Below are positions 1-64,000 of a stretch of 64,000 bases of DNA, piece after piece. Both the position numbers and the translations under genes were made by a program. Source of the stretch: Massilia mucilaginosa (lineage in GTDB: Bacteria > Pseudomonadota > Gammaproteobacteria > Burkholderiales > Burkholderiaceae_D); NCBI RefSeq assembly GCF_011682145.1, contig NZ_WHJH01000001.1, forward strand, positions 372,001 to 436,000, given 5' to 3'. The notes under the pieces were generated by a model. That model did no database searches and had not been told where the DNA came from. It saw only the letters and a list, made by a program, of their open reading frames with translations. Position 1 is the first letter of the stretch. Every line of letters begins with the position of its first letter.

Positions 1-310
1 GCTCGCCGGTGCCGCTGATCGCGATCAGGTGCTGGCCGGTGCGGCGCGCGTGGCTGACCAGATCCGCAAAACCGGGTACGCTGCCGAGTCGTCCCAACAC
101 ACGCAGGATGATGATGCGCGCGCCCTGCACCTCGCGCGCGAGCAGGGCCGTGGCGCCGCCGTCGGCGTCGAGTCCTTGCAGGTTCACGCCCGCCACCGCG
201 CCGAACTCCGGCGGGAGCTGGCTGACTGCGTGGTGCAATACCGTCAGGTCGTTCGATGCGTGGGTAAGCAGCGCGATGGGCGCCGGGCCTTGAGGAAAAT
301 CAGGTGTCAT
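1..310 (-). CDS. cobN: Cobaltochelatase subunit CobN, N-terminal fragment
   Basis: The reading frame opens at an ATG at 310 and stays open to base 1, so only about 103 N-terminal residues are visible. The start (MTPDFPQGPAPIALLTHASN) and the following alternation of hydrophobic strands resemble the N-terminus of CobN, the large ATP-dependent subunit that inserts cobalt into hydrogenobyrinic acid a,c-diamide in aerobic cobalamin synthesis. The start overlaps the end of the upstream ferredoxin gene by 11 bases, implying translational coupling. Context (cbtB, cbtA, ferredoxin, cobalamin riboswitch) strongly supports the call. The catalytic part of this protein of over 1200 residues lies outside the window. 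Confidence 0.8.
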   Translation of the reverse strand, partial: MTPDFPQGPAPIALLTHASNDLTVLHHAVSQLPPEFGAVAGVNLQGLDADGGATALLAREVQGARIIILRVLGRLGSVPGFADLVSHARRTGQHLIAISGTGE

Positions 311-635
311 TGTCCGCCACGAGTGTGTCGCCTTCGCCGATGCGATGGAAAATCAGGTCGGTCACTTCCCTGCCGCCAATCAGGTGTTCGGCGACGATGC
401 GCCCGGCCGCCGCTTCGTCGACGCGCCGGTACCACACGCCTTCCGGGTACACGACCACGATTGGCCCTTCATTGCGGCACGCGACCATGCAATGGGTGCG
501 GGTGCGCTTGACGCACAGCTCCGGGTGCGCGTCGATTTCGCGGCCCATGTGTTCGAAAACGGCCTGCGCCTGCACGCCGTTCTCTGTGCAGCGCGGGCCG
601 ACGCACATGAACACGTGCCGGTCGTGGGTGCGCAT
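300..635 (-). CDS. (2Fe-2S) ferredoxin, thioredoxin-like fold, cobalamin-operon type
   Basis: A 111-residue protein with cysteines at 11, 16, 41, 49 and 53. The spacing (one pair near the N-terminus, then C49-x3-C53) is that of thioredoxin-like 2Fe-2S ferredoxins. Such ferredoxins are found beside cobN and cbtA and probably supply electrons for a corrin or cobalt reduction step; which step is not known here. Its ATG lies 3 bases after the cbtA stop, and its end overlaps cobN by 11 bases, so it is the middle gene of the cbtB-cbtA-ferredoxin-cobN transcript. Confidence 0.8.
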   Translation of the reverse strand: MRTHDRHVFMCVGPRCTENGVQAQAVFEHMGREIDAHPELCVKRTRTHCMVACRNEGPIVVVYPEGVWYRRVDEAAAGRIVAEHLIGGREVTDLIFHRIGEGDTLVADNDT

Positions 636-638
636 CGG

Positions 639-1403
639 TCAGCCGAACTTCTTGTAGAAGTAAGCCGCCAGCGCGCCCATGGCCAGCCAGAAGGCGGCAT
701 TGGCCAACAAGGTCGCGTACAGGAAGCTGCGTGCCAGCTCGGCCGGCGCAGTGCTCGAATGGGCCGCCGGCTGGGGCGACCCGACCAGGTGCGGCACCAG
801 CAGCATCAAGGCGCCGCCGATCTTGAGCGGCCAGCTCCTGGCGAAGACCAGCAGCGCCAGCCCGCCGGCACTGGCGGCGACGGTGGCGGTCCACCACAGC
901 TGGCGCGCCAGCAGCGGCGCGGCGACGGTGCCGGGCAGCTCGGGCGGCAAACCGATCGAGGGCGCCACAAAAAACGCCGTGTAGCCGGCGGCGCCCCACA
1001 GCAGGCCCGCGCGCCAGTTGCTGGTGCGGCCATACAGGCTGATGGCCGCCGCCAGCAGCAGCGCATAACCGACGCCGGCGCTGATATTGGCCAGCGCCGT
1101 ATAGAAGGTGCGCTCAAGACCGTCGTCCGGCTGCCAGCCGCCGTGTTCATGCGCGCCTTCGTGGGCACCATCGTCCGCATGCTCGTGCGGCGTGGCGTCG
1201 GCGTGGCTGTGCGTTGGGGCCACTTCCAGTGCCTTCGGCGCGGCGCTCTCGAACACCTCGGCCTGGAGGATGATGGGCGCCACCTGCACCTGCTGCACGC
1301 CGGTCAGCAGCAGGCCGGCGAGGATGCCGGCCGCCGCCGCGCTGGCGATGATGCGGTTAAAGGTGCCCAGGCCCGCTGCGGGCGCGGTGCGAATCAGTGA
1401 CAT
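639..1403 (-). CDS. cbtA: Predicted cobalt transporter subunit CbtA
   Basis: A 254-residue integral membrane protein. The N-terminal hydrophobic helix is followed by a histidine- and acid-rich segment (roughly residues 65-95) that probably binds metal, then about five further membrane segments. Family members (CbtA, Pfam CbtA) occur under cobalamin riboswitches with CbtB and are predicted to take up cobalt. The ATG at 1403 was chosen because it overlaps the cbtB stop by 10 bases and removes an arginine-rich, non-membrane extension present in the longer open frame. Function is by family inference. Confidence 0.85.
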   Translation of the reverse strand: MSLIRTAPAAGLGTFNRIIASAAAAGILAGLLLTGVQQVQVAPIILQAEVFESAAPKALEVAPTHSHADATPHEHADDGAHEGAHEHGGWQPDDGLERTFYTALANISAGVGYALLLAAAISLYGRTSNWRAGLLWGAAGYTAFFVAPSIGLPPELPGTVAAPLLARQLWWTATVAASAGGLALLVFARSWPLKIGGALMLLVPHLVGSPQPAAHSSTAPAELARSFLYATLLANAAFWLAMGALAAYFYKKFG

Positions 1404-1591
1404 GGAAAGCCGGCCGAGTGACGGCTGTCGTGCGCCGCGTTGTGCAGCGTTTCCATGGAGGCGAAGCCGGCGCCGAACAGCAGCACGGCGCCAAGGCTGG
1501 CGGCGCACATGGCTTGCACGATGCGTTCCTTGATGGCGGCAAACGGGACTTGTTCGTCAAAGGTGGGGGTGACGCTGTGGATCGACGACAT
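1394..1591 (-). CDS. cbtB: Predicted cobalt transporter subunit CbtB
   Basis: A 65-residue protein with one membrane helix (about residues 28-48) and a C-terminal histidine cluster ending in PCH, the hallmark of CbtB. The ATG at 1591 is preceded by a good Shine-Dalgarno sequence (AGGAAGG, 5 bases upstream). It is the first gene after the cobalamin riboswitch and overlaps cbtA by 10 bases. Small CbtB proteins work with CbtA in predicted cobalt import. Confidence 0.85.
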   Translation of the reverse strand: MSSIHSVTPTFDEQVPFAAIKERIVQAMCAASLGAVLLFGAGFASMETLHNAAHDSRHSAGFPCH

Positions 1592-1744
1592 GGCATTCCT
1601 TCCTAAAGCACTGCGCATAGAGCCAGGCCAATGCAGACGCGCGCGTCTTGCCATGGCCGGCAACCGGGGGCTTGTACTGGGAGAAGGAACGTGAGATGGG
1701 TGCGGTACGCAGCGATCCACCTGGATCGCCCTCCGCGATACAAA

Positions 1745-1920
1745 CGACTTACCGCTTCGGCTGGTTTCCGGGCTGGCGAGTGGCGGGGCAAAAGCCCACT
1801 TCCCGGATATGCGCCTTCCCATGCTTTGCACAGTGGCGTGATGCACATCCTTGACTCGCTTACCGTTGCGGGGGCAGCACCGGCTTTGCTCCATGAAGGA
1901 GCGCACCGGCTTCCCATTTA
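1745..1920 (-). promoter_or_regulatory. Cobalamin (B12) riboswitch
   Basis: Read on the minus strand, the segment starts with GGGAAGCCGGTG, continues with GCTGCCCCCGCAACGGTAAG and a GCCACTG element, and ends with the B12 box near 1758-1778 (CCCGGAAACCAGCC). These are the conserved blocks of the adenosylcobalamin aptamer in the right order. About 150 bases separate it from cbtB. A hairpin with a 7-bp stem (GCGATCC/GGATCGC, 1712-1729) follows and may be part of the expression platform. Expected effect: repression of cobalt uptake and cobN when B12 is plentiful. Confidence 0.9.
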
Positions 1921-1924
1921 ATCC

Positions 1925-1942
1925 GGCAAACGATCGTTTGCC
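1925..1942. promoter_or_regulatory. 18-bp perfect palindrome upstream of the riboswitch
   Basis: GGCAAACGATCGTTTGCC is self-complementary over all 18 bases. It lies just upstream of the aptamer, where the promoter of the cobalamin operon must be. There is no T run beside it, so a transcription-factor operator is more likely than a terminator. No regulator is identified. Confidence 0.4.
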
Positions 1943-2032
1943 AGAACCAGAAGCTTGACTACCGGCGAAGTATAGAACTGGACTATATAAATTGCAAGGT
2001 TGCGCGCGTCGGGCGCGTCAGCGCCGGCGTAT

Positions 2033-2401
2033 TTACCAGTCGCGCCATTGTTCGGTGATGTCTTCGTCGGCTTCCAGGCCGGCGTCCTTGGCAAGCAGGT
2101 AGATGATGTCGCACAGTTTTTCGCGCTCCTCGGTCTCGATGATGCCGCCGCAGCGTTCGTCGAACTCATTGAGCGCCACGACGACGCGTTCAACTTCTTT
2201 CATGATCGCTGCGCGCTCGGCAGGCTTGGGGAGCTTGTCGATGGCAGCGGTGTACGCGTCGAGAATGCTCGCGCACTGGTCGATTTCGGCCTTGCCGTAC
2301 GGGGGCTCGTGGTCAGGGTCTTCGGCGCAGCGTTCCATATAGGCAGCCATCTCGTCGAGCAGGTCGGCGCGGATCGAGGCGATGTCGGGGTTCGGTGGCA
2401 T
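2033..2401 (-). CDS. Hypothetical acidic cytoplasmic protein
   Basis: A 122-residue acidic, helix-rich protein with no signal peptide or membrane segment. The start is the ATG at 2401, because GGAG sits 8 bases upstream; a longer open frame begins with TTG at 2419 upstream of this site. It stands alone between the cobalamin riboswitch region and the next leftward gene. I recognise no domain and assign no function. Confidence 0.6.
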   Translation of the reverse strand: MPPNPDIASIRADLLDEMAAYMERCAEDPDHEPPYGKAEIDQCASILDAYTAAIDKLPKPAERAAIMKEVERVVVALNEFDERCGGIIETEEREKLCDIIYLLAKDAGLEADEDITEQWRDW

Positions 2402-2468
2402 GGCGTGGCACTCCTTCAAAATTCAGGGGGTGCCAATGTAGCATAAAGCGGCGCGGAGCCACCTTGCA

Positions 2469-2834
2469 TTACTCGCTGAATTCGATATCCATCTGCTTGC
2501 CGTCGTAGCAGAACGTCATCTGCTCGCCTTCTTCGTCGCGAATCTCCAGCACACCGCCTGGTTCGACGAAGGGGCCGAGCGTATCGAACAGGCGAATCAG
2601 CCAGTTGGTGATGATGTCGATATCGCCGCCGTCGATCAGCAGCGCGCCTTCCTGGCGCTGGCTGGTGAAGCCGATCGATTCAAGGAAGGCCGGGAAGTCG
2701 CGTTCGGCGCGTGCGCGTTCGGCGAAAAAGGAATCGCAACCTTCGAACGACGTGCGAATCGCGTTGAACGCCGCCGGTTGCCGGGCGTTCCTGATAACGA
2801 TGCTGGCATCGTAGATCCATGCTGCAGTACTCAC
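2469..2834 (-). CDS. Hypothetical protein
   Basis: A 121-residue protein, mixed alpha/beta in appearance, with no signal sequence. GTG at 2834 is preferred as start because GGAG lies 5 bases upstream; the alternative GTG at 2840 overlaps that site. The acidic C-terminal half (about residues 65-121, rich in D and E) resembles small cytoplasmic accessory or immunity-like proteins, but no motif supports a specific role. Confidence 0.6.
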   Translation of the reverse strand: MSTAAWIYDASIVIRNARQPAAFNAIRTSFEGCDSFFAERARAERDFPAFLESIGFTSQRQEGALLIDGGDIDIITNWLIRLFDTLGPFVEPGGVLEIRDEEGEQMTFCYDGKQMDIEFSE

Positions 2835-2925
2835 TTGCACTCCAATTCGTCAGAAGACTGGCGCGGTCGGTGCGCAGCCAGGATCGTATTTCCTGACGAC
2901 AGTTTTACATGCCGTTCAAAAACTG

Positions 2926-3420
2926 TCAAAGCGCCGATGAAGGGCGTTGTTTTCGGAGCGTGGCGAGACGCGCGGCGGCTTGCTCGTTGCCTTGTGCGGC
3001 GGACAACGTTAACCACGCAGTCGCCTGCGCCAAGCGCGAGGGATCATCGCTGCCGTCGGCGAGCAGCAGTTCGGCCAAGCTAAATTGCGCGGCGCTGTCG
3101 CCTTTGTCCGCGACGATCCGCAGCCAGTAGCTGGCCTCGGCCACGTCGCGTTCGGCGCCGATACCCGATGCGAGCATGCTACCCAAAAAATATTCAGCCC
3201 GCATGAATCCTTGCGCCGCCGCCTTCCGGTACCAGTGGATCGCCTTGCCGGGATCGCGTGGACCGACATCGCCCAGATCGTACGAATCGGCCAGCAGGCA
3301 CTGCGCCGCCGCATTGCCCGATTCGGCCAGCGGCAGCAAACAGGCGAGCGCCTCCTCCGGCGTCATCGCGATGATGGCGTCTTCCAGCGCGTCGTATTGG
3401 TCGTTTTCCATCAGGTCCAT
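2926..3420 (-). CDS. Sel1-like repeat protein
   Basis: A 164-residue protein with three or four Sel1/TPR-like helical repeats between about residues 23 and 150, marked by AAQ, AIHWYRKAAAQG and ASYWLR signatures with 36-residue spacing. Sel1 proteins are protein-protein adaptors. The ATG at 3420 has GGAGC 6 bases upstream. It starts 13 bases after the yfaP stop on the same strand, so it may be the last gene of the yfa operon. No signal peptide was seen, so the protein is probably cytoplasmic. Confidence 0.75.
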   Translation of the reverse strand: MDLMENDQYDALEDAIIAMTPEEALACLLPLAESGNAAAQCLLADSYDLGDVGPRDPGKAIHWYRKAAAQGFMRAEYFLGSMLASGIGAERDVAEASYWLRIVADKGDSAAQFSLAELLLADGSDDPSRLAQATAWLTLSAAQGNEQAAARLATLRKQRPSSAL

Positions 3421-3433
3421 GCGAGTGCTCCGG

Positions 3434-4186
3434 TCAGGGATAAACGAACGACTTCACCAATGTCAGCTCACCCGGCGCGCGCAATGGCACGCGGACGACT
3501 TCCTGCCGCTCGTTCGGAGAATTTTCGTTGGTGATGATCGCCACCTGCGCCACCGTCAGGATGCCGGTGTCCTGCCCGGCCCCATAGTAGTTCACGTACA
3601 CGTGATAGTTCCCCTTCGGTGGCGCGGCGCTCGAAAAGATCTCCGGCCCGTACCCGGTGGTGACGTCGACATCGAGCGCGCCGCCGTTGGGCATGACGCG
3701 GCTGCCGTACCACGAGTGACCGCCGTCGGGCGCGACCACGTGCAGGTCGACGTCGGTGCCGTCGCTGTCCCACGACAGCACCACGCGCAGGCGCGAGGCG
3801 GTCTTGCCGGCGTACGAATCGAGGAACTGGCTGCGGCTGCGCGCCTTGCCGTCGGGCGAGCGCACTTCGACGCTGTTCGATCCGCGTCCGAAGGCATACG
3901 GGCGCGCAAAGCTGCCGTCTTCCTGCACCGCCATCGGCATCGCCACGCCGTTGACCACCAGGGTGGCCGGCTTGCTCTTGCCCTTGCCGGCGATGCGCCC
4001 GCGAATTTCGGCCGTCGGACTTTGCCCATCCTGCACGCTGACCGACGCCGCCGGATAGTTCACGTCCTGCGTGTAGGCCTCCTTGGCGCCCTTGGAATTG
4101 CGCCAGCCGCTGTTGGGCGAGTCGATCTTCACCTGGGCCAGGGCGGCGGTGGACAGCAGCAGTGCGGGTATCAGCAGTATTTTCAT
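3434..4186 (-). CDS. yfaP: YfaP-like secreted protein (DUF2135)
   Basis: A 250-residue protein with a clear signal peptide (cleavage near ALA-Q, residue 17). The C-terminal half carries the DUF2135 signature: SWDSDGTDVDLHVVAPDGG, then a YGP segment and GNYHVYVNYYG. In Escherichia coli yfaP belongs to the same gene set with yfaQ, yfaS, yfaT and yfaA. It is presumably a periplasmic partner of the macroglobulin; its biochemical role is unknown. It starts 17 bases after the yfaQ stop. Confidence 0.85.
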   Translation of the reverse strand: MKILLIPALLLSTAALAQVKIDSPNSGWRNSKGAKEAYTQDVNYPAASVSVQDGQSPTAEIRGRIAGKGKSKPATLVVNGVAMPMAVQEDGSFARPYAFGRGSNSVEVRSPDGKARSRSQFLDSYAGKTASRLRVVLSWDSDGTDVDLHVVAPDGGHSWYGSRVMPNGGALDVDVTTGYGPEIFSSAAPPKGNYHVYVNYYGAGQDTGILTVAQVAIITNENSPNERQEVVRVPLRAPGELTLVKSFVYP

Positions 4187-4203
4187 GATCAGGTTTGGTT
4201 GGA

Positions 4204-5901
4204 TTATTGATGCGCTTCCAGGCGCGCATCGACCAGGCGCCGCGCCAGTTGTTCGACCAGGATTTCATCCTGCCCGCTCGGGTGATTGCGCAGGCCGAGG
4301 TGCAGGAATTCGTGCGCCAGCGTGATGCGGTCCTCGCGGCTGGCCAGGCCGCGAACATAAATCCGGTTGCGCGACTGCTCAGAATACGGCGTGCCGCGCG
4401 CCAGGTGGCACACCGCAGGCAGGTCAAGCGGCGTTTCGTAACCCGCCTGCTTGCGCAGCACGCGTTCCCACTGCGGCAGCTCGCGTGCCAGCCACGCCTG
4501 CGCGCCGGGCAGACGCACGCACTGCTGCGAGTCGCCGCCCGAGAGCGTGCTCAGGTCTGCGCCCGGATAGGCCGCCGTCAGGATGGCGTCGAAACGCATC
4601 CCCCGCCCCGCCTGCACCACGGCCTCGCTCCACGCCATCGTGTCTTTCGAGGCCGTATCGGCGTGATAGCGCACGTTCACGCCCGACAGCACCAGCTGGT
4701 CGGTCCAGTTGGCGATGGCGCGCGCCGCCACACTGGCCGGCTGCGGAGCGACGCGCTGCGTGGCGCTGCTGTCGGCGATGCGCTGGCAACCCTCGGCCCA
4801 CTGCGCATTCTGCTGCAGGTAGGTGCGCGCCGCCACCGCCAGCGCCTTGGCTGCCTCCGGCGCGCTGGTGCCGCCTTCGCGGTCGATCACGCGCGCCACG
4901 TATTCGTTGACGCCGAAGCGGCCTGTCAGGCGCGTGCGGCCCTGCGCATCGCGCGCCAGCACCATGTCGTTCTGGCTGAAAAACGCCAGGCTGCGGCCAT
5001 TCTCGAAGCGCACCTGGTACGGCCCGTTCAACAGTCCCGGCACGGCGGCGCTGCGCCCTGCCGTCACGCTCTTGATCGGGTAGCGCGCGAAGTAATCAAC
5101 GACAACGCAGCCTGCATCAAACGGTGTCTGCGCCGCAGGCAAGGTGCTGGCAAGGCGCGGCGCCCATTTTTCCAGGATGCGGCTGCTGGTGTCGGCACCG
5201 CCGAACCAGAGCGGCGTGCCGTCGGCCAGCCATCCCGCTGCGCCGCCCAGCCGTTCGCTCGTGCGCTGCGGGTGATGCCACGAGTAGGTTTTCACGCGCA
5301 GCCGGCTGCCGAACCAGCTGGCGGTGTTCACGCCGCGCGCGCCCAGTACCACGTGCAGCAGCGCCGACTCTGCGTCCTTGCGGCTGTGGGCCGGAATGCT
5401 CGCCAGCGCCACCATCAAGCTGCGCAGGCTGACCAGGCGTTCCGGCGCCAGGTTCGACGGGTCGGCCAGCCAGTCGTATTCGCCGCTCGCGGCGCGCCCG
5501 AGCCGCTCGCTCCAGTATTGCTGCCACGGGCCGCGTGTGAGCATCAGCCGGGAGGGCGAAAAAAACAGGCCGCACGACTGCGCCAGCGCCAGGTCGCGCC
5601 CGACACTTTTACCCGAGGTGCAGCAATACACTTCCTCGTTCTTTTGCCCGCCGCAGGCGTAGTCCGGCGTCGGTACTTTCTTGTCGATCGCGTAGACATA
5701 CACGAACAGCTTCCACAGGCTGCCCAGCGGCACCTGGCGCGCACCGTCGAACTGGGCGCGGCGGCTGCCGCCCTTGTCGTCCAGCTGCAGCGCGGTGAGC
5801 TGGCCGTCGCGCCACCACGCCACATCGAGCGTGGCCGCCGGCGCCAGCGGTGCGTACAGCACCAGCGCCATGGCGCATCCGCGTGACAGCCATGCCGGCA
5901 T
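4204..5901 (-). CDS. yfaQ: YfaQ-like periplasmic protein (DUF2300)
   Basis: A 565-residue protein with an N-terminal signal sequence (residues 1 to about 23) and a DUF2300-type body. An HEFLHLGLRNH segment near the C-terminus (about residue 536) has the look of a zinc-protease HExxH helix: H-E-F-L-H is exactly HExxH, so metal binding is plausible. The start overlaps the yfaS stop as TAATG, giving tight coupling. Family function is unknown; context places it in the periplasm with the alpha-2-macroglobulin. Confidence 0.85.
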   Translation of the reverse strand: MPAWLSRGCAMALVLYAPLAPAATLDVAWWRDGQLTALQLDDKGGSRRAQFDGARQVPLGSLWKLFVYVYAIDKKVPTPDYACGGQKNEEVYCCTSGKSVGRDLALAQSCGLFFSPSRLMLTRGPWQQYWSERLGRAASGEYDWLADPSNLAPERLVSLRSLMVALASIPAHSRKDAESALLHVVLGARGVNTASWFGSRLRVKTYSWHHPQRTSERLGGAAGWLADGTPLWFGGADTSSRILEKWAPRLASTLPAAQTPFDAGCVVVDYFARYPIKSVTAGRSAAVPGLLNGPYQVRFENGRSLAFFSQNDMVLARDAQGRTRLTGRFGVNEYVARVIDREGGTSAPEAAKALAVAARTYLQQNAQWAEGCQRIADSSATQRVAPQPASVAARAIANWTDQLVLSGVNVRYHADTASKDTMAWSEAVVQAGRGMRFDAILTAAYPGADLSTLSGGDSQQCVRLPGAQAWLARELPQWERVLRKQAGYETPLDLPAVCHLARGTPYSEQSRNRIYVRGLASREDRITLAHEFLHLGLRNHPSGQDEILVEQLARRLVDARLEAHQ

Positions 5902-8900
5902 TACTCGACCTTCAGCGTGTGCATGGTCTTGCCCTCGCCTTCCAGCGCCTTGTTTTCGGGCTGGTACATGCGGTAGTAGCGGGCCGGCGGCAGCACGTAA
6001 CTGCCTTTTTGCGCAAAGCGCAGCAGGTGGCGCAGGCGCACCGGTTCGGCCAGCGGCTCGACCGGCACCACATAGCCTTCGCGGCGCGATTCATGGCGCG
6101 CGGCTTCCAGCGCTTCCTTTTTCTCGCCGGCGAGCGTCATGCCCCAGGTGGTCGCCTCGACCGAGGCGCCCGGCGGAAGCGCCACTTCCAGCAAGCCATA
6201 GCGGTACTTCGCACCGGCCGCCGGCGTGAGCGTGATTTCATCCATGTACAGCGCGTCGGTGCGCAGCGCCTCGCCGTTCTTGACCGGCACCGGGTTGAAG
6301 GTGTTGTCCTTCTGCTCCATGCGCATCAGGCGCCGTTCGATCCTGACCGGCAGCGCGTGCGTTTCCGCTTCCCGGCTGTCGTACTGGATGATGGCGACCG
6401 TGTTGGCCGGCGGCGCCTCAAGCAGCTGCAACTGCGTTGGCACGCCCTTGGCCGGCTGCCAGCGGAACAAGGCCTGGCCGAGCGGGCTGGCGGTCTTCTG
6501 CCAGGTGCCGGAGAGCGCAACGCCCGCATCTTTCGGCCCCGGCGGGCCGCCCAGCTTCTTCTGCACCCACACCAGGGTCAGCGCGCGGTCCAGGGTCGGC
6601 ATGTCGGCGCGCACGGCGCCAAGCACGGCGTCCGCCTGGCTGGCGGGCAGCTGCCCGCCCAGCATCAGCAAGGCTTGCGCCAGCGGCGCCGGGTTTGCGC
6701 GCAAGGTGGTCCACGCGGCGCCGACCTGCTCTTCCAGTTCGGGAGCGAGCGTCACGCCATCGCTGGCGGCGATCACCGACAGCAGCGCCAAGGTCAGCGC
6801 CTGCGAGTTGCCGCTTTCGGCGGTGAGCAGCATGCTGCTGGTCGGCGCCAGCGCGGCCGGCCTGGCGTCGAGTTTTGTCTTGGCCAGTTCGTCGGCCAGG
6901 CCGGAGGCCAGCGTCTTGACCGGCAAGCCCATTTCCTGCGCCAGCCACAGGGTCAGTGCGCGATGCAGCACCGGCTCCTTCAGGCCTTCCTTGCCGTACA
7001 TGGCCAGCAAACCTTGCCAGTGCTCGGGCGGCATCTCGATGCGCAGCGCGCGCGCAGCGTACCAGTCGGCGTAGTAAGCGTAAGCCGTCATCAGCGAATT
7101 GCCGGCGGTGGCATTGCCCCACCAGCCGAACTGCGCTTCCGGACCGGCCATCGACACCAGCCGCAGGCGCTGCGCCTGCAAGGTGTTCAGAAGGCGCAGT
7201 TGAACCGGGCCGGCTTCGGGGCCGAGATTCTGCAATCCGAGCGCCAGCGGAATCAGGCGGCTCGATGTCTGCTCCACGCAGCCGTACGGATACTCGATCA
7301 GGTCGTCGGCGATGCGCGCGAAGTGGCTGGCCGCGCCGCTGGCGAACGAGACGCGGATATTGCGCGCGTCCGCCGGCAAGGTGACCGGCACGGTGGCGCC
7401 GGTCAGCGGAACGCTCAGGGTGCGCGGGCTGTTCCAGGCGGCGGGCAATGCCTGCACATCGGTGTCGAGCGCGTCGACCAGTTTGCCGTCCTGTTTGACT
7501 TCCAGGCGCATCGGACCACTATAGGCCGGCAGCGGGAACTGCACGTAGTTCACGCCACGGCGGGCGGTGATCTTCTCGGTCTTGACGACGCTGCCGGCGG
7601 TGAGCGTGACTTCAATGGCCTGGTCGCTGGCGGTCTGGTTGAATACCGCTACCGACGCCTGCGGAGCGTCGCCCACGCGCATCCAGTCCGGCGCGGTCCA
7701 CTTGGCGAAGAAGTTCTTGTCCGAGCGCAGATAGCCGCTGCGCTGGCCTACCCGCCCCTGCGCATCCATGGCGCGGCCGGTGATGCGCCAGCGCGTCAGC
7801 GCGTCGGGCATGGTGAAGGTGACGCGCGCGCGGCCGTCGGCATCGGTCTTGAGCGCGGGTGCCCACAGGGCCGTATCGACGTTGTCACGGCGCGGACGTT
7901 CCAGCACTTTGACGCCACGCTCGTTGTAGTTGTGGCGCGCGGGAGCGCCGGCGCTGCGCCCGGCGGCCATGTCGTAGCTGATGAACGACAGGCTGGCCGT
8001 GGTACGGACGTTGTTGCGGCGCGGGTGGTAGAAGAAGTCGCCGATGTCGGGCGCGATCTCCGGCTGCAGCACGTAGATCATTTCGTCGACCACGCCCAGC
8101 GTGACCAGGGTCGACACCGGCTTGCCATCCATCTGCGCGGTGACGTCGATGGTGACCTTCTCGCCCGGTTGATAGACTTCCTTGTCGGTCTTGAACTGCA
8201 GCGCGATGCGCGGTTCCACGATCTGGATACCGGCGTTCTGGAACACGAAGTCGCCCTTGCGCGTGTACGCCACCGAAAACGTGATGTTCGGGCCGTAGTC
8301 GTCCTTGACGGGGATTTTCACGCGCCACTGGTTGGGCGCAACGCGCACCGGCTTGATCCAGTCGGCGCCGGCGGTCAGCAGGCCAACCTGTTCGACCTTG
8401 TCGCGCTCGAGCGTCAGCAAGGCCTGGTCGACCGGGTCGGCGAAGGTGATCAGCGCCTCGGCGGTGTCGCCGGCGCGGTAGCGTTCATGGTCAAGCACAA
8501 TCTCGATGCTGCCCGGCGTGGCCGCCAGGCCCTGGCCGCTGACCCAGTGGCTGGTGCCGCCGACCAGGTTGTTCTGGGCGTCGCGCAGGCTCAGTTGATA
8601 CGAACCCGATGCCGGGAAGTTCACATCCCAGGTCGGCTTCGATGCGTCGAACACGCCCTCGGTCCTGGTCTGCTTCTCTAACTGGATCATCTCCCAGCGC
8701 ACCGGTTTGGCGCCTGCCGTGGCCTCGGCCGCGACGTCGAAGCGTACCGTTTCACCGGGCGCGGAAAAGCGCCGCTGCGCCTTGAGCGTGTACTGGCTGG
8801 CCGAACGCTCGATCATCAGTTCGCGCGTGCTGCGGACGCGATAGGCCGCGCCGTCCGAGGCCAGCACGGTGAGAATGTAGCGCGACGGGTCCTTGGCCTG

Positions 8901-10484
8901 CGGCAGGACGAAATCGACGTTGCCCTTGCCGTCGCTGACCAGTTCCTGGGTTTTCAGTTCGACCGGGAATGCGCCGCTGTAGCGCAATTCGCCTTCGACC
9001 ATGGCATTCTTCTGGGCGCGCAGGGACAGCGACAGGCTGGCTTTGGCGACCGGCGTGCCGTCCGGATAGCGCAGTTCGATGCGGCCCTTGACGTCCTCGC
9101 CGGTCTTGAAGTCGGCCTTGGACGGCACCAGGTTGATCTCGAAGTGCGGCTTGACGTAGTCGGCCACGCGGAAAGCGGCGCCGTACTGGGTGTCGCGGTA
9201 GGTGAAACGCAGCTCGTAGCCGCCGGCGCCGGCGTTGTCGGGCAGACGGAAGCGCGTGTCGCTGCCGGTGTCGCCCGTCAGTTGCAGCGACTGCGTCAGC
9301 AGCGGCGTGCCGTTCGGGTCGAACACCGTGAGCGCCAGCGGCGCCGTTACAGCCGCCTGCGAGGCGCGTGCGCCGGTGAATTCGCGGCCGATGAACTTGA
9401 CGTTGACTTCATCGCCCGGGCGGTACAGCGGCCGGTCGGTGACGGCGTACACCTTGGTGTTGTAGATTTCGCTGTCGTAGTAAAAATTCTCGGACACGAA
9501 CACGCCGCCGCTGCGGTCTTCACCCATCACATAGGTATGTTCCGGGCTGCCGCGGTCAAGCGAGACGACGCCGTTGGCGCCGGTGCGACCCGATTGCAGC
9601 ACGCCGCTGCCGTCGGTCCAGGTGACATCGACGTCCGGCACCGCCGCGCCGTTGTCGCGCCGCGCGGCCCACACCAGCATCTGGTTGGCCGACACCTTGG
9701 TAATGGCCATCGTGTCCGACACGAACACCAGGGTGGTGGCGCGGTGTTCGCCGATGATCGCCTCGACCAGGTACAGGCCCGGCTTGCGCTGGCCGATCGG
9801 GATCATCACGTTGCCGGCGCTGCTGGTCATGAATTCGCTGCTCGAACCTTCCATCTTGATGCCGGTCGGCGGCGTGATCATCTTCGCCTCCCAGACCGGA
9901 TAGCGGAAACGGTCGACCAGGTCGTAGCCCTTGAGCGGTTCGTACTGCGGCTGCTGGCGGAACGGCACCGGACGCGTGATCGCCTCGCTGGTGGCCAGCT
10001 TGGGCTGGGCGCTGGTGACCGCCTCGCGCGCCTCGCTCGAAAACAGCTTGCGCCAGGCCATGCGCGACTGCTTCCACCAGCGGTCCCACAGCATGGTCAG
10101 GGTATTGAGCAAGCCCTCGCCCTTGTAATTGCCGCTGACCTGAACACGGTGCAGATTGCGCTGCTTTTTCAGGAACTCGAGCGGCTCGGGAACCCGGTAC
10201 ACCAGCACGTCGACGCCGCCGTACTGCTCCAGATTCGAGCGCGCAAAATCGCGTCCCGGCACTTCCAGGCGTACCTTGGCCACCTCGCCGCTGCCATAGG
10301 CCGCGTCGGACAGCAGGAAAAACGGTTCGCCCTTGAAGCTCGCGTAATTGGTGCCCGACGGCGCGGTGCCCGCTTCGGCCGGCGCGGCTACCGGTGCGTC
10401 GGTTTCCTGGGCCGGCGCAAGTGCGGGCAGCAAGCCGCACAGCAGCACCAGCAGCGCCAGGGCGCGCGTGATTGGATTGTTCAT
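5901..10484 (-). CDS. yfaS: Bacterial alpha-2-macroglobulin YfaS with thioester motif
   Basis: A 1527-residue secreted protein: signal peptide (residues 1 to about 26), repeated immunoglobulin-like macroglobulin domains including the MG2-type stretch with [14 protein letters not shown], a YQPGEKV domain, a bait-like region followed by [11 protein letters not shown], and the thioester domain. The thioester motif GCVEQ is intact, with its cysteine near residue 1069. Bacterial macroglobulins trap foreign proteases in the periplasm through this covalent bond. The ATG at 10484 overlaps the yfaT stop (ATGA). The set of neighbours is that of E. coli yfaS, not that of the pbpC-linked yfhM type. Confidence 0.92.
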
Positions 10485-11149
10485 GTTAAAAACGCCAGCC
10501 GGAACATGCCGGCGAAATTGGGATTGTCGACCGCTGGTTGCCACCGCGTGTCCTTCCAGGTTTTGAGTTGTGGGACATCAACGGTACGCAGTCCGTTGTC
10601 GTTCGGGGTGACGGTGCCGGTGTGGTAAGCGATGCGCGCGCCCATCCAGACCATCAGATGGTGTTCGTCGCCCTGGTCGAAAAACAGCAGGTCTCCGGGC
10701 TGCGCCTGATTCAGGTCGCGCCCGATGAAGCGGCTGTTGTTCTGTACCAGGCCGATGGCCGAGACGTAGTGGCCAACCGTGCCGCCGGTCTGCACCCAGC
10801 GGTTGCGCAGGGCTTTCTGCGCGGGCGTGAGATCGAGTTCGGGCGGCAGTTGCCGGTCGCTGCCGATGCCGTTGGCGCGCATCCATTTGGCGTCGTGCAC
10901 GGTGAGCGCCTCGTTCACGGCAAAGCGCACCAGGCCCGCGCAGTCGCGGTGCTGCCAGCGCGGCGACGGGCCCTGCTCCATCTGCGCGTTCACGATGCGC
11001 AGCATCCACGCCTGGAAGGCGCGGCTTTGCGCCTTGGACAGGTAAGCCGGCATGGCGGCCGCCGGCGCGCCCGTGAGCGCGTTCGCCCACGGCAGCATGG
11101 CGCAGCCGGCGGCAAGTCCCAGCAGGTGACGGCGGGTGACAGCCATCAT
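10481..11149 (-). CDS. yfaT: YfaT-like protein (DUF1175), NlpC/P60-like features, Tat-like signal
   Basis: A protein of 221-222 residues; ATG codons at 11149 and 11146 both overlap the yfaA stop. The N-terminus ([11 protein letters not shown]) looks like a twin-arginine signal. C69, in RDCAGLVRF, and H162/H163, in EHHLMVWMG after PGDLLFF, match the cysteine-histidine layout of NlpC/P60-type hydrolases, and DUF1175 is described as related to that fold. This suggests peptidoglycan or peptide hydrolysis in the periplasm, but substrate is unknown. Confidence 0.8.
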
Positions 11150-12726
11150 TTATCCAGTGCCTGCCACTCGACCGGCTGCCAGCTCACGCCACTGGCGGGC
11201 AGCGACTTGAGCACGAGGCGGTATGGCGGATATTTTTTGAGCGCGTTCAAACGCGGCACCAGGTGCGCGTCGGCGGCGGCGCGCAGCACCGGTTCGCGCG
11301 CGGACGGCAGCGCGTCGAAGGCTTCCTTGCGGATCAATTCGGCCAGCGCGGCCGGCGCGATCAGGCCCACTGTGCGCGACGGATCGTTAAGGCGGTCGGC
11401 AATCGCCGGGGCCTGCTTGCGGCTCACGGCCAGCGCCTGTTCGACCAGCTTGCGGTCCGGCGAAAACAGCACGGTCAGGCCGCTCAGCGCCAGGGTCGGA
11501 TGCTGGGCACCGATGCCGGTGGCGACTTCGCGCTGCCAAAGAACAGCGCCATTCGGGCCGGCCGACTTTTGCACCGCGCCGCTTTTCTTGTTGCCGATGG
11601 CGGCTGCGAACAGCGCCCCATACAGCTCGTCGTTGCCGCCCGCCTTGCGGGTCGCCACCACCAGCGGCGTGTACAGGCGCGAGGTGCCGTACCAGCAGAC
11701 GGCGGCAGGGCCGGTCAACTGTTCCGACAGCGGCGTCACATTCGACGACGCGTCGACATCGCCCAGCACCGACGCCATGGCGGCCCAATCGGCCGGCAGC
11801 GCGAAGCAGGCGGCCGGGTTATGCGGCAGCACCGGCCACAGGGCGCGGTTGTCGTAACCGCCGGCGGCCAGCTTGCCGGCGTCGACCAGTGCGCGCGTCT
11901 GCCACTGGCCTTTGGCAAAATCGAAACGCAAGGCGTCAAGCGCGCCGAAGAACGGCTGATAGCCGAAGGCCAGCACGTCGGCCTTGACCGCCACGCTATG
12001 GCCATCGACCGGCTGGGCGTCGAGCTGGAACTGCTGACGGAGCGCCTGCTGTTTTTTGGGATCGGCGGCGAGCAGGTTGGCCACCGTGGTTTCGGCTTTG
12101 CCGTCGGCCTTGCCCTTGTCGTCGAACAGCATGCCCGGATCGGACAGGATGACCATGCGCGTGCCGCGCGCACCGATCAGCAAGGTGCGCTTGTGAGCGT
12201 AATTGAGCGAGTACATCGCGACCTTGTCGCCATCGACGCGGATGTCGCCGGCCAGTTTCATCTGCGTGTCCTTGAGCGCGACCTTGCCGGCTTGTTCGAG
12301 CAAGCGCGTCATGCTGTTGCGCGAGACGGCGATGGCGAAGTGCTTGAGCGAGCCATCTTCCTCGCGCCACAGGGCCACGTCGGCCGGCTCGTCGAGCACC
12401 GTGCGGATCAACTGGTCGCCCCAGCCCAGTTCATGTTCGTAGGCGATGCGGCGCAAGGCGCCCTGCAAGCCCAGTTTGTCGCCGTTCTGCTCATAGTAAA
12501 ACACGAAATCCTCGCGCAGCACGTCGCGCGCCAGCGGAATGGCGAGCAGGTCGCGCGGCAGCGACGACAGGCTTTTGGTGACGATCAGCGCGTCGGGCTG
12601 CGACAGATCGAGGTTGAGGCCCTTGCCGTGTTGCGTCTTCTTCCAGCCGAACACGGCATAGCCGGCCACGGCGGCGGCGCACAGGGCGACGCCCGCAGCG
12701 ATGATTCCCAACTTTTTCTTGTTCAT
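11146..12726 (-). CDS. yfaA: YfaA-like membrane-anchored protein (DUF2138)
   Basis: A 526-residue protein with a short basic start (MNKKK) and one N-terminal membrane helix (residues 5-26), the rest periplasmic. Length and layout fit DUF2138, the first gene of the yfa operon in E. coli. Together with the four following genes it completes the order yfaA-T-S-Q-P. It is the promoter-proximal gene; the 479-base gap upstream must hold the promoter. The role is unknown. Confidence 0.8.
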
Positions 12727-13205
12727 AATGTGTCGATGATGACTGGCGGCGGAGGCAATGATGTTTTTCGCATAATAGCGCAGGGTATCATTTCCGTGTC
12801 ATAGAAGAAAGTAAACATTCCGACAGGCGATGCGTAAGTGCCTGCCTCGTGAGTTTTCGGCCACAACTTGTGAGCGTATCTTCCTGTCGGCGGCGTCTTT
12901 GCCGTTGCGGCAATCATTCGCCGCCGGTATCCACCACCGGTGTCCACCACCGGTGTCAGGTCTGACATTCGGACACGACCTGAGCAATACCGCCGGTGTC
13001 AGGTCTGACATTCAGACACGACCTGAGCAATTGGATTGCAACGGTCACACTCCCACGCCGCGCCGCTTCTGATCAATTTCACATCACATTACAGTTCGGC
13101 TCGTGTCCGAATGTCAGACCTGACACCGGGGTTGGCGGTTGGGCTCGTGTCCGAATGTCAGACCTGACACCGGGGTTGGCAGTTGGGCTCGCGGCGTGGC
13201 GCTCG
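12727..13205. other. Non-coding gap carrying repeat elements
   Basis: A 479-base interval between yfaA and the murein endopeptidase gene, both transcribed leftwards. The yfaA-proximal part (12727-12920) is unremarkable and should hold the yfaA promoter. From 12924 to 13185 it is filled by short repeats described separately. Open frames here are short and built from translated repeat units, so no gene is called. Confidence 0.7.
12924..13185. repeat. Cluster of four inverted-repeat elements (two pairs in opposite orientation)
   Basis: Core unit CCGGTGTCAGGTCTGACA followed by TTCGGACACGA. Copies on the plus strand begin at 12950 and 12993 (period 43; the second has CAG for CGG). Inverted copies lie at 13101-13129 and 13145-13173 (period 44). 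Each unit contains the internal arms TGTCAG/CTGACA and outer GTGTC/GACAC, so it can fold as a hairpin, and the two pairs face each other across about 70 bases. Three 13-base CCGGTRTCCACCA-like steps precede the first copy (12924-12949). This resembles REP/BIME-type dispersed elements. Confidence 0.7.
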
Positions 13206-13949
13206 TCATGGCCGGCGGCTTGCGGGTGCGGCGCCAAGCGGCGCGCAGGCGAGCTTGAAGTCGACATGAAAATGCTCGTCGTGGCGCACCCACGGTTTGC
13301 CCTTCATGAACGGGATGTGCGTTCGCAGCCACGGCCCGCGCGCGGTGGCCAGCAGCGCCGGCATGAAGCGCGGGTCGACAATCACCAGCCCCAGCGCGGC
13401 GCCGTGCGCCCTGGCGGCCGCGTCGAGCTGGTACAGGTGCTCGGCGTAGGCGGCGAAGTCGATGCGGTAGTCCTGGTAGCGGCCATCGGCGTCGAATTCG
13501 ATATCGTAGCCGTAGCGGTTTTGCGCGCTGCTGGGCAGCGACGCCGCCACGCCACGCGCATCGCGCACCGGAACGAAGAAGTCGACCGACAGCCCGTTCT
13601 GGTGAGTCTTGTGCGGTGCGAACGGCCCGCCGCCGGCCATGCCGGTCTCGCCGTACACGTACCTGGCGGACGGCGCCGACACCTGCGCGCGCATGTACGC
13701 ATCGGCCAAGATGCGCGCCACCGTTGCATGCACATGGGTGCGGCCGGCGGCAATCGCCTGCGCGCTGTAGGCGGAAAAATTCGCCCCCGACACCGGCAGT
13801 CTGACGCCGCCGTCGAGCCGTCCCTTGCTCACGCTGCCGAAGCACTGGCTGGCCGGCGTCGCGTGCGCGCTCATGGCGGCCACGCCAAGCGCCAGCAACG
13901 CGATCGCGCGGGCCGGCCGGATAAATACAGCAAGAGATGGACGCAACAT
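13206..13949 (-). CDS. Penicillin-insensitive murein endopeptidase-like protein (MepA/M74 or M15-like)
   Basis: A 247-residue protein with an N-terminal signal peptide (residues 1 to about 30, ending SAHA). Zinc-site signatures are present: HQNGLSVDFFVP (HxxxxxxD) in the middle and HDEHFHVDF near the C-terminus. Both are typical of LAS-type murein endopeptidases such as MepA, which cut D-alanyl-mDAP cross-links in the periplasm. The ATG at 13949 gives a sensible signal peptide; an in-frame ATG at 14012 would add 21 residues, and neither has a clear ribosome site. Confidence 0.75.
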   Translation of the reverse strand: MLRPSLAVFIRPARAIALLALGVAAMSAHATPASQCFGSVSKGRLDGGVRLPVSGANFSAYSAQAIAAGRTHVHATVARILADAYMRAQVSAPSARYVYGETGMAGGGPFAPHKTHQNGLSVDFFVPVRDARGVAASLPSSAQNRYGYDIEFDADGRYQDYRIDFAAYAEHLYQLDAAARAHGAALGLVIVDPRFMPALLATARGPWLRTHIPFMKGKPWVRHDEHFHVDFKLACAPLGAAPASRRP

Positions 13950-14119
13950 GGAGGCCGTGCCGGGAGCGCAGGGTGCCGGCAGTGTCGTTGAAAGAAGACC
14001 ATTCTTGCGCATCGCGCGCGCTTGCGCAAGGCGACTGTCATGAGCGGGTCATTTTGCGATGCAAGAATGCGCGCTTCCCCACCCCGCCCGGCCACGCGCC
14101 GGACTCCTGGAGTCGATGC

Positions 14120-16306
14120 ATGAGAATCACACCTTCCGTTCGCCCGTCCCTTGGCCTGGCCGCCGCCTCGCTCTTGCTGCTGGCAGCTTGCAGCAGCGAC
14201 GACGACCATGCCGCCGCGCCGGCGCCCGCCCCTGTCGTGCCACCGGCCGTCACGCCCGCGCCGGTCGCGTCGCCCAGCGTCGCCTTCATGACGGACGTGC
14301 ACTTCGAAGACGTGTACGGCGACTTCAAGAACGCGCAGTTCAGCGGCATTCCCACCAAGGACGGCAAGAACGCCACCATCCGCACCATGTACGCGCAGCT
14401 CACCTCGACGCGCCTGTTCAACGAAAACTACTTCGCCTTCCGCGCCGCGCTCGACGACGCTTTCGCCAAGGGCATCCGCCTGGTCGCGCTGCCGGGCGAC
14501 TATTCGGACGATGCGCAGCCGATCAACATCAACGGCATCAGCGCCATCCTGCACGAGTACCAGGCCAAGGGCATGCGCTTCTTTATCGCACCGGGCAATC
14601 ACGACCCCAACGAACCGTACGACGATGACGAAGCCGGGAAGAGCGACTTTTTGACCCGTGACGGCAAGGAGCAGAAGGTGTTCGCCACCGGGAACGCGGG
14701 CTGCAAGGCCAAGGATCCAACCGTGATCTGCACTAATGAACTGCTGGAGATGGGCTATGAAAAGCTGATTACCCAGCTGTCCGACTTCGGCTACATGCCT
14801 AACAAGGCCGACCTGCATTGGGAAACCCCGTTCAGCAAATACCCGGGCGGTAAATACAGCTACGCCGACGCGATGGTCAGCGGCGACGTGCGCAACCGCC
14901 AGTTCGAAATGTGCGCCGAAGGCGAAGGCGGCATCTACCGGGCCGACGGCGAAAAAGCCCTCGGCAAGCCTTACACGAAGTGCAGCGACATCATCGATTC
15001 GAGCTATCTCGTGGAACCGGTCAAGGGCTTGTGGCTGCTGTCGATCGACGCCAATGTATTTATCCCGAACGCGTCGTTCAATCCGGCCAACCCAAAGGCG
15101 TTCAAGGGTTTCGATGGCGCCGGCAACGCGGGCTGGAACAAGGTCCTCACGCACAAGCGGCACCAGATGGAGTGGATCAAGTCGGTCACCGCGCGCGCAA
15201 AGGCCGAAGGCAAGCAGCTGATGGCCTTCTCGCATTACCCGACCATGGACTTTTACGCCAACCAGACCGACGCCATGAAAGCCGTGTTCAAGCCGGGCGC
15301 GTTCCAGACGGCGCGCGTGCCGGCGGCGGCCACCACGGCGGCACTGGCGGCGGCGGGCCTGCGCCTGCACGTGGGCGGTCACATGCACTTCAACGGCACC
15401 AACGACTATCAGGATGCGGCGGGTAACTTCCTGGTCAACGTGCAGTCGCCGTCGCTGGCCGTGTACGGGGCTTCGTACAAGGTCGTCACCTACAAGGACG
15501 CCGATACGGTCGATGTGAGCACAGTGGCCCTGGCCAACGTGCCGCGCTTTAACGAGCTGTTTGCGCTGTACGAGAGCGAGTACGCCTACCTGCAAGGCAG
15601 CACCGCCGAGACGGATATCAAAAAGCGCTGGAACCACGCCATCCTCGATACCAGGTCGTACGGCGAATTCACGCGCTACTATTTCGGCGAGTTGTCGCGC
15701 CTGCGCTTCATGGATGAATACTGGCCGTGCGAGATGAAGGAAGCCGCAACAAGCCTGAACGCGAAGCAGATGCTGATCCTGTCGCAGTTGGAGACCAAGG
15801 TCACGCTGGCGCAGTTGAAGGACGCGCCGGGGGTGGTGCCTTTGAGCGCGTCATGCGCGGTCAAGGGAACGGTGGCAGGCACGCCGGCGCCGGCCACGCA
15901 GCTGGCCGCCGACTGGGCCGACGCCACCGCTCGCGCCGCCAAGCTGGCGGCAGCGGCGGGCTTGAAACTGGACGACTTTGCCAACGTCAGCGCCTACGAC
16001 TTCCATGGCGACTTCCATCGTACCGTGTACGCGGGCGAACTGGCCCTGCGCGACATGGGCGCGGAGCGGGTGCGCATGTACAAGGTGCTGATGGCGGCGT
16101 TTCCGGCCAAGCCGGCGGCGCCGCTCAGGGTGGGGTCCCAGCCGTCGGACCAGAACCCGGTCCACGTGCTGTTCCAGGACCAGTTCAAGCAGGTGTTTTC
16201 GATCTTCAAGGGACTCGGGTCGGCCAAGCCGAGCGACCATTTTACGGTGGACTTGAAGGCGAAGACGGTCACCAACGCCAACCCGGGCGGCTTGAGCTTT
16301 AACTAG
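14120..16306 (+). CDS. Metallophosphoesterase lipoprotein
   Basis: A 728-residue protein with a lipoprotein signal (LLLLAAC, cysteine at about residue 24) and a proline/alanine linker. The calcineurin-like phosphoesterase motifs are all present: DVHFED, GDYSDD, GNHDPNEP, SHYPTMD and GGHMHF. A cysteine-containing insertion lies between the GNHD and HY motifs. The protein is probably anchored in the outer membrane and acts on nucleotides or phosphate esters; substrate cannot be told. Its stop overlaps the stop of the convergent histidine phosphatase gene. Confidence 0.85.
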   Translation: MRITPSVRPSLGLAAASLLLLAACSSDDDHAAAPAPAPVVPPAVTPAPVASPSVAFMTDVHFEDVYGDFKNAQFSGIPTKDGKNATIRTMYAQLTSTRLFNENYFAFRAALDDAFAKGIRLVALPGDYSDDAQPININGISAILHEYQAKGMRFFIAPGNHDPNEPYDDDEAGKSDFLTRDGKEQKVFATGNAGCKAKDPTVICTNELLEMGYEKLITQLSDFGYMPNKADLHWETPFSKYPGGKYSYADAMVSGDVRNRQFEMCAEGEGGIYRADGEKALGKPYTKCSDIIDSSYLVEPVKGLWLLSIDANVFIPNASFNPANPKAFKGFDGAGNAGWNKVLTHKRHQMEWIKSVTARAKAEGKQLMAFSHYPTMDFYANQTDAMKAVFKPGAFQTARVPAAATTAALAAAGLRLHVGGHMHFNGTNDYQDAAGNFLVNVQSPSLAVYGASYKVVTYKDADTVDVSTVALANVPRFNELFALYESEYAYLQGSTAETDIKKRWNHAILDTRSYGEFTRYYFGELSRLRFMDEYWPCEMKEAATSLNAKQMLILSQLETKVTLAQLKDAPGVVPLSASCAVKGTVAGTPAPATQLAADWADATARAAKLAAAAGLKLDDFANVSAYDFHGDFHRTVYAGELALRDMGAERVRMYKVLMAAFPAKPAAPLRVGSQPSDQNPVHVLFQDQFKQVFSIFKGLGSAKPSDHFTVDLKAKTVTNANPGGLSFN

Positions 16307-16890
16307 CGTCCCGGCGTCGCCCGCGCCAGCACTTTCAGCTTGCGCGGGCCGTCGAGCGTGGCGACGGCCATCTCGCCCGAGGCCAGCGACACGCCGGCCA
16401 GGGCGTCGATATTGACCGCGTGGGTAACCAGCACCACGTTGTCGCGGCTGCCCGCCCTGACGCGGCCGGCCAGCCAGGCCAGCACCTCGCGCGTCTTGGC
16501 CGCCTCGCTCGGGGAGTAGCGGTCGAAAACCGAATCGAGCATCGGCGCCGGTGCGGCGCGGCCGAACGCAAAGCGCGCGGTATCGAGGCAGCGGCACCAG
16601 CGGCTCGAGAGCACCTCGGCCAGAGGCACGCCGTGATTGCGCAAGCGCGCTCCGGTACGAACCGCTTCGGTGCGGCCCTGCGCCGACAGATTGCGCTGGG
16701 TGCTGCAATCGTCCAGCAGAAAGCCGGGCGGATCGCCGATGCCGGCATCGGTCTGCGCATGGCGCATCAGCACCACTTTCCCGCCCTCTTTCAACAAGGC
16801 CCAGAAGGCCTCGTCATCGGCCGCGCGCGCGGAAGGGAGGGCCAGGCAGGCAAGCAGCACGGGTAGCGAGAGGCGTAAGCAAGTTTTCAT
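16303..16890 (-). CDS. Secreted histidine phosphatase (phosphoglycerate mutase-like) family protein
   Basis: A 195-residue protein with a signal peptide (residues 1-23). It carries the RHG-type motif as LMRHAQTD (catalytic His in RHA), a downstream SSRWCRCLDTA arginine segment and the second histidine in VTHAVNI. This is the histidine phosphatase superfamily, here exported to the periplasm. The ATG at 16890 begins the signal peptide directly. Substrate is unknown. Convergent overlap with the metallophosphoesterase gene suggests no terminator between them. Confidence 0.85.
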   Translation of the reverse strand: MKTCLRLSLPVLLACLALPSARAADDEAFWALLKEGGKVVLMRHAQTDAGIGDPPGFLLDDCSTQRNLSAQGRTEAVRTGARLRNHGVPLAEVLSSRWCRCLDTARFAFGRAAPAPMLDSVFDRYSPSEAAKTREVLAWLAGRVRAGSRDNVVLVTHAVNIDALAGVSLASGEMAVATLDGPRKLKVLARATPGR

Positions 16891-17007
16891 CGGCTCTTTC
16901 GGTGCGATGGCACGCTTGGCAACTATCATAAAGCAGTGTAGCGCCGCACCCCCACGGGTGCTAGCGTGGACCTTGCGCCACCCGGGCGCTCTTTCCAAGG
17001 AGCTTCA

Positions 17008-17487
17008 ATGTACATCGTTCAAGCCTTGCGTGCACGCACGCTATTGCCGCTGACCCTACTCTGTGCCTTGACCTTGCCCGCTGGCGCGGCCGCCGACGCG
17101 TTCGTTACCAAAGCCGAGGCCGAGGCAATGGTGAACAAGACCGTTGCCTACATCAAGGCCAACGGCAAGGAAAAGAGCTACGCCGAAGTCAACCGCAAGG
17201 ATGGCCCGTTCACCGACCGCGACCTCTACATCACGGTGTACGGAACCGACGGCGTGGTGCGCGCGCACGGCGCCAATCTGAAGATGGTCAACCGTAACCT
17301 CATGGACATCAAGGATGTGGACGGCAAGGAATTCGTGCGCGAACGGCTCGAACTGGCGCGCAGGAAAGCACCGTTCTGGCAGGAATACAAATTCACCAAT
17401 CCCGTCAGCAAGAAAACCGAACCAAAAGCCATGTATTGCCAGCCGCACGACGATGTGGTCGTCTGTGGCGGTGTCTATATGAAATAG
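17008..17487 (+). CDS. Secreted Cache-domain-like protein
   Basis: A 159-residue protein with a signal peptide (residues 1 to about 30, AAADA) and a body resembling a stand-alone single Cache ligand-binding domain: VNKTVAYIKANGKEKSYAEVN, DLYITVYGTDGVVRAHG and a PFWQEYKFTNP strand. A C-terminal cysteine pair (MYCQPHDDVVVCGG) may form a disulfide. Free periplasmic Cache proteins are thought to bind small ligands for partner sensors. AGGAG lies 6 bases before the ATG. Confidence 0.7.
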   Translation: MYIVQALRARTLLPLTLLCALTLPAGAAADAFVTKAEAEAMVNKTVAYIKANGKEKSYAEVNRKDGPFTDRDLYITVYGTDGVVRAHGANLKMVNRNLMDIKDVDGKEFVRERLELARRKAPFWQEYKFTNPVSKKTEPKAMYCQPHDDVVVCGGVYMK

Positions 17488-17597
17488 GCAGCCCGACTAC
17501 TGCGCTTTCGCTCGCCTGAATCAACCGGAATATCTGCGTCCGCACAAAGTTCCCCTGTCCCAGCGGCCTACCCTGAGAGTGCGCATCAACGCCCTGA

Positions 17598-17613
17598 CCG
17601 ACCGATTGGTCGG
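17598..17613. promoter_or_regulatory. Inverted repeat CCGACC-GATT-GGTCGG
   Basis: Two 6-base arms separated by 4 bases, about 65 bases upstream of the ATG at 17678. No T run follows. It may be an operator or a leader hairpin of the next gene; no regulator is known. Confidence 0.3.
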
Positions 17614-17677
17614 CAGAAACGTCTGCGCGAGGTAGCAGCAAGCAGTAATCACAGCAGGACTTTTAAGGGGCATTATC

Positions 17678-18226
17678 ATGAATTTATCACTCAAACAGTA
17701 CGCCGGCACGCTGGCAGCATGCGCAGCGCTTTTCTGCGCAGCCGGAACGGCCCAGGCCTCATACGGACACCAGCCCTCCGGGCCGCAATTCTCCGGAAAA
17801 GTCACGTCGGCGATCGATCCAAAAACCGGCGACGTGAAAATTTGCTTCAAAGAAACTGGACTGAAGAAGGACAAGCAGGTCGATTATCTCGCCAAAGGCA
17901 CGGCGACGGCCTCGTACGCCTGCCTTAACCCTGGTGGCAATTGCCCGAAAGGCCAATATACGTCGATCAAGGAAAACGTGACCGCCAAGGCCAGCTATTC
18001 GCCCGACAAGTACGGTACCGTGTCGGCCTGCATTACGCTCAAAGTGCCAAAAGCAAAGCAGAACCCCTGCCCGGGTCCGATGAAACTGTTGCTGCAAAGC
18101 GTGAGCTGGAAGGACCTGAGCATTACCGACACGACCAATAAGGTCGGTCCGGTCGCCGCTTATCCGTCGAAGCAGTCGGTCAACTACGGCGCCTGCCCTG
18201 CTCCTGCTCCTACCCCTCGTTATTAA
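17678..18226 (+). CDS. Hypothetical secreted protein
   Basis: A 182-residue protein with a clear signal peptide (residues 1-27, AQA-S). The mature part is beta-rich, has six cysteines that could pair as disulfides, and ends in a proline-rich tail (APAPTPRY). A good ribosome site (AAGGGG) precedes the ATG. I know no family for it. Its stop overlaps the stop of the convergent FAD oxidase gene by 4 bases. Confidence 0.65.
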   Translation: MNLSLKQYAGTLAACAALFCAAGTAQASYGHQPSGPQFSGKVTSAIDPKTGDVKICFKETGLKKDKQVDYLAKGTATASYACLNPGGNCPKGQYTSIKENVTAKASYSPDKYGTVSACITLKVPKAKQNPCPGPMKLLLQSVSWKDLSITDTTNKVGPVAAYPSKQSVNYGACPAPAPTPRY

Positions 18227-19653
18227 GCAAGGGCTTGCGGCGTCTCACCCGCCGCGGCCCACAGGTCGCGGTAGTGGCGGTACCAGTTACTCTGGAATCG
18301 CTGCTGCGGGTCGAGACGCCTTTTCCATTCCAAGAATTCGCCGAAGGCCGGATGGCAGGCCTGCACCTGGTGCAGGCTGGCCGCTGCCGCGTAGGTCAGG
18401 TAGTAGCTGCCGCCGCGCGCAATGGCCAGGTCGATCAGACGCCGGAAGGCCTCGTTGGTCGCTTCAATGCCGTGCGCGGTATGCGCCGTGTGCAGGTTGA
18501 AGATGACGCAGGCGTAGTTCTGGCGCGCCCATGGCAGGAAGCTTTCGCGGTCCGCTTCGATCAGGCGGATGGTGCCGTAGATCAGGTCCACGCCATGCTG
18601 GCGAAAGTCCGCCGCCGCCGCGCGCATGAAGTCGCACAGGCGCTCGCGCGGCACGTACAGTTCACCGATCATCTCCGAACCGCAGTGTCCCAGCTTGTGG
18701 TCGATGGCGCGGTGGTAGCCGTCCGGGTAGATGCTTTGCTGGAGCCGGTCGCTCCAGGCCACCTGGCCATCGGTAGACAGGTAGTGCGCGGCGTATTGCG
18801 CAAAGGCGTCCGTCTTGTGGGTGTGGGCCAGTTCCAGCAGGCCACGCCAGTCCTGTTCCGACAATTCCTTGCCGCTCGCGTCGATCGGTGCCGCATCGTC
18901 CACCGGCAGATAGCACGAGAACACGCCGCGCTGCAGGAAGTCGCTGCTGGCCGGGTCGATGGCGAACTGAAAGTCGCCGTAGACATAGCCGGCATCGATG
19001 CGCTCCTGAAAGGCGGCAGGCAAGTCATCGAGCCCGATCACGCTGACGTCGCGCCGCATCTTGCGCAGTGGGGCCAGGCGCAGGGTGACGCTGGCGATCA
19101 CGCCGAACAGGCCATAGCCGCCGATGGCCAGGTTGAACAACAGCGGATTGCGCTGGCGGCTGCAACTGTGCAGCGTGCCCTGGGCGTCGACCAGTTTGAA
19201 CGCCTCGACGTCGGCGATGAAGGGCGCCATGCGCAGGCCGCGTCCATGCACGTTGGCCGACAGGCAGCCGCCCAGGGTGAGCGCGTCGGCGCCGGTCTGC
19301 TTCTGGCGAATGCTCCAGCGCCGGGCGGTCGAGCGCGGCGCGGCGTGCAGATAGTCGATCAGCGCCGGCCACTGCATGCCGCCCTCGACTTCGATCAGGC
19401 CATTGACATCGTCGAAAGCGAGCACGCGGTTCATGTGCCGCATGTCGAGCAGCAGGGCCGCTTCGCCGAACTGCTGGCCGCCCATCGCATGGCGCGCGCC
19501 GCAGATGGCGACCGCCAGATTGTGCTCGGCGGCGTGGGCGATCGCCGCGCCGATGCCGGCCACATTGCGCGGAGCGATGATATCGGCCACGCGGGTGGCG
19601 TTCAGGCCGGAGTGAACATCGTTCACTAACGGGAAGTCGTTGGAATGGTTCAT
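18223..19653 (-). CDS. FAD-linked oxidase (VAO/PCMH type)
   Basis: A 476-residue protein. The N-terminal PCMH-type FAD-binding domain (residues about 20-215) contains ICGARHAMGGQQ, where the histidine could link FAD covalently, and TLGGCLSANVHGRG. A substrate-binding C-terminal domain follows, ending in WYRHYRDLW. Relatives are berberine-bridge-like and sugar or alcohol oxidases. There is no signal peptide. It is divergent from the HEAT-like gene, sharing a 156-base promoter region. Confidence 0.8.
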   Translation of the reverse strand: MNHSNDFPLVNDVHSGLNATRVADIIAPRNVAGIGAAIAHAAEHNLAVAICGARHAMGGQQFGEAALLLDMRHMNRVLAFDDVNGLIEVEGGMQWPALIDYLHAAPRSTARRWSIRQKQTGADALTLGGCLSANVHGRGLRMAPFIADVEAFKLVDAQGTLHSCSRQRNPLLFNLAIGGYGLFGVIASVTLRLAPLRKMRRDVSVIGLDDLPAAFQERIDAGYVYGDFQFAIDPASSDFLQRGVFSCYLPVDDAAPIDASGKELSEQDWRGLLELAHTHKTDAFAQYAAHYLSTDGQVAWSDRLQQSIYPDGYHRAIDHKLGHCGSEMIGELYVPRERLCDFMRAAAADFRQHGVDLIYGTIRLIEADRESFLPWARQNYACVIFNLHTAHTAHGIEATNEAFRRLIDLAIARGGSYYLTYAAAASLHQVQACHPAFGEFLEWKRRLDPQQRFQSNWYRHYRDLWAAAGETPQALA

Positions 19654-19769
19654 GGCAGGCTCTCAAGGAAGGCGACCTGACGATTATTGCTGCACCGGGG
19701 ACGGCGGCCAACCGGTTCCGCTCAGGTGCCGCCTGGCGCTACCAAAGGTCGCGCCGCGCGAGCGTGGCT

Positions 19770-19775
19770 TACAAT
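19770..19775 (+). promoter_or_regulatory. Probable -10 box (TACAAT) of first HEAT-like paralogue
   Basis: TACAAT ends 35 bases before the proposed AUU start. The same hexamer at 21181-21186 is at exactly the same distance before the second paralogue, inside a duplicated leader. No clear -35 box was seen. Confidence 0.4.
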
Positions 19776-19809
19776 GAGCGCACGCATGTTGAACTTTGTG
19801 GAGTGACCT

Positions 19810-21150
19810 ATTCAATCGACCAGACTCGCGCGCGAGGCGTTCGCCACCGCCCTCAGGCATGGACGCGGCTCGGTCGTGATGCACCTGCGCGATCACGGCA
19901 TGGACGATGTCGAGGATCTGGTGCTGGCCGCCTGTCTCGCGGAACAGTGCCTGGACAGCCAGTGCGAGGGCAGCCGCGCCCCCTGGATGTACAGCCTGTT
20001 CAAAGGCGCGCCGGCCTACCCTCGCTTCGCGGACGCGATCGTGGCGGCGATCCCCCACAGCCTGCGTGATACTGATGGCGACCACCTGCGCGCACTGGCA
20101 GGACTGATGGCCCGCGATGGCGACGCGCAGGCTGCGGACGCACTGCGCAGCTTCGTGTGGTCGCAAGACTTCTCCGGTCTGTACATTATCGGCGCCTCGG
20201 AGCTCACAGCAATCGATGGCATGCCTGCCGTGGTCGAGATGGCGCGGCGCCTCGGAACGGTCATCCGGCAAGACGCCGATGCGTGTGTCGAAATGCTGGG
20301 ATTGCTGATCGACAAAGCCCTCGTCTTCGACACCGTGATGAGCCAACTAAGCGGGCTTGCGGCCGGCGACGAGGCAATCGCGGCCTACGTCGCCGAGCAG
20401 GAGCGCGACTATGCGCGATTCGCCCGGTACGACAACGCGCATGCGGCGCGTGCTGCGGGTGCGCAGATACGCGCCCGGAGATTCATGCGCAACAACCCGA
20501 TTGAGGCCATCCTGGCGGCAGCCTCCTGCAAGTCCAGCCAACAGTACCAGTTTCGGAAGTTCGGGGCCTTGGCGTGCCAGGATGACCTGGACCGTGTGCT
20601 CGAACGTCTGCGGGTGGAACGCGACCCGGATGCGTGCGAAAAATTACTGAACGTGTTTTACAGGGCGGAGCTGACGCACCTGGACGACCGTATCTGGGAA
20701 CTGGCAAGCCACAGCGAGCGCGGGGTCCGCGACGCGGCGGAAGTGGTGATCTCCCGTCTCAGCGATCCGCGTCTGCGCGAACTGGCGCGCCAGCGCGTTT
20801 GCGACCCTGCCTTCTCGAGCGAATCTGCAGGGGAACTTGCGCTGTTCGACCGCAATTACGGCCCGGGTGACGAAACCCTGATCCTGGCCGCGCTGGAACG
20901 CCAGCCGGTCGACGACGACGCCGAAGCCTACGACCTTGGCTACTCCGCCGTCCAGCTATGCACCGAAGCCAGGTCGCCAGTGCTGGCCGGGGTGGCGCTA
21001 TGGGTTTACCGTACCTGTCCGTGTACCATTTGCCGTCTCCATGCCGTCGAGATGCTGCTGGAATGGGACTGCCTGCCCGCGCACATTGCGGCCGAATGCC
21101 GCTACGACGCCTCGGATCAGCTACGAGCGCTGATGCACAAGATACCCTGA
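19810..21150 (+). CDS. HEAT-repeat-like protein, copy 1, probable AUU start
   Basis: A 446-residue all-helical protein in which repeating helix pairs (such as ELASHSERGVRDAAEVVISRLS) suggest HEAT/armadillo-like repeats. Homology to the next gene runs from IQSTRLAREAFATALRHG, which lies upstream of the first ordinary start codons (GTG 19876, ATG 19879) and just downstream of an in-frame TGA (19804). The codon at the homology boundary is ATT, with GGAG 6 bases upstream. I therefore place the start at ATT 19810. GTG 19876 is the conservative alternative. Function is unknown. Confidence 0.65.
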   Translation: MQSTRLAREAFATALRHGRGSVVMHLRDHGMDDVEDLVLAACLAEQCLDSQCEGSRAPWMYSLFKGAPAYPRFADAIVAAIPHSLRDTDGDHLRALAGLMARDGDAQAADALRSFVWSQDFSGLYIIGASELTAIDGMPAVVEMARRLGTVIRQDADACVEMLGLLIDKALVFDTVMSQLSGLAAGDEAIAAYVAEQERDYARFARYDNAHAARAAGAQIRARRFMRNNPIEAILAAASCKSSQQYQFRKFGALACQDDLDRVLERLRVERDPDACEKLLNVFYRAELTHLDDRIWELASHSERGVRDAAEVVISRLSDPRLRELARQRVCDPAFSSESAGELALFDRNYGPGDETLILAALERQPVDDDAEAYDLGYSAVQLCTEARSPVLAGVALWVYRTCPCTICRLHAVEMLLEWDCLPAHIAAECRYDASDQLRALMHKIP

Positions 21151-21180
21151 CACGCGCGTTACCGACCGCGCAGTGTCGCT

Positions 21181-21186
21181 TACAAT
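21181..21186 (+). promoter_or_regulatory. Probable -10 box (TACAAT) of second HEAT-like paralogue
   Basis: Same hexamer and same 35-base distance to the ATT codon as in copy 1. If transcription starts about 7 bases downstream, the in-frame ATG at 21185 would lie outside the mRNA. Confidence 0.4.
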
Positions 21187-21220
21187 GCACGCTCGCCTGT
21201 TGATCATTTTGGAGTCACCC

Positions 21221-22558
21221 ATTCAACCGACCAAACTCTCCCGCGAGGCGTTCGCCGCTGCGCTCAAACATGGACGCGGCGCCGTCGTGATGCACGTGCG
21301 CGAGCACGGCATGGACGATGTCGAGGATCTGGTGCTGGCCGCATGTATCGAAGACCGCTGCTTCGACCGCCAGTGCGAGGGCAGCCGCGCCGGCTGGATG
21401 TACAGCCTGTTCAAGGGGACGCCCGCCTACCACCGGTTCGTCGGGCCGATCCTGGCGGCGCTGGCCAACAGCACGGATGACCGCGATGCCGATCAGCTGC
21501 GCGAACTGGCCAGCCTGATGGGCCGCGACGGCGACCTTGAGGCCGCATCCGCGCTGCGCAGCTTCGTCTGGGCGCAGACTTTTTCAGCCGACAGCGTTCT
21601 CGGCGCCGCCGCTCTTTGCGCGCTCGATGGCATTCCAGCCGTGGTCGAGATGGCCCGGCGCCTGGGGAAAGTCGTCCAGCAAGACCCCGATGCCTGGGTC
21701 GATACCGTGGATCGCTTGACCGACGACGCACTCCCCTTCGACGACGTGTTCGCCGAACTGAAACGCGTGGCCGCCGGCGATGAGGCAGTCGCCGCCTACG
21801 TCGCCAGGGAGGAAGCACGGATCGCGAGGGACGCCGCGCACGACCGGTCGCCCGAAAGCGAGGCTGCGCGCACCAAGCGGCGCGGCGAGGAGTTCATGAG
21901 CCAGAACCTGTGCGACACAATCCTCGCTGCCGCCGCACGCAAGTCGACCGGACGTGGGCTTTTTCTGCAGTTTGGCCGCTGGGCAGGCGAGGAGGACTTG
22001 ACCCGCATCCTCGACCATCTGCGCGTTGAACCCGATCCCAAAGTAGCAGAGAAGCTGCTTTGGATATTCAGACGGGCGACACTGCCGTACCTCGACGAAC
22101 ACGTATGGGAACTAGCCAGCCACAGTGCGATCGACGTGCGCAATGCGGCAGTGAGGGCGCTATCGAACCTGAGCGATGCGCGCGTGCGCGAACTGGGACG
22201 TGCACGTCTTGGCGATCCGGGCTTTTCGAGCGAATTTTCCGAGGAAATCGAGCTATTCAAAAACAGCTTCCAGCCAGGCGACGAAACGCTGATCCTGGCC
22301 GCCCTGGAACGCCAGCCGGTCGATGGCGACGATGCGCACGCCCTCGCAAGCAGCGCAATCGACGTCTGCACCAGCGTCAGGTCGCCCGCGCTGGCCGGGG
22401 TGGCGCAATGGGTCTATCGTACCAACCCATGCAGCATTTGCCGCCGCCAGGCTGTCGAGCTGCTGCTGGAATGGGACTGCCTGCCCGCGCACATCGCAGC
22501 CGAGTGCCGCCACGACGCATCGGAAGACCTGCGCGCGCTGTTCGGCGTAACGCCTTGA
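21221..22558 (+). CDS. HEAT-repeat-like protein, copy 2, probable AUU start
   Basis: A 445-residue paralogue of the preceding gene, similar over its whole length (for example EHGMDDVEDLVLAA, WMYSLFKG, GDETLILAALERQPVD, LLEWDCLPAHIAAECR). As in copy 1, GGAG lies 6 bases before an ATT codon at the point where the two proteins begin to match. In-frame ATG 21185, TTG 21200 and TTG 21209 also exist upstream here, so a longer form is possible. The two genes form a tandem duplication with duplicated leader. Function is unknown; a protein-binding scaffold is the natural guess. Confidence 0.65.
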   Translation: MQPTKLSREAFAAALKHGRGAVVMHVREHGMDDVEDLVLAACIEDRCFDRQCEGSRAGWMYSLFKGTPAYHRFVGPILAALANSTDDRDADQLRELASLMGRDGDLEAASALRSFVWAQTFSADSVLGAAALCALDGIPAVVEMARRLGKVVQQDPDAWVDTVDRLTDDALPFDDVFAELKRVAAGDEAVAAYVAREEARIARDAAHDRSPESEAARTKRRGEEFMSQNLCDTILAAAARKSTGRGLFLQFGRWAGEEDLTRILDHLRVEPDPKVAEKLLWIFRRATLPYLDEHVWELASHSAIDVRNAAVRALSNLSDARVRELGRARLGDPGFSSEFSEEIELFKNSFQPGDETLILAALERQPVDGDDAHALASSAIDVCTSVRSPALAGVAQWVYRTNPCSICRRQAVELLLEWDCLPAHIAAECRHDASEDLRALFGVTP

Positions 22559-22567
22559 TGCTTACGT

Positions 22568-23011
22568 CTAAAGGAGGCCACTCTCGGCCAGCTCCCGCTG
22601 CGACACGCGCGCCAGCCATGCGCCCGCCGCCGTCAGCGCAAGGCCGCTGATGCCCAGCATGGCCGGACCGTAGTCGAGCAACCAGGTTGCAGCCGATATC
22701 AACAGGCCACTAAATCCGGCGATGAAGACCATTTGCAAGCGCCCGCGCACGCGCCCCATGCCGAGCATGATTGCGCCGCTATACATCTGGATGCATGCAA
22801 TTACAGTGGTCGCCAAAAAGAGGCACGAAACAAGGCTCTTGCTGGCCAGCGTAAAATAGTAGACTGGATTGAGCGCCACAGCCACGAGCAACAGCAGAAA
22901 GTGGAGCGCGAAGAGGGCCGCAAGCGCGGTCGACAAGCTGCGCAGGCGCGCACTGACCCGGCCCGGTACAACCGGCTCAGGGGGCGCGTGAAGATTTTCC
23001 GAATGTACCAT
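22568..23011 (-). CDS. Hypothetical membrane protein with four predicted helices
   Basis: A 147-residue protein with a short basic N-terminal tail and four hydrophobic segments (about residues 30-50, 57-78, 88-108 and 112-132). No family signature is visible. It converges on the second HEAT-like gene with 9 bases between stops and is divergent from the next gene. Confidence 0.65.
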   Translation of the reverse strand: MVHSENLHAPPEPVVPGRVSARLRSLSTALAALFALHFLLLLVAVALNPVYYFTLASKSLVSCLFLATTVIACIQMYSGAIMLGMGRVRGRLQMVFIAGFSGLLISAATWLLDYGPAMLGISGLALTAAGAWLARVSQRELAESGLL

Positions 23012-23156
23012 CGTCGCTCGCTAGAATAGTCTTGTCCAACTACCGAGTATGCGGGCAAACAGCGCCGATGTACATACCGGCCGGTCACGCCATACTACTG
23101 GCACGCGTGCGGTAGCATGACGATGAACTCTTCTTACTTCAAGGAATGGCACTTCA

Positions 23157-23789
23157 TTGAATAACACCAAACTGCAATTCAAGGCGGCGCTGGCTGCGCG
23201 GCTCGGCGAAGCGAGTTCCGACATCGTGCTGCTCAAGCCACTCAAAAACGGTATCAAGTTACTGGACAAGGCCACGAAACAGCATCTCGGCGATCTGACC
23301 TTCGACTATCTGCGCAACGCCGGCGGCGTGTATGTGGCGTGCGAGGTCGCCGGCGGCGTCGTGCACGAGGTACTGGCCGGCCTGGCGCTGGCCCACGACA
23401 GCAATCTGCTCACTCGCGCCACCATGAGCTTCAATTCTCTGTCGGAAGAACGCAAGGAATTCAGCCCGGATATCGGCGGCGTGGTGCGGGTGCACGACGG
23501 CATGGATATCGACCGGACCTGCGGCGAGATCGTCGGTCGCCTGGCCACATGGCATATTCCGAAGATGGAGCGCCTGCTGGCCGTGAGCGAAGGTTTGATC
23601 GAGGACGTTGTCGCCTATCCGGATCATTACGCGTACCCGCTGCCGATCATCGCCATCTGCCTGATCCGGAATGGCTGCGAGGATGTCGAAGCCGCCCTGG
23701 CGCCGTACGCCCGCAACAAACGGATAGCACGCAACAGGAACCTGGATTTTTTAGCGGCCCTGGAAGAACACCCGCTTCTGGCGCAATGA
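23157..23789 (+). CDS. Hypothetical protein, TTG start
   Basis: A 210-residue cytoplasmic protein. The start is TTG at 23157, 11 bases after AAGGA; no ATG or GTG near the 5' end gives a complete fold. The N-terminal half is alpha/beta (DIVLLKPLKNGIKLLDKATKQ), and the C-terminal half is helical and acidic. I recognise no domain. Position next to the HEAT-like pair may mean a shared accessory role, but nothing in sequence proves it. Confidence 0.6.
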   Translation: MNNTKLQFKAALAARLGEASSDIVLLKPLKNGIKLLDKATKQHLGDLTFDYLRNAGGVYVACEVAGGVVHEVLAGLALAHDSNLLTRATMSFNSLSEERKEFSPDIGGVVRVHDGMDIDRTCGEIVGRLATWHIPKMERLLAVSEGLIEDVVAYPDHYAYPLPIIAICLIRNGCEDVEAALAPYARNKRIARNRNLDFLAALEEHPLLAQ

Positions 23790-23793
23790 AAGC

Positions 23794-24516
23794 TCATGCG
23801 GCCTTTTGCATGGCAAGCAGATAACCCACGCCCATGAACCGGTGCAGGCGAAAGCGCTGCGTCAGCGGGTTGTAGCCGAGGCCACGCTGATCGGCCAATG
23901 CCAGGCCGGCGCTGCGTGCCATGCCGGCCAGTTCCGCCGGTTTGATCAGGCGGCTGTATTGATGCGTGCCGACCGGCAGGATGCGCAGTACATATTCCAC
24001 GCCGACGATCGCCAGCAGATAACTGAGCGCGTTGCGGTTGATCGTCGAAAAGAACACCCAGCCGCCCGGCTTGACCATGGCGGCGCAAGCGGCGATCACC
24101 GCCGCCGGCTGCGGCACGTGCTCCAGCATCTCCATGCAGGTGACCACATCGTACTGCGCCGCGTGCCCGTCCGCCCATGCTTCGGCGCTGCTGTAGGCGT
24201 AGTTCACATCGACCTCCTGGCCCTGTGCGTGCCAGCGTGCGATCTGCAAGGGCTTGTCGGCCAGGTCGATGCCGGTGACGCCGGCGCCGCGGCGCGCCAT
24301 CGATTCGGCCAGGATGCCGCCGCCGCAGCCGACATCGAGCACCTGCTTGCCCGCCAGGGAGCACAGCGAATCGATCCAGTCCAGCCGGTGCGGGTTGATG
24401 CGGTGCAGTGGCTTGAACTCGGACTGCTCGTCCCACCAGCGCGTGGCGAGGCTGTTGAAGCGGGCCAGTTCGGCCGGGTCGGCGTTCGGGTGAAGCTCGG
24501 AAGTCGGAGTGTGCAT
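23794..24516 (-). CDS. ubiG: UbiG-type SAM-dependent O-methyltransferase
   Basis: A 240-residue class I methyltransferase. SAM-binding motif I is VLDVGCGGGILAESMA (about residue 60), with VTGIDLA and VTCMEMLEHVP further on. The start AELARFNSLATRWWDE and end LGYNPLTQRFRL are typical of UbiG, which methylates two hydroxyl groups in ubiquinone synthesis on the inner face of the membrane. It lies 33 bases after a DCC-family gene and behind a divergent ArsR-type regulator, which is unusual for a housekeeping ubiG. It could be a second, specialised copy. Confidence 0.85.
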   Translation of the reverse strand: MHTPTSELHPNADPAELARFNSLATRWWDEQSEFKPLHRINPHRLDWIDSLCSLAGKQVLDVGCGGGILAESMARRGAGVTGIDLADKPLQIARWHAQGQEVDVNYAYSSAEAWADGHAAQYDVVTCMEMLEHVPQPAAVIAACAAMVKPGGWVFFSTINRNALSYLLAIVGVEYVLRILPVGTHQYSRLIKPAELAGMARSAGLALADQRGLGYNPLTQRFRLHRFMGVGYLLAMQKAA

Positions 24517-24549
24517 GGTCGTGGTCCGTGAAGTGATGTGTAAAAGGGA

Positions 24550-24927
24550 TTACCAGTTGCCGCGCCAGCGGTTCCACCGATACAGCAGGCGCGCGACAAC
24601 CTTGTACAGCGGCCCCGCCAGCCAGTGCAGCGAGCGCACCAGGCGCGCCAGCCAACGCTGCCCTGGCGTGAGTGCCCACAGCGCGGCAAAAGCCTGGTCG
24701 CCCACCAGCATGCGCCCGCTGGCGTGGCGTACATGCAGGCGTTCGCGCAGCGCTTCGAGAGCGATGCCCAGTTGCGCCGCCAGCTCCGGTTCGGCGTGCA
24801 CATCGCGCCACTCGATGGCGCAGCCCTGCATGCGTTCGCGCTGGCCGCGCACGCCGGCGTCGCACACGGGGCAGGCGCTGTTGTAGTAGACGACAGCCTC
24901 GGGGGCCGCCGGCTCGGGAGTTTGCAT
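24550..24927 (-). CDS. DCC-family (DUF393) thiol-disulfide oxidoreductase-like protein
   Basis: A 125-residue protein. Near the N-terminus it has YYNSACPVCDAG, the CxxC motif of the DCC (DUF393) family, in which the usual leading Asp is Asn here. A WRDVHAEP segment and a hydrophobic, basic C-terminus follow. Family members have a thioredoxin-like role that is poorly defined. The ATG at 24927 was chosen because it directly precedes the conserved region. It is the first gene of a two-gene unit with ubiG, divergent from the ArsR-type regulator. Confidence 0.75.
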   Translation of the reverse strand: MQTPEPAAPEAVVYYNSACPVCDAGVRGQRERMQGCAIEWRDVHAEPELAAQLGIALEALRERLHVRHASGRMLVGDQAFAALWALTPGQRWLARLVRSLHWLAGPLYKVVARLLYRWNRWRGNW

Positions 24928-24977
24928 GGCGTTCTCGCAATCGCAAAGTGGGTCGGTGCGGCCATTGCGCACCACAT

Positions 24978-25005
24978 TTAGCTAACTAGCTAATTATCTA
25001 ATTAG
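24978..25005. promoter_or_regulatory. AT-rich CTAA/TTAG operator-like repeats
   Basis: In the 130-base divergent region between the DCC gene and the ArsR gene, the stretch contains several CTAA/TTAG steps (GCTAAC, GCTAATT, TCTAATTAG). It is far richer in A and T than the surroundings. Winged-helix ArsR proteins bind AT-rich inverted repeats in their own promoters, so this is the natural operator candidate. Confidence 0.5.
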
Positions 25006-25057
25006 GAAAGCATGGTGTATCATGACGCTTTATCGTCCAGCAGGCGCACCGCACATC

Positions 25058-25375
25058 ATGGATCAAATCTTCGCCGCCCTGGCCTCGGCGCCGCGCCGCA
25101 AAATCCTGGCGTATCTGTCCGAAACCGAGCTGTCGGCGGGCGACATCGCGGCGCGCTTCGAGATGACCAAGCCGTCGCTGTCGAAGCATCTGCGCATTCT
25201 CGAATCGGCAGGCCTGATCGCCAGCGACAAGCGCGGGCAGTTCGTGTTTTACCGCCTTCAGGGCGACAACCTGGCCAATACGCTGGCCTCGTTCATGCAG
25301 GCGGTGTGCCCGGTATCGCAAGAGCTCAAGCAGGAAAGCCGCGCACTGGCGCGCAAGAAGGCGCCCAAGGAGTAA
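25058..25375 (+). CDS. ArsR-family winged-helix repressor (SdpR-like)
   Basis: A 105-residue winged-helix protein: APRRKILAYL, LSAGDIAARFEMTKPSLSKHLRILESAGLI (recognition helix) and a beta-hairpin with KRGQFVFYRL. No metal-binding ELCVC cysteine motif is present, so it is of the SdpR/non-metal type. ATG 25058 begins the conserved domain; an in-frame ATG at 25022 would add 12 residues. It probably represses itself and the divergent DCC-ubiG pair. Whether it also controls the large locus 93 bases downstream is open. Confidence 0.8.
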   Translation: MDQIFAALASAPRRKILAYLSETELSAGDIAARFEMTKPSLSKHLRILESAGLIASDKRGQFVFYRLQGDNLANTLASFMQAVCPVSQELKQESRALARKKAPKE

Positions 25376-25468
25376 ACCTTCCGCGATCGCCGCTTTGCGA
25401 TTGACAGCGTTGCCATTACAATCACAGCACACCGCCGGCTTGGTCCGGTATTTGCCAAGTGGATCTCA

Positions 25469-26920
25469 ATGAGCGACGAACTGGTACGTGCAACGACAAG
25501 CCTGTGTTCGACCTGCAAACGCAGCGTCGACGCTACCATCTGGCGCAGCGAGGGCCGCGTGGTCATGCGCAAGCGCTGCCCGCAGCACGGCTCCGAAGAA
25601 GTCATCGTCTCGTCCAACGCCGCGTGGTACGACGCCACGATGAACGAGGCCCCGATCCTCACGCCGCCCTCCGGCGCGGCGCCGGCCAGCCAGGGCTGCC
25701 CGTTCGACTGCGGCCCCTGCACCAGCCACGAACAACAGGTCCTGCTGCCGATCGTGCCGATCACCTCGGCCTGCAATCTCGATTGCCCGATCTGCTACAC
25801 GCATAACCGCAACGAAGGCGCGTTCCACATGTCGCAGGACCAGCTGCGCGCCATCCTCGGGCACATGCGGCGGGCCGACCCGAGCAACCGCATGATCAAC
25901 CTGACCGGCGGCGAGCCGACCCAGCATCCCGATTTCGAGCGGCTGGTGGAGCTGTGCCACGCCGAAGGCATCAACCGCATCACCATCTCGACCCACGGCC
26001 TGCGCTTTCTCAAGGATGAATGGCTGCTCGAACGGCTTGCGGCGCTGGACGCGCGCATCGTGCTGTCGTTCGACTCGTTCACGCCGGGGACGAATATCGA
26101 CATGTTGGGCGGGAATTTCTACCAGGCGAAAATGCGGGTACTGGCCCTGCTCGAAAAGTACAAGGTCGACACCACCCTGCTGCCGGTGCTGGCGCGCGGC
26201 AGCAACGACCATGAAGTGGGCGCGTTCGTGAGGCTGGCGCTCGAAAAGGACTTCATCCGCAGCGTCGAACTGCACACGATGACCTTCACCGGCCAGGGCG
26301 GCTCGCGCTTCGACCGGCGCGGCCGCTATACCACCTACGACGTGCTGGCCGACCTGGAACAGCAGACCGCCGGCGCGCTGCGCATCAGCGACTTCGTGCC
26401 GTCGCCGTCGAGCCATCCGATGTGCTACCTGATCACCTACATGCTGCGCCTGGACGACGGCCGCTGGCTGCCGTTCACCCGCTTCATGGAACGCGCCGAC
26501 CTGCGCGCCCTGCTGACCGGCACCCTGTACCTGGAGCCAACGCCGCAGGTGGAGCTGCGCCTGCAGGACGTGATCACGCGCCTGTGGGCCGGCGAGATGG
26601 AGAGCCCCGACAGCGACATGATCCTGGCCACCCTCAAGGGCCTGCTGGCGCGCATGTTCGCACCCGGCCTGTCGACCGAACAGCGCATGCGCATCGGCGA
26701 GCAAAGTTCGAAAGCGATCTACGTGCACTCGCACATGGATGAAGAAACCTTCGACACAGACCGCATACGCCAGTGCTGCGTGGGCATCCGCGAGCCGGAC
26801 GGACGCAACGTGCCTTCCTGCGCCTACAACATCCTGTACCGCGACCGCGACACGCGCTTTTCGGTGGCGCCGGGCGCACCGGTAGCCACCCTGGGCAGCG
26901 GCAGGCTGACCGTCGCATGA
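25469..26920 (+). CDS. MJ0619-like radical SAM protein 1
   Basis: A 483-residue protein. An N-terminal zinc-ribbon-like part has C13, C16 and C37. Next comes GCPFDCGPCTSHEQQ (C77, C81, C84), then the radical SAM cluster motif CNLDCPIC (C102-x3-C106-x2-C109), a GGEPT SAM-contact motif, and a C-terminal cysteine region (QCCVG, NVPSCAYN). This arrangement is that of the MJ0619-like group, which includes pterin methylases and tetraether lipid synthase. Chemistry on an unactivated carbon is likely; substrate is unknown. It heads a four-gene coupled unit. Confidence 0.8.
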   Translation: MSDELVRATTSLCSTCKRSVDATIWRSEGRVVMRKRCPQHGSEEVIVSSNAAWYDATMNEAPILTPPSGAAPASQGCPFDCGPCTSHEQQVLLPIVPITSACNLDCPICYTHNRNEGAFHMSQDQLRAILGHMRRADPSNRMINLTGGEPTQHPDFERLVELCHAEGINRITISTHGLRFLKDEWLLERLAALDARIVLSFDSFTPGTNIDMLGGNFYQAKMRVLALLEKYKVDTTLLPVLARGSNDHEVGAFVRLALEKDFIRSVELHTMTFTGQGGSRFDRRGRYTTYDVLADLEQQTAGALRISDFVPSPSSHPMCYLITYMLRLDDGRWLPFTRFMERADLRALLTGTLYLEPTPQVELRLQDVITRLWAGEMESPDSDMILATLKGLLARMFAPGLSTEQRMRIGEQSSKAIYVHSHMDEETFDTDRIRQCCVGIREPDGRNVPSCAYNILYRDRDTRFSVAPGAPVATLGSGRLTVA

Positions 26921-27081
26921 ACGACCGGCACGACATCCTGCGCGCGCTCGACCTGCCCGAGGAAGCCATTCCGCTGTTCCTCGCACACATCGCACAGTTT
27001 TGCCAGGACCACGGCGGCCAGCGCCGGTATGACGAGCTGCTTGCCCTGCTGGCGCGCTACCAGGCGGCAGTCGACCAGTGA
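26917..27081 (+). CDS. Small 54-residue protein in radical SAM operon
   Basis: The ATG overlaps the stop of the radical SAM gene (ATGA), and its stop overlaps the next start (GTGA), so it is a coupled gene and not a gap. The protein is helical (residues 3-20 and 22-51), with PLFLAHIAQFCQDHGG and RRYDELLALLARYQ, and has one cysteine. No family is known to me. It may be a small partner of the radical SAM enzyme. Confidence 0.65.
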   Translation: MNDRHDILRALDLPEEAIPLFLAHIAQFCQDHGGQRRYDELLALLARYQAAVDQ

Positions 27082-27743
27082 GATACAACGGCTTGCAGCT
27101 GGTGATCGGCCTGGCCGTGCGCAAGCTCGATGACGCGTGGTTCAACCGCTTCCACGACGCGCTGGTGCTGGGTGCGATCCGCGAAGACGTCAGCTGGCTG
27201 CCGCGCCGCAAACAGATCTGGGAGCACTGGTCGCTCAGCCACTTCGCCGGCCGCCAACTCGCTGGCGGCTTCATTCCCTTCCTGACGGCCAGCGCTCCGG
27301 CCAGGGCGCAGGAATATGTCGACCGCGCAGTGGCCGCATGGCGCGCCGGCCAGCACGCGCGCGCCTTCGTGCAGCTGGGGATGGCCTCGCACCTGGTGAT
27401 CGACATGGCCTGCCCGGTCCACGCCAGCCGCGTGGCGCACCTGACCGACGGCTACGAATGGTATGTCGAAGCCAATGGCGCGACGCTCGCGGCCCTGCCC
27501 TTCGACGTGCCGCGCCATTATGCCAGCGCGCATGTCGCCGCCGCCGGCCTGGCCGCCTTCACGCAACGCTTCGCGCCGGACCGCACCAACCACCACTGGG
27601 GGCGCCTGCTCAAGCGCCTTGGCCTGCGCCGCTCGCTCACGCGCAGCGAATTCGCCGCCCAGGCCGAACAGATCATCCCAACTGCCGCCGGCCACTTGGC
27701 AGCTGTCTACCTTACCTTCATCGACGCGACCCGACCCTCTTGA
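27078..27743 (+). CDS. Zinc-dependent phospholipase C-like protein
   Basis: A 221-residue all-helical protein starting with GTG at 27078, overlapping the previous stop. Histidines and acids are spaced as in the zinc phospholipase C/P1 nuclease fold: HDALVLGAIREDVSW, WEHWSLSHF, MASHLVIDMACPVHASRV (compare HxxxD and PxH of the fold) and a final NHHWGR. There is no signal peptide. In this locus it may act on a lipid head group, but catalytic competence is inferred from motif spacing only. Confidence 0.65.
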   Translation: MRYNGLQLVIGLAVRKLDDAWFNRFHDALVLGAIREDVSWLPRRKQIWEHWSLSHFAGRQLAGGFIPFLTASAPARAQEYVDRAVAAWRAGQHARAFVQLGMASHLVIDMACPVHASRVAHLTDGYEWYVEANGATLAALPFDVPRHYASAHVAAAGLAAFTQRFAPDRTNHHWGRLLKRLGLRRSLTRSEFAAQAEQIIPTAAGHLAAVYLTFIDATRPS

Positions 27744-28744
27744 AAAAAATCCTGTTCGCCGTGCTGTTCGCGCTGACCGTCTACCTGACCGCGCGCTTTT
27801 TCTCGCATGCCAGCGGCGCCAGCCTGGGCGGCGTGCTGGCTCTGATCGGCACCATTCCACTGCCCCTGTGGCTGGGCCTTGCCGCCCTGTCCTGCCTGTT
27901 CTATATGCTGGACTGGATCCGCCTGCGCAGCATGCTCGCGGTGCTCGGCCATCCGCTACGCTTTGCGCAAGGCCTGCGCCTGACTTGCGTCAGCTACTTC
28001 GTCACCAGCATCACGCCCAGCGCCGAACTGCACACACCCGCCATGATGTTCGTGCTCGGACGCCAGGGCGTGCCAATGCCGCATGCGCTGGCGGCCTCGG
28101 TCAGCAAGAGCATCTACATGACCTTGTGGATTTGCCTGGTGTCGTGCGTCACCCTTACCTTCGGCCACGCGATTGCGCTGCCGGCGCCCTTGCAGGTCGG
28201 CCTGCCGCTGCTCACCGCGCCGCTCTTGGGCATTGCGCTGCTGCTTGCGCTGATGGCGTTCTTTCCGGGACCGGTGATGCGCTGGACCGAACGGCGCGCC
28301 GGCAGCATGAAGGATGGCGGCCTGTGGCAAAAGGCCCTGCTCGGCGTCGGCCAGAGCGCGCATGCCATATCGGCCATCGGCAAGTCGACCGACGTGCAGC
28401 ACCTGGTGTGCCACCTGGCGTCGGTGATTTTTTTGCTGACCTACGTGGCGATCGGGTCGCTGCTGGCGACCCACTTCGGCTTTGCGCTGACCTGGCTGCA
28501 AGCGCTGACCATCTTCTCGACCAGCCTGATGATCGCCTACCTGGCGCCGGTGCCGGGCGCGATCGGCGTGGCCGAGGTGGCGACCAGCTACATGCTCGAT
28601 CCCGCGCTCACGCCGCAGGGCATGGCCGTCGCGGTGACCTTGCGCGTCCTGTGCTGGTACTTGGTGGCCGTTCCCGGGGCGGTGGTGCTGGCGCGCGAGT
28701 TCCGGCGCGCGGGCGCGTGGAAGCTGCCCAAGGTCTTCAGCTAG
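27740..28744 (+). CDS. Flippase-like integral membrane protein (LPG synthase TM / UPF0104 family)
   Basis: A 334-residue protein with about eight membrane helices, starting at TTG 27740 overlapping the previous stop (TTGA). The segment SYFVTSITPSAELHTPAMMFVL and the C-terminal PVPGAIGVAEVATSYML are characteristic of the lysylphosphatidylglycerol-synthase TM domain (YbhN/AglD-like) family. Members flip or transfer lipid-linked molecules. In this locus it is a good candidate for moving or loading the product at the inner membrane. Confidence 0.75.
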   Translation: MKKILFAVLFALTVYLTARFFSHASGASLGGVLALIGTIPLPLWLGLAALSCLFYMLDWIRLRSMLAVLGHPLRFAQGLRLTCVSYFVTSITPSAELHTPAMMFVLGRQGVPMPHALAASVSKSIYMTLWICLVSCVTLTFGHAIALPAPLQVGLPLLTAPLLGIALLLALMAFFPGPVMRWTERRAGSMKDGGLWQKALLGVGQSAHAISAIGKSTDVQHLVCHLASVIFLLTYVAIGSLLATHFGFALTWLQALTIFSTSLMIAYLAPVPGAIGVAEVATSYMLDPALTPQGMAVAVTLRVLCWYLVAVPGAVVLAREFRRAGAWKLPKVFS

Positions 28745-29273
28745 CGGTGCTTCGCACGGTGCGATTCCAGAGCCAGCGCGCCGCCTGCAATTGCGCCAGC
28801 ATCAGCGCCATATTCAGCACCCGTACCGGCCAGCCTGATGGAAGTAAGCCCGCCAGCGGGTCCCACGGGCGAAACGCCAGGTTGACGTTCATACTCTCGG
28901 GTGTGAACGCCTGGCTGAGTGCAATGAGCAGCTGGTAGATCGCCAGCGCTACCCATGGAATGGCCGCCGGCATGCGCTTGCCGCGCCAGGCCAGCGCCCC
29001 CAGCACCGGCGCCGATGCATGCAGCAGGAACGAGGCGGCCGAGGTATGCCCACCGGCCGCCACATGCAGCACGTAGGCCGGCAAGGCGATGGCGCCCTGG
29101 CACAGGAAACCGGTGACAATCAGCGGCGCGGCATTGGCGATCAGTCCCAGTGCCAGCATGGCGCTGGTGACGTGGCACATCCATAAAAGCTCCGGCGCCA
29201 GCCCATCCTGCGTCTTTTGCACCGCAAGGATGGCCAGCAACAGCATCATGCAGACGCCGCCGGCACGCTTCAT
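28737..29273 (-). CDS. Small polytopic membrane protein, last gene of the minus operon
   Basis: A 178-residue protein with five to six hydrophobic helices. The ATG at 29273 overlaps the stop of the SDR gene (ATGA). Its 3' end overlaps the convergent flippase-like gene by 8 bases. No family signature is evident. Position as the last coupled gene suggests a role in membrane insertion or transport of the product. Confidence 0.65.
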   Translation of the reverse strand: MKRAGGVCMMLLLAILAVQKTQDGLAPELLWMCHVTSAMLALGLIANAAPLIVTGFLCQGAIALPAYVLHVAAGGHTSAASFLLHASAPVLGALAWRGKRMPAAIPWVALAIYQLLIALSQAFTPESMNVNLAFRPWDPLAGLLPSGWPVRVLNMALMLAQLQAARWLWNRTVRSTAS

Positions 29274-29971
29274 CCCAGCCCGCCCGTAAGCGGGAACTGG
29301 GCGCCGTTCAGGTAAGTGTTTTCGAGCGCGAGCCAGCGCAGGCCGCGCGCGGCCTCCAGGCAGGTGCCGGTGCGGCCGAGCGCGGAGTAGCGCCGGTACG
29401 ATTCGCGCAGCTTCGGGTCGAGCGCTTGCGCAATGCCGCCATCGAGCACGCCCACCACCGCCAGGTTGACCAGGATGCCCTTGGGGCCGAGCTCCTTGGC
29501 CAGCGCCATGGTCAGGCCCCACATGGCGGCCTGGCTGGCTGCGTAGTGCGCGGGCGCGGGCACCGGCTGCAAGCCATCGAGGGCGGCGACCAGCACCAGC
29601 GCACCGCGCAGGCCGCGCCGCTCCATCTGCTGCGCGCACAGAAGCGCGGCGCGGCCGTGCACCGCATGCACCGCGTCCCACGACGCCGCCGTCAGCGCGC
29701 CGACCGAGGCGATCGGCGCCACGCCGGCGCAGTGAATCACCACGTCCGGCAGGCGGTCGTCGCGCGCGAGCGCATCGAACAGCACGTCCACCGCGTCGGC
29801 CTGCCCGAAATCGGCCGCGTAGGCCGGGAATCCGAGTTCGTCGCCGAGGGCGGCGGCAAGCTCCGTGCGGCGGCAGTAGGTGAAGGCCACGTCGGCGCCG
29901 CTGCGTTTCAGTTCGCGCAGCAGGGCCGAGCCGAGGGCGCCGCTGCCGCCCAGTACAAGTACGCGTTTCAT
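29270..29971 (-). CDS. SDR-fold protein without catalytic residues
   Basis: A 233-residue Rossmann-fold protein. The N-terminal nucleotide motif is present (VLGGSGALGSAL), but the active site is altered: in HYAASQAAMWGL the tyrosine is kept while the lysine is glutamine, and the serine position upstream is alanine (VLVAALDG). Sequence around the site (APAHYAAS, LAKELGPKGILVN) shows kinship with the SDRs at 31266 and 44349. It may bind NAD(P) or ACP substrate without normal SDR catalysis, or work as a partner subunit. Coupled on both sides by ATGA overlaps. Confidence 0.75.
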   Translation of the reverse strand: MKRVLVLGGSGALGSALLRELKRSGADVAFTYCRRTELAAALGDELGFPAYAADFGQADAVDVLFDALARDDRLPDVVIHCAGVAPIASVGALTAASWDAVHAVHGRAALLCAQQMERRGLRGALVLVAALDGLQPVPAPAHYAASQAAMWGLTMALAKELGPKGILVNLAVVGVLDGGIAQALDPKLRESYRRYSALGRTGTCLEAARGLRWLALENTYLNGAQFPLTGGLG

Positions 29972-31266
29972 TGAAGGTCCCACAGGAAGTCGAGCGCCTC
30001 GCGCAGCGCGTGCGCGCAGGCCAGCAGTTCGTCGTCGGAAATCGTCAACGATGGCTGCACGCGCAGCACCTGCCACGCGTGGCCGCAAATCTGCGAGATG
30101 TAGCCGGCCTTGTACAGCCGGTGCACCAGCAGCATGCCGATGGCCGGCTGCGCCGCCAGTTCGGGCACGCCGAGGTAGTCGAACTGGTAGCAGGGATGAT
30201 CCGGGGCTTCCAGCTCGATGCCCAGCATCAGGCCGTCGCCGCGGATCGCCTTGACCAGTGGCGAGGGCAGGACGAATTCTTCCAGGGCCTCGCGCAGCAG
30301 GCGGCCCTTGCGTTCCACATCGGCCAGCATGGCATCATCGAGCAGGTCGAGCGCCGCCAGTCCGGCCACGCAAGCGAGCGCGTTGCCGCTGAAGGTGGAC
30401 GCATGCGCCTCGGCCAGCGCGAACTTGCCGTACACGCCGTCAAAAATCGGGCGCCGCGTGAGCATCACCGACAGCGGCATCAAGCCGCCGCCCAGCGCTT
30501 TGCCGAGGGTGATGACGTCGGGCCGGCGCGGCCAGTCCTCGCTCGACAAAAAGCGTCCGGTGCGTCCGAGGCCGGTCTGGATTTCGTCGGCCACCAGCAG
30601 CACGCCCCGCTCACCCGTGCCGTGGCACAGGCGCGCCAGATACGCCGCGTCAGGCAGGCGCACGCCGGCTTCGACCTGGATCGGTTCGAGCACGATGGCG
30701 GCGAGCGACGGATCGGCCAGTGCGTTGTCGAGCGCCTCCATGTCGCCGAACGGCAGCGCGTCGACCATCGGCAAGTGCGGACCGAAAATGTCGCGGTACG
30801 GGCCGGCCTGCATCATCGCCACGCTGCCGAAGGTGCAGCCGTGGTAGGCGCCCTGGACGCAGGCGATGCGCGGCCTGCCGGTGGCGCCGCGCACCAGCTT
30901 GAGCGCCGCCTCCACAGCCTCGGTGCCGCCGCTGGCGAAAAACGCCGCGTCGTAGCCGGTCCGTTGATACAACCGGCTGGCCAGTAAACCAGCGTAGGGG
31001 CTGATGCCGGACGGATAGAACGACGGCGCGCGGCTATTGAGGAAGTTCATCAGCGCCGCCTCGATGGCCGCCGGACGATGGCCGAACGCCTGCGTGCCCC
31101 AGCCGGCCAGCAGGTCGATGTACGGTTTGCCGTCGCTGTCGATCAGGTGGCCGTGCTCCACCCGCTCGAGCAGATAAGGTTCGCTGCTCAGGCGCGCGCG
31201 CATCGACACCAGCGGATTGACGAAAGCGCGAAAACCGTCGTAGCCCTCGTGCAGGAGCGGGTCCAT
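29968..31266 (-). CDS. Class III PLP-dependent aminotransferase 1
   Basis: A 432-residue fold-type I aminotransferase. PLP contacts are visible: GGTEAVEAALKL (phosphate), [19 protein letters not shown] (D227) and TLGKALGGG (K256, Schiff base). Class III enzymes transfer amino groups to or from omega-amines, aldehydes and ketones. The ATG at 31266 overlaps the previous stop (TGATG). In this locus it may put an amino group on an acyl chain or release it as an amine. It is similar to, but clearly distinct from, the second aminotransferase at 33079. Confidence 0.85.
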   Translation of the reverse strand: MDPLLHEGYDGFRAFVNPLVSMRARLSSEPYLLERVEHGHLIDSDGKPYIDLLAGWGTQAFGHRPAAIEAALMNFLNSRAPSFYPSGISPYAGLLASRLYQRTGYDAAFFASGGTEAVEAALKLVRGATGRPRIACVQGAYHGCTFGSVAMMQAGPYRDIFGPHLPMVDALPFGDMEALDNALADPSLAAIVLEPIQVEAGVRLPDAAYLARLCHGTGERGVLLVADEIQTGLGRTGRFLSSEDWPRRPDVITLGKALGGGLMPLSVMLTRRPIFDGVYGKFALAEAHASTFSGNALACVAGLAALDLLDDAMLADVERKGRLLREALEEFVLPSPLVKAIRGDGLMLGIELEAPDHPCYQFDYLGVPELAAQPAIGMLLVHRLYKAGYISQICGHAWQVLRVQPSLTISDDELLACAHALREALDFLWDLQ

Positions 31267-32057
31267 CACAGGCCTCCGTCGAAGGTCAGGCGCGCGCCGC
31301 TCATGAAGCTGTTCTCGTCCGATACCAGCCAGGTGACGAAAGCGGCGGTTTCTTCGAGCGTGGCGGTGCGCCCCAGCGGGCAGTGCGTGGTGTAGTCGTC
31401 CAGCCGGTACTGGGGCGCCTGCTGGCCCATGCCCGCTTCCAGCAGGCCGGCCGACAGGTCATTGACGGCGATCCCGTAGCGCCCCACCTCCTTGGCCAGC
31501 GCGCGGGTGAAGCCCTGCAGGCCGGCCTTGGCCGCCGCGTAATGCACGGGCGCCTCGACGATCCGCTCCCCGGCAATCGAGCCGATATTGAGGATGCTCC
31601 CTTTCTTGGCCCGCAGCATGGGCCGCAGGGCGGCGCGCGAAAAGATGTACGCGCCTTTCAGGCAGGTATCGAGCACCAGGTCCCAGTCGTCTTCTTCCAG
31701 CAAGGCGATCGGCAGCACCTGCATGACGCCGGCGTTGTTGACGAGGATGTCGAGCCCCTCCCATTCGGCGACGATGGCGTTGACGGTGCTGCGGGCGTGG
31801 GCCGCGTCGGTAACCGATCCCTTGAACACCAGCGGCTCGGCGCCCAGCTCGCGCAGCAGGCCGCGGGTGACTTCGACCTGCTCATCGTCCTTGACGTAGG
31901 TGAATGCCACGCGCGCGCCGGCGGCGGCGAAGGCCAGGCAGATGGCGCGGCCCAGGTTGCGCGAGCCGCCGGTCACCAGGCAGCGTTTTCCCGCCAGCCG
32001 CAATGGCGGCGCGGAGGTGTCGGAGTCAGTCACAGGGTAATCCGTTTCATGGTTCAT
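31266..32057 (-). CDS. SDR oxidoreductase, FabG-like
   Basis: A 263-residue short-chain dehydrogenase: TGGSRNLGRAI cofactor motif, NNAG, the catalytic serine in NIGSIAG and APVHYAAAK with Tyr and Lys. An 18-20 residue tail precedes the fold. Close kinship to the SDR at 44349 (APVHYxAAK, ALAKEVGRYGI) indicates duplication within the locus. Expected role: NAD(P)H-dependent ketone reduction on an ACP-bound chain. Its ATG overlaps the stop of the radical SAM gene (ATGA). Confidence 0.85.
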   Translation of the reverse strand: MNHETDYPVTDSDTSAPPLRLAGKRCLVTGGSRNLGRAICLAFAAAGARVAFTYVKDDEQVEVTRGLLRELGAEPLVFKGSVTDAAHARSTVNAIVAEWEGLDILVNNAGVMQVLPIALLEEDDWDLVLDTCLKGAYIFSRAALRPMLRAKKGSILNIGSIAGERIVEAPVHYAAAKAGLQGFTRALAKEVGRYGIAVNDLSAGLLEAGMGQQAPQYRLDDYTTHCPLGRTATLEETAAFVTWLVSDENSFMSGARLTFDGGL

Positions 32058-33091
32058 TGGGAGCGCATGCGCGTGGAGAGGTCCGACAGCGAACGCAGGG
32101 TCGAGCCCTGCCCCAGCGCCTGGGTAAAGCCGCGGCACAGGGTCCAGCAGTCCTGGCAGCGCGCCACCGAATCGAGGCCCCGCATGCGGCCGACGATCGG
32201 CGCCAGCGCTTCGTCGCGCACGTTGCCGACCACCGAATCGATGCGCTCGATGCAGGGCGAGACGTTACCGAGATGGTCGATATTGAATGACTGCTCGCCC
32301 GCATGGCAGGCCGGCATGGGGCCGCGTTCGACAAAGGCGTCCATGCGTTCGAGGTAGTCACGGAAGGTGCGCAAGTGCGGGTAGCGCTGCCACAGGTCGA
32401 GCATCCTGGCGCTGAGCGAGACGTCCGGCAGCTCGTCTTCGCCGCTCTTGCCGCGCCTGAAACCGTCGGTCGAGAGCAAGGTGACGCAGTGGCCGACGCC
32501 GCGCGCCGCGCTCATTTGCAGCAGTTTTTCGATGTCGTCCTGGTTTTCCTTCATCAGGATCGTCATCACATGCACCTGGGCGCCGCCGTGGGGCGCGTGC
32601 GCCAGCAAGGTGTCCACGGAGCGCCAGGCCTGATCGAAGGCGCCGTCAAGCCGGCGTTTCCGGTCGTGGCGCGCCGCATCGGCAAAGTCGATCGACACGC
32701 CGACCTGCGCCACCCCGGCCGCGAACAGCCCCTGCGCCTTGGCGTCGTCGACAAACCAGCCGTTGGTATAGAGGACCGGAGCATGGCGCTTGCCGAAGGC
32801 GCGCACGATCTCGATGATGTCGGGCCGCAGCAGCGGTTCGCCCCCTTCGACCGACACCAGGAAGGTGCCGATCCGCGCCAGTTCGGCCGCCACGCGCTGG
32901 TAGTCGGCCACGGTCAATTCAAGGCGCGGAGCGACGCCGTTGGGCCAGAAGCCGCAGAACGAGCAGCGCATGTTGCAGCGGTTGGTCACCTGCACCAGCA
33001 CCTGGAACGGATGGCGGCGCAAAATGCCGCCCATGAAGCGCAGGTCGCGGCTGGTGCGGGCGAGCAGGCCCGGGCCTTTCAGAATTGCCAT
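32054..33091 (-). CDS. Radical SAM protein with SPASM-like C-terminus
   Basis: A 345-residue protein. CNMRCSFC (C39, C43, C46) binds the catalytic 4Fe-4S cluster; VEGGEPLLR is the SAM-contact motif. A C-terminal cysteine set (CHAGEQSFNIDHLGNVSPC, then CQDCWTLC) resembles SPASM/Twitch auxiliary-cluster domains. The ATG at 33091 has GGAGG 5 bases upstream; ATG 33103 would add four residues. It overlaps the aminotransferase gene before it. Its architecture differs from the two MJ0619-like enzymes, so the locus has two types of radical chemistry. Confidence 0.8.
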   Translation of the reverse strand: MAILKGPGLLARTSRDLRFMGGILRRHPFQVLVQVTNRCNMRCSFCGFWPNGVAPRLELTVADYQRVAAELARIGTFLVSVEGGEPLLRPDIIEIVRAFGKRHAPVLYTNGWFVDDAKAQGLFAAGVAQVGVSIDFADAARHDRKRRLDGAFDQAWRSVDTLLAHAPHGGAQVHVMTILMKENQDDIEKLLQMSAARGVGHCVTLLSTDGFRRGKSGEDELPDVSLSARMLDLWQRYPHLRTFRDYLERMDAFVERGPMPACHAGEQSFNIDHLGNVSPCIERIDSVVGNVRDEALAPIVGRMRGLDSVARCQDCWTLCRGFTQALGQGSTLRSLSDLSTRMRSQ

Positions 33092-34446
33092 CCACTCCTC
33101 CATTGCGCGCCTGCGCGGCGCGTCACATCCGCCACGATGGGCGCGATTGAGCGATAGTCGTCAAGAATCGCGCCGACCGCGTCCACCACCGCATCGATGT
33201 CCTCGTCGGCGATGCTCAAAGGCGGTTCGAGCCGCAGCACGTTCCAGCGCGACGACGCGGGTTGCGCCAGGATGCCCGCTTCCAGCAGCCGGACCGCGAC
33301 CCACTGGCCGAACATGCCTTCCGAAACCTTGTCCACCAGCGACGGCGCCAGCTTGTCGAGCCAGGAACTGCCGGTGGGGCCGAACTCGATCCCGACCAGC
33401 AGCCCGCGCCCGCGCACTTCCTTCACCAGTGGGTGCCCGCGCAGGCGTGCGCGCAAGCCGTCCAGCAGGCGCGCGCCTTGCTGCGCACTGCGCGCGACCA
33501 GATCTTCTTCGTCGATCAGCTCCAGGGTCCTGAGAGCGGCGGCGCAAGCGAACGCGTTACCCTGGTAGGTGGAGCTGTGCAGATCGAAGCGCCCGGCGCC
33601 GCCGTAGGCCTTGTCGAACAGTGCGCGCGAGGTCACCGCCACCGAAATGGCGGCCAAGCCGCCCGACAATGCCTTGGCCAGGCACAGCACATCGGGCACA
33701 CAGTCTTCCGCCTCGTGCGCGAACAGCGTGCCGGTGCGGCCAAGGCCGGTCTGGATCTCGTCGAGCACGAGCAGCGTGCCGCGCGCGCGGCATAGCTCTT
33801 GCGCCGCGCGCAGGTAGCCGGGCGGCGGCAGGATCACGCCGCCTTCCGCCTGCAGCGGCTCGACCAGGAAGGCGGCCGGCTTGTGGGCCTTGAGAGCGCG
33901 GTCGAGCGCATCGAGGTCGCCGAACGGAACGCGATGGCAGCCGGCCAGCAGCGGCTCGAAAGGCTGGCGCAGGCGTTCGGCGCCCATCACCGACAAAGTG
34001 CCGAGCGTGGTGCCGTGAAAGCCGCCGTCGCACGAAACAAAGTCGCTGCGGCCGGTGGCGGCGCGCGCCAGCTTGAGGCCCGCCTCCACCGCTTCCGCCC
34101 CGCTGCTGGCGAACAGGCTGATTTCCAGCGGTGCCGCCAGACGCTTGGCCAGCGCCTCGGCCAGCGCCGCCGCACCGGCGGCCGGCCCGGTGTGGCAAAA
34201 GTGCAGTACCTGTTCGTCAAGCAGCTGGTGCAGGCGGGCGATCAGTGCCGGATGGTTGTGGCCCAGGTTGACAGAGCCGAAACCGGCCAGGCAATCGAGG
34301 TAGCGCCGCCCCTCGCTGTCCCACAGCCAGACGCCGCTGGCGCGCACGAACACGCGTCCGTAGCCGAGCACCCCAAGCAACTGGATGAAGGAGGGATTGA
34401 TGTACTTCGCGTAGGTTTGCGAGACTGGATGTTCGCTTTGCTTCAT
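33079..34446 (-). CDS. Class III PLP-dependent aminotransferase 2
   Basis: A 455-residue aminotransferase with [34 protein letters not shown] (D229) and LAKALSGG (K258). Its N-terminus ([25 protein letters not shown]) resembles acetylornithine and polyketide-linked class III enzymes. The ATG at 34446 overlaps the previous stop (ATGA). Two divergent aminotransferases in one operon suggest two amination or deamination steps, or different ends of the molecule. Confidence 0.85.
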
Positions 34447-35495
34447 GCGGTTCCCAGTCCGAGTTCGGCGCGCAGGCGCGCATCCGACGATGGCCGCCAG
34501 ATTTTCTGGTCGAGCCAGAAGTGGTGGCAGAACAGGCCCCAGTACAGCGCCAGGAATACCTGGGCGGATGCCGATCCGGGCGCCGCACCGAATGGCGCCC
34601 CGCCGCGCGCCACGTTCAGGGCCACGTACAGCAGCGACGCCGCCAGCATGAGGACATACGCCAGCAGCGGCCCCGCCGCCCGCGCAGGTTTGACGCGGCG
34701 GCGCTCGGTGGCGATCACGATGCCGATGTACTGCAAGCCGTGCAGCGTGCCGCCGACAATGGTCGCCGCCATGAACACCTGCTCGGTGGTGAGCGGGTTG
34801 GCCAGCAGCGGTTCGCGCATGCCGACCGCGAACAGCGAGAACAGGGTCGTGCCCACCGCGACCACAAGGCCGAACACGCCGGGCTTCACCGCGCTGCCGC
34901 GATGCCAGCGCCGCACCAGCAGCGCGGCCCACAACAGCATGGCCGCTGCCAGCAGCGCGCCCACCGCAGCGATGGCATACGCGCCCCATGCTGCGCGCCC
35001 CGCCAGGTCCAGGTTGGCGGGATGGGCCAGCGCGAGCAGGCCGAAGGCGACCCACAAGATGCCGTGCAGGAGGCGCGTATCGGCCTTGCGCGCCTGGGCG
35101 TCGGCCTCGCCCAGGCGCTGGTACACCGACAAAATGCCGTGATGCTGGCGCACCGCATGGTGAAAGGACCACAGCGCGACAAAGCCCAGGAACAGCAGGA
35201 ACGGTTCGGGGCGGCCGCTGATCCAGGTCGCACCCAGGAGGATGGGACCGGGCAGCAGCCAGGCAAGGCTGGTCCACAGCAGGCGGCCACGCTCGCGCCG
35301 AAAACCGGCGTCGAGGTAGGTGCGCTGCCAGGTGGCGCACAGGTGCGGGCCTTCCACCAGCCAGATCCAGGCGAACCACAGGGGCAGCACGGTCGCTGGT
35401 GCGGCCAGCATCAGCAGGCCCGCCGCCAGCGCGACGACGCCGCTTCCGAAAAAGAAGCAGGCGTCGAACACCGGGCCGCCGATCCAGCGTGTCAT
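34443..35495 (-). CDS. Polytopic membrane protein with histidine motifs
   Basis: A 350-residue protein with about eight or nine membrane helices. Histidines recur near helix ends: EGPHLCATW, SFHHAVRQHHG, GTLHGLQYIG and FCHHFWLDQKIW. Such clusters are found in membrane di-metal oxygenases, desaturases and Brp/Blh-like enzymes, but the exact spacing of the classical HxxHH desaturase boxes is not evident, so I leave function open. It starts 4 bases after the ACP stop and overlaps the next gene by ATGA. Confidence 0.65.
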   Translation of the reverse strand: MTRWIGGPVFDACFFFGSGVVALAAGLLMLAAPATVLPLWFAWIWLVEGPHLCATWQRTYLDAGFRRERGRLLWTSLAWLLPGPILLGATWISGRPEPFLLFLGFVALWSFHHAVRQHHGILSVYQRLGEADAQARKADTRLLHGILWVAFGLLALAHPANLDLAGRAAWGAYAIAAVGALLAAAMLLWAALLVRRWHRGSAVKPGVFGLVVAVGTTLFSLFAVGMREPLLANPLTTEQVFMAATIVGGTLHGLQYIGIVIATERRRVKPARAAGPLLAYVLMLAASLLYVALNVARGGAPFGAAPGSASAQVFLALYWGLFCHHFWLDQKIWRPSSDARLRAELGLGTA

Positions 35496-35499
35496 GGCG

Positions 35500-35913
35500 T
35501 CAGGCGACGTTGCTGGTGCGCTGTGCGAGTTTGCCGACGACCAGGTGCACAAAGGTCTGCACCGTGAACAGGCTGAGAATCTGGCCCGGATGCAGGCCTG
35601 GCTTGATCTGGTCGGCTACTTCGGGCATCAGCTCGCGCAGGCGCGCCAGGCCCGCGTCCGAAATCACGCCGCCTGGTGCGAATTCGTCGTCGGACATGTC
35701 GCCGCGCGCGGCGCGTTCCAGCTCGCCGCGCGTGACCTGGATGCCATAGGTGCGTTCGAGCTTGAAGACGATATCGAGAAAGTCGAGCGACTCGGCGCCC
35801 AGTTCCCCGATCAGGCTGACCGTCGGCGGCACGTCGCTGGCGGGAATGGCCAGCGATTCGGCCACGATGGCGCGCACGGTGTCTTCGATTTCCTGGGGAG
35901 TGGTGGTAGTCAT
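35500..35913 (-). CDS. Acyl carrier protein with C-terminal extension
   Basis: A 137-residue protein. Residues 1-75 form an ACP: the 4'-phosphopantetheine serine is S42 in LGAESLDFLDIVFKLE (the usual DSL is ESL). A further 60 residues, including LHPGQILSLFTVQTFVHLV, extend past the usual 80-residue ACP. The extension may dock to a partner of this locus. It carries the growing chain for the ketosynthases. Both neighbours are close: ATGA overlap before, 4-base gap after. Confidence 0.9.
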   Translation of the reverse strand: MTTTTPQEIEDTVRAIVAESLAIPASDVPPTVSLIGELGAESLDFLDIVFKLERTYGIQVTRGELERAARGDMSDDEFAPGGVISDAGLARLRELMPEVADQIKPGLHPGQILSLFTVQTFVHLVVGKLAQRTSNVA

Positions 35914-36584
35914 TTAGCGTCCTCGTCGGTATGTTCATCTTCAAACCAGCGGGCCACGCGGCCCAGCGGTTTGCGGGTTTTTTGTTCGGGTGCGGGGCCA
36001 AGCGGGTAGCCCAGCGCGATTGCGCCGACCATCTGCCACGGCGGGGCGATACCGAGCAGCGCGCAGATGCGGTCGCGCGCAATCATCGGGCCGGCCATCC
36101 AGCATCCGCCAAGGCCGCTGGCGTGCGCTTGCAGCAGCAGGTTCATGACGGCGGCGCTGGTGGAACAGAGTTCGGCCTGCATGGCGCCGGCCGTGTGGTA
36201 CGCCGACGGATCGGCGCCGCCCGAGGCGAGCAGGTTGGCGATCAGGTCGGGAAATTCGCGGTACTGCGGGATAATGATCACGGCGGCGCTCATCAAGGGC
36301 TCGTGGAAAAAGTCGCCGTAGCTGCCGAAATCCTCGGCGTGGTGGCCGCGCGCGATCAGCGCCTTCATTTCGTCGGCGCGCTCGCGCACCGCGTCAACGA
36401 TGGCCGCGCGCAGGCTTCGCGAGCGCACCACGGCGAACTGCCAGGGCTGGCGGTTGCTGGCCGAGGGCGCGCTGGTGGCGGCCAGCAGCAGGCGTTCGAT
36501 CGTTTCGCGCTCGACCGGGCGATCGGTAAATTCGCGCGTGCTGCGGCGCGAGAGAAACCAGTCCAGGGTGGTCTGTTCGTTCAT
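35910..36584 (-). CDS. Nitroreductase-family flavoprotein
   Basis: A 224-residue protein with the family's FMN-binding start (FLSRRSTREFTDRPVERETIERLL, SAPSASNRQPWQFAVV) and C-terminal GLGGCWMAGP and IALGYPLG. Members reduce nitro groups, quinones or enones with NAD(P)H, and some oxidise azolines. As no FabI or FabK lies in the locus, it might act as an enoyl reductase or desaturating flavoenzyme on the chain. The start overlaps the stop of the FabG-like gene (ATGA). Confidence 0.8.
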   Translation of the reverse strand: MNEQTTLDWFLSRRSTREFTDRPVERETIERLLLAATSAPSASNRQPWQFAVVRSRSLRAAIVDAVRERADEMKALIARGHHAEDFGSYGDFFHEPLMSAAVIIIPQYREFPDLIANLLASGGADPSAYHTAGAMQAELCSTSAAVMNLLLQAHASGLGGCWMAGPMIARDRICALLGIAPPWQMVGAIALGYPLGPAPEQKTRKPLGRVARWFEDEHTDEDAK

Positions 36585-37315
36585 TCTGCCTTGAATCCTC
36601 CATCCACATTCCATACCTGCGCCGTGACGTAGCTGGCGTCGTCGCTGCACAGGAAGGCGACGACGGCGGCGACTTCCTGCGCGCTGCCGACGCGCTTGAG
36701 CAGGATGCGCTTGTTCAGTTCTTCTTGAGCCAGCGCGCGGATATCGCGCGTCATGTCGGTCTCGATCACGCCTGGCGCTACCGCGTTGACGCGAATCCCG
36801 CGCGGTGCCAGTTCGACCGCAAGCGCCCTGGTGAACGCTTCGACGGCGCCTTTGGAGGCGGCGTAGTTGCTCTGGCCACGGCCCGGACGGGTGGCCGCCA
36901 CCGACGACATGTTGACGATCACCCCGCGCCGGCGTGACACCATGCGGCGCGAGGCCTGGCGGCAGCAATTGACCACGCCTGAAATGTTCACCGAAAAGAC
37001 ATCGTCGAAATCGGCCGGCTCGCTGGCGCCAAGCAGCGTGTCGCGCAGCACGCCGGCGTTGCAGACAAGGACATCGAGCTGCCCAAAGCGGCTGTCGATG
37101 TCGGCAAACAGCGCGCCCACCTGCGCCGGGTCCGACACGTCGGCTCGCGCGAGATGACATTCGCCGCCGAGCGCCGCGACCTGTTCGGCCACCTTGGCGG
37201 CGGCGACATCGTCGCTACGGTAATTGAGAATGACGGTAAAGCCCTTGCCCGCCAGTGCGAGCACAATGGCGGCGCCGATGCCGCGCGAGCCGCCGGTAAC
37301 GAGTGCGGTTTTCAT
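36581..37315 (-). CDS. 3-oxoacyl-ACP reductase, FabG type
   Basis: A 244-residue SDR very close to standard FabG: TGGSRGIGAAI, NAGV, NMSSVAATRPGRGQSNYAASKGAVEAF (Ser, Tyr, Lys) and PGVIETDMTRD. It should reduce beta-keto groups on the ACP after each condensation. It follows the ketosynthase-like gene by ATGA overlap. Of the four SDRs here it is the most conventional. Confidence 0.88.
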   Translation of the reverse strand: MKTALVTGGSRGIGAAIVLALAGKGFTVILNYRSDDVAAAKVAEQVAALGGECHLARADVSDPAQVGALFADIDSRFGQLDVLVCNAGVLRDTLLGASEPADFDDVFSVNISGVVNCCRQASRRMVSRRRGVIVNMSSVAATRPGRGQSNYAASKGAVEAFTRALAVELAPRGIRVNAVAPGVIETDMTRDIRALAQEELNKRILLKRVGSAQEVAAVVAFLCSDDASYVTAQVWNVDGGFKAE

Positions 37316-38457
37316 GGCAGCTCCACGCGGACAATCCCGGCAAGGCCCGGCGCGCTGGCGGCGAGGCCGATGGCCGAACGGTGATCGGATGCTTCGGCCC
37401 GCAGGATCGGGCGCAAGGGACCGGGCGCGGCGGCGCGCAAGCGCGCCACCGGCGGCAAGTGCTGGCGTTGCAGCAGCTCTGCCAGCGCGATGGCTTGAAC
37501 AACTGAAGTGGCGGCGCCGATTTGTCCCATGGCGCTCATGATACAACACAGGGGCGCGCGGGCGCCGGTGATCCGGGCCACAACCTCGCGCTCGGCCGCG
37601 TCGAATCCCGGCAGCGCCAGGCCGCAGCCATCGACGGCGTCGCCGGGGCGCGCGAGCATGCGCACAAGGCGCGCCAGCAGCGCCGGTTGGGGCTCGCCTT
37701 TTTCGCCATCGGCGCCGTCAAGCGCTTCGATGAAAGCATGCGCGGGGCCGCTTCGCTGCAACACCAGGGCGGCGGCGGCTTCGCCGGGTACGAAGCCCTG
37801 CGCGGCGATGTCGTACGGCGCCGCCAGCACGGTCGATACGCAAGAGCCGCGCGCGGCCAGTTCGACCAGCGTTTCCGGCTCGACCAGGCTATCGTAGCCC
37901 ACCACCAGCGCCACATCGACGGCGCCGGCGGCCAGCGCGCGGATGGCACCGGCCAGCGCCTGCGCGCCCGCATTGGCGCCGCCGTAGGTCGCGCCTTCGC
38001 CGCGCGCGCCCAGTTCCTGCGCGGCGATCGCGTGCGCATTGTTCGACAGATGCTGCAAGATCCAGAACGGATGCAGCAGCGCCAGGCCCCGCTCCCATGC
38101 CGCCGCGCCATCGGCCCGCTGATGCTCGAAAGCGGGCATCAGGTCGTCCCAGTGCGCGCGCAGGCCGCCGTAGCCGAAGAACAGCCCTACCCTGTCGCCA
38201 CCGGCCACGCCGGCATCAACCATCGCCTCGGCCGCCACTTCCACCGCGTACAAGCCCATACGGCGCAGGAAGCGCGCATGGCGCGATGGCGCCGGCGGCG
38301 CACCAATGGTGGCGGCCAGCGTGCAGGCGTAGCTGCGCGCATCGAAGCGCGCGTTGGGCTGCGCCGCGCGTTCGCCGGCCAGCAGGCGCTCGATGACCTC
38401 GTCGATGCCTGAACCGAGCGGCGTGCGCCATGCGCGACCTGTCAGTGCCGCCTTCAT
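37312..38457 (-). CDS. Ketosynthase-like protein without active site (chain-length-factor type) 2
   Basis: A 381-residue thiolase-fold protein related to beta-ketoacyl synthases. All three catalytic positions are lost: the nucleophile segment reads GATYGGANAG with no cysteine, the first His motif (NAHGT) is replaced by CGLALPG, and the second reads SAMGQIGAATS with Gln for His. This is the pattern of KS-beta/CLF partners. It directly follows the active ketosynthase at 38454 (ATGA overlap), so they probably form a heterodimer that sets chain length. Confidence 0.8.
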   Translation of the reverse strand: MKAALTGRAWRTPLGSGIDEVIERLLAGERAAQPNARFDARSYACTLAATIGAPPAPSRHARFLRRMGLYAVEVAAEAMVDAGVAGGDRVGLFFGYGGLRAHWDDLMPAFEHQRADGAAAWERGLALLHPFWILQHLSNNAHAIAAQELGARGEGATYGGANAGAQALAGAIRALAAGAVDVALVVGYDSLVEPETLVELAARGSCVSTVLAAPYDIAAQGFVPGEAAAALVLQRSGPAHAFIEALDGADGEKGEPQPALLARLVRMLARPGDAVDGCGLALPGFDAAEREVVARITGARAPLCCIMSAMGQIGAATSVVQAIALAELLQRQHLPPVARLRAAAPGPLRPILRAEASDHRSAIGLAASAPGLAGIVRVELP

Positions 38458-39722
38458 GCGGGCCTTCCGAGAATCAGGGACACGTTCTGGCCGCCGAAGC
38501 CGAACGAATTGCTCAGTACCGCGTCGACCTTCGCCGCACGCGGCGCTTTGATGACGTCAACCTCGCATTGGGGGTCCGGGTCGCGGTGGTTGGCCGTTCC
38601 CGGCAGCAGATTGCGTTCGAATACGAGCAGGCAGGCGGCCGCTTCGATCGCTCCCGACGCCGCCATCAAATGTCCGATGGCGCCCTTGATCGAGCTCACA
38701 GGCACCGCTGCGGCGCCGAAAACGGCGGCGATGGCGCGCGCTTCGGCCACGTCGTTGAGCGGCGTGCCGGTGCCGTGCGCGTTGATGTAGCCGATGCCGG
38801 CGGGCGCCAGCCGCGCGCGCGCCAGCGCCAGTTCCATTGCCCGTTGCGCGGCGGCGCCGTCCGGCCGCGGCGCGGTGACGCGGTAAGCGTCCTGCGTGCT
38901 GCCATATCCGAGCACCCGGGCCAGCACGCGGGCGCCACGGCGGGCGGCCCGCTGCTCCGATTCGATCACGAACATGGCGCCGCCCTCGCCGATGACCAGG
39001 CCGTCGCGGCGCAGGTCGAACGGGCGGCAGGCGTCGCTGTCGTTGCGCGGCGACGGCGCGCCGAGGCGCGACATGCCGCCAAGGCCGAACGGATTGACCA
39101 TCGAATCGGCGCCGCCGCACAACAGGATGGATGCGGCCCCTCGCTCGATCAGCGATGCCGCGTGGGCAATCGCCAGGCCACCGGCGGCGCAGGCGGAGGC
39201 GTTGACGACAACCTGGCCGTGAAGGCCGAACACGTCGCCGACCAGGCGCGCGCCGAGGTCGACGTCGGAGCGGAAGCGAATGCCGTCATGCCCGCCGGCC
39301 GCCCAGTCGATTGCCTGGCCGTTGAACATCGGGCCAAAATCATCGAGGAACGCCTGCTCCAGTCCAAGCGCCATCACCAGTCCCGCTTCCTCCTCAGCCT
39401 TACCGCAGCCGGCCATGCGCCACGCTTCGACGGCGGCCAGCAGGGCGAACATGCATTTACGGTCGCGCCATGCGCCGGCGCGTTCGTACTCGTCGAGCAC
39501 CGATTCGGCAAGGCCAAGGTCGCCGAGATGAGCGCGCAGCCAGTCACGCCCGATGCCACCCCCGGCCACTTCGCAGGCTACGCGGGTATCGAAGGCGGAC
39601 GCGTCGAAGGAACGGACCGGGGCGATGCAACTGCGTCCGGCGGCCAGGCCGTCGAGCAAGGCGGGCACACCGACCCCGAATGCGCTGACCGCGCCAAAGC
39701 CCGTGATCACCGCGCGCGTCAT
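38454..39722 (-). CDS. Beta-ketoacyl-ACP synthase (KS) 2
   Basis: A 422-residue FabF-like condensing enzyme with a complete triad: C178 in NASACAAG, H316 in NAHGTGTPLND, and K346/H351 in KGAIGHLMAASG. It should perform decarboxylative Claisen condensation of malonyl-ACP with the acyl chain. It pairs with the inactive homologue at 37312. The ATG at 39722 overlaps the previous stop (ATGA). Confidence 0.9.
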   Translation of the reverse strand: MTRAVITGFGAVSAFGVGVPALLDGLAAGRSCIAPVRSFDASAFDTRVACEVAGGGIGRDWLRAHLGDLGLAESVLDEYERAGAWRDRKCMFALLAAVEAWRMAGCGKAEEEAGLVMALGLEQAFLDDFGPMFNGQAIDWAAGGHDGIRFRSDVDLGARLVGDVFGLHGQVVVNASACAAGGLAIAHAASLIERGAASILLCGGADSMVNPFGLGGMSRLGAPSPRNDSDACRPFDLRRDGLVIGEGGAMFVIESEQRAARRGARVLARVLGYGSTQDAYRVTAPRPDGAAAQRAMELALARARLAPAGIGYINAHGTGTPLNDVAEARAIAAVFGAAAVPVSSIKGAIGHLMAASGAIEAAACLLVFERNLLPGTANHRDPDPQCEVDVIKAPRAAKVDAVLSNSFGFGGQNVSLILGRPA

Positions 39723-40735
39723 GCCAGGCTCCCGAAATGAGCGACACCCAGGCCGCCGTCGATACCGGCGTTCAAGACGATAACGCGCCGGCAGCGGCAC
39801 TGGCGTATCAGGTCGAGCGCCACGCACCAGGCCAGCGCGGGCGCCGCCGCCAGGGCATCGCCGAGGCACAGGCTGACGTCGAGCGCTTCGCCATGTCCAA
39901 GCCGATTGCGCACCTCGGCGCCCCACGGCGCAATAAGGACAATGGTGTCGTCGCGCGCTTCGGTCAGCGACAAGTCCGGATTGCGCTGCCAGGCGCGCGC
40001 GCTGTGGAAGCTGACGGCGTCCAGCGTCGCCAGCGCGCCATCGGCGGATGCGGACAAGGCGAGCAGGCCCGCGCCTTCGGCCGGAACGAAGCCGCGTGCG
40101 GGGTAGCCAGCGGCGTCGAGTTGGGTCCAGCTGACCGGATGCAGGGCCGAGTCAGCGCCGCCGGCCAGCGCCGTATCGCATTCGCCCGAGGCGACCAGCC
40201 AGTGCGCTTCGCTCAATGCGGCCACCGTGCCCGTGCCGCGCGAGTAAAAGGCGCCATTGGGGCCACCAGTGCCGTTCAGGATCGCACCGTGGCAGAGCGT
40301 GAAGTTGTTCATCAGCTGGAATGCGAACAGCGGATTGCACGCTGCCAGACCGGCGCCGCCGAAGCGCTCCAGCGAAAATTCATGATCGACGATGCTGGCC
40401 GCCAGCATGCGCGTCAGTTCATCCATGGCGCAGCCGGACGCGCCCACGCCCAGGTACAGGGCGGCTTGCTCGCGCTGCTGCGCCGTCCAGCGCGCGTCGT
40501 TCAGCGCCAGGCGCAGGGCGACCGCTGCCAGCCGCGCCGGATGCGCCATCAGTTTGCGGGCGCGCGCATCGACATCGATATCAGCCGCAATTGCAGGCAC
40601 TTCGGCCGCCAGCACGCTGCCATGGGTCGCCTGAAGCTGGCGGCTGGGGGCAAACCCCTCGAAGCCGGCCAGTCCGCGCCAGTCGAAGCCGGATGCGCTG
40701 ACGGCCGCCGCGCCGGATATATATACCTGCCTCAC
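39719..40735 (-). CDS. Ketosynthase-like protein without active site (chain-length-factor type) 1
   Basis: A 338-residue ketosynthase homologue starting with GTG at 40735, overlapping the KS 1 stop (GTGA). The cysteine region reads NGTGGPNGAFYSRG with no cysteine. The segments that should carry the two histidines (IVLIAPWGAE and CLGDALAAAPA) do not. It is also about 60 residues shorter than a full KS. It probably forms a heterodimer with the active enzyme at 40732. It has diverged strongly from the other inactive homologue. Confidence 0.8.
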   Translation of the reverse strand: MRQVYISGAAAVSASGFDWRGLAGFEGFAPSRQLQATHGSVLAAEVPAIAADIDVDARARKLMAHPARLAAVALRLALNDARWTAQQREQAALYLGVGASGCAMDELTRMLAASIVDHEFSLERFGGAGLAACNPLFAFQLMNNFTLCHGAILNGTGGPNGAFYSRGTGTVAALSEAHWLVASGECDTALAGGADSALHPVSWTQLDAAGYPARGFVPAEGAGLLALSASADGALATLDAVSFHSARAWQRNPDLSLTEARDDTIVLIAPWGAEVRNRLGHGEALDVSLCLGDALAAAPALAWCVALDLIRQCRCRRVIVLNAGIDGGLGVAHFGSLA

Positions 40736-41934
40736 GCGCAGCGCCTCGCCACCAGGCTGCAATTGGCGCCGCCGAAGGCAAACGCGTTGACCAGGGCCGC
40801 ATTGATGTTCGAGCGGATTGCACTGCCCAGCACATGCGGGATTGCGCAGGCCGGATCGGGTTGGGCCAGGTTCGCGGTCGGCAGCACGATGCCCTGCTCC
40901 AGCGCCGCATGCGCGCACAGAAAACCCAGCGCGCCCGCCCCGGCGATCCAGTGGCCGAGCGCACCTTTGACCGAACTGACGTGGGCGGCGTCCAGGCTTG
41001 CACCCAGCACGCGCCGCAGCGCCAGCGCTTCCACCGCGTCGTTAAGCGGCGTCGAGGTGCCGTGCGCCTGGACGTAATCGACCGCATCGAGTCCTGCGGC
41101 GGCAAGCGCGGTGTGCATGGCGCGCATGGCGCCGCCCCCCTGCGGGTCGGGTGCGGTCAGGTGGTGGGCATCGAGGCTGCGGCCTTCGCCGGCCAGTTCG
41201 ACCGTGGCAGTCCCGCGTTCGCGCGACAGCACCACCATGGCCGCGCCTTCGCCGACCACGAACCCGTCGCGCCGCACGTCGAACGGGCACGACACGCCGC
41301 GCGCGCTCAATGCGCCGACGCGGCCAAAGCCGGCCAGCATCATCGGATCGACGTCGGCGCCCACGCCACCGCACAAGGCAACATCGCATACGCCGAGGCG
41401 GATCGCCCGCGCCGCTTCGGCAATCGCGCTCGCGCCCGAGGCGCAGGCCAGCGAGATCGTCACCGCCGGGCCGTGGGCGCCGTAGTCGAGCGCGAGCGCC
41501 GAGGCGACGGCGGCCGGCGAAATGATGGAAGCGTCGAATTCGGCCACCAGCGCCGCCGCCTTGACGCCGAACTGCGCATGGTCGAAGCGCGCCCCGCCGC
41601 CGGCGCCACGGGTCAGTCCATGCAAGGTGGCGAATGGCGCGCGGCCCGATTCCGCGCCGAGGAAGATGCCGAGGCGTTCAGGCGCGACATCGACGCCCGC
41701 GCCCTGCCACGCTTCGCGCGCGGCGACCCTGGCCAGCGCCAAGCGGCGGTCGCCGGTGTGGGTAAAGCCGTCGATTTCGGCGCCGGCCGTGGACGGAAAA
41801 CCGGTGACGTCGAAGCCGGCCACCTGCCCGATGGCGCTGCGCCCGGCGGCCAGCGCCTCCAGCGAGGCGGGCCAGTTGGCACCCAATGCCGTGATGGCGC
41901 CGACGCCACGCACGAACACCCTTGGCTGCGTCAT
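40732..41934 (-). CDS. Beta-ketoacyl-ACP synthase (KS) 1
   Basis: A 400-residue FabF-like enzyme with C164 in SLACASGASA, H291 in QAHGTSTPLND, and K323/H328 in VKGALGHWIAGAG. The triad is complete. It follows the FabZ-like gene by ATGA overlap and precedes its inactive partner. Having two active ketosynthases, each with an inactive partner, suggests either two substrates or two chain-length stages. Confidence 0.9.
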   Translation of the reverse strand: MTQPRVFVRGVGAITALGANWPASLEALAAGRSAIGQVAGFDVTGFPSTAGAEIDGFTHTGDRRLALARVAAREAWQGAGVDVAPERLGIFLGAESGRAPFATLHGLTRGAGGGARFDHAQFGVKAAALVAEFDASIISPAAVASALALDYGAHGPAVTISLACASGASAIAEAARAIRLGVCDVALCGGVGADVDPMMLAGFGRVGALSARGVSCPFDVRRDGFVVGEGAAMVVLSRERGTATVELAGEGRSLDAHHLTAPDPQGGGAMRAMHTALAAAGLDAVDYVQAHGTSTPLNDAVEALALRRVLGASLDAAHVSSVKGALGHWIAGAGALGFLCAHAALEQGIVLPTANLAQPDPACAIPHVLGSAIRSNINAALVNAFAFGGANCSLVARRCA

Positions 41935-42398
41935 GGTTCCTCGGCCGAACCGGTGAGCCAGATATTGAGCACCTCGCGGCGCCGCGCCAGCAGCTTGGGA
42001 TTGGTCACGCGGGCAAAGGCGAAAGCCAGTTCGGCCTCGGCGACCAGTTTGCCGTCCACCCGCGCCATGGCACGCACCTGGCCGCCATCTTCGTGCACCA
42101 CGATGCCGTGGCATTCGAGTTCCATCTTGTCGCCGGCGCGCACCTGGTGCCGGAATTTGGCGCGGTCCACCGTGACCAGCAGCGCATGCAGGTCGTGGCG
42201 GCCTTGTTCGCGCATGCTCGCTTCGACCAGCACGCCGCCCAGCTGCGCCATCGATTCGATGATCATCGCGCCGGGCATGATGGGATGGCCCGGAAAATGG
42301 TCGGCAAAAATATCGTCCGACAGCGACACGCATTTGACTCCCGACGCCAGTTGCGGCGGCACAAGCGCCGTGATTTTATCGAGAAGTATGTATCGCAT
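41931..42398 (-). CDS. 3-hydroxyacyl-ACP dehydratase, FabZ-like
   Basis: A 155-residue hot-dog-fold protein with HFPGHPIMPG (H34) and E48 in AMIIESMAQ, the FabZ active pair. It removes water from 3-hydroxyacyl chains on the ACP. The ATG at 42398 was chosen; an upstream GTG (42404) would add two residues. It is the first gene of the 15-gene minus operon, divergent from the radical SAM gene at 42526. Confidence 0.88.
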   Translation of the reverse strand: MRYILLDKITALVPPQLASGVKCVSLSDDIFADHFPGHPIMPGAMIIESMAQLGGVLVEASMREQGRHDLHALLVTVDRAKFRHQVRAGDKMELECHGIVVHEDGGQVRAMARVDGKLVAEAELAFAFARVTNPKLLARRREVLNIWLTGSAEEP

Positions 42399-42525
42399 CC
42401 GCACTGCCCTTTACACATATCGATTGCCGCAGGCAGCGCTCAACGGCCACTCAACACATGCAATTCAGGTTAGCATATCCTAAAGTTAACACCCGAGACT
42501 AGTAGATCATCGTTGAAAGGTTCAC
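42399..42525. promoter_or_regulatory. Divergent promoter region of the biosynthetic locus
   Basis: A 127-base gap between the leftward FabZ-like gene and the rightward radical SAM gene. The central part (about 42460-42500) is clearly richer in A and T than the flanking genes (TTAGCATATCCTAAAGTTAAC-like). It must hold promoters for both large units and probably a shared operator, but I cannot name hexamers with confidence. Confidence 0.5.
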
Positions 42526-44349
42526 ATGGAATGTACCAGCTGCGACACGAGCACCGTGCGCAAGGATCGCGAGCACACCTTCTTCATGCACGAGATGGCC
42601 ATTTGCGGCGGCTGCACCGCGCCGATCGAAGCGCGCGTGGTACTGCGCGACGATGGCGTGGTGCGCCTGATCCACTGCAACCAGTGCGGACCTTCCGAAC
42701 AGATGGTGTCCGATGACGCCAAGGGCTGGATGGCGCTCTTCCTGGCGCGCGGCCAGGTCGATCCGGGCAAAGAAGGCGACCACTATTTCAAGCACACGAC
42801 ATCGACCTGTCCGGGATGCCTGGCGCTGCTGCCGGCCGACGTGGTGATCCGCGACGGCAAAGTCTACTTCGTGAAGAACTGCGAGAAGTGCGGGCCGTCC
42901 GAGGCGCTGGTGTCGGAAGACGCGGCCTACTACGTGGACGCCTACTCGTACGCGCGCGCCGGCACCGAGCCGCTGGTATTCGCCACCGAAGTGGAAAAAG
43001 GCTGTCCGACCGACTGCGGCACCTGCGGCGACCATGAACAGCACACCTGCCTGCCGATCATCGAGATCACCGATTACTGCAATCTCGAATGCCCGGTCTG
43101 CATCGTCAACAACACCAACGCGTATCACCTCTCGAACGAGGCGTTCACGCGCATGATCGACACGCTGGTGCGCAACGAGGGCCAGGTCGAGTCGATTGCG
43201 CTGTCGGGCGGCGAGCCGACCAGCCACCCGCGCCTGATGGAACTGATCGCGATCGCCACGCGCGAGGAAATCGGCCGCATCGTCATCATCACCAACGGCT
43301 TGCGCCTTGGCCGCGACCGCGCCTTTGCCGAGAAAATCAAGGCCAGCGGCGCCTACATCGCATTGCAGTTCGACGGTTTTACGGCCGACACGCACGAAAA
43401 AATCCGCGGGCGCGACCTGTGCGACGAGAAAAGCGCGGCGCTCAGGATGCTCAAGGACCTCAACATCCCGACGCAGCTCATTTTCGTGGCCGCGCGCGGC
43501 GTCAACGAGCACCAGATTGGCCAGGTGGTGGAGATGTTCCTCTCCGAAGACCACTTCCTGTCGCTGAACTTCCAGCCGGTGGCGTTTACCGGCGCGGGCG
43601 GCGGGCAGTTCGCGCACGACCCGATGGACCGGCTGACGATTCCGGGCGTGATCAAGGCGATCGAGGAGCAGACCAACGGCAAGCTCAAAGTGAGCGACTT
43701 CGCACCGCTGCCCTGCTCCCATCCGCAGTGCGTCTCGCTCAGCTACCTGCTGCGCATGAACGACGGCAGCCACATTCCGTTCGGCCGCTTTGTCGACTTC
43801 CGCACCCACGGCACCTTGCTGCGCTCGTCGGCCACCCTGGGCGCCTCGCCCGAGATTCACGATGCGATGAGCGACGTGGTGCACGATGTGTTCGCGCGCC
43901 AGGACGAGATCGAGCGCTCGGCCGATATCCTGGCCGCCCTGCGCCGCACCATCGACGTGATGTTCCCTAACCGTCCGGTCAGCGCCAAGGAAGCGATTCA
44001 CCTGGGCGAGCAGCAGGCCAAGTCGATCTTCTTGCACCACTACATGGACCGCCACGACTTCGACCTGGAACGGCTGCGCAAGTGCTGCCACCATTATCCG
44101 CAGGTGGACGGGCGCATCATGCCGGCCTGCGGCTTCAATATGTTCCACCGGGGCGCGGCCAAGGGGCCGGAAACCGAACTGGCCGCATGGGGCAAGAAGC
44201 CCTGGACCACGGACGCGCCGGTGCAGATCGTGCAGTTCCACCGCACCGACACGCGCCAGGCGCTGACCGGGATCGGTGTCGACGAAACCCCGGCGCGCGC
44301 GCCGCATTCGATCGGCCTTGGCGGCGGCAAACCAGTGGTGCTCAAATAA
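42526..44349 (+). CDS. MJ0619-like radical SAM protein 2
   Basis: A 607-residue protein. The N-terminal 130 residues hold two zinc-ribbon-like modules, each C-x2-C ... C-x2-C followed by GPSE (C27/C30/C51/C54 and C95/C98/C119/C122). Then comes GCPTDCGTCGDHEQHTC (C160, C164, C167), the radical SAM motif CNLECPVC (C185, C189, C192), GGEPTSHP, and a C-terminal KCCHHYP and PACGFN region. This matches the MJ0619/tetraether-synthase-like architecture more fully than the copy at 25469. It may methylate or join carbon chains. TAATG overlap to the SDR that follows. Confidence 0.85.
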   Translation: MECTSCDTSTVRKDREHTFFMHEMAICGGCTAPIEARVVLRDDGVVRLIHCNQCGPSEQMVSDDAKGWMALFLARGQVDPGKEGDHYFKHTTSTCPGCLALLPADVVIRDGKVYFVKNCEKCGPSEALVSEDAAYYVDAYSYARAGTEPLVFATEVEKGCPTDCGTCGDHEQHTCLPIIEITDYCNLECPVCIVNNTNAYHLSNEAFTRMIDTLVRNEGQVESIALSGGEPTSHPRLMELIAIATREEIGRIVIITNGLRLGRDRAFAEKIKASGAYIALQFDGFTADTHEKIRGRDLCDEKSAALRMLKDLNIPTQLIFVAARGVNEHQIGQVVEMFLSEDHFLSLNFQPVAFTGAGGGQFAHDPMDRLTIPGVIKAIEEQTNGKLKVSDFAPLPCSHPQCVSLSYLLRMNDGSHIPFGRFVDFRTHGTLLRSSATLGASPEIHDAMSDVVHDVFARQDEIERSADILAALRRTIDVMFPNRPVSAKEAIHLGEQQAKSIFLHHYMDRHDFDLERLRKCCHHYPQVDGRIMPACGFNMFHRGAAKGPETELAAWGKKPWTTDAPVQIVQFHRTDTRQALTGIGVDETPARAPHSIGLGGGKPVVLK

Positions 44350-45089
44350 TGGGGATGCTCGACGGACGGACCGCATTGGTCACCGGCGGCTCGCGCGGCC
44401 TGGGGCGCGCCCTGTGCATGGCACTGGCGCGCGAAGGCGCGAACGTCGCTTTCAATTATTCGCGTTCGGTGGCGGAAGCCGAGGCGGTGCTGGCCGCGCT
44501 CAAGGAACTGGGCGTGAAGGCGTGGGCGTTCCAGGTGTCGGTGCTGGACAAGGCGGGCCTGCAGGGCATGGTGCGGGCCATCGAGCAGGATGCGGGGGCG
44601 ATCGATATCCTGATCAATAACGCCGGCATCGGCCAGGTGGTGCCGCTCGCGCTGATGGAGGAAGAAGACTGGGACCGCATGATGAACACCAACGTCAAGG
44701 GCGCCTTCCTGACCACGCAGGCGGTGCTGCGCGGGATGATCCACCAGAAGCGCGGACGCATCTTGAATATCAGCTCGCTGGCGGGCGTGAAGATGATGCA
44801 GGCGCCGGTGCACTACAGCGCGGCCAAGGCGGCGCTCAAGGGCATGACGGAGGCACTGGCGAAGGAAGTGGGCCGCTACGGCATTACCGTCAACTGCCTG
44901 GCGCCGGGCGTGCTCGATGAGGGCGTGAGCGGCAATGTGCCGGCGGCGAAGATGACGGAATACGTGCGCCATTGCGCGCTGGGGCGCCTGGGAACGGTCG
45001 ACGAGGTGGCGGAAGCGGCGGCGTTTTTCGTGTCGGACAAGAACAGCTACATGAGCGGGGCGACCGTGGTCATCGACGGCGCGGTTTGA
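44349..45089 (+). CDS. SDR oxidoreductase, FabG-like
   Basis: A 246-residue SDR with TGGSRGLGRAL, NNAG, NISSLAG and HYSAAKAAL (Ser, Tyr, Lys all present). It is a close relative of the SDR at 31266 and more distant from the FabG at 36581. Starts inside the radical SAM stop (TAATG). Probably reduces a keto group on an ACP-bound or released intermediate of this locus. Confidence 0.87.
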   Translation: MGMLDGRTALVTGGSRGLGRALCMALAREGANVAFNYSRSVAEAEAVLAALKELGVKAWAFQVSVLDKAGLQGMVRAIEQDAGAIDILINNAGIGQVVPLALMEEEDWDRMMNTNVKGAFLTTQAVLRGMIHQKRGRILNISSLAGVKMMQAPVHYSAAKAALKGMTEALAKEVGRYGITVNCLAPGVLDEGVSGNVPAAKMTEYVRHCALGRLGTVDEVAEAAAFFVSDKNSYMSGATVVIDGAV

Positions 45090-45626
45090 AGGCGCTGGCG
45101 GTACTGCTTCCAGCAAAGCCCGCATCGCACCAACAGCCCCTGGCCAAATAGTCCACGCGAATCTTGGTCTTGCGGCGATAAGGCGAAATTTGGAGGTATG
45201 GGACAAGCCCACGCCAGCCGTATTCGCGGCCGCCGGGGTGGGATTGCAGACACCGTTCACGGATAAGCCGATAGGCCTGCTTCGCTCCGATCTCAGTCTG
45301 CTTCTTGATGCTCGCCGACATCTCGCCCGCCAACTACAGCATCACGGCGCTGACGTGCCGACGCATTCGAGCTTCCCAGTGTGCGTCCTGCGGAGGACGC
45401 AACTTTGCCACCTTGTTGGCATGCAGATGGTTGCGTTTATCTGTGTCATGCTGCATTAGGTCAACCAATCTATTTGGAGCAGTTCATAAAGCCTTTACGC
45501 TGAATCAAGCGGACGCCCCGTCCGGACGGGTTTGCCAGCACGGGGATGTGCTTATCATTTGTTGACACAGAACGCGGCCGTCAACCTGTCGGCCGTGCAT
45601 GCTGTGTTTCAAGAAAGAGGCATATC
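45090..45626. other. Intergenic region without a supported gene
   Basis: A 537-base interval of lower GC than its neighbours. Open frames on both strands (45070-45333 minus, 45190-45459 plus) are short, lack ribosome sites and show no family signature. A perfect 14-base palindrome CCCGTCCGGACGGG lies at 45517-45530 followed by TTTG; it could be a weak terminator or an operator for the next gene. Confidence 0.5.
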
Positions 45627-46085
45627 ATGACCCGTCCCCTTACTTTACTGTCGCCAGTCCTTCCCGGCACGAGTGCCGCCACTGTCGTTGCCAGGCTGGC
45701 CGTCCTGCTACCGAAAATCAATGCGGCACTGGAATTGATCGGCACTGTCCACTTTGCCCGCCTCATCTTGCTCGATCGGTCGAAAGCGAATCTGCAGCCA
45801 GACCTGCTGTCGATACTGCCATCAAACAACTTGGCAATTGGAATTATCACGTCCTTCGATGGCGACTTCAAGACTTATATCCATGACTTCGTCGCCCAGT
45901 TAAGCGACGAGTTCGATGCGCTGCTGTCGCTGGCGGTCGGCGGCGCAGCCTTGACGCCGGTGGTCGATCATGTGGCGGAGTTCGAAGCGTTTATCGAGCG
46001 AAACAATGTCTCGGAACATATTCCGAACACCTATTTCTACGCCGCCTATCAGCACACCGTGCAGGACATTCTCGCTGCGATCTGA
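45627..46085 (+). CDS. Hypothetical protein next to DyP-type peroxidase
   Basis: A 152-residue protein with a good ribosome site (AAAGAGG) before the ATG at 45627. It looks like a compact alpha/beta protein (VHFARLILLDRS, LAIGIITSFDGDFKTYIHDF), of the kind seen beside DyP-type peroxidases and lipid-related redox genes. I know no function. It ends 66 bases before the peroxidase gene and is likely cotranscribed with it. Confidence 0.65.
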   Translation: MTRPLTLLSPVLPGTSAATVVARLAVLLPKINAALELIGTVHFARLILLDRSKANLQPDLLSILPSNNLAIGIITSFDGDFKTYIHDFVAQLSDEFDALLSLAVGGAALTPVVDHVAEFEAFIERNNVSEHIPNTYFYAAYQHTVQDILAAI

Positions 46086-46151
46086 TCTGCCGCGCGCACC
46101 AGGTTCCCATCCCGGTGCGCTTTTCAACCGCGTGTGCGACGGGAGAACCCG

Positions 46152-47597
46152 ATGAACGATTCTGCGATTGACCTGGACGACGTGCAGGGCGTCATCGTGC
46201 GCGGCTACCGCGTCAAGCTGGTGCGGCATTTCGTGCTCACGATCACGGATGCGGCCGCGGCCAGCAAGCTGATCGAGGCGCTGGTGCGGGGCCGCGCTGG
46301 TTTTCCCACGATCACGAGCGCCAGGCTCATCGCGCCGAAACCCGCCTCGTTCGTCAATATCAGTTTCAGTGCCGCCGGCCTGGCGGCGCTCGGGCTCACT
46401 GCCGCGCAACTTGCCAGCTTCGACCCGGCATTCCAGCGCGGCGCGGCCGATCCTGTCACGGCCGCCACGGTGGGTGACGTCGGCCCGAGCGCGCCGGAGC
46501 GCTGGATTGGCGGCCTGGACAATGCGGCCCGGGTGCATATCGTGCTGAGCTTGTGGGTAGCCAGTTCCGCCGCAGTGATGGAAACGGTGTCGGCGCAGCT
46601 GCGCAGCGCTTTTGTGGGCGGCGTGAGCGAGCTGTACGTGCAGGATGGCAGCGAATTCCCGGACAACGCCGTCCATTTCGGCTATCGCCATGGCATCGCG
46701 CAGCCCACGATCATCGGCATGCCGCCGCGCAAACGGGATGCGCCCGATGCGCAGCCGCCCGTGCCCGCAGGTGAATTCCTGCTTGGCCACTTGAATGCGG
46801 CGGGCGGCACCTATCGCGTCTTGCCGCAGGAACTGTCGAGCAACAGCAGCTACGGTGTGTTTCGTATCCTGGAACAGGATGTGGCCGGGTTCGAGGCGAT
46901 GCTGGCGCGTTATGCGGCCGAGACGGGTATCGATCCCGAGATGCTTGCGGCGAAGCTCATGGGGCGCTGGCGCAATGGCAATCCGCTGACGCTGGCGCCA
47001 ACGGCGCAAGGAACGCCTTTGCCTGACGCGGAGCTCAATAAGTTCGACTTCGTTAGCAGCGACGCGGCCAAGGACGATACGCTGGGCCTGAAGTGCCCGG
47101 TCGGCGCCCACATCCGGCGCAACAATCCACGCGACGCCGCCGTGATCGGCACCGGCAGCACCCATCACCGCCTGGTGCGACGATCGATGCCGTACGGTCC
47201 GCAGTATGATCCCGCAGGCGTTGACACGCAGGCACGCGGGCTGATCGGCTTCTTTATCAATGCCAGCATCCGCAACCAGTTCGAATTCCTGAGCAGCGAA
47301 TGGAACCGGAGGGATGATTTCGTGAAATCGGCCACCGGCCCCGAGGGCGCGGCCGCCGGCAATGCCGTCTACAACATCAGCGGCGAGGATGTTCTCGGCG
47401 GCGTGAACGATCCGGCGACCAGTTCGTTCACCCTGGCCGGCAAGGGTCCGAAAGGCAGCGCCAACCGGACCCTGGGAGGCTTTGCGCGGCTGGTGACCAC
47501 GCGCGGCGGGGTATACTGCTTTTTCCCGAGCATCAAGGGACTGCTGTATCTGGCGCGATTGACAGCGGCCGCCGGCACGGCGCCTTACCAGCGATAG
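46152..47597 (+). CDS. DyP-type peroxidase family protein with altered catalytic motif
   Basis: A 481-residue protein with the double ferredoxin-like layout of dye-decolorizing peroxidases. Heme-side motifs such as CPVGAHIRRNNPRD and HRLVRRSMPYG are conserved. The hallmark GxxDG motif reads GYRHG (residues 177-181): the catalytic Asp is His180. This could change the peroxidase mechanism, or His could act as the acid-base residue as in other heme peroxidases. No signal peptide. GGAGAA precedes the ATG. Its end overlaps the TonB receptor gene by 13 bases. Confidence 0.8.
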   Translation: MNDSAIDLDDVQGVIVRGYRVKLVRHFVLTITDAAAASKLIEALVRGRAGFPTITSARLIAPKPASFVNISFSAAGLAALGLTAAQLASFDPAFQRGAADPVTAATVGDVGPSAPERWIGGLDNAARVHIVLSLWVASSAAVMETVSAQLRSAFVGGVSELYVQDGSEFPDNAVHFGYRHGIAQPTIIGMPPRKRDAPDAQPPVPAGEFLLGHLNAAGGTYRVLPQELSSNSSYGVFRILEQDVAGFEAMLARYAAETGIDPEMLAAKLMGRWRNGNPLTLAPTAQGTPLPDAELNKFDFVSSDAAKDDTLGLKCPVGAHIRRNNPRDAAVIGTGSTHHRLVRRSMPYGPQYDPAGVDTQARGLIGFFINASIRNQFEFLSSEWNRRDDFVKSATGPEGAAAGNAVYNISGEDVLGGVNDPATSSFTLAGKGPKGSANRTLGGFARLVTTRGGVYCFFPSIKGLLYLARLTAAAGTAPYQR

Positions 47598-50086
47598 CTT
47601 GCCGTGACGATGATCTTGCGCGCTTCGCCATAGAAGCAGCCGTAGGTGCAACTGCCGATATAGGTCTTGTCCGCCAGGTTGGTGACGTTGAGCGCGAGTT
47701 TCCACGGCCCGGTGCTGTAGCTGGCCATGGCATCGATCAGCGTGACGGACGGCACGATCACGGGAGTGCCGTGCGCCGCGCCGCGTGTGCTGCCCACGTA
47801 GCGCGCGCCGGTGCCGATCCGCAAACCGGGCAAGCCGGCGGCGCCGAAGCCTTCGTCGCCCCAGATCGAGAACTGGTTGTACGGCACGCTGTCGAGGCGC
47901 TGGCCTTCGCGTTCGGGATACAGAGGGCTCGCTTTGCTGGTGCGGGCGTCGGTGTAGGCGTAGGCGGCGATCAGGTTGGCGCTTTTGCCGATCCGGGTGC
48001 GCGCTTCGAGTTCCAGGCCGCGCGAACGCACTTCGCCTGCCTGCATGGCAAAGTTGGCATCCTGCGGGTCTTCCACCTGCACGTTCTGGCGGGTCAGCTG
48101 GTAGAGCGCGGCGGACAGCAGCATGTCGGCGCCCTTGGGCTGGTAGCGCAGCCCGGCTTCGAACTGTTTGCCCTCGGACGGCTTGAAGCGCGCGCCGGTG
48201 CGGTCGATGCCGGTGGTCGGCTCGAACGATTCGCTGTAGCTCACAAACGGCGCCAGGCCGTTGTCGGCCAGGTACACCAGCCCCGCCCTGCCGGTGAAGG
48301 CATGGCTTCTCTCATTGTCGGCCCGCACGCCGCCGAAAAATCCGGTTTCGTTGTAGCGCAGCATGTCGTAGCGGCCGCCCAGCGAAGCCACCCATTTGTC
48401 GCCCACCTTGACCTGGTCCTGCGCGTAGACGCCGATGCGCTTGCCGTCGGCCTTGTAGGCGAAGGTATTCGGCGCCCGTTCGGCACCGACGACGCTGCCG
48501 TAGACCGGTGCGAACAGGTCGAGATTGGCCAGCGAGCGCGTGTAGCGTTCGGTTTCTTCGCGCCCGCGCGAGTAATCCAGGCCCGCCAGGATGGTATGCC
48601 TGACGCCGCCCACGCCCACCTGGTATTGCAGCGAGGTGTCGGACACCAGCGACGAGGAACGGTCGGCGCGCTCGGTGGCCCAGCGCAAGGCCGTGACGCG
48701 CTCGGTGGCATCGACGCCGCCCCATATCTCGACATAGTCGAAGGCATTGCTCGCGTGCGCATAGCGCAGGCTGTTCTTGAGCTTGAGCCGGTCGCTGAAC
48801 GCGTGCTCGAACAGGTATCCGGCGGAATACCGTTCCAGCGCGAACCGATCGAAGCCCGGCTCGCCCACGAAGCGCTGGCGCGCAATCGGGCCATTGGCAT
48901 TGGGCAGCACCGTCCCTTGGGCGGGCAAGCCGTAGACGTTGACTGTGCGGTCTTTTTGATAGTCTCCCAATAGCGTGAGTGACGTGGCCGCGTTCGGTTT
49001 CCACGTCAGCGCGGGCGCCACGAAACGGCGGTTGTCGGGTACGTGGTCGATGAAAGTGTCGCTGTCGCGCCAGAGCGCGGTGAGGCGGTACGACCAGACA
49101 CCGTCGTCCGTCAGCGGGCCACCCAGATCGGCCGATACCTGTTTGCGCTTGAATGACCCTCCTTCGACATTGATTTCGTGCACCGGCTCTGCCGTGGGAC
49201 GCTTGCTGACCGTATTGATGATGCCGCCGGGACCGCCAGCGCCGAACAGCACCGAGGCGGCACCCTTGACTACTTCGACCCGCTCCAGGCCATACAGTTC
49301 CTGGCGGCCGTCGTAGCGGGTGACGCCGTAGCGGGTGCCGTCGCGGTAGTGGTTGCCAAGATCCGAGGTGGCCTGGAAGCCGCGCAGGAAAAACTGGTCG
49401 GTGGTGCGGTCGGCCGCTTCGTTGCGGGCCACGCCGGCCACGTAGGCGAGCACGTCTTGCAGGCTTTGCGACTTGAGGGTGTCGATCTCTTCCGCGCCGA
49501 CCACGCTCAGGGACTGCGGCGTCTCCAGAATGGGCGTGTCGGTTTTGGTGGCCGTGGCGCTGCGCCGCGCCACGTAGCCGCGGATGGGGCCGCTTGCAGT
49601 GTCGGGCTCGGCGTTGTCAAGCACGGTGACCATCGGCAGCACGGCGGCGGCGGGACGGGCGTCCCGAAGGGCGTCCCGACGGGCGTCCCCACCGGCGGCC
49701 GGGCGCTCGGCCAGGCGGGCCAGGGTGTAGCTACCATTGGCCTGGCGCAGCGCTTGCAGGCCGTGTCCGCGCAGGACTTCGTCAAAGCCGGCCTGCACGG
49801 TCGTGGTGGCGTTCAGGCCGGCGCTGGTCTTGCCATTCAGCAGACTTGCATCGGCGGAAAGCTCGATCCCGGCGGCGCTGGCGAAGCTGGTCAGGGTGCG
49901 GTCCAGCGGGCCGGGGGCGATGGCGTAGCTGCGCGCCGCGGCGCCCTGCGCCTGGGCCAACGTGGCCGCACCCAGCGCCAGCGAGGCCAGCAAGACCGCG
50001 CGCACGGCGGCCGCGCCGCAGCTGAGCGCAAAATCCGGTTGACGCGCCGATGGCGTGAGGGAGGAATAGTGGTGCTGATGAGTCAT
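47585..50086 (-). CDS. TonB-dependent siderophore receptor with STN domain (FecA/FpvA-like)
   Basis: An 833-residue outer-membrane receptor. After the signal sequence (about residue 47) comes an STN domain (residues about 52-125: RSYAIAPGPLDRTLTSFA to GSYTLARL), which signals to FecR. A plug domain follows (TPQSLSVVGAEEI, GIINTVSKRPT), then a 22-strand barrel ending in aromatic W. It should import a ferric siderophore and trigger its own induction. Residues about 130-145 contain a short in-frame DNA repeat (49651-49690). Last gene of the fecI-fecR-receptor unit. Confidence 0.92.
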   Translation of the reverse strand: MTHQHHYSSLTPSARQPDFALSCGAAAVRAVLLASLALGAATLAQAQGAAARSYAIAPGPLDRTLTSFASAAGIELSADASLLNGKTSAGLNATTTVQAGFDEVLRGHGLQALRQANGSYTLARLAERPAAGGDARRDALRDARPAAAVLPMVTVLDNAEPDTASGPIRGYVARRSATATKTDTPILETPQSLSVVGAEEIDTLKSQSLQDVLAYVAGVARNEAADRTTDQFFLRGFQATSDLGNHYRDGTRYGVTRYDGRQELYGLERVEVVKGAASVLFGAGGPGGIINTVSKRPTAEPVHEINVEGGSFKRKQVSADLGGPLTDDGVWSYRLTALWRDSDTFIDHVPDNRRFVAPALTWKPNAATSLTLLGDYQKDRTVNVYGLPAQGTVLPNANGPIARQRFVGEPGFDRFALERYSAGYLFEHAFSDRLKLKNSLRYAHASNAFDYVEIWGGVDATERVTALRWATERADRSSSLVSDTSLQYQVGVGGVRHTILAGLDYSRGREETERYTRSLANLDLFAPVYGSVVGAERAPNTFAYKADGKRIGVYAQDQVKVGDKWVASLGGRYDMLRYNETGFFGGVRADNERSHAFTGRAGLVYLADNGLAPFVSYSESFEPTTGIDRTGARFKPSEGKQFEAGLRYQPKGADMLLSAALYQLTRQNVQVEDPQDANFAMQAGEVRSRGLELEARTRIGKSANLIAAYAYTDARTSKASPLYPEREGQRLDSVPYNQFSIWGDEGFGAAGLPGLRIGTGARYVGSTRGAAHGTPVIVPSVTLIDAMASYSTGPWKLALNVTNLADKTYIGSCTYGCFYGEARKIIVTASYRW

Positions 50087-50198
50087 GGTCTGGTCCTGGA
50101 GTTCGGAAGATTGCGGGAGTGCTTACTTGTATCCCGAACGAGAACCGGAAACCCTCAAGCGGATGCGACGATTTCCGCAAAAAACTTACATGGCGTGG

Positions 50199-51173
50199 TC
50201 AGCGGGCGCGCACGGTGACCCAGTAGCGGGTGCGGTACGCCACCGAAACCGGCAGGGCCAGCGCGAGGTTGCGCAGCGCGCGGTCGGTGTCGCGCAGCGA
50301 AAACACGCCGGTGACGCGCAGTCCGGCAATGCCGGGATCGCAGCGCAGCAGGCCCGTGCGGTAACGCGCCAGTTCGGCGACAAAGTCGGCCACGCGCATG
50401 TCTTCGGCCACCAGCAAGCCGTCGGCCCAGGCGGCGGCGCTGGCCTGGACCGGCCCTGACGGCTCGATTCGTTCCTGCGAGAACGCCGCGCCCTTGCCGG
50501 CGCCGATGCGGACGGCATCGTGCAGACGGTTGCGCGCGCGCAGCTCGACAGCGCCCTCCAGCACGCCGACGTGCGTGACATCGTCATGCTGGCGCACCAG
50601 AAAGCGGGTTCCGAGGGCCTGGACCATGCCGTCGCGCGTCTGCACCCGGAACGGGCGCTGCGCGGGCATGGGATCGGGCGCGGTGGCGACCAGGATTTCG
50701 CCGGCGCGCACGATCACAAGGCGCTCGCGGCTGGTAAAGCGCAGGTCGATTGCCGAGGCGCTTGCCAGAACGACATGGGTTCCGTCGGGCAAGGTGACTG
50801 TCCGGGTTTCGCCGGTAGCGCTGCTGTGATCGGACGCGACGGTGTCCCAGGCCTGGGTGGCGCGCATCGACCAGACGGCCCCTGCCGTCACGCTCAGGCT
50901 AAGTACTTGCAAGGCGCGCCGGCGCGTGACCCAGGCGGCGGCCGCGGGCTCGCGCAGGGCGTGCTGGGCAATCTCGCGCGGAACGCTCATCAGCTTGTTG
51001 TCGAGGGCTTGCAGGCGGCTCCAGGCGCGTTCATGGTCCGGATGGGCGGCGCGCCACGCGCTGCACGCCGCCTGGTCGGCCGCGCTGGCCTCGCCCGACC
51101 ACAGCCGGGCCATCCAGGCGGCGGCCTGGCCGACGGTGGCGGGATCGAGCGGGGCTGGCATGCGGGCGGACAT
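50199..51173 (-). CDS. FecR-type anti-sigma/transducer protein
   Basis: A 324-residue inner-membrane protein. The N-terminal cytoplasmic domain (DUF4880-like, ACSAWRAAHPDHERAWSR) binds the sigma factor. One membrane helix lies near residues 85-105, and the periplasmic FecR domain (TLPDGTHVVLASASAIDLRF, VQALGTRFLVRQH) follows. It relays the loaded state of the receptor to the sigma factor. It starts 12 bases after the sigma factor stop. Confidence 0.9.
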   Translation of the reverse strand: MSARMPAPLDPATVGQAAAWMARLWSGEASAADQAACSAWRAAHPDHERAWSRLQALDNKLMSVPREIAQHALREPAAAAWVTRRRALQVLSLSVTAGAVWSMRATQAWDTVASDHSSATGETRTVTLPDGTHVVLASASAIDLRFTSRERLVIVRAGEILVATAPDPMPAQRPFRVQTRDGMVQALGTRFLVRQHDDVTHVGVLEGAVELRARNRLHDAVRIGAGKGAAFSQERIEPSGPVQASAAAWADGLLVAEDMRVADFVAELARYRTGLLRCDPGIAGLRVTGVFSLRDTDRALRNLALALPVSVAYRTRYWVTVRAR

Positions 51174-51185
51174 GCTGGGCGCGCC

Positions 51186-51698
51186 TTAGGGCGCCGGGGC
51201 GTGCAGTGCCCCGGCGCACACCTGCAAGGCCGTGGCGATATACTTTTCCACCGACGAGACCGATACTTCCAGGCGCTCGGCGATGTCGCGGTAACTCATG
51301 CCTTCCAGCCGGCACAGCAGAAGCGCCGTGCGGGCCTTGGCCGACACGCAGTGCAGCAGCGCATCGATCTCGACCAGCGCTTCGAGCGTGATGGCCCGCG
51401 CTTCTTCGGATGGAACGTGGGCCGGCGGCAACAGCGCAATGGCCTCCAGGTAGGCCAGTTCGATCTGGCGGCGCCGGTACAGGTCGACCACGAGGCCGTT
51501 GGCGATCTGGGTCAGGTGGCGGCGCGACTGCTCGGGCGGCGGCACGCGGCCGCTGGTGAGGATGCGCAGATAGGTGTCGTGCGCCAGGTCGGCGGCGTCG
51601 CACGCGTTGCCCAGCCGTTTGCGCAGCCAGCCGCGCAACCAGCCGTGATGGTCGGTGTACAGCGTTTCAAGCGCGAGTGGAGATGGGGAACTGGACAT
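51186..51698 (-). CDS. FecI-type ECF sigma factor
   Basis: A 170-residue ECF sigma factor with region 2 (DAADLAHDTYLRIL) and region 4 (GMSYRDIAERLEVSVSSVEKYIATAL). The ATG at 51698 was preferred over an upstream in-frame start at 51710. It directs transcription of the receptor gene upon siderophore binding. A Fur-box-like site lies about 20 bases upstream. Confidence 0.9.
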   Translation of the reverse strand: MSSSPSPLALETLYTDHHGWLRGWLRKRLGNACDAADLAHDTYLRILTSGRVPPPEQSRRHLTQIANGLVVDLYRRRQIELAYLEAIALLPPAHVPSEEARAITLEALVEIDALLHCVSAKARTALLLCRLEGMSYRDIAERLEVSVSSVEKYIATALQVCAGALHAPAP

Positions 51699-51716
51699 GC
51701 AAGCGGTCACTTAAGA

Positions 51717-51737
51717 ATGAGAATTATTCTCAATTGT
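51717..51737. promoter_or_regulatory. Fur box
   Basis: AATGAGAATTATTCTCAATT contains the inverted arms GAGAAT and ATTCTC about one base. It is a good match to the ferric uptake regulator site (GATAATGATAATCATTATC pattern). It sits just upstream of the FecI-type sigma gene, so iron should repress the sigma/FecR/receptor unit. Confidence 0.75.
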
Positions 51738-51805
51738 AATGCTTGCTGGGTGAGCGGGCAATTTAATTGCGCTAATGCGACGCGCCAGGCGACGCGCGAC
51801 CCCGG

Positions 51806-52483
51806 TCAGTCTTCCACGTAGACCTTGTCGCGGATGAACTTCAGATGGGTTTTGAAGACGGCGTTTTCTTTCAGCAGCAGGGTGGGGTCGAAGCTCATCT
51901 CGCCGCCGTAATGCGCATCCATTTTGGCGTTGCGCAAGGTCGTGCCGCGCAGCGCCAGCTTTTGCGCGCCCTGGCGCAGGATCACTTTCAAGGTATTGGC
52001 ATCGATCCCGCCGCCGCACGACATTTTGTAAGGCACGGTGACTTCGGCGATGCCGTTCTTGTCCAGGTCGGTCACGGTGATGTGCTCGGAGAAAAATTGG
52101 GCGCTCGAATCGAGGCCCGGGCAATCCACTTTATCCTGGATGATCCATGCCTGCGGCCAGGACGCGTCCTTGCGCGTGTAGAGCGCGGCAAACAGATCGA
52201 CGCGCTCGGTGGCGCCCGGCGTCGCCCGGGGAGCGCTTGAGGGCCCGGCAAGCAGCGAGACGACCAGCAGGTGCTCGCCGGCACGGTCGACGATGCGCCG
52301 CCCCACGACCAGCGCGCCTTTGACCTCGATCCGCTCGGATACCAGCAAAGCGGCATCGACCCGGCTGGTTTTCGGCGCGTCGGCTGCCGACGCGGCTTCC
52401 GCACAGGCAAGCAAAGGCGCAGCACCACCCAGCGCCAGCAGCGCGTACATGGCGGCGTTTGCCGCGAATCGCTCGAATCTCAT
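51806..52483 (-). CDS. Hypothetical secreted protein, paralogue of the 61713 gene
   Basis: A 225-residue protein with a signal peptide (residues 1 to about 34). The conserved core is HITVTDLDKNGIAEVTVPYKMSC followed by LKVILRQGAQKLALRG and a C-terminal KFIRDKVYVED. The TDLDKNGIAEVT part resembles FG-GAP or EF-like calcium loops seen in a poorly described surface-protein family. A paralogue lies at 61713-62363 with the same core. It starts 16 bases after a PAS gene. Function is unknown. Confidence 0.65.
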   Translation of the reverse strand: MRFERFAANAAMYALLALGGAAPLLACAEAASAADAPKTSRVDAALLVSERIEVKGALVVGRRIVDRAGEHLLVVSLLAGPSSAPRATPGATERVDLFAALYTRKDASWPQAWIIQDKVDCPGLDSSAQFFSEHITVTDLDKNGIAEVTVPYKMSCGGGIDANTLKVILRQGAQKLALRGTTLRNAKMDAHYGGEMSFDPTLLLKENAVFKTHLKFIRDKVYVED

Positions 52484-52499
52484 CTGCCCTGCCCGTCCA

Positions 52500-53414
52500 T
52501 TAGTCGGGGCGCGAAAAACGCGCCACCCAGCTTGTCGCGCCGCTGCCGTCGGCCACGCTGTCGATCTGCTGCGTCACTTGCATCACCGAACCGTCGCGGT
52601 GGCGCTGCCACACCTCGCCGCGCCAGCTTCCATGCAGGGCGAGCGATCGCATGATCGCCTCGTCCAGCCCGGGCGAGCGGGTCTCGCAGCGCAGCAGGCG
52701 CTGATGCTGGCCGACCAGCTGGGCGGGCGCATAGCCGCTCAGCGCGGTCAATGCATTATTCACGTCCGAAATAATGCCATGCTGGTCGCTGAGGAACATC
52801 GCCTCCGGCGCCAGGGTGAATACCTGCGCCTGCCGCTGGGCCTGGCGCTGCGTGGCGCTGCGTTCGCTCACGTCGATCACGACCGCGCGGCAGGTTTCGC
52901 CATTGTTCGACAGCGTGGTGCGCACGTCGACCGAGCGCCGGGTGCCATCGCGGGCGACCAGCACCACCTCGCAGCGCGCGTCGGACTGGGTCGAAAACAG
53001 CGATTTGAGGCAGGCCGCCAGGCGCGCGCGGTCGGGTTCGGCCACAAACACGCCGAAGCGCTTGTCGATCACGCGGGCGCGCTCGGTACCGAGCAGGCGC
53101 GCGCCGGCCAGGTTGAGCTCGGCAATGGTCCCGCTGCGGTTGAGCGTGAAGTAAGGCACCGGCGCGAAATCGAACAGTTCGGTGTAGCTGGCCAGAGCCG
53201 CCTCGATCCAGGCGCGCGCCGCTTCCAGCTGCTCGTTTTGCATTTCAAGTTCGACCTGGTGCACCTGCAATTCGTGCAGCAAGCGCTGCGGATTGTCGAT
53301 GTGGCGCGCGCTGGCCGCCAGCGCGCGCCCCTGTTCGCGCAGGCGTTCCTGGGCGCGCAGGCGTAGTTCGGCATCGACTGGCGCCCCACCTGGCAATGTG
53401 TGTTGATGGCTCAT
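52500..53414 (-). CDS. PAS-domain protein without output domain
   Basis: A 304-residue protein: an N-terminal coiled-coil (residues 15-72, ending ELEMQNEQLEAAR), then two PAS domains (about 75-185: FDFAPVPYFTLNRSGTIAELN; about 190-300: APEAMFLSDQHGIISDVNNAL). No histidine kinase, GGDEF or other effector is present. It starts 2 bases after the stop of the CheB/CheR/PAS gene and so probably works with it. It would sense a ligand or redox state. Confidence 0.8.
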   Translation of the reverse strand: MSHQHTLPGGAPVDAELRLRAQERLREQGRALAASARHIDNPQRLLHELQVHQVELEMQNEQLEAARAWIEAALASYTELFDFAPVPYFTLNRSGTIAELNLAGARLLGTERARVIDKRFGVFVAEPDRARLAACLKSLFSTQSDARCEVVLVARDGTRRSVDVRTTLSNNGETCRAVVIDVSERSATQRQAQRQAQVFTLAPEAMFLSDQHGIISDVNNALTALSGYAPAQLVGQHQRLLRCETRSPGLDEAIMRSLALHGSWRGEVWQRHRDGSVMQVTQQIDSVADGSGATSWVARFSRPD

Positions 53415-53415
53415 G

Positions 53416-56400
53416 TTAGCTTTCCTGATGAGTGCGGCGCACGAGCAAAACCTGCGCCTCTTGCACGATCTGCTGCAAGGCCGCGCCGGGCGCGCTGCCT
53501 CGCTTTAATACCGCCAGCGCCTGGCTCAAGGTGTCGGCCAGTTGCCTGCGCTCGGTGACATCTTCCATGACAGAGATGACATAGCCCGGCTCGGGTGAAT
53601 ACAGCGCGCAGCTGATCCATTGCGCACCGTTGTTGCAGGACACATCCAGGCGCTCCGGCTTGCCGGTGATGGCCACGCACGCGCAGGCGGCGAACAGGTC
53701 CGCACTGAAGGGATAGATCGACTTCGCCAGCGCCGACTGGCGTTTGCCGACTGCATCTTGCAGCCCTGTCAGTTCGGTGAACTTCGGGTTCACTTCAAGA
53801 ACCAGAAAATCGCGCGCCACACCGTCGTCCAGGATCAGCTGGTGGCAGGCGACCGCGTTCAGCGAATGTTCCAGCAGTTGCCGGAAACGCGATTCAGCGC
53901 GCTTTTGCTCGGTGATTTCCCAGGTGATGCCGGAGACGCCGATAATCGCACCGGCATGGTCGCGCGTCGGCTCGGCAAAAAAGTCGTAGTAATGGGTGGC
54001 GCCATGCAGGTGCGCGCTGGTTTCGCTATGCACGCTGACGCCTTGCTCGAGCGCCTGGCGTTTGAGCGCGGTCAGGCGGGCGGCGTCTTCCGGCGGCAAC
54101 AGATCGGCGTCGGTCTTGCCGATGGCGTCCCCGGAGCGCAGTTGCGGCCGCAAATTGTGGACCCAGGTGTAGCGCAGCTCGCGGTCCTGGCTGAACACCG
54201 TCAGCGGCGCGTGTTCGATGGCGATGCGAAAGCGCTCGTCGCTGAGCCGCAAGGCGCGTTCCAGCGTTTTTTTGAGACGCTGATGTCGATGAAGGTGATC
54301 ACCACGCCATCGATGCGGTTGTCCTGGGTGCGGTAGGGCATGATGCGCACGGTGAACCAGCGTCCGTCGAGCGCGCTGACCTGGACTTCGCGGAACACCA
54401 GCGAACGCAGCACTTCACGGGCATCCTCGGCCAGCGAAGGGTAGTCGAGCGTGCTGACCAGGTCGGTGACCGGACGCCCGGCATCGCTGGGAATGAGCTT
54501 GATGATGCCGGTGATGCGATTGGTAAAGCGCCGGATGCGCATGTCGTCATCGAGAAACAAGGTGGCGATATCGGTGCTGTTGAGCAGGTTTTTCATGTCG
54601 TCGCTGGCCTGCGACAATTCGTCGACCGTGGCCGACAATTCATGATTGACCGTCTGCAACTCCTCATTCATCGACTGCATCTCTTCCTTGGAGGTGGTCA
54701 GTTCCTCGTTGGTGCTTTGCAATTCCTCATTGGTGCTTTGCAACTCTTCATTGGTCGACTTCAACTCTTCCTGCGAGGTCTGCATTTCTTCGCGCGCGCG
54801 TTGCAGCTCCTCGCGCGACTGGGCGATTTCTTGCGTCATCGCATCCATGCGTTCGGCTTCGGCGCCGGCCAATTGGCCCTTGCGCGGCGTTTTTGCGCGC
54901 GCGGCCGGCTGGTCCGAGAACACGATCAGCACCATGCCGCGCAGCGGCGCCGGCTCTTGCAGGCTGTGCACCTCCACATTGACCAGCAGCGCGCCGTCGT
55001 TGCTGCCCACGCGCAAGCCCCTGAGCACCTGGCTGCCCTGCTCGCGCACGACGCGGGCGAAGACTTCGTTCAAGGCGCCGGCCAGCCCTTCGCGCGCCAT
55101 GGCGAAGACGTTCAGGTTGGCCTTGCCGGCAGCCGGCTCCAGGTATTTGCCGGTCTTGCCGCTGATGTAGATGAGGTCGCCCTTGTCGGTGGTCAGCACC
55201 GCGGCCGGCGAAAACCGTTGCTGCAGGAGCGAATCGATCAGGGTTTGCACGCTGGAACCGCCCGGCTGGGCCAGGCTGGCGGGCGCGGCCGGCTCGGCCA
55301 GGCCTTTGCGGGCGCGGCCGTAAATCGTCGCCGGGAAATCGACCGGCTCGGTGCGCGGACTGCTTTCGCGGCGCTGGTAAATGCGGGTCTTGCCCGGCCA
55401 GGCGGTAAACAGGTCGCTGGCCGCGCCCACCGTTTCGGCGCTGCCCAGCACCAGGATGCCGCCCGGGCGCAGGCTGTAGTGAAACAGGGGCAGCAGCTTT
55501 TTCTGCAGGTCCGCTTCCAGGTAGATCAGCAGGTTGCGGCAGGTCAGCAGGTCGAGCTTGGTGAACGGCGGGTCCATCACCAGGTTCTGCGGTGCGAAGG
55601 TGACCATCTCGCGGATTTCCTTGCAGACGCGGTAGCCGCCATCGCGCTCGACGAAGTAGCGGCGCAGGCGCGCCTGGCTGACGTCGGCGGCGATGCTGTC
55701 GGGGAACTCCCCGGCGCGCGCGCGGTCGATCGCATCGCTGTCGAGGTCGGTAGCGAAAATTTGCAGGGTGAAACGCGCTTCCGGCTTGATGCGCTCGATC
55801 GTATCGCGGAACGCCATGGCCAGCGAATACGCTTCTTCGCCGGTGGAACAGGCCGGGGTCCAGGCGCGCAGGGTGGCGCCTTGCGGATGGGCGGCGAGCA
55901 GCGCGGGAATGGCCTCGCTCTCGATCTGCTCCCACACCGCCGGATCGCGGAAGAAACTGGTCACGCCGATCAGCAACTCCTTGAACAGCAGCTGGGCTTC
56001 GTGCGCATTGTAGCGCACATAGCGCACGTAGTCGGCGATGCTGGCCAGCTGGTGCAGGCTCATGCGGCGTTCGATGCGGCGGTAGATGGTGCTTTTCTTG
56101 TAGAACGAAAAATCATGCCCGCTCTGGGCGCGCAGGGTCAGCACGATCTTCTCGAGCGCGCTGCCGTCGGGGTCGGAAAAGCTCAGTTCGGGCGGGGCCA
56201 CCTGCAAGGGCGCGTGGCGGCGGTAGTCGAGGATGCGGGAGGCCAGCTCTTCGGCGGGCGCCACCACGTCGGCCAGGCCGCCGTCGATGGCGCTGCGCGG
56301 CATGCCGTCGAACTTGGCCGAGTCCGGGTCCTGGACGAACACCGCGCCCGCGTTTTCCTTGATCGCCCGCAAGCCCAGCGAACCATCCGCGCCCATGCCC

Positions 56401-56846
56401 GAGAGAATCACGGCGATGCTGTTGGCTTGCTGGTCGGCGGCCAGCGAGCGCAGGAAAAAGTCGATCGGCAAGCGCAGCCCGCGCGGCGCGGCCGGTTCGA
56501 GCAGGTGCAGGACACCGTGCAGGATCGACAGGTCGCGGTCGGGGGCGATGATGTAGAGGTGGTCCGGCTCGACCCGCAGGCGGTCGGTCACTTCGACCAC
56601 GGGCATGGCGGTGCTGCGCTGTAGCAGCTCGACCATGATGCTCTTGTGCACGGGATCGAGGTGCTGCACGACCACATATGCCAGGCCGCTGCCGGCCGGC
56701 ACGCCGGAGAGGAACAGTTCGAGCGCTTCGAGTCCGCCGGCCGAGGCGCCGATGCCGACGATGGCGCGCGGCGTGCCGCTTGACAGGGCTGCCTGGGTAT
56801 CGGACAAGGTGGCGGGCGTGCCCGGTGTCGTGCTGGTTTTTCTCAT
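53416..56846 (-). CDS. CheB-CheR-PAS hybrid sensory protein, interrupted by a frameshift at A7
   Basis: Frame 1 (56846-54201) encodes an 881-residue protein. It has a CheB methylesterase (GIGASAGGLEAL, VVQHLDP), a CheR methyltransferase (SFFRDPAVWEQIE, TPACSTGEEAYSLA, CRNLLIYL), a coiled coil of EELQSTN repeats and a PAS domain ending DISVSKK. At this point the frame departs into an unlikely 20-residue tail. The natural continuation (TLERALRLSDERFRIAIEHAP, then two more PAS-like domains) is in the -1 frame, whose first usable start is only TTG at 54252. The junction is A_AAA_AAA (minus strand of 54267-54273). With a -1 shift the product would be 1143 residues. Programmed or transcriptional slippage, a recent mutation or a sequencing error are all possible. 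Confidence 0.75.
54267..54273 (-). other. A7 slippery run at the CheB-CheR-PAS frameshift
   Basis: On the coding strand the sequence reads TC A AAA AAA CGC in frame. This fits the X XXY YYZ slippery heptamer exactly (zero-frame codons AAA AAA). A -1 slip continues as ACG CTG GAA into the downstream PAS frame. Confidence 0.6.
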
Positions 56847-57050
56847 GGCGGGCTGATGGTACATCGTGGGAGTTGAACCGCATCGCAGGCGGCGGCAGGC
56901 ACCGGGCCACACTATAACATTTCAGGCCTGCGGGCCAGTGCCGTCGCTTGCGGCGGCATGGGCGCGGGCAGGCACATTTTTGTACCTACTTCACAGCAGC
57001 CGGCATCGCGCATACGATGGGCGCACTTCGACACCCCTGCATCGGCATCC

Positions 57051-57608
57051 ATGAAAAAACTCATTATCGCGACCCATCCAAACCTGGCTGCATCCACCGT
57101 CAACAAGCGCTGGCTGCAAGAAGCGCAGCAAAGGGACAATGAATTCACCGTGCACCAGTTGTATCAGCGCTATGGCGCGGGCGCGGCGCTCGACATCGCC
57201 GTGGAACAGGCGCTATTGCTGGAACACGAGGCCGTGATCTTCCAGTTTCCCCTGTACTGGTTCAGCACCCCTCCCCTGTTGAAACAATGGCTCGATGAGG
57301 TGCTGCTGCCCGGATTTGCCTACGGGCGCGAAGCGGAACACCGCAAGCTGGAAGGCAAGCGCATCGGATTTGCGATTTCGGCCGGCATACGGCAGGAAGA
57401 TTATCGGCGCGAGGGGCGTTATCGCCATACGGTGGAGGAATTGATCGCACCGCTGACGGCGACGTTTTCGTATATTCACGCGAGCAGCGTGGCGCCGTTC
57501 GTATTCTACGGAGCCGAATACGACCCGACCAATCCGGACATTCCCGATATCAGGCCGGCGCTTGAACACAGCGCGCAGGGCTATCTGGCGTATTTGCGCA
57601 GCGTCTGA
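57051..57608 (+). CDS. Flavodoxin-like NAD(P)H oxidoreductase (KefF/MdaB family)
   Basis: A 185-residue protein with MKKLIIATHPNLAASTVNK at the FMN-phosphate site, a central FQFPLYWFSTPPLLKQWLDEVL helix-strand typical of KefF/YwrO-type quinone reductases, and FAISAG. It reduces quinones or other electrophiles with NAD(P)H in the cytoplasm. It converges with the HxlR-type regulator gene, a common partner of such oxidoreductases. Confidence 0.85.
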   Translation: MKKLIIATHPNLAASTVNKRWLQEAQQRDNEFTVHQLYQRYGAGAALDIAVEQALLLEHEAVIFQFPLYWFSTPPLLKQWLDEVLLPGFAYGREAEHRKLEGKRIGFAISAGIRQEDYRREGRYRHTVEELIAPLTATFSYIHASSVAPFVFYGAEYDPTNPDIPDIRPALEHSAQGYLAYLRSV

Positions 57609-57657
57609 CCGGGACGTGGAGGCAGGTGGCGCGGCACGGGCCGACGCCACCCGAGCA

Positions 57658-58020
57658 CTATGGCTGCGGAGCCGGCATCGGCGGATGCAGGCCACGGGTT
57701 GCCAGGTAATCCTGGCCCCAATTGCACATCGCTTCAATAATCGGCGCAAGCGTGGCACCGAGGGGCGTCACCGCATACTCCACCATGGGGACCTTGCCGG
57801 GGGTGGATCGTTTCGCGATCAGGCCATCGGCTTCCAGGTCCCTGAGTTGCTCGGTCAGCACTTTCTGCGTGATGCCGAACATCATCCGGCGTAGCTCGCC
57901 CGAGCGCGTCGTGCCTTCCATCAGATGGCACAGGATGGCACATTTCCATTTGCCGCCGATGAGCATGACAGTCGCATCAATCGGGAAGTTGATCGTTCGT
58001 TTCGCCAGTGTGTTTTTCAT
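57658..58020 (-). CDS. HxlR-family transcriptional regulator
   Basis: A 120-residue winged-helix protein with the HxlR hallmark: a DATVMLIGGKWKCAILCHLMEGTTRSGELRR start, ITQKVLTEQLRDLEADGLI recognition helix and VEYAVTPLG. The ATG at 58020 directly precedes the domain. HxlR proteins respond to electrophiles or quinones and often control nearby quinone reductases, here the gene at 57051. Confidence 0.85.
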   Translation of the reverse strand: MKNTLAKRTINFPIDATVMLIGGKWKCAILCHLMEGTTRSGELRRMMFGITQKVLTEQLRDLEADGLIAKRSTPGKVPMVEYAVTPLGATLAPIIEAMCNWGQDYLATRGLHPPMPAPQP

Positions 58021-58048
58021 AGCCGCGTGACAGGAGCGCACATGCGCG

Positions 58049-58261
58049 TTGATGGATTATATCGGCGTACCAGGGCGATTGCCTTTGCACCTGCAGTTCA
58101 ACCCGTGGCACGCGCTGGCCGCCCATCGCCCCATCGGGTCGATCATGCGGGTGCGCAAGGCCGCGTATGCGATGTCGAAACAGTTCCGCGCACAACGCAA
58201 CGACATGCCGATTGCGGAGCCGCGCGACCTGGCCATGCTGGCGCCGCTCGTGGCCCTGTAG
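58049..58261 (+). pseudogene. C-terminal remnant of a catalase-like (SrpA-type) gene
   Basis: The frame gives LQFNPWHALAAHRPIG, then IMRVRKAAYAMSKQFR and PIAEP, which matches the C-terminal end of catalase-related heme proteins (typical WHALAxHRPLGxxxRARxxxY). The N-terminal few hundred residues are absent and no ribosome site is seen. I call a gene remnant. It occupies most of the 339-base gap between the HxlR and the molybdopterin oxidoreductase genes. Confidence 0.55.
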
Positions 58262-58359
58262 CGACTCCGGCGGGCGCGGTCTTCAGTCCAAAGTGCGCGA
58301 TTGAACAGACCGAAGAGCGCGCCGCAGTCACACTCGACGCTCCATTGCAAGGGGCGGCC

Positions 58360-60669
58360 ATGAGCGACAAAATTGAAATCAAGCACGACAATGCGCCTGC
58401 GGGCGGCTGGGGATCGCTCAAGGAAGTGGCGCAGATCCTCAGGCAGGAAGAAGCGATTGCCGCGGCCGGCAAGGTCCTGTTGCATCAGAACAAAACGGAT
58501 GGCTTTGCCTGCGTTGGCTGTGCCTGGGCCAAGCCAGCCAATCCGCATCCCTTCGAATTTTGCGAAAGCGGCGCCAAGGCAACGGCGTGGGAACTGACCA
58601 GCAAGACCGCGACGCGGGATTTTTTCGCCACGCACACGGTCAGCGAACTGGAAAGCTGGAGCGATCATGCGCTTGAGGAAGCCGGGCGCCTGACCGAACC
58701 GCTGCGCTGGGACGCCGCCACCGACAGATACGTACCGGTCGGCTGGAGCGAGGCGTTTGCCGGCATTGGCGCGCAGTTGCGCGGCATGGATGCCAGGAGC
58801 GTGGTGTTTTACAGCTCCGGCCGCGCCTCGCTGGAAGCGTCGTATATGTATCAGTTGCTGGCACGCCTGTACGGCTGCAACAACCTGCCCGACAGTTCCA
58901 ATATGTGCCACGAAAGCACCTCGGTGGCCTTGCCGAAGACGATTGGCGTTCCGTGCGGCACGGTGGTACTGGACGATTTCGAGAAGACCGACTGCATCTT
59001 TTTCTTCGGTCAGAATGTCGGCGTCAACAGCCCGCGCATGCTGCACCAGTTGCAGGAAGCCCGCAAGCGCGGCGTGCCGATCATCACCTTCAATCCCCTG
59101 CGCGAGCGCGGGCTGGTCAGTTTCACGAATCCGCAGTCGCCGGTCGAGATGCTGAGCGGCGCCGAAACCTGCATCAGCACCCAGTATTACCAGCTCAAGG
59201 CCGGCGGCGATACGGCGGCCATCATGGGCTTGTGCAAGGCCTTGCTGGCGGCCGACGACGCGGCGCTCGCCAGCGGCCTGGCGAGCGTGCTCGACCACGC
59301 CTTCCTGGCGCAGCACTGCGCCGGCTTCGACACCTTTGCCGACGCCGTGCGCGCTTGCGGGTGGCCCGAGATCGAACGCGAGTGCGGACTGACGCGGGCC
59401 GAGATCGAAACTGCGGCGGCGGTGTATGCCGGGGCCAAGGCGGTCATCGGCGTGTATGGCATGGGCTTGACCCAGCACCGTAACGGCGTGCAGAACGTCG
59501 AGATGGTCAGCAATCTGTTGCTCCTGCGCGGCAATATCGGCAAGCCTGGCGCGGGCATCTGTCCGGTCCGGGGCCATTCCAACGTGCAGGGCCAGCGCAC
59601 CGTCGGCATCACCGAAAAGCCGGAACTGGCGCCGCTCGACAAACTTGCCGCGCAATACGACTTTGCACCGCCGCGCGAGAAAGGCATGAATACGGTCGAG
59701 GCTTGCCAAGGCATGCTGGCCGGCACGGTCAGCGCCTTTATCGGACTGGGTGGCAATTTCCTGCGCGCGGTGCCGGAAACCGGGCTGATGGAACCGGCCT
59801 GGCGGCGGGTGCCGCTCAGCGTGCAGATCGCGACCAAGCTCAATCGCAGCCACCTGGTGCATGGCAAGGCCGCGTACTTGCTCCCCTGCCTTGGGCGGAT
59901 TGAAATCGACCGCCAGGGTGGCGTCGAGCAAGCCGTCTCGGTGGAAGACAGCACCGGCTGCATGCACGGCTCCCGTGGGCGGGCCGAGCCGGCCTCAAGC
60001 AGCCTGTTGTCCGAACCGGCCATCATCGCGGGCATCGCCAAGGCGCTGTTGCCGGCCTCGCCCAAGCTCGACTGGGACGCCTGGGTGGCCGACTATGCGC
60101 TCATCCGCGATGCGATCGAAGCGACCTATCCGGATATCTTTGGGCAATTCAACGCGCGCCTGTGGACGCCCGGCGGCTTTCGCAAACCAGTGCCGGCCTC
60201 CGAGCGGGTTTGGGCAACGCCGAACGGCAAGGCGAATTTCATCGCGCCCGAGGGCCTGGATGCGAACCCGGATCTGACGCTCTCGGGCGAGCATACCTTG
60301 CGGTTGTTCACGGTTCGCTCGGACGGCCAGTTCAACACCACGATTTACAGTAACGACGACCGCTTCCGTGGGGTGTACGGTACTCGCATGGTGCTGTTCA
60401 TGTGCCGCAGCGACATGGACCGACTCGGCTTCGGCGAGGGCGACCTGGTGACCGCGCGCACGCCTTCCGACGATGGTGTGGTGCGTCGCGTCAGCGGTTT
60501 GCGCATCACCGAGTATTCGGTGCCGGCCGGCTGCATCGCGGGCTACTTCCCGGAATGCAATCCGTTGATACCGCTCTGGCACCATGCGAAGGAAAGCATG
60601 GTGCCCGCCGCCAAGGCGATCGATGTATGCCTGGTGCGCGATGTTGCCGCAGCGACGGTGGCGGCATGA
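58360..60669 (+). CDS. FdhF/YdeP-family molybdopterin oxidoreductase
   Basis: A 769-residue protein with an iron-sulfur N-terminus (GFACVGCAWAKP), a body of molybdopterin-binding type (SSGRASLEASYMYQLLARL, CNNLPDSSNMCHESTSVAL, HSNVQGQRTVG, LLRGNIGKPGAGICPVRGH) and a C-terminal dinucleotide-binding domain (SVPAGCIAGYFPECNPLIP). These are marks of YdeP-like proteins related to formate dehydrogenase H, usually linked to acid resistance or unknown substrates. The ATG at 58360 has AGGGG upstream. Coupled to fdhD by ATGA overlap. Confidence 0.88.
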   Translation: MSDKIEIKHDNAPAGGWGSLKEVAQILRQEEAIAAAGKVLLHQNKTDGFACVGCAWAKPANPHPFEFCESGAKATAWELTSKTATRDFFATHTVSELESWSDHALEEAGRLTEPLRWDAATDRYVPVGWSEAFAGIGAQLRGMDARSVVFYSSGRASLEASYMYQLLARLYGCNNLPDSSNMCHESTSVALPKTIGVPCGTVVLDDFEKTDCIFFFGQNVGVNSPRMLHQLQEARKRGVPIITFNPLRERGLVSFTNPQSPVEMLSGAETCISTQYYQLKAGGDTAAIMGLCKALLAADDAALASGLASVLDHAFLAQHCAGFDTFADAVRACGWPEIERECGLTRAEIETAAAVYAGAKAVIGVYGMGLTQHRNGVQNVEMVSNLLLLRGNIGKPGAGICPVRGHSNVQGQRTVGITEKPELAPLDKLAAQYDFAPPREKGMNTVEACQGMLAGTVSAFIGLGGNFLRAVPETGLMEPAWRRVPLSVQIATKLNRSHLVHGKAAYLLPCLGRIEIDRQGGVEQAVSVEDSTGCMHGSRGRAEPASSSLLSEPAIIAGIAKALLPASPKLDWDAWVADYALIRDAIEATYPDIFGQFNARLWTPGGFRKPVPASERVWATPNGKANFIAPEGLDANPDLTLSGEHTLRLFTVRSDGQFNTTIYSNDDRFRGVYGTRMVLFMCRSDMDRLGFGEGDLVTARTPSDDGVVRRVSGLRITEYSVPAGCIAGYFPECNPLIPLWHHAKESMVPAAKAIDVCLVRDVAAATVAA

Positions 60670-61508
60670 ACGCCTGCACCATGCTGGAGCTGGGGCAAGC
60701 CGATTGCGGGGAGGATATGTTGCCGGACACTGCGCTGGCCTTGCCGGTCTTCGACAGCCGCAGCGCCGCCACCGCCGACCAGTGGGTACTGGAGGAAACC
60801 CCGGTTGCGCTCGTCTACAACGGCATCACGCACGCGGTGATGCTGGCGACGCCACAGGATCTGGAGGATTTTGCGCTGGGCTTCAGCCTCAGTGAGGACA
60901 TTGTGCGGCAGGGGCGCGAGGTGTTCGATATCGACGTGGCGACCCGCGCGGACGGTGTGGAAGTGGCCATGCGCATCACCGGAAGCGCTCTGGATCGCCT
61001 CAAGCAGGCTCGGCAAATGCGCACAGGGCGTACCGGATGCGGCCTGTGCGGGGTGGAGAGCCTGGCGCAGTTTTCCACGCCCAGCCCTGTGCTTGGTCAT
61101 CGCACGCGCGTGACGGCTGCGGCTTTGCATCGGGCAATGGCATCGCTGCCGGATCATCAGCACTTGCATCGGCTGACCGGCGCCGCGCATGCGGCCGGCT
61201 GGGCCGACGCGGACGGCAAGCTCCTGCTGGTCCGCGAAGACATCGGCCGCCACAACGCGCTGGACAAACTGATTGGCGCGATGGTACGAAGCGGGCTGTC
61301 GCCAGCGCAAGGGTTTTGCGTACTCACCAGCCGCGCCAGTTACGAGATGGTGCAGAAGGCGGCGCGGACTGGAATCGGGCTGCTGGCCGCCGTGTCAGCC
61401 CCCAGCGCGCTGGCCGTGCGGGTGGCGCAGCAGGCTGGCTTGACCCTGGCGGGGTTTGTGCGACATGGACAACATGCTGTCTATAGTCACGCGGAACGGG
61501 TGCAGTAA
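60666..61508 (+). CDS. fdhD: FdhD sulfurtransferase
   Basis: A 280-residue protein with the FdhD core: EETPVALVYNGITHAVMLATP, the cysteine pair RTGCGLCGVES and REDIGRHNALDKLIG. FdhD transfers sulfur to the molybdenum cofactor so that formate-dehydrogenase-like enzymes are active. It starts inside the stop of the YdeP-type gene, which is the likely client. Confidence 0.9.
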   Translation: MNACTMLELGQADCGEDMLPDTALALPVFDSRSAATADQWVLEETPVALVYNGITHAVMLATPQDLEDFALGFSLSEDIVRQGREVFDIDVATRADGVEVAMRITGSALDRLKQARQMRTGRTGCGLCGVESLAQFSTPSPVLGHRTRVTAAALHRAMASLPDHQHLHRLTGAAHAAGWADADGKLLLVREDIGRHNALDKLIGAMVRSGLSPAQGFCVLTSRASYEMVQKAARTGIGLLAAVSAPSALAVRVAQQAGLTLAGFVRHGQHAVYSHAERVQ

Positions 61509-61712
61509 AGAAACTGATGCGGCGTGACGTGGTCCTGGCAAACATAGACGCCCTGGCGGCCTTTTTCACCAAGAGCTATGCTTGTTCGATAACTGCATGA
61601 AGAAAGGTTCACTCTTCGGTCGATCATACGCCTCATCGTAAATCAAGCATAACAGGCGAGCCAGGTAGAAGCCGGTCAACTTCCGCCGATGAGTGCAGTC
61701 TGGGTCAGGGCC

Positions 61713-62363
61713 TCAACGTTCGATGTAGACCTTGTCGCGGATGTATTTCAGGTGCGCTTTGAAGACAGCGTTGTCTTTCAACGACAGCGACGGATCGAAC
61801 ACCAGTTCGCCACCGAAGTCAGAATCGCCGTGAACAACACGCGTCTGTCCGCGCACGGCGAATTTTTGCGCGCCCTGGCGCATGATTACTTTCAAGGTAC
61901 TGGAATCGACGCCGCCGTTGCAAAAATACTTGTAGGGAACGGTGACTTCGGCGATGCCGTTTTGGTCGAGGTCGGTGATGGTGATGTATTTCGGGAAAAA
62001 GTTAGCTGAGGAATCGATTATCGGACAATCGTTCACATCCTCGATCAGCCATTCGCGCGCCCAGCGGTTTGCCTTACGCGTGTACAGCGAGGCGAACAAT
62101 TCATAGCGCTCCTCGTCGTCGCCGGGCGTGGCGTTCTCCGCGCCCGATGGACCGGTATGCATGCTGACCACCAGGATATGCTCGCCGCCGGCGTCCAGGA
62201 TGCGCGCCGCCTTGACCAGCTTGCCCGGCACCGCGATGCGCTCGGTTTTCAGGAATGCGGCCGTGACCGGCGCGTGCTCGACGGCAGCGCGCGCAGGCAG
62301 CGGCGCTGCGGAGAACAGCAGCAGGCACAGGGCCACGAGGGAAGCGGCGGATTTAATTGGCAT
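61713..62363 (-). CDS. Hypothetical secreted protein, paralogue of the 51806 gene
   Basis: A 216-residue protein with a signal peptide (residues 1 to about 26). It shares with 51806-52483 the GEHILVVSMHTGPS segment, YITITDLDQNGIAEVTVPYKYFC, LKVIMRQGAQKFAVRG and the C-terminal KYIRDKVYIE. The pair is clearly duplicated, about 9 kb apart. Each has two or three cysteines that may pair. Role is unknown. Confidence 0.65.
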   Translation of the reverse strand: MPIKSAASLVALCLLLFSAAPLPARAAVEHAPVTAAFLKTERIAVPGKLVKAARILDAGGEHILVVSMHTGPSGAENATPGDDEERYELFASLYTRKANRWAREWLIEDVNDCPIIDSSANFFPKYITITDLDQNGIAEVTVPYKYFCNGGVDSSTLKVIMRQGAQKFAVRGQTRVVHGDSDFGGELVFDPSLSLKDNAVFKAHLKYIRDKVYIER

Positions 62364-62404
62364 AGTCCATTATAGTTGGTCGCACATCAATGGAGATCAC
62401 AATG

Positions 62405-64000
62405 CTATTCTTCCGCGCGGCCAGTGGCGGGCTGATTCAATGGCAGGTTTTCTTGCCAAGCGGCATAGTTCACCGATGTGCCTTTCAATCGCCAGCTGTG
62501 TCGACCATTATCTGTGCGCGCCAATACGGTTGCAGAGGCAGCACTGGGACTTTTAAAATTCTCGTCCTTGGTAAACACCAGACTATTGCCGTCGTCAGCG
62601 ATCTTGAGCGTACCGGCGCTGAGCAAACTTTCGCGCAGTTGTTGGTATGAATGCGGCTGGCCCATCCATTCGAGCTTCGCGCGCGAGCCTGCCAGCACGG
62701 TAAAGGTCTTGCCACTCTCCCGGGCCGTAGCGCTAATGCCATGCTTGGCACTTTCCAGCTCAAAAACTGCCTCATTGCCTGCGGCGGCCAGTTCCGCCAG
62801 CAGCGCCTCGCCCAAGTCAGCCCTACTCTTGCGGTCGTGGAGACGCCAATGCAATTCCAAGGTCTTGAGCATCGCTTCCTGTCGTCCTTGCATGACAGAC
62901 TCTGTCCACTTGGATTGTTGCAACAGTTGGGTCGTGAGAGCGAAGGAAGACACGCCTCCCTTGGTGAAATAGGCGGTCTTCTTTTTTTCGAATTCAAAGT
63001 TGCTTGCCGCACTGTTCTTGCTTCGGCTAAGAAGCGTCAGATTGCCCAAGCGATGCACCCATCGTTGATGTACTGCAGCTTCACTCACCCAGTTCAACCA
63101 CTGACTGTTAGGCGCTGGTTGTTGTGGCATGACATGTTCGACCGAGACGACGTTGTGCTGGTAGGTCGCAGTTTTATCGGACATCAGACGGTCCAGGCGA
63201 AGAAGCAGAATCGCCAGAGCTCGCGGTGAATGTGTCTCGTACAGCGAACCATCGAGCGCCGTATAGGTATCGTGCTGCTCCTGCTGGGTAAGTTGCAGAG
63301 GCGAACCTGTCCCACTCAGATCTTGCGCTTTTTCGACAGCGCCTGTCAAAGCCGAGAAGCGCTCAACGCGTTCGTTGACGCCGCTCTTGCGTACCATCAT
63401 TGAATAGCCGAGACGCTCCAGGTCACGGAAGAAACTTAGCACGACTTCAGGTTCGTTACGGTGTCGAACAAAGAACGACAAGGCAGGCGGTAACCAATCC
63501 TTGAACTCGAGCCGATTAAGCCAGCTTAAGTGTTCGTTCACCTGCTCCGCGTGCTTGTGGCTGGAATAATCAGCGCTGCGGAGCTCACTGAAAGCCTGTG
63601 CCATCGGAAGAAGCACGTCGTCGACAAACGCACGTGGCATCTGAGCAGGCGTCACATGTTCCTTGAACTCTTTCAGCAAGGTTCCGTGTGGTTTTGCCTT
63701 GCGGTAGACCATGCGAATATGTCCGAACAAGTCACCAAACTCGTCGCGCCCCAAGTCCTCTTCCTCATCTTCCCATTTCTTCGTGTAAAGATCGCGCAGT
63801 TCGGGTGCAATGCCGCCAATGATTTCAGCCTTGAGAATATCCGTCGCACTCAGGTCCAAGCCCCGGCTGTTCAATACCCCGAATATGCGATAGGCCGAAT
63901 CAAGGTCTGGCGTAGCGACGGTCACAAGATAGCAGCGGGTGATGATGAACTGTACCAGCCGCACAAGTTCCGACTGGCTCAGCTTGGACAGAGCAGTCAT
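62405..64000 (-). CDS. DUF262/DUF1524 (GmrSD-like) protein, C-terminal part, cut by window edge
   Basis: The frame is open to the window end, so the 531 residues visible are only the C-terminal part. Present are VLNSRGLDLSATDILKAE (end of the DUF262 domain), the DUF1524 HNH-like motif SVEHVMPQQP with HRLGNLTLLSRSKNSAASN, and a C-terminal DUF4357-like module (FTVLAGSRAKLEW, SPSAASATVLART). This layout is that of GmrSD-type proteins, which restrict modified DNA or belong to other phage-defence systems. Codon use is visibly less GC-rich than that of the upstream region, which fits a transferred island starting here. Confidence 0.8.
   Translation of the reverse strand: MTALSKLSQSELVRLVQFIITRCYLVTVATPDLDSAYRIFGVLNSRGLDLSATDILKAEIIGGIAPELRDLYTKKWEDEEEDLGRDEFGDLFGHIRMVYRKAKPHGTLLKEFKEHVTPAQMPRAFVDDVLLPMAQAFSELRSADYSSHKHAEQVNEHLSWLNRLEFKDWLPPALSFFVRHRNEPEVVLSFFRDLERLGYSMMVRKSGVNERVERFSALTGAVEKAQDLSGTGSPLQLTQQEQHDTYTALDGSLYETHSPRALAILLLRLDRLMSDKTATYQHNVVSVEHVMPQQPAPNSQWLNWVSEAAVHQRWVHRLGNLTLLSRSKNSAASNFEFEKKKTAYFTKGGVSSFALTTQLLQQSKWTESVMQGRQEAMLKTLELHWRLHDRKSRADLGEALLAELAAAGNEAVFELESAKHGISATARESGKTFTVLAGSRAKLEWMGQPHSYQQLRESLLSAGTLKIADDGNSLVFTKDENFKSPSAASATVLARTDNGRHSWRLKGTSVNYAAWQENLPLNQPATGRAEE

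What the first reader, a model, noticed from the sequence alone, without database searches (positions are those of the whole stretch)
25469..45089. Undescribed lipid/polyketide locus with two KS/CLF-type pairs and three radical SAM enzymes
Sequence shows a coupled set of 21 genes: FabZ-like, KS, inactive KS, KS, inactive KS, FabG, nitroreductase-like, ACP, membrane protein, two class III aminotransferases, radical SAM, SDRs, with two further radical SAM genes on the flanks. Type II PKS and aryl-polyene loci have KS/CLF/KR/DH/ACP but no such radical SAM set. The ladderane candidate clusters of anammox bacteria combine radical SAM and FAS genes but have other content. The product is probably an aminated, radical-modified acyl chain.
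Basis: partly seen in the sequence, partly recalled or inferred. Interest (0 to 1): 0.92.

Follow-up and report, generated by a model that had tools for sequence, protein, structure and literature searches.

The report
Conserved lipid cluster with paired tetraether-synthase relatives
A 20-gene bacterial cluster combines its own small fatty-acid synthase with two relatives of the archaeal enzyme that welds lipid tails together; its core recurs in several bacterial phyla, and what it makes is not yet known.

Summary
Window 25469-45089 carries 20 intact genes: FabZ, two KS/CLF pairs, FabG, a nitroreductase-fold protein, ACP, membrane proteins, two class III aminotransferases, SDRs and three radical SAM enzymes. 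All 20 recur in the same order, under purifying selection, in 5 of 5 fetched same-genus relatives.

The main correction: the two flanking radical SAM enzymes belong to the tetraether lipid synthase (Tes, GDGT-MAS) family. The TesB model matches 7tom over its full length and the cysteine pattern is retained, though both score below NCBI's Tes cut-off. Core genes (FabZ, CLF, KS, FabG, NTR, ACP, SDR) accompany Tes genes in 18 of 79 GTDB loci, from records labelled with nine phyla; both TesA- and TesB-type genes are seen within the stretch in 10 of these 18. KS-linked Tes rows lie within one supported branch and split into TesA and TesB groups. In 8 of 8 genomes taken as anammox no Tes-family gene was found, so this is not the ladderane cluster.

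Best reading: a dedicated type II synthase builds an acyl chain that the Tes pair joins carbon to carbon, with amination here. The product is unmeasured. No description turned up in ten paper searches.

The parts
25469..26920 (+). TesA: radical SAM protein of the Tes/GDGT-MAS family, 483 aa
   Evidence: PF04055 78.8 bits, PF23545 58.9 bits; PDB 7tol E 4.1e-61; NF045702 Tes 241 bits, below cut-off 450
27078..27743 (+). zinc-dependent phospholipase C-like protein, 221 aa
   Evidence: PF00882 29.4 bits over cut-off 26.8, partial match; conserved in 5 of 5 same-genus loci
27740..28744 (+). flippase-like membrane protein (LPG_synthase_TM); start codon (TTG) uncertain
   Evidence: PF03706 71.6 bits over cut-off 33.4; start codon checked
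28737..29273 (-). small conserved hydrophobic protein, function unknown
   Evidence: no Pfam match above its cut-off and no NCBIfam match; homologues beside Tes genes in other loci
29270..29971 (-). SDR3, short-chain dehydrogenase with degenerate catalytic Lys (YxxxQ)
   Evidence: PF13561 100.4 bits; Q at the Lys column in 13 of 17 rows
29968..31266 (-). AT2, class III aminotransferase
   Evidence: PF00202 252.9 bits; PigE model 297.6, below cut-off 850
31266..32057 (-). SDR2, short-chain dehydrogenase
   Evidence: PF13561 186.4 bits
32054..33103 (-). radical SAM/SPASM protein
   Evidence: PF04055 75.9 and PF13186 24.7 bits
33079..34446 (-). AT1, class III aminotransferase
   Evidence: PF00202 302.5 bits; nearest solved chain 4ppm ('Aminotransferase'), then putrescine aminotransferase
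34443..35495 (-). helical membrane protein (MEM) with conserved His motifs, function unknown
   Evidence: no match above a cut-off; 48% identical to the L128 homologue; fold model unusable, pLDDT 48
35500..35913 (-). acyl carrier protein
   Evidence: PF00550 37.5 bits; dN/dS 0.01-0.11
35910..36584 (-). nitroreductase-fold flavoprotein (NTR)
   Evidence: PF00881 117.2 bits; PDB matches include enone reductase CLA-ER, E 7e-5, partial
36581..37315 (-). FabG-like ketoreductase
   Evidence: NF009466 233 bits over cut-off 222
37312..38457 (-). CLF2, chain-length-factor-like KS without active-site Cys/His
   Evidence: PF00109 69.4 bits; residues A/C/M/Q at the Cys/His/Lys/His columns
38454..39722 (-). 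KS2, ketosynthase with Cys/His/Lys/His
   Evidence: PF02801 119.1 and PF00109 95.4 bits; nearest PDB is FabF 1j3n
39719..40735 (-). CLF1, chain-length-factor-like KS without active-site Cys/His
   Evidence: PF00109 40.9 bits; residues G/A/S/D at those columns
40732..41934 (-). KS1, ketosynthase with Cys/His/Lys/His
   Evidence: PF00109 109.7 and PF02801 92.4 bits; nearest PDB is FabF 1j3n
41931..42398 (-). FabZ-like 3-hydroxyacyl-ACP dehydratase
   Evidence: NF000582 FabZ 113.9 bits over cut-off 113; PF07977 69.5
42526..44349 (+). TesB: radical SAM protein of the Tes/GDGT-MAS family with an extra N-terminal zinc ribbon, 607 aa
   Evidence: PDB 7tol E 1.5e-65; model pLDDT 86.3 matches 7tom, E 1.5e-40, TM 0.67 by query and 0.81 by target; NF045702 271.5 bits, below cut-off 450
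44349..45089 (+). SDR1, short-chain dehydrogenase
   Evidence: PF00106 198.7 bits; dN/dS 0.02-0.05

Best explanation
The locus makes a specialised lipid. A dedicated carrier protein, two KS/CLF pairs, FabG and FabZ build an acyl chain whose length is set by the CLF partners (inferred from type II PKS logic). The nitroreductase-fold protein probably adjusts unsaturation (inference). The two Tes-family radical SAM enzymes then join unactivated chain carbons, most likely two chains tail to tail as archaeal Tes does, giving a dimeric or bipolar (membrane-spanning type) lipid (inferred from homology, not shown). The aminotransferases with SDR2/SDR3 and the SPASM radical SAM enzyme convert a keto or aldehyde group to an amine on this version of the lipid (inference). 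The phospholipase C-like and flippase-like proteins handle membrane acceptors or transport (inference). Shown here: gene content, active-site states, Tes family fold and cysteine pattern, purifying selection, and recurrence of the core with Tes genes in other phyla. Inferred: every reaction step and the product.
For: Tes-family assignment of both flank enzymes: sequence, full-length fold match of TesB, retained cysteine pattern of 7tol. KS active and CLF inactive states kept across loci: of 70 rows 34 are C/H/K/H, 33 lack Cys and both His, 3 have no letter at the Cys column. Core genes with Tes genes in 18 of 79 GTDB loci from records labelled with nine phyla; both a TesA- and a TesB-type gene in the stretch held in 10 of 18 (in one of them, L090, the TesA-type gene belongs to the third-paralogue group, and in L107 TesB is cut). 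TesA and TesB form separate groups (SH-aLRT 99 and 93), and all 36 rows labelled KS-linked plus both window rows lie in one 65-row branch (98). 20 of 20 genes intact, in the same order, dN/dS 0.00-0.25 in 5 of 5 relatives, with tightly coupled joints. Possible membrane-lipid partners: PF00882 and PF03706.
Against: No product was measured. Both Tes proteins score below NCBI's Tes equivalog cut-off, and the TrsS model scores about as well (234 and 288 bits against 241 and 271), so the reaction may differ from archaeal coupling. In 8 of the 18 KS-bearing loci only one type of Tes gene was seen in the stretch held; several of these contigs are short, but L102 shows TesB alone in 21 kb. No acyltransferase, glycerol-ether or thioester-reductase family was matched among the 20 genes, so the link to a glycerol lipid is indirect. 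The phospholipase C match is weak (29.4 bits). Why two Tes proteins are needed is unexplained. Aminotransferases are not seen in the minimal clusters, so amination is not part of the core function.
Confidence: 0.45

Rival explanations
1. The Tes-family pair acts within one chain: radical cyclisation of an ACP-bound polyene or keto chain to a carbocycle, as proposed but unproven for ladderanes, giving a cyclic (here aminated) fatty acid.
For: The core has KS/CLF, KR and DH; no usual enoyl reductase model passes its cut-off among the 25 best NCBIfam models shown for each SDR, so the chain may be polyunsaturated. Radical SAM enzymes near FASII genes were proposed for ladderane cyclisation (PMC2649909, passages and section 9).
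Against: The closest characterised relative joins chains rather than cyclising them (7tol/7tom; PMC8941075 passages). In 8 of 8 genomes taken as anammox, radical SAM genes match the Tes profile only over the radical SAM core, best 61 bits.
Confidence: 0.25
2. A specialised metabolite cluster (secreted amine or pigment-like polyketide) in which the radical SAM enzymes do other chemistry such as desaturation, dehydrogenation or methylthiolation, not membrane-lipid synthesis.
For: PigE is the best NCBIfam model of both aminotransferases, and the nearest solved chain of AT1 is 4ppm, which I recall as PigE. Patchy distribution within the genus, 6 of 17, and in the order, where 11 of 399 genomes have any Tes match at 1e-60.
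Against: Conservation of the core in distant lineages; no Pfam match to a secreted-metabolite exporter, NRPS or type I PKS among the 20 genes; PigE cut-off not met.
Confidence: 0.22
3. The Tes pair makes branched tetraether-type lipids (brGDGT pathway) from ordinary fatty acids, and the KS/CLF genes are loosely linked neighbours.
For: Bacterial Tes homologues have been proposed as brGDGT enzymes (PMC8941075; PMC11868695; passages of both; the second says unconfirmed).
Against: KS, ACP, NTR and FabZ sit with Tes genes together: of 18 KS-bearing loci 15 have ACP, 14 NTR and 14 FabZ, while none of the 61 stretches without KS has an NTR, ACP or FabZ hit at the thresholds used. Most lone homologues fall elsewhere in the tree. 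A carrier protein of its own argues for a dedicated chain.
Confidence: 0.08

Closest known systems
Archaeal tetraether lipid synthase Tes / GDGT-MAS (PDB 7tol, 7tom)
   Same: Full-length fold (TM 0.81 by target, 0.67 by query), radical SAM motif, N-terminal rubredoxin-like Cys pattern, auxiliary Cys motif and C-terminal Cys residues
   Different: 29% identity in the fold alignment; below the NCBI equivalog cut-off; two copies in a cluster with its own type II synthase, in bacteria; TesB carries an extra zinc ribbon
TrsS radical SAM (seleno)protein family
   Same: Same wider family; NF045646 234 and 288 bits
   Different: Below its cut-off of 490; TrsS partner genes were not looked for, and which tree rows are TrsS was not tested
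Ladderane candidate clusters of anammox bacteria and syntenic FASII clusters of Desulfotalea
   Same: FASII genes with a non-canonical KS and a pair of radical SAM genes (PMC2649909, PMC4790861 passages)
   Different: No Tes-family gene found in 8 of 8 genomes taken as anammox; phytoene desaturase, CoA ligase and glycosyltransferase there, not matched here; nitroreductase and class III aminotransferases here, neither word occurs in PMC2649909
Type II PKS, aryl polyene and flexirubin synthases
   Same: KS/CLF, KR, DH, ACP
   Different: KSs are nearest FabF among solved structures; flexirubin SDR model below cut-off; no aromatic-starter genes matched; Tes pair added
PigE aminotransferase (prodigiosin)
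   Same: Best NCBIfam model of AT1 and AT2; nearest solved chain of AT1 is 4ppm, recalled as PigE
   Different: Below cut-off (432 and 298 against 850); no prodigiosin genes seen among the 20
Mss/Ger bacterial membrane-spanning lipid enzymes
   Same: Same class of product proposed (PMC11868695 passages)
   Different: Not compared by sequence here; the cluster has its own synthase

Membership tests
Tes / GDGT-MAS family (fold and sequence family) | Full-length similarity to the solved enzyme, beyond the radical SAM core | tested here: met
   7tol E 1.5e-65 and 4.1e-61; TesB model to 7tom E 1.5e-40, TM by query 0.67, against 0.31 or less for the chains ranked 3-50 shown
Tes / GDGT-MAS family (fold and sequence family) | Cysteine pattern of 7tol: CxxC..CxxH/C, GCPxDCGxCxxH, CxxxCxxC, SHxxC, C-terminal Cys | tested here: met
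   a third paralogue of the genus (L080, G406) and the same-family L079 have lost three of the C-terminal cysteines; ligands were not assigned to clusters
Tes equivalog (GDGT synthesis proper) | NCBIfam NF045702 curated cut-off of 450 bits | tested here: not met
   241 and 271 bits
Tes equivalog (GDGT synthesis proper) | Joins archaeol chains to tetraether | not testable with these tools
   no biochemistry available
Ladderane candidate cluster | Radical SAM enzymes of the same family as in anammox genomes | tested here: not met
   8 of 8 hzsA-bearing genomes searched: best match to the Tes alignment 61 bits, radical SAM core only; genomes unnamed, chosen by PF18582 matches in frames of about 810-845 aa
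Ladderane candidate cluster | Phytoene-desaturase-like gene in the cluster | tested here: not met
   no such family among the Pfam matches of the 20 genes
Type II KS/CLF synthase | Active KS (Cys-His-His) next to a KS-fold partner without Cys, plus ACP | tested here: met
Aryl polyene / flexirubin cluster | Aromatic-starter genes and family-level SDR model (list recalled) | tested here: not met
   FlxB model 224.6 against cut-off 340; no aromatic-starter family among the Pfam matches
PigE | NCBIfam NF053554 cut-off of 850 bits | tested here: not met
   432.4 (AT1) and 297.6 (AT2)
TrsS | NCBIfam NF045646 cut-off of 490 bits | tested here: not met
   234 and 288 bits
Mss/Ger pathway | Homology to Mss and Ger | not tested
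   no reference sequence was at hand

The most novel reading that the evidence does not exclude
The core is an ancient, widespread bacterial pathway to a class of bipolar or cross-linked lipids not yet described, in which the hydrocarbon chain is built de novo on its own carrier protein and KS/CLF and then welded carbon to carbon by a two-component TesA/TesB radical SAM system; in several lineages, this one included, it has gained amination units, yielding amino-bolalipids.
Probability: 0.33. Interest if true: 0.92.

Novelty: new variant of a known kind. Interest (0 to 1): 0.74.

Why it matters
Bacterial Tes homologues have been listed by the hundred as possible brGDGT enzymes without proof (PMC8941075, PMC11868695; passages). 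This work separates a subset tied by synteny and phylogeny to a dedicated type II synthase, which makes their function directly testable: delete one KS or tesB and look for the missing lipid. If the inference holds, it adds a route to membrane-spanning or cross-linked lipids outside archaea, bears on the sources of orphan lipid biomarkers, and supplies new enzymes for joining unactivated carbons. Two host records are not labelled MAG (GR16-43, Polyangium sp. y55x31), so cultures may exist.

Tried and rejected
Ladderane identity: rejected by profile search of hzsA-bearing genomes. The marker PF18582 also rings in many genomes with many copies or other frame lengths; I used 8 of 17 genomes that, by my reading of the listed rows, have one or two matches in frames of about 810-845 aa.

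CLF1 as a bait over 398 phylum genomes: 126 genomes match, but apart from the own genome the 125 others are weak (E no better than 4e-7, 22-47% identity in the rows listed) and uninformative. Third Tes paralogues of the genus (L079-L084): no other cluster genes beside them except generic SDR matches in L079, so not part of this system. Plasmid origin: the cluster DNA has only two plasmid matches, of 36 and 40 bases, and the best-placed plasmid TesB relative is 33% identical.

Fold of the membrane protein: model unusable. Organism name: no 16S found in the assembly, though this search also missed 5 of its 14 control genomes; genome size, GC content and the make-up of its order suggest a betaproteobacterium of the Burkholderiales (inference; GR16-43 appears in the window's order sample). 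Lipid structures in sponge bolaamphiphiles (PMC11767167 passages) suggested an amino-bola product by analogy only.
Full report
What is there. The window lies at G000:C111:372001-436000 of a 7.7 Mb assembly. Between 25469 and 45089 I find 20 genes. On the minus strand, read from 42398 down to 28737, are FabZ, KS1, CLF1, KS2, CLF2, FabG, a nitroreductase-fold protein (NTR), ACP, a helical membrane protein, AT1, a radical SAM/SPASM protein, SDR2, AT2, SDR3 and a small hydrophobic protein. Thirteen of the 14 joints overlap and one has 4 bp (four starts that one search placed off a start codon were corrected). On the plus strand, TesA, a phospholipase C-like and a flippase-like gene lie on one side, and TesB with SDR1 on the other.

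It is real and maintained. Six of 17 same-genus genomes, own included, carry both flank radical SAM genes at full length. In the five relatives fetched, all 20 genes are present in the same order without internal stops, with dN/dS 0.00 to 0.25 in all 100 comparisons. TesB, SDR1, FabZ and ACP are among the most constrained.

The flank radical SAM enzymes are tetraether-synthase relatives. Both carry PF23545 and PF04055 and match the solved archaeal enzyme 7tol (E 1.5e-65 and 4.1e-61). A model of TesB (mean pLDDT 86.3) matches 7tom over 500 alignment columns, TM 0.67 by query and 0.81 by target; 7tol is second, and the chains ranked 3 to 50 reach 0.31 by query (up to 0.64 by target for short chains). 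TesA and TesB retain the cysteine pattern of 7tol. Three [4Fe-4S] clusters and one rubredoxin-like iron are described for that enzyme (PMC11767167 passages); I did not assign ligands to clusters. Against this, both fall short of NCBI's Tes equivalog cut-off (241 and 271 against 450 bits), and the TrsS model scores about as well, also below its cut-off. They are members of the family, not shown to be tetraether synthases.

KS and CLF. Across the KS-fold rows of 24 loci plus the window (70 rows, some contigs present twice), 34 have Cys/His/Lys/His, 33 lack the Cys and both His, and 3 have no letter at the Cys column. Both kinds occur in each of the 24 loci except L105, where only the KS row was caught by the profiles. 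Both window KSs are nearest FabF (1j3n) among solved chains, ahead of the actinorhodin KS 1tqy and of 6kxd (recalled as the ishigamide KS).

A conserved core and add-on units. Eighteen of 79 carry a KS at 300 bits or more; of these 18, CLF-like genes are seen in 16, ACP in 15, NTR in 14, FabZ in 14, SDR1 in 14 and FabG in 11. Of the 61 stretches without KS, none has an NTR, ACP or FabZ hit at the thresholds used; in two of them (L091, L128) KS genes lie just beyond the stretch. Both a TesA- and a TesB-type gene are seen in 10 of the 18 (L089, L090, L092, L097, L098, L099, L101, L105, L107, L134); TesB is cut in L107, and the TesA-type gene of L090 falls in the third-paralogue group. Eight show one type only; several of these are short or end inside the cluster, in Polyangium the second lies about 21 kb away, but L102 shows TesB alone in 21 kb. 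By NCBI labels the 18 come from Myxococcota, Pseudomonadota, Bacillota, Verrucomicrobiota, Planctomycetota, Muiribacteriota, Nitrospirota, Actinomycetota and Thermodesulfobacteriota, plus one KSB1 locus with KS and ACP only. Seventeen of the 18 are MAG contigs by title. One titled Pseudomonadota (L089, G440) turned up in the Myxococcota sample, so titles are not safe; Pseudomonadota is in any case represented by the window and by GR16-43, whose KS genes are in L220. The smallest set with all core functions, in a Firmicutes MAG, is FabZ-CLF-KS-FabG-NTR-ACP-SDR-FabZ2-TesA-TesB (FabZ2 scores 21.3 bits, under the Pfam cut-off of 23). AT1 with the SPASM protein, and a further Tes paralogue with SDR2-AT2-SDR3, recur as units; the latter stands apart from any KS in Polyangium (L227) and a planctomycete (L229) within the 20 kb held. 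Seven of the 18 loci show an aminotransferase in the stretch. No third full-length Tes gene was found in the own genome.

Phylogeny. In a 120-row tree (quick IQ-TREE, SH-aLRT), rows were labelled KS-linked if at least three core families lay within 10.5 kb. All 36 such rows and both window rows lie within one 65-row branch (98) that also holds 17 rows linked to aminotransferase or SDR genes and 10 labelled lone, several of them on short or re-fetched contigs. L102, labelled lone by this rule, sits just outside (66 rows, 86). The 65 rows split into TesB (27 rows, 93), TesA (35 rows, 99, with the third-paralogue group of 10 rows inside, 100) and a small set of 3. Of the 52 rows on the far side, 51 are lone and one (L130) carries only a weak AT hit; two further lone rows (L221) join at the root. 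By label the KS-linked rows are not one clade: 20 changes are needed, against 31.3 for shuffled labels. The two groups repeat much the same order of lineages, which fits one old duplication and joint inheritance (inference; not tested). No archaeal rows were included.

Distribution. In the window's order, 11 of 399 genomes have a Tes-family match at 1e-60, and only the own genome and GR16-43 show two. In a Myxococcota sample, 30 of 282 match at 1e-120 and 11 of these show two or more. In Planctomycetota, 66 of 392 match at 1e-40. Only three to five candidates per genome were scored, so pairs may be undercounted.

Comparison with ladderane clusters. Rattray 2009 (PMC2649909; passages and section 9) and Javidpour 2016 (PMC4790861; passages) describe FASII genes with a non-canonical FabF and a radical SAM pair in Kuenenia; heterologous expression gave no ladderanes and the two radical SAM proteins were not detected. 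Eight genomes with hydrazine synthase alpha matches in frames of about 810-845 aa were searched with the Tes alignment at E 0.001: the best match is 61 bits over the radical SAM core only, whereas the cluster Tes genes of the eleven cluster-bearing genomes score about 305 bits or more. The two systems share a general plan but not the radical SAM family.

How it probably works. The synthase part is inferred to make a chain of set length on the cluster's ACP. The NTR could act on C=C bonds; the solved relatives listed include an enone reductase (CLA-ER, E 7e-5, weak and partial; its fatty-acid substrate is recalled). The Tes pair is inferred to form C-C bonds between chains. AT1 is nearest 4ppm (recalled as PigE) and putrescine aminotransferase, which suggests an aldehyde or ketone substrate; class III-type aminotransferases acting on beta-keto acyl chains are known in lipopeptide synthesis (recalled). 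SDR3 has lost the catalytic Lys in 13 of 17 rows and may be structural. I give the whole mechanism 0.45; that this is a dedicated pathway for a modified acyl chain I would put near 0.85.

Prior description. None of the titles and abstract openings listed describes this cluster, and one search found no paper holding five of its six terms. The library holds open-licence papers only, so subscription papers and preprints were not seen.

Noticed in passing
window 1742-1966 (-): Cobalamin riboswitch (Rfam RF00174, 102 bits), the only Rfam match above gathering score in the window.
   Followed up: no
L079-L084 (G414, G406, G413, G404, G409, G400): A further lone Tes-family paralogue in the same genus and family, about 32-34% identical to TesB; in the rows checked (L079, L080) three C-terminal cysteines are lost; no cluster genes nearby except generic SDR matches in L079.
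   Followed up: partly
L227 and L229: Unit of a Tes paralogue with SDR2-AT2-SDR3, away from any KS within the 20 kb held, in Polyangium and a planctomycete; possibly its own small amination pathway.
   Followed up: partly
L225 and L120: Two Tes-family genes close together, one in a small divergent third group with an L092 row, in a planctomycete and a Campylobacterota-labelled MAG, without KS in the stretch held.
   Followed up: no
L097 14759-18653: Downstream of the Firmicutes minimal cluster are genes with HEPN_Swt1 and Cap4 nuclease domains, defence-like.
   Followed up: no
G589, G604, G721, G734, G480: HZS_alpha domain (PF18582) has 13-16 matches (16 was the number scored) in several planctomycete genomes, in frames of varied and often larger size; its distribution is wider than anammox hydrazine synthase.
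   Followed up: no
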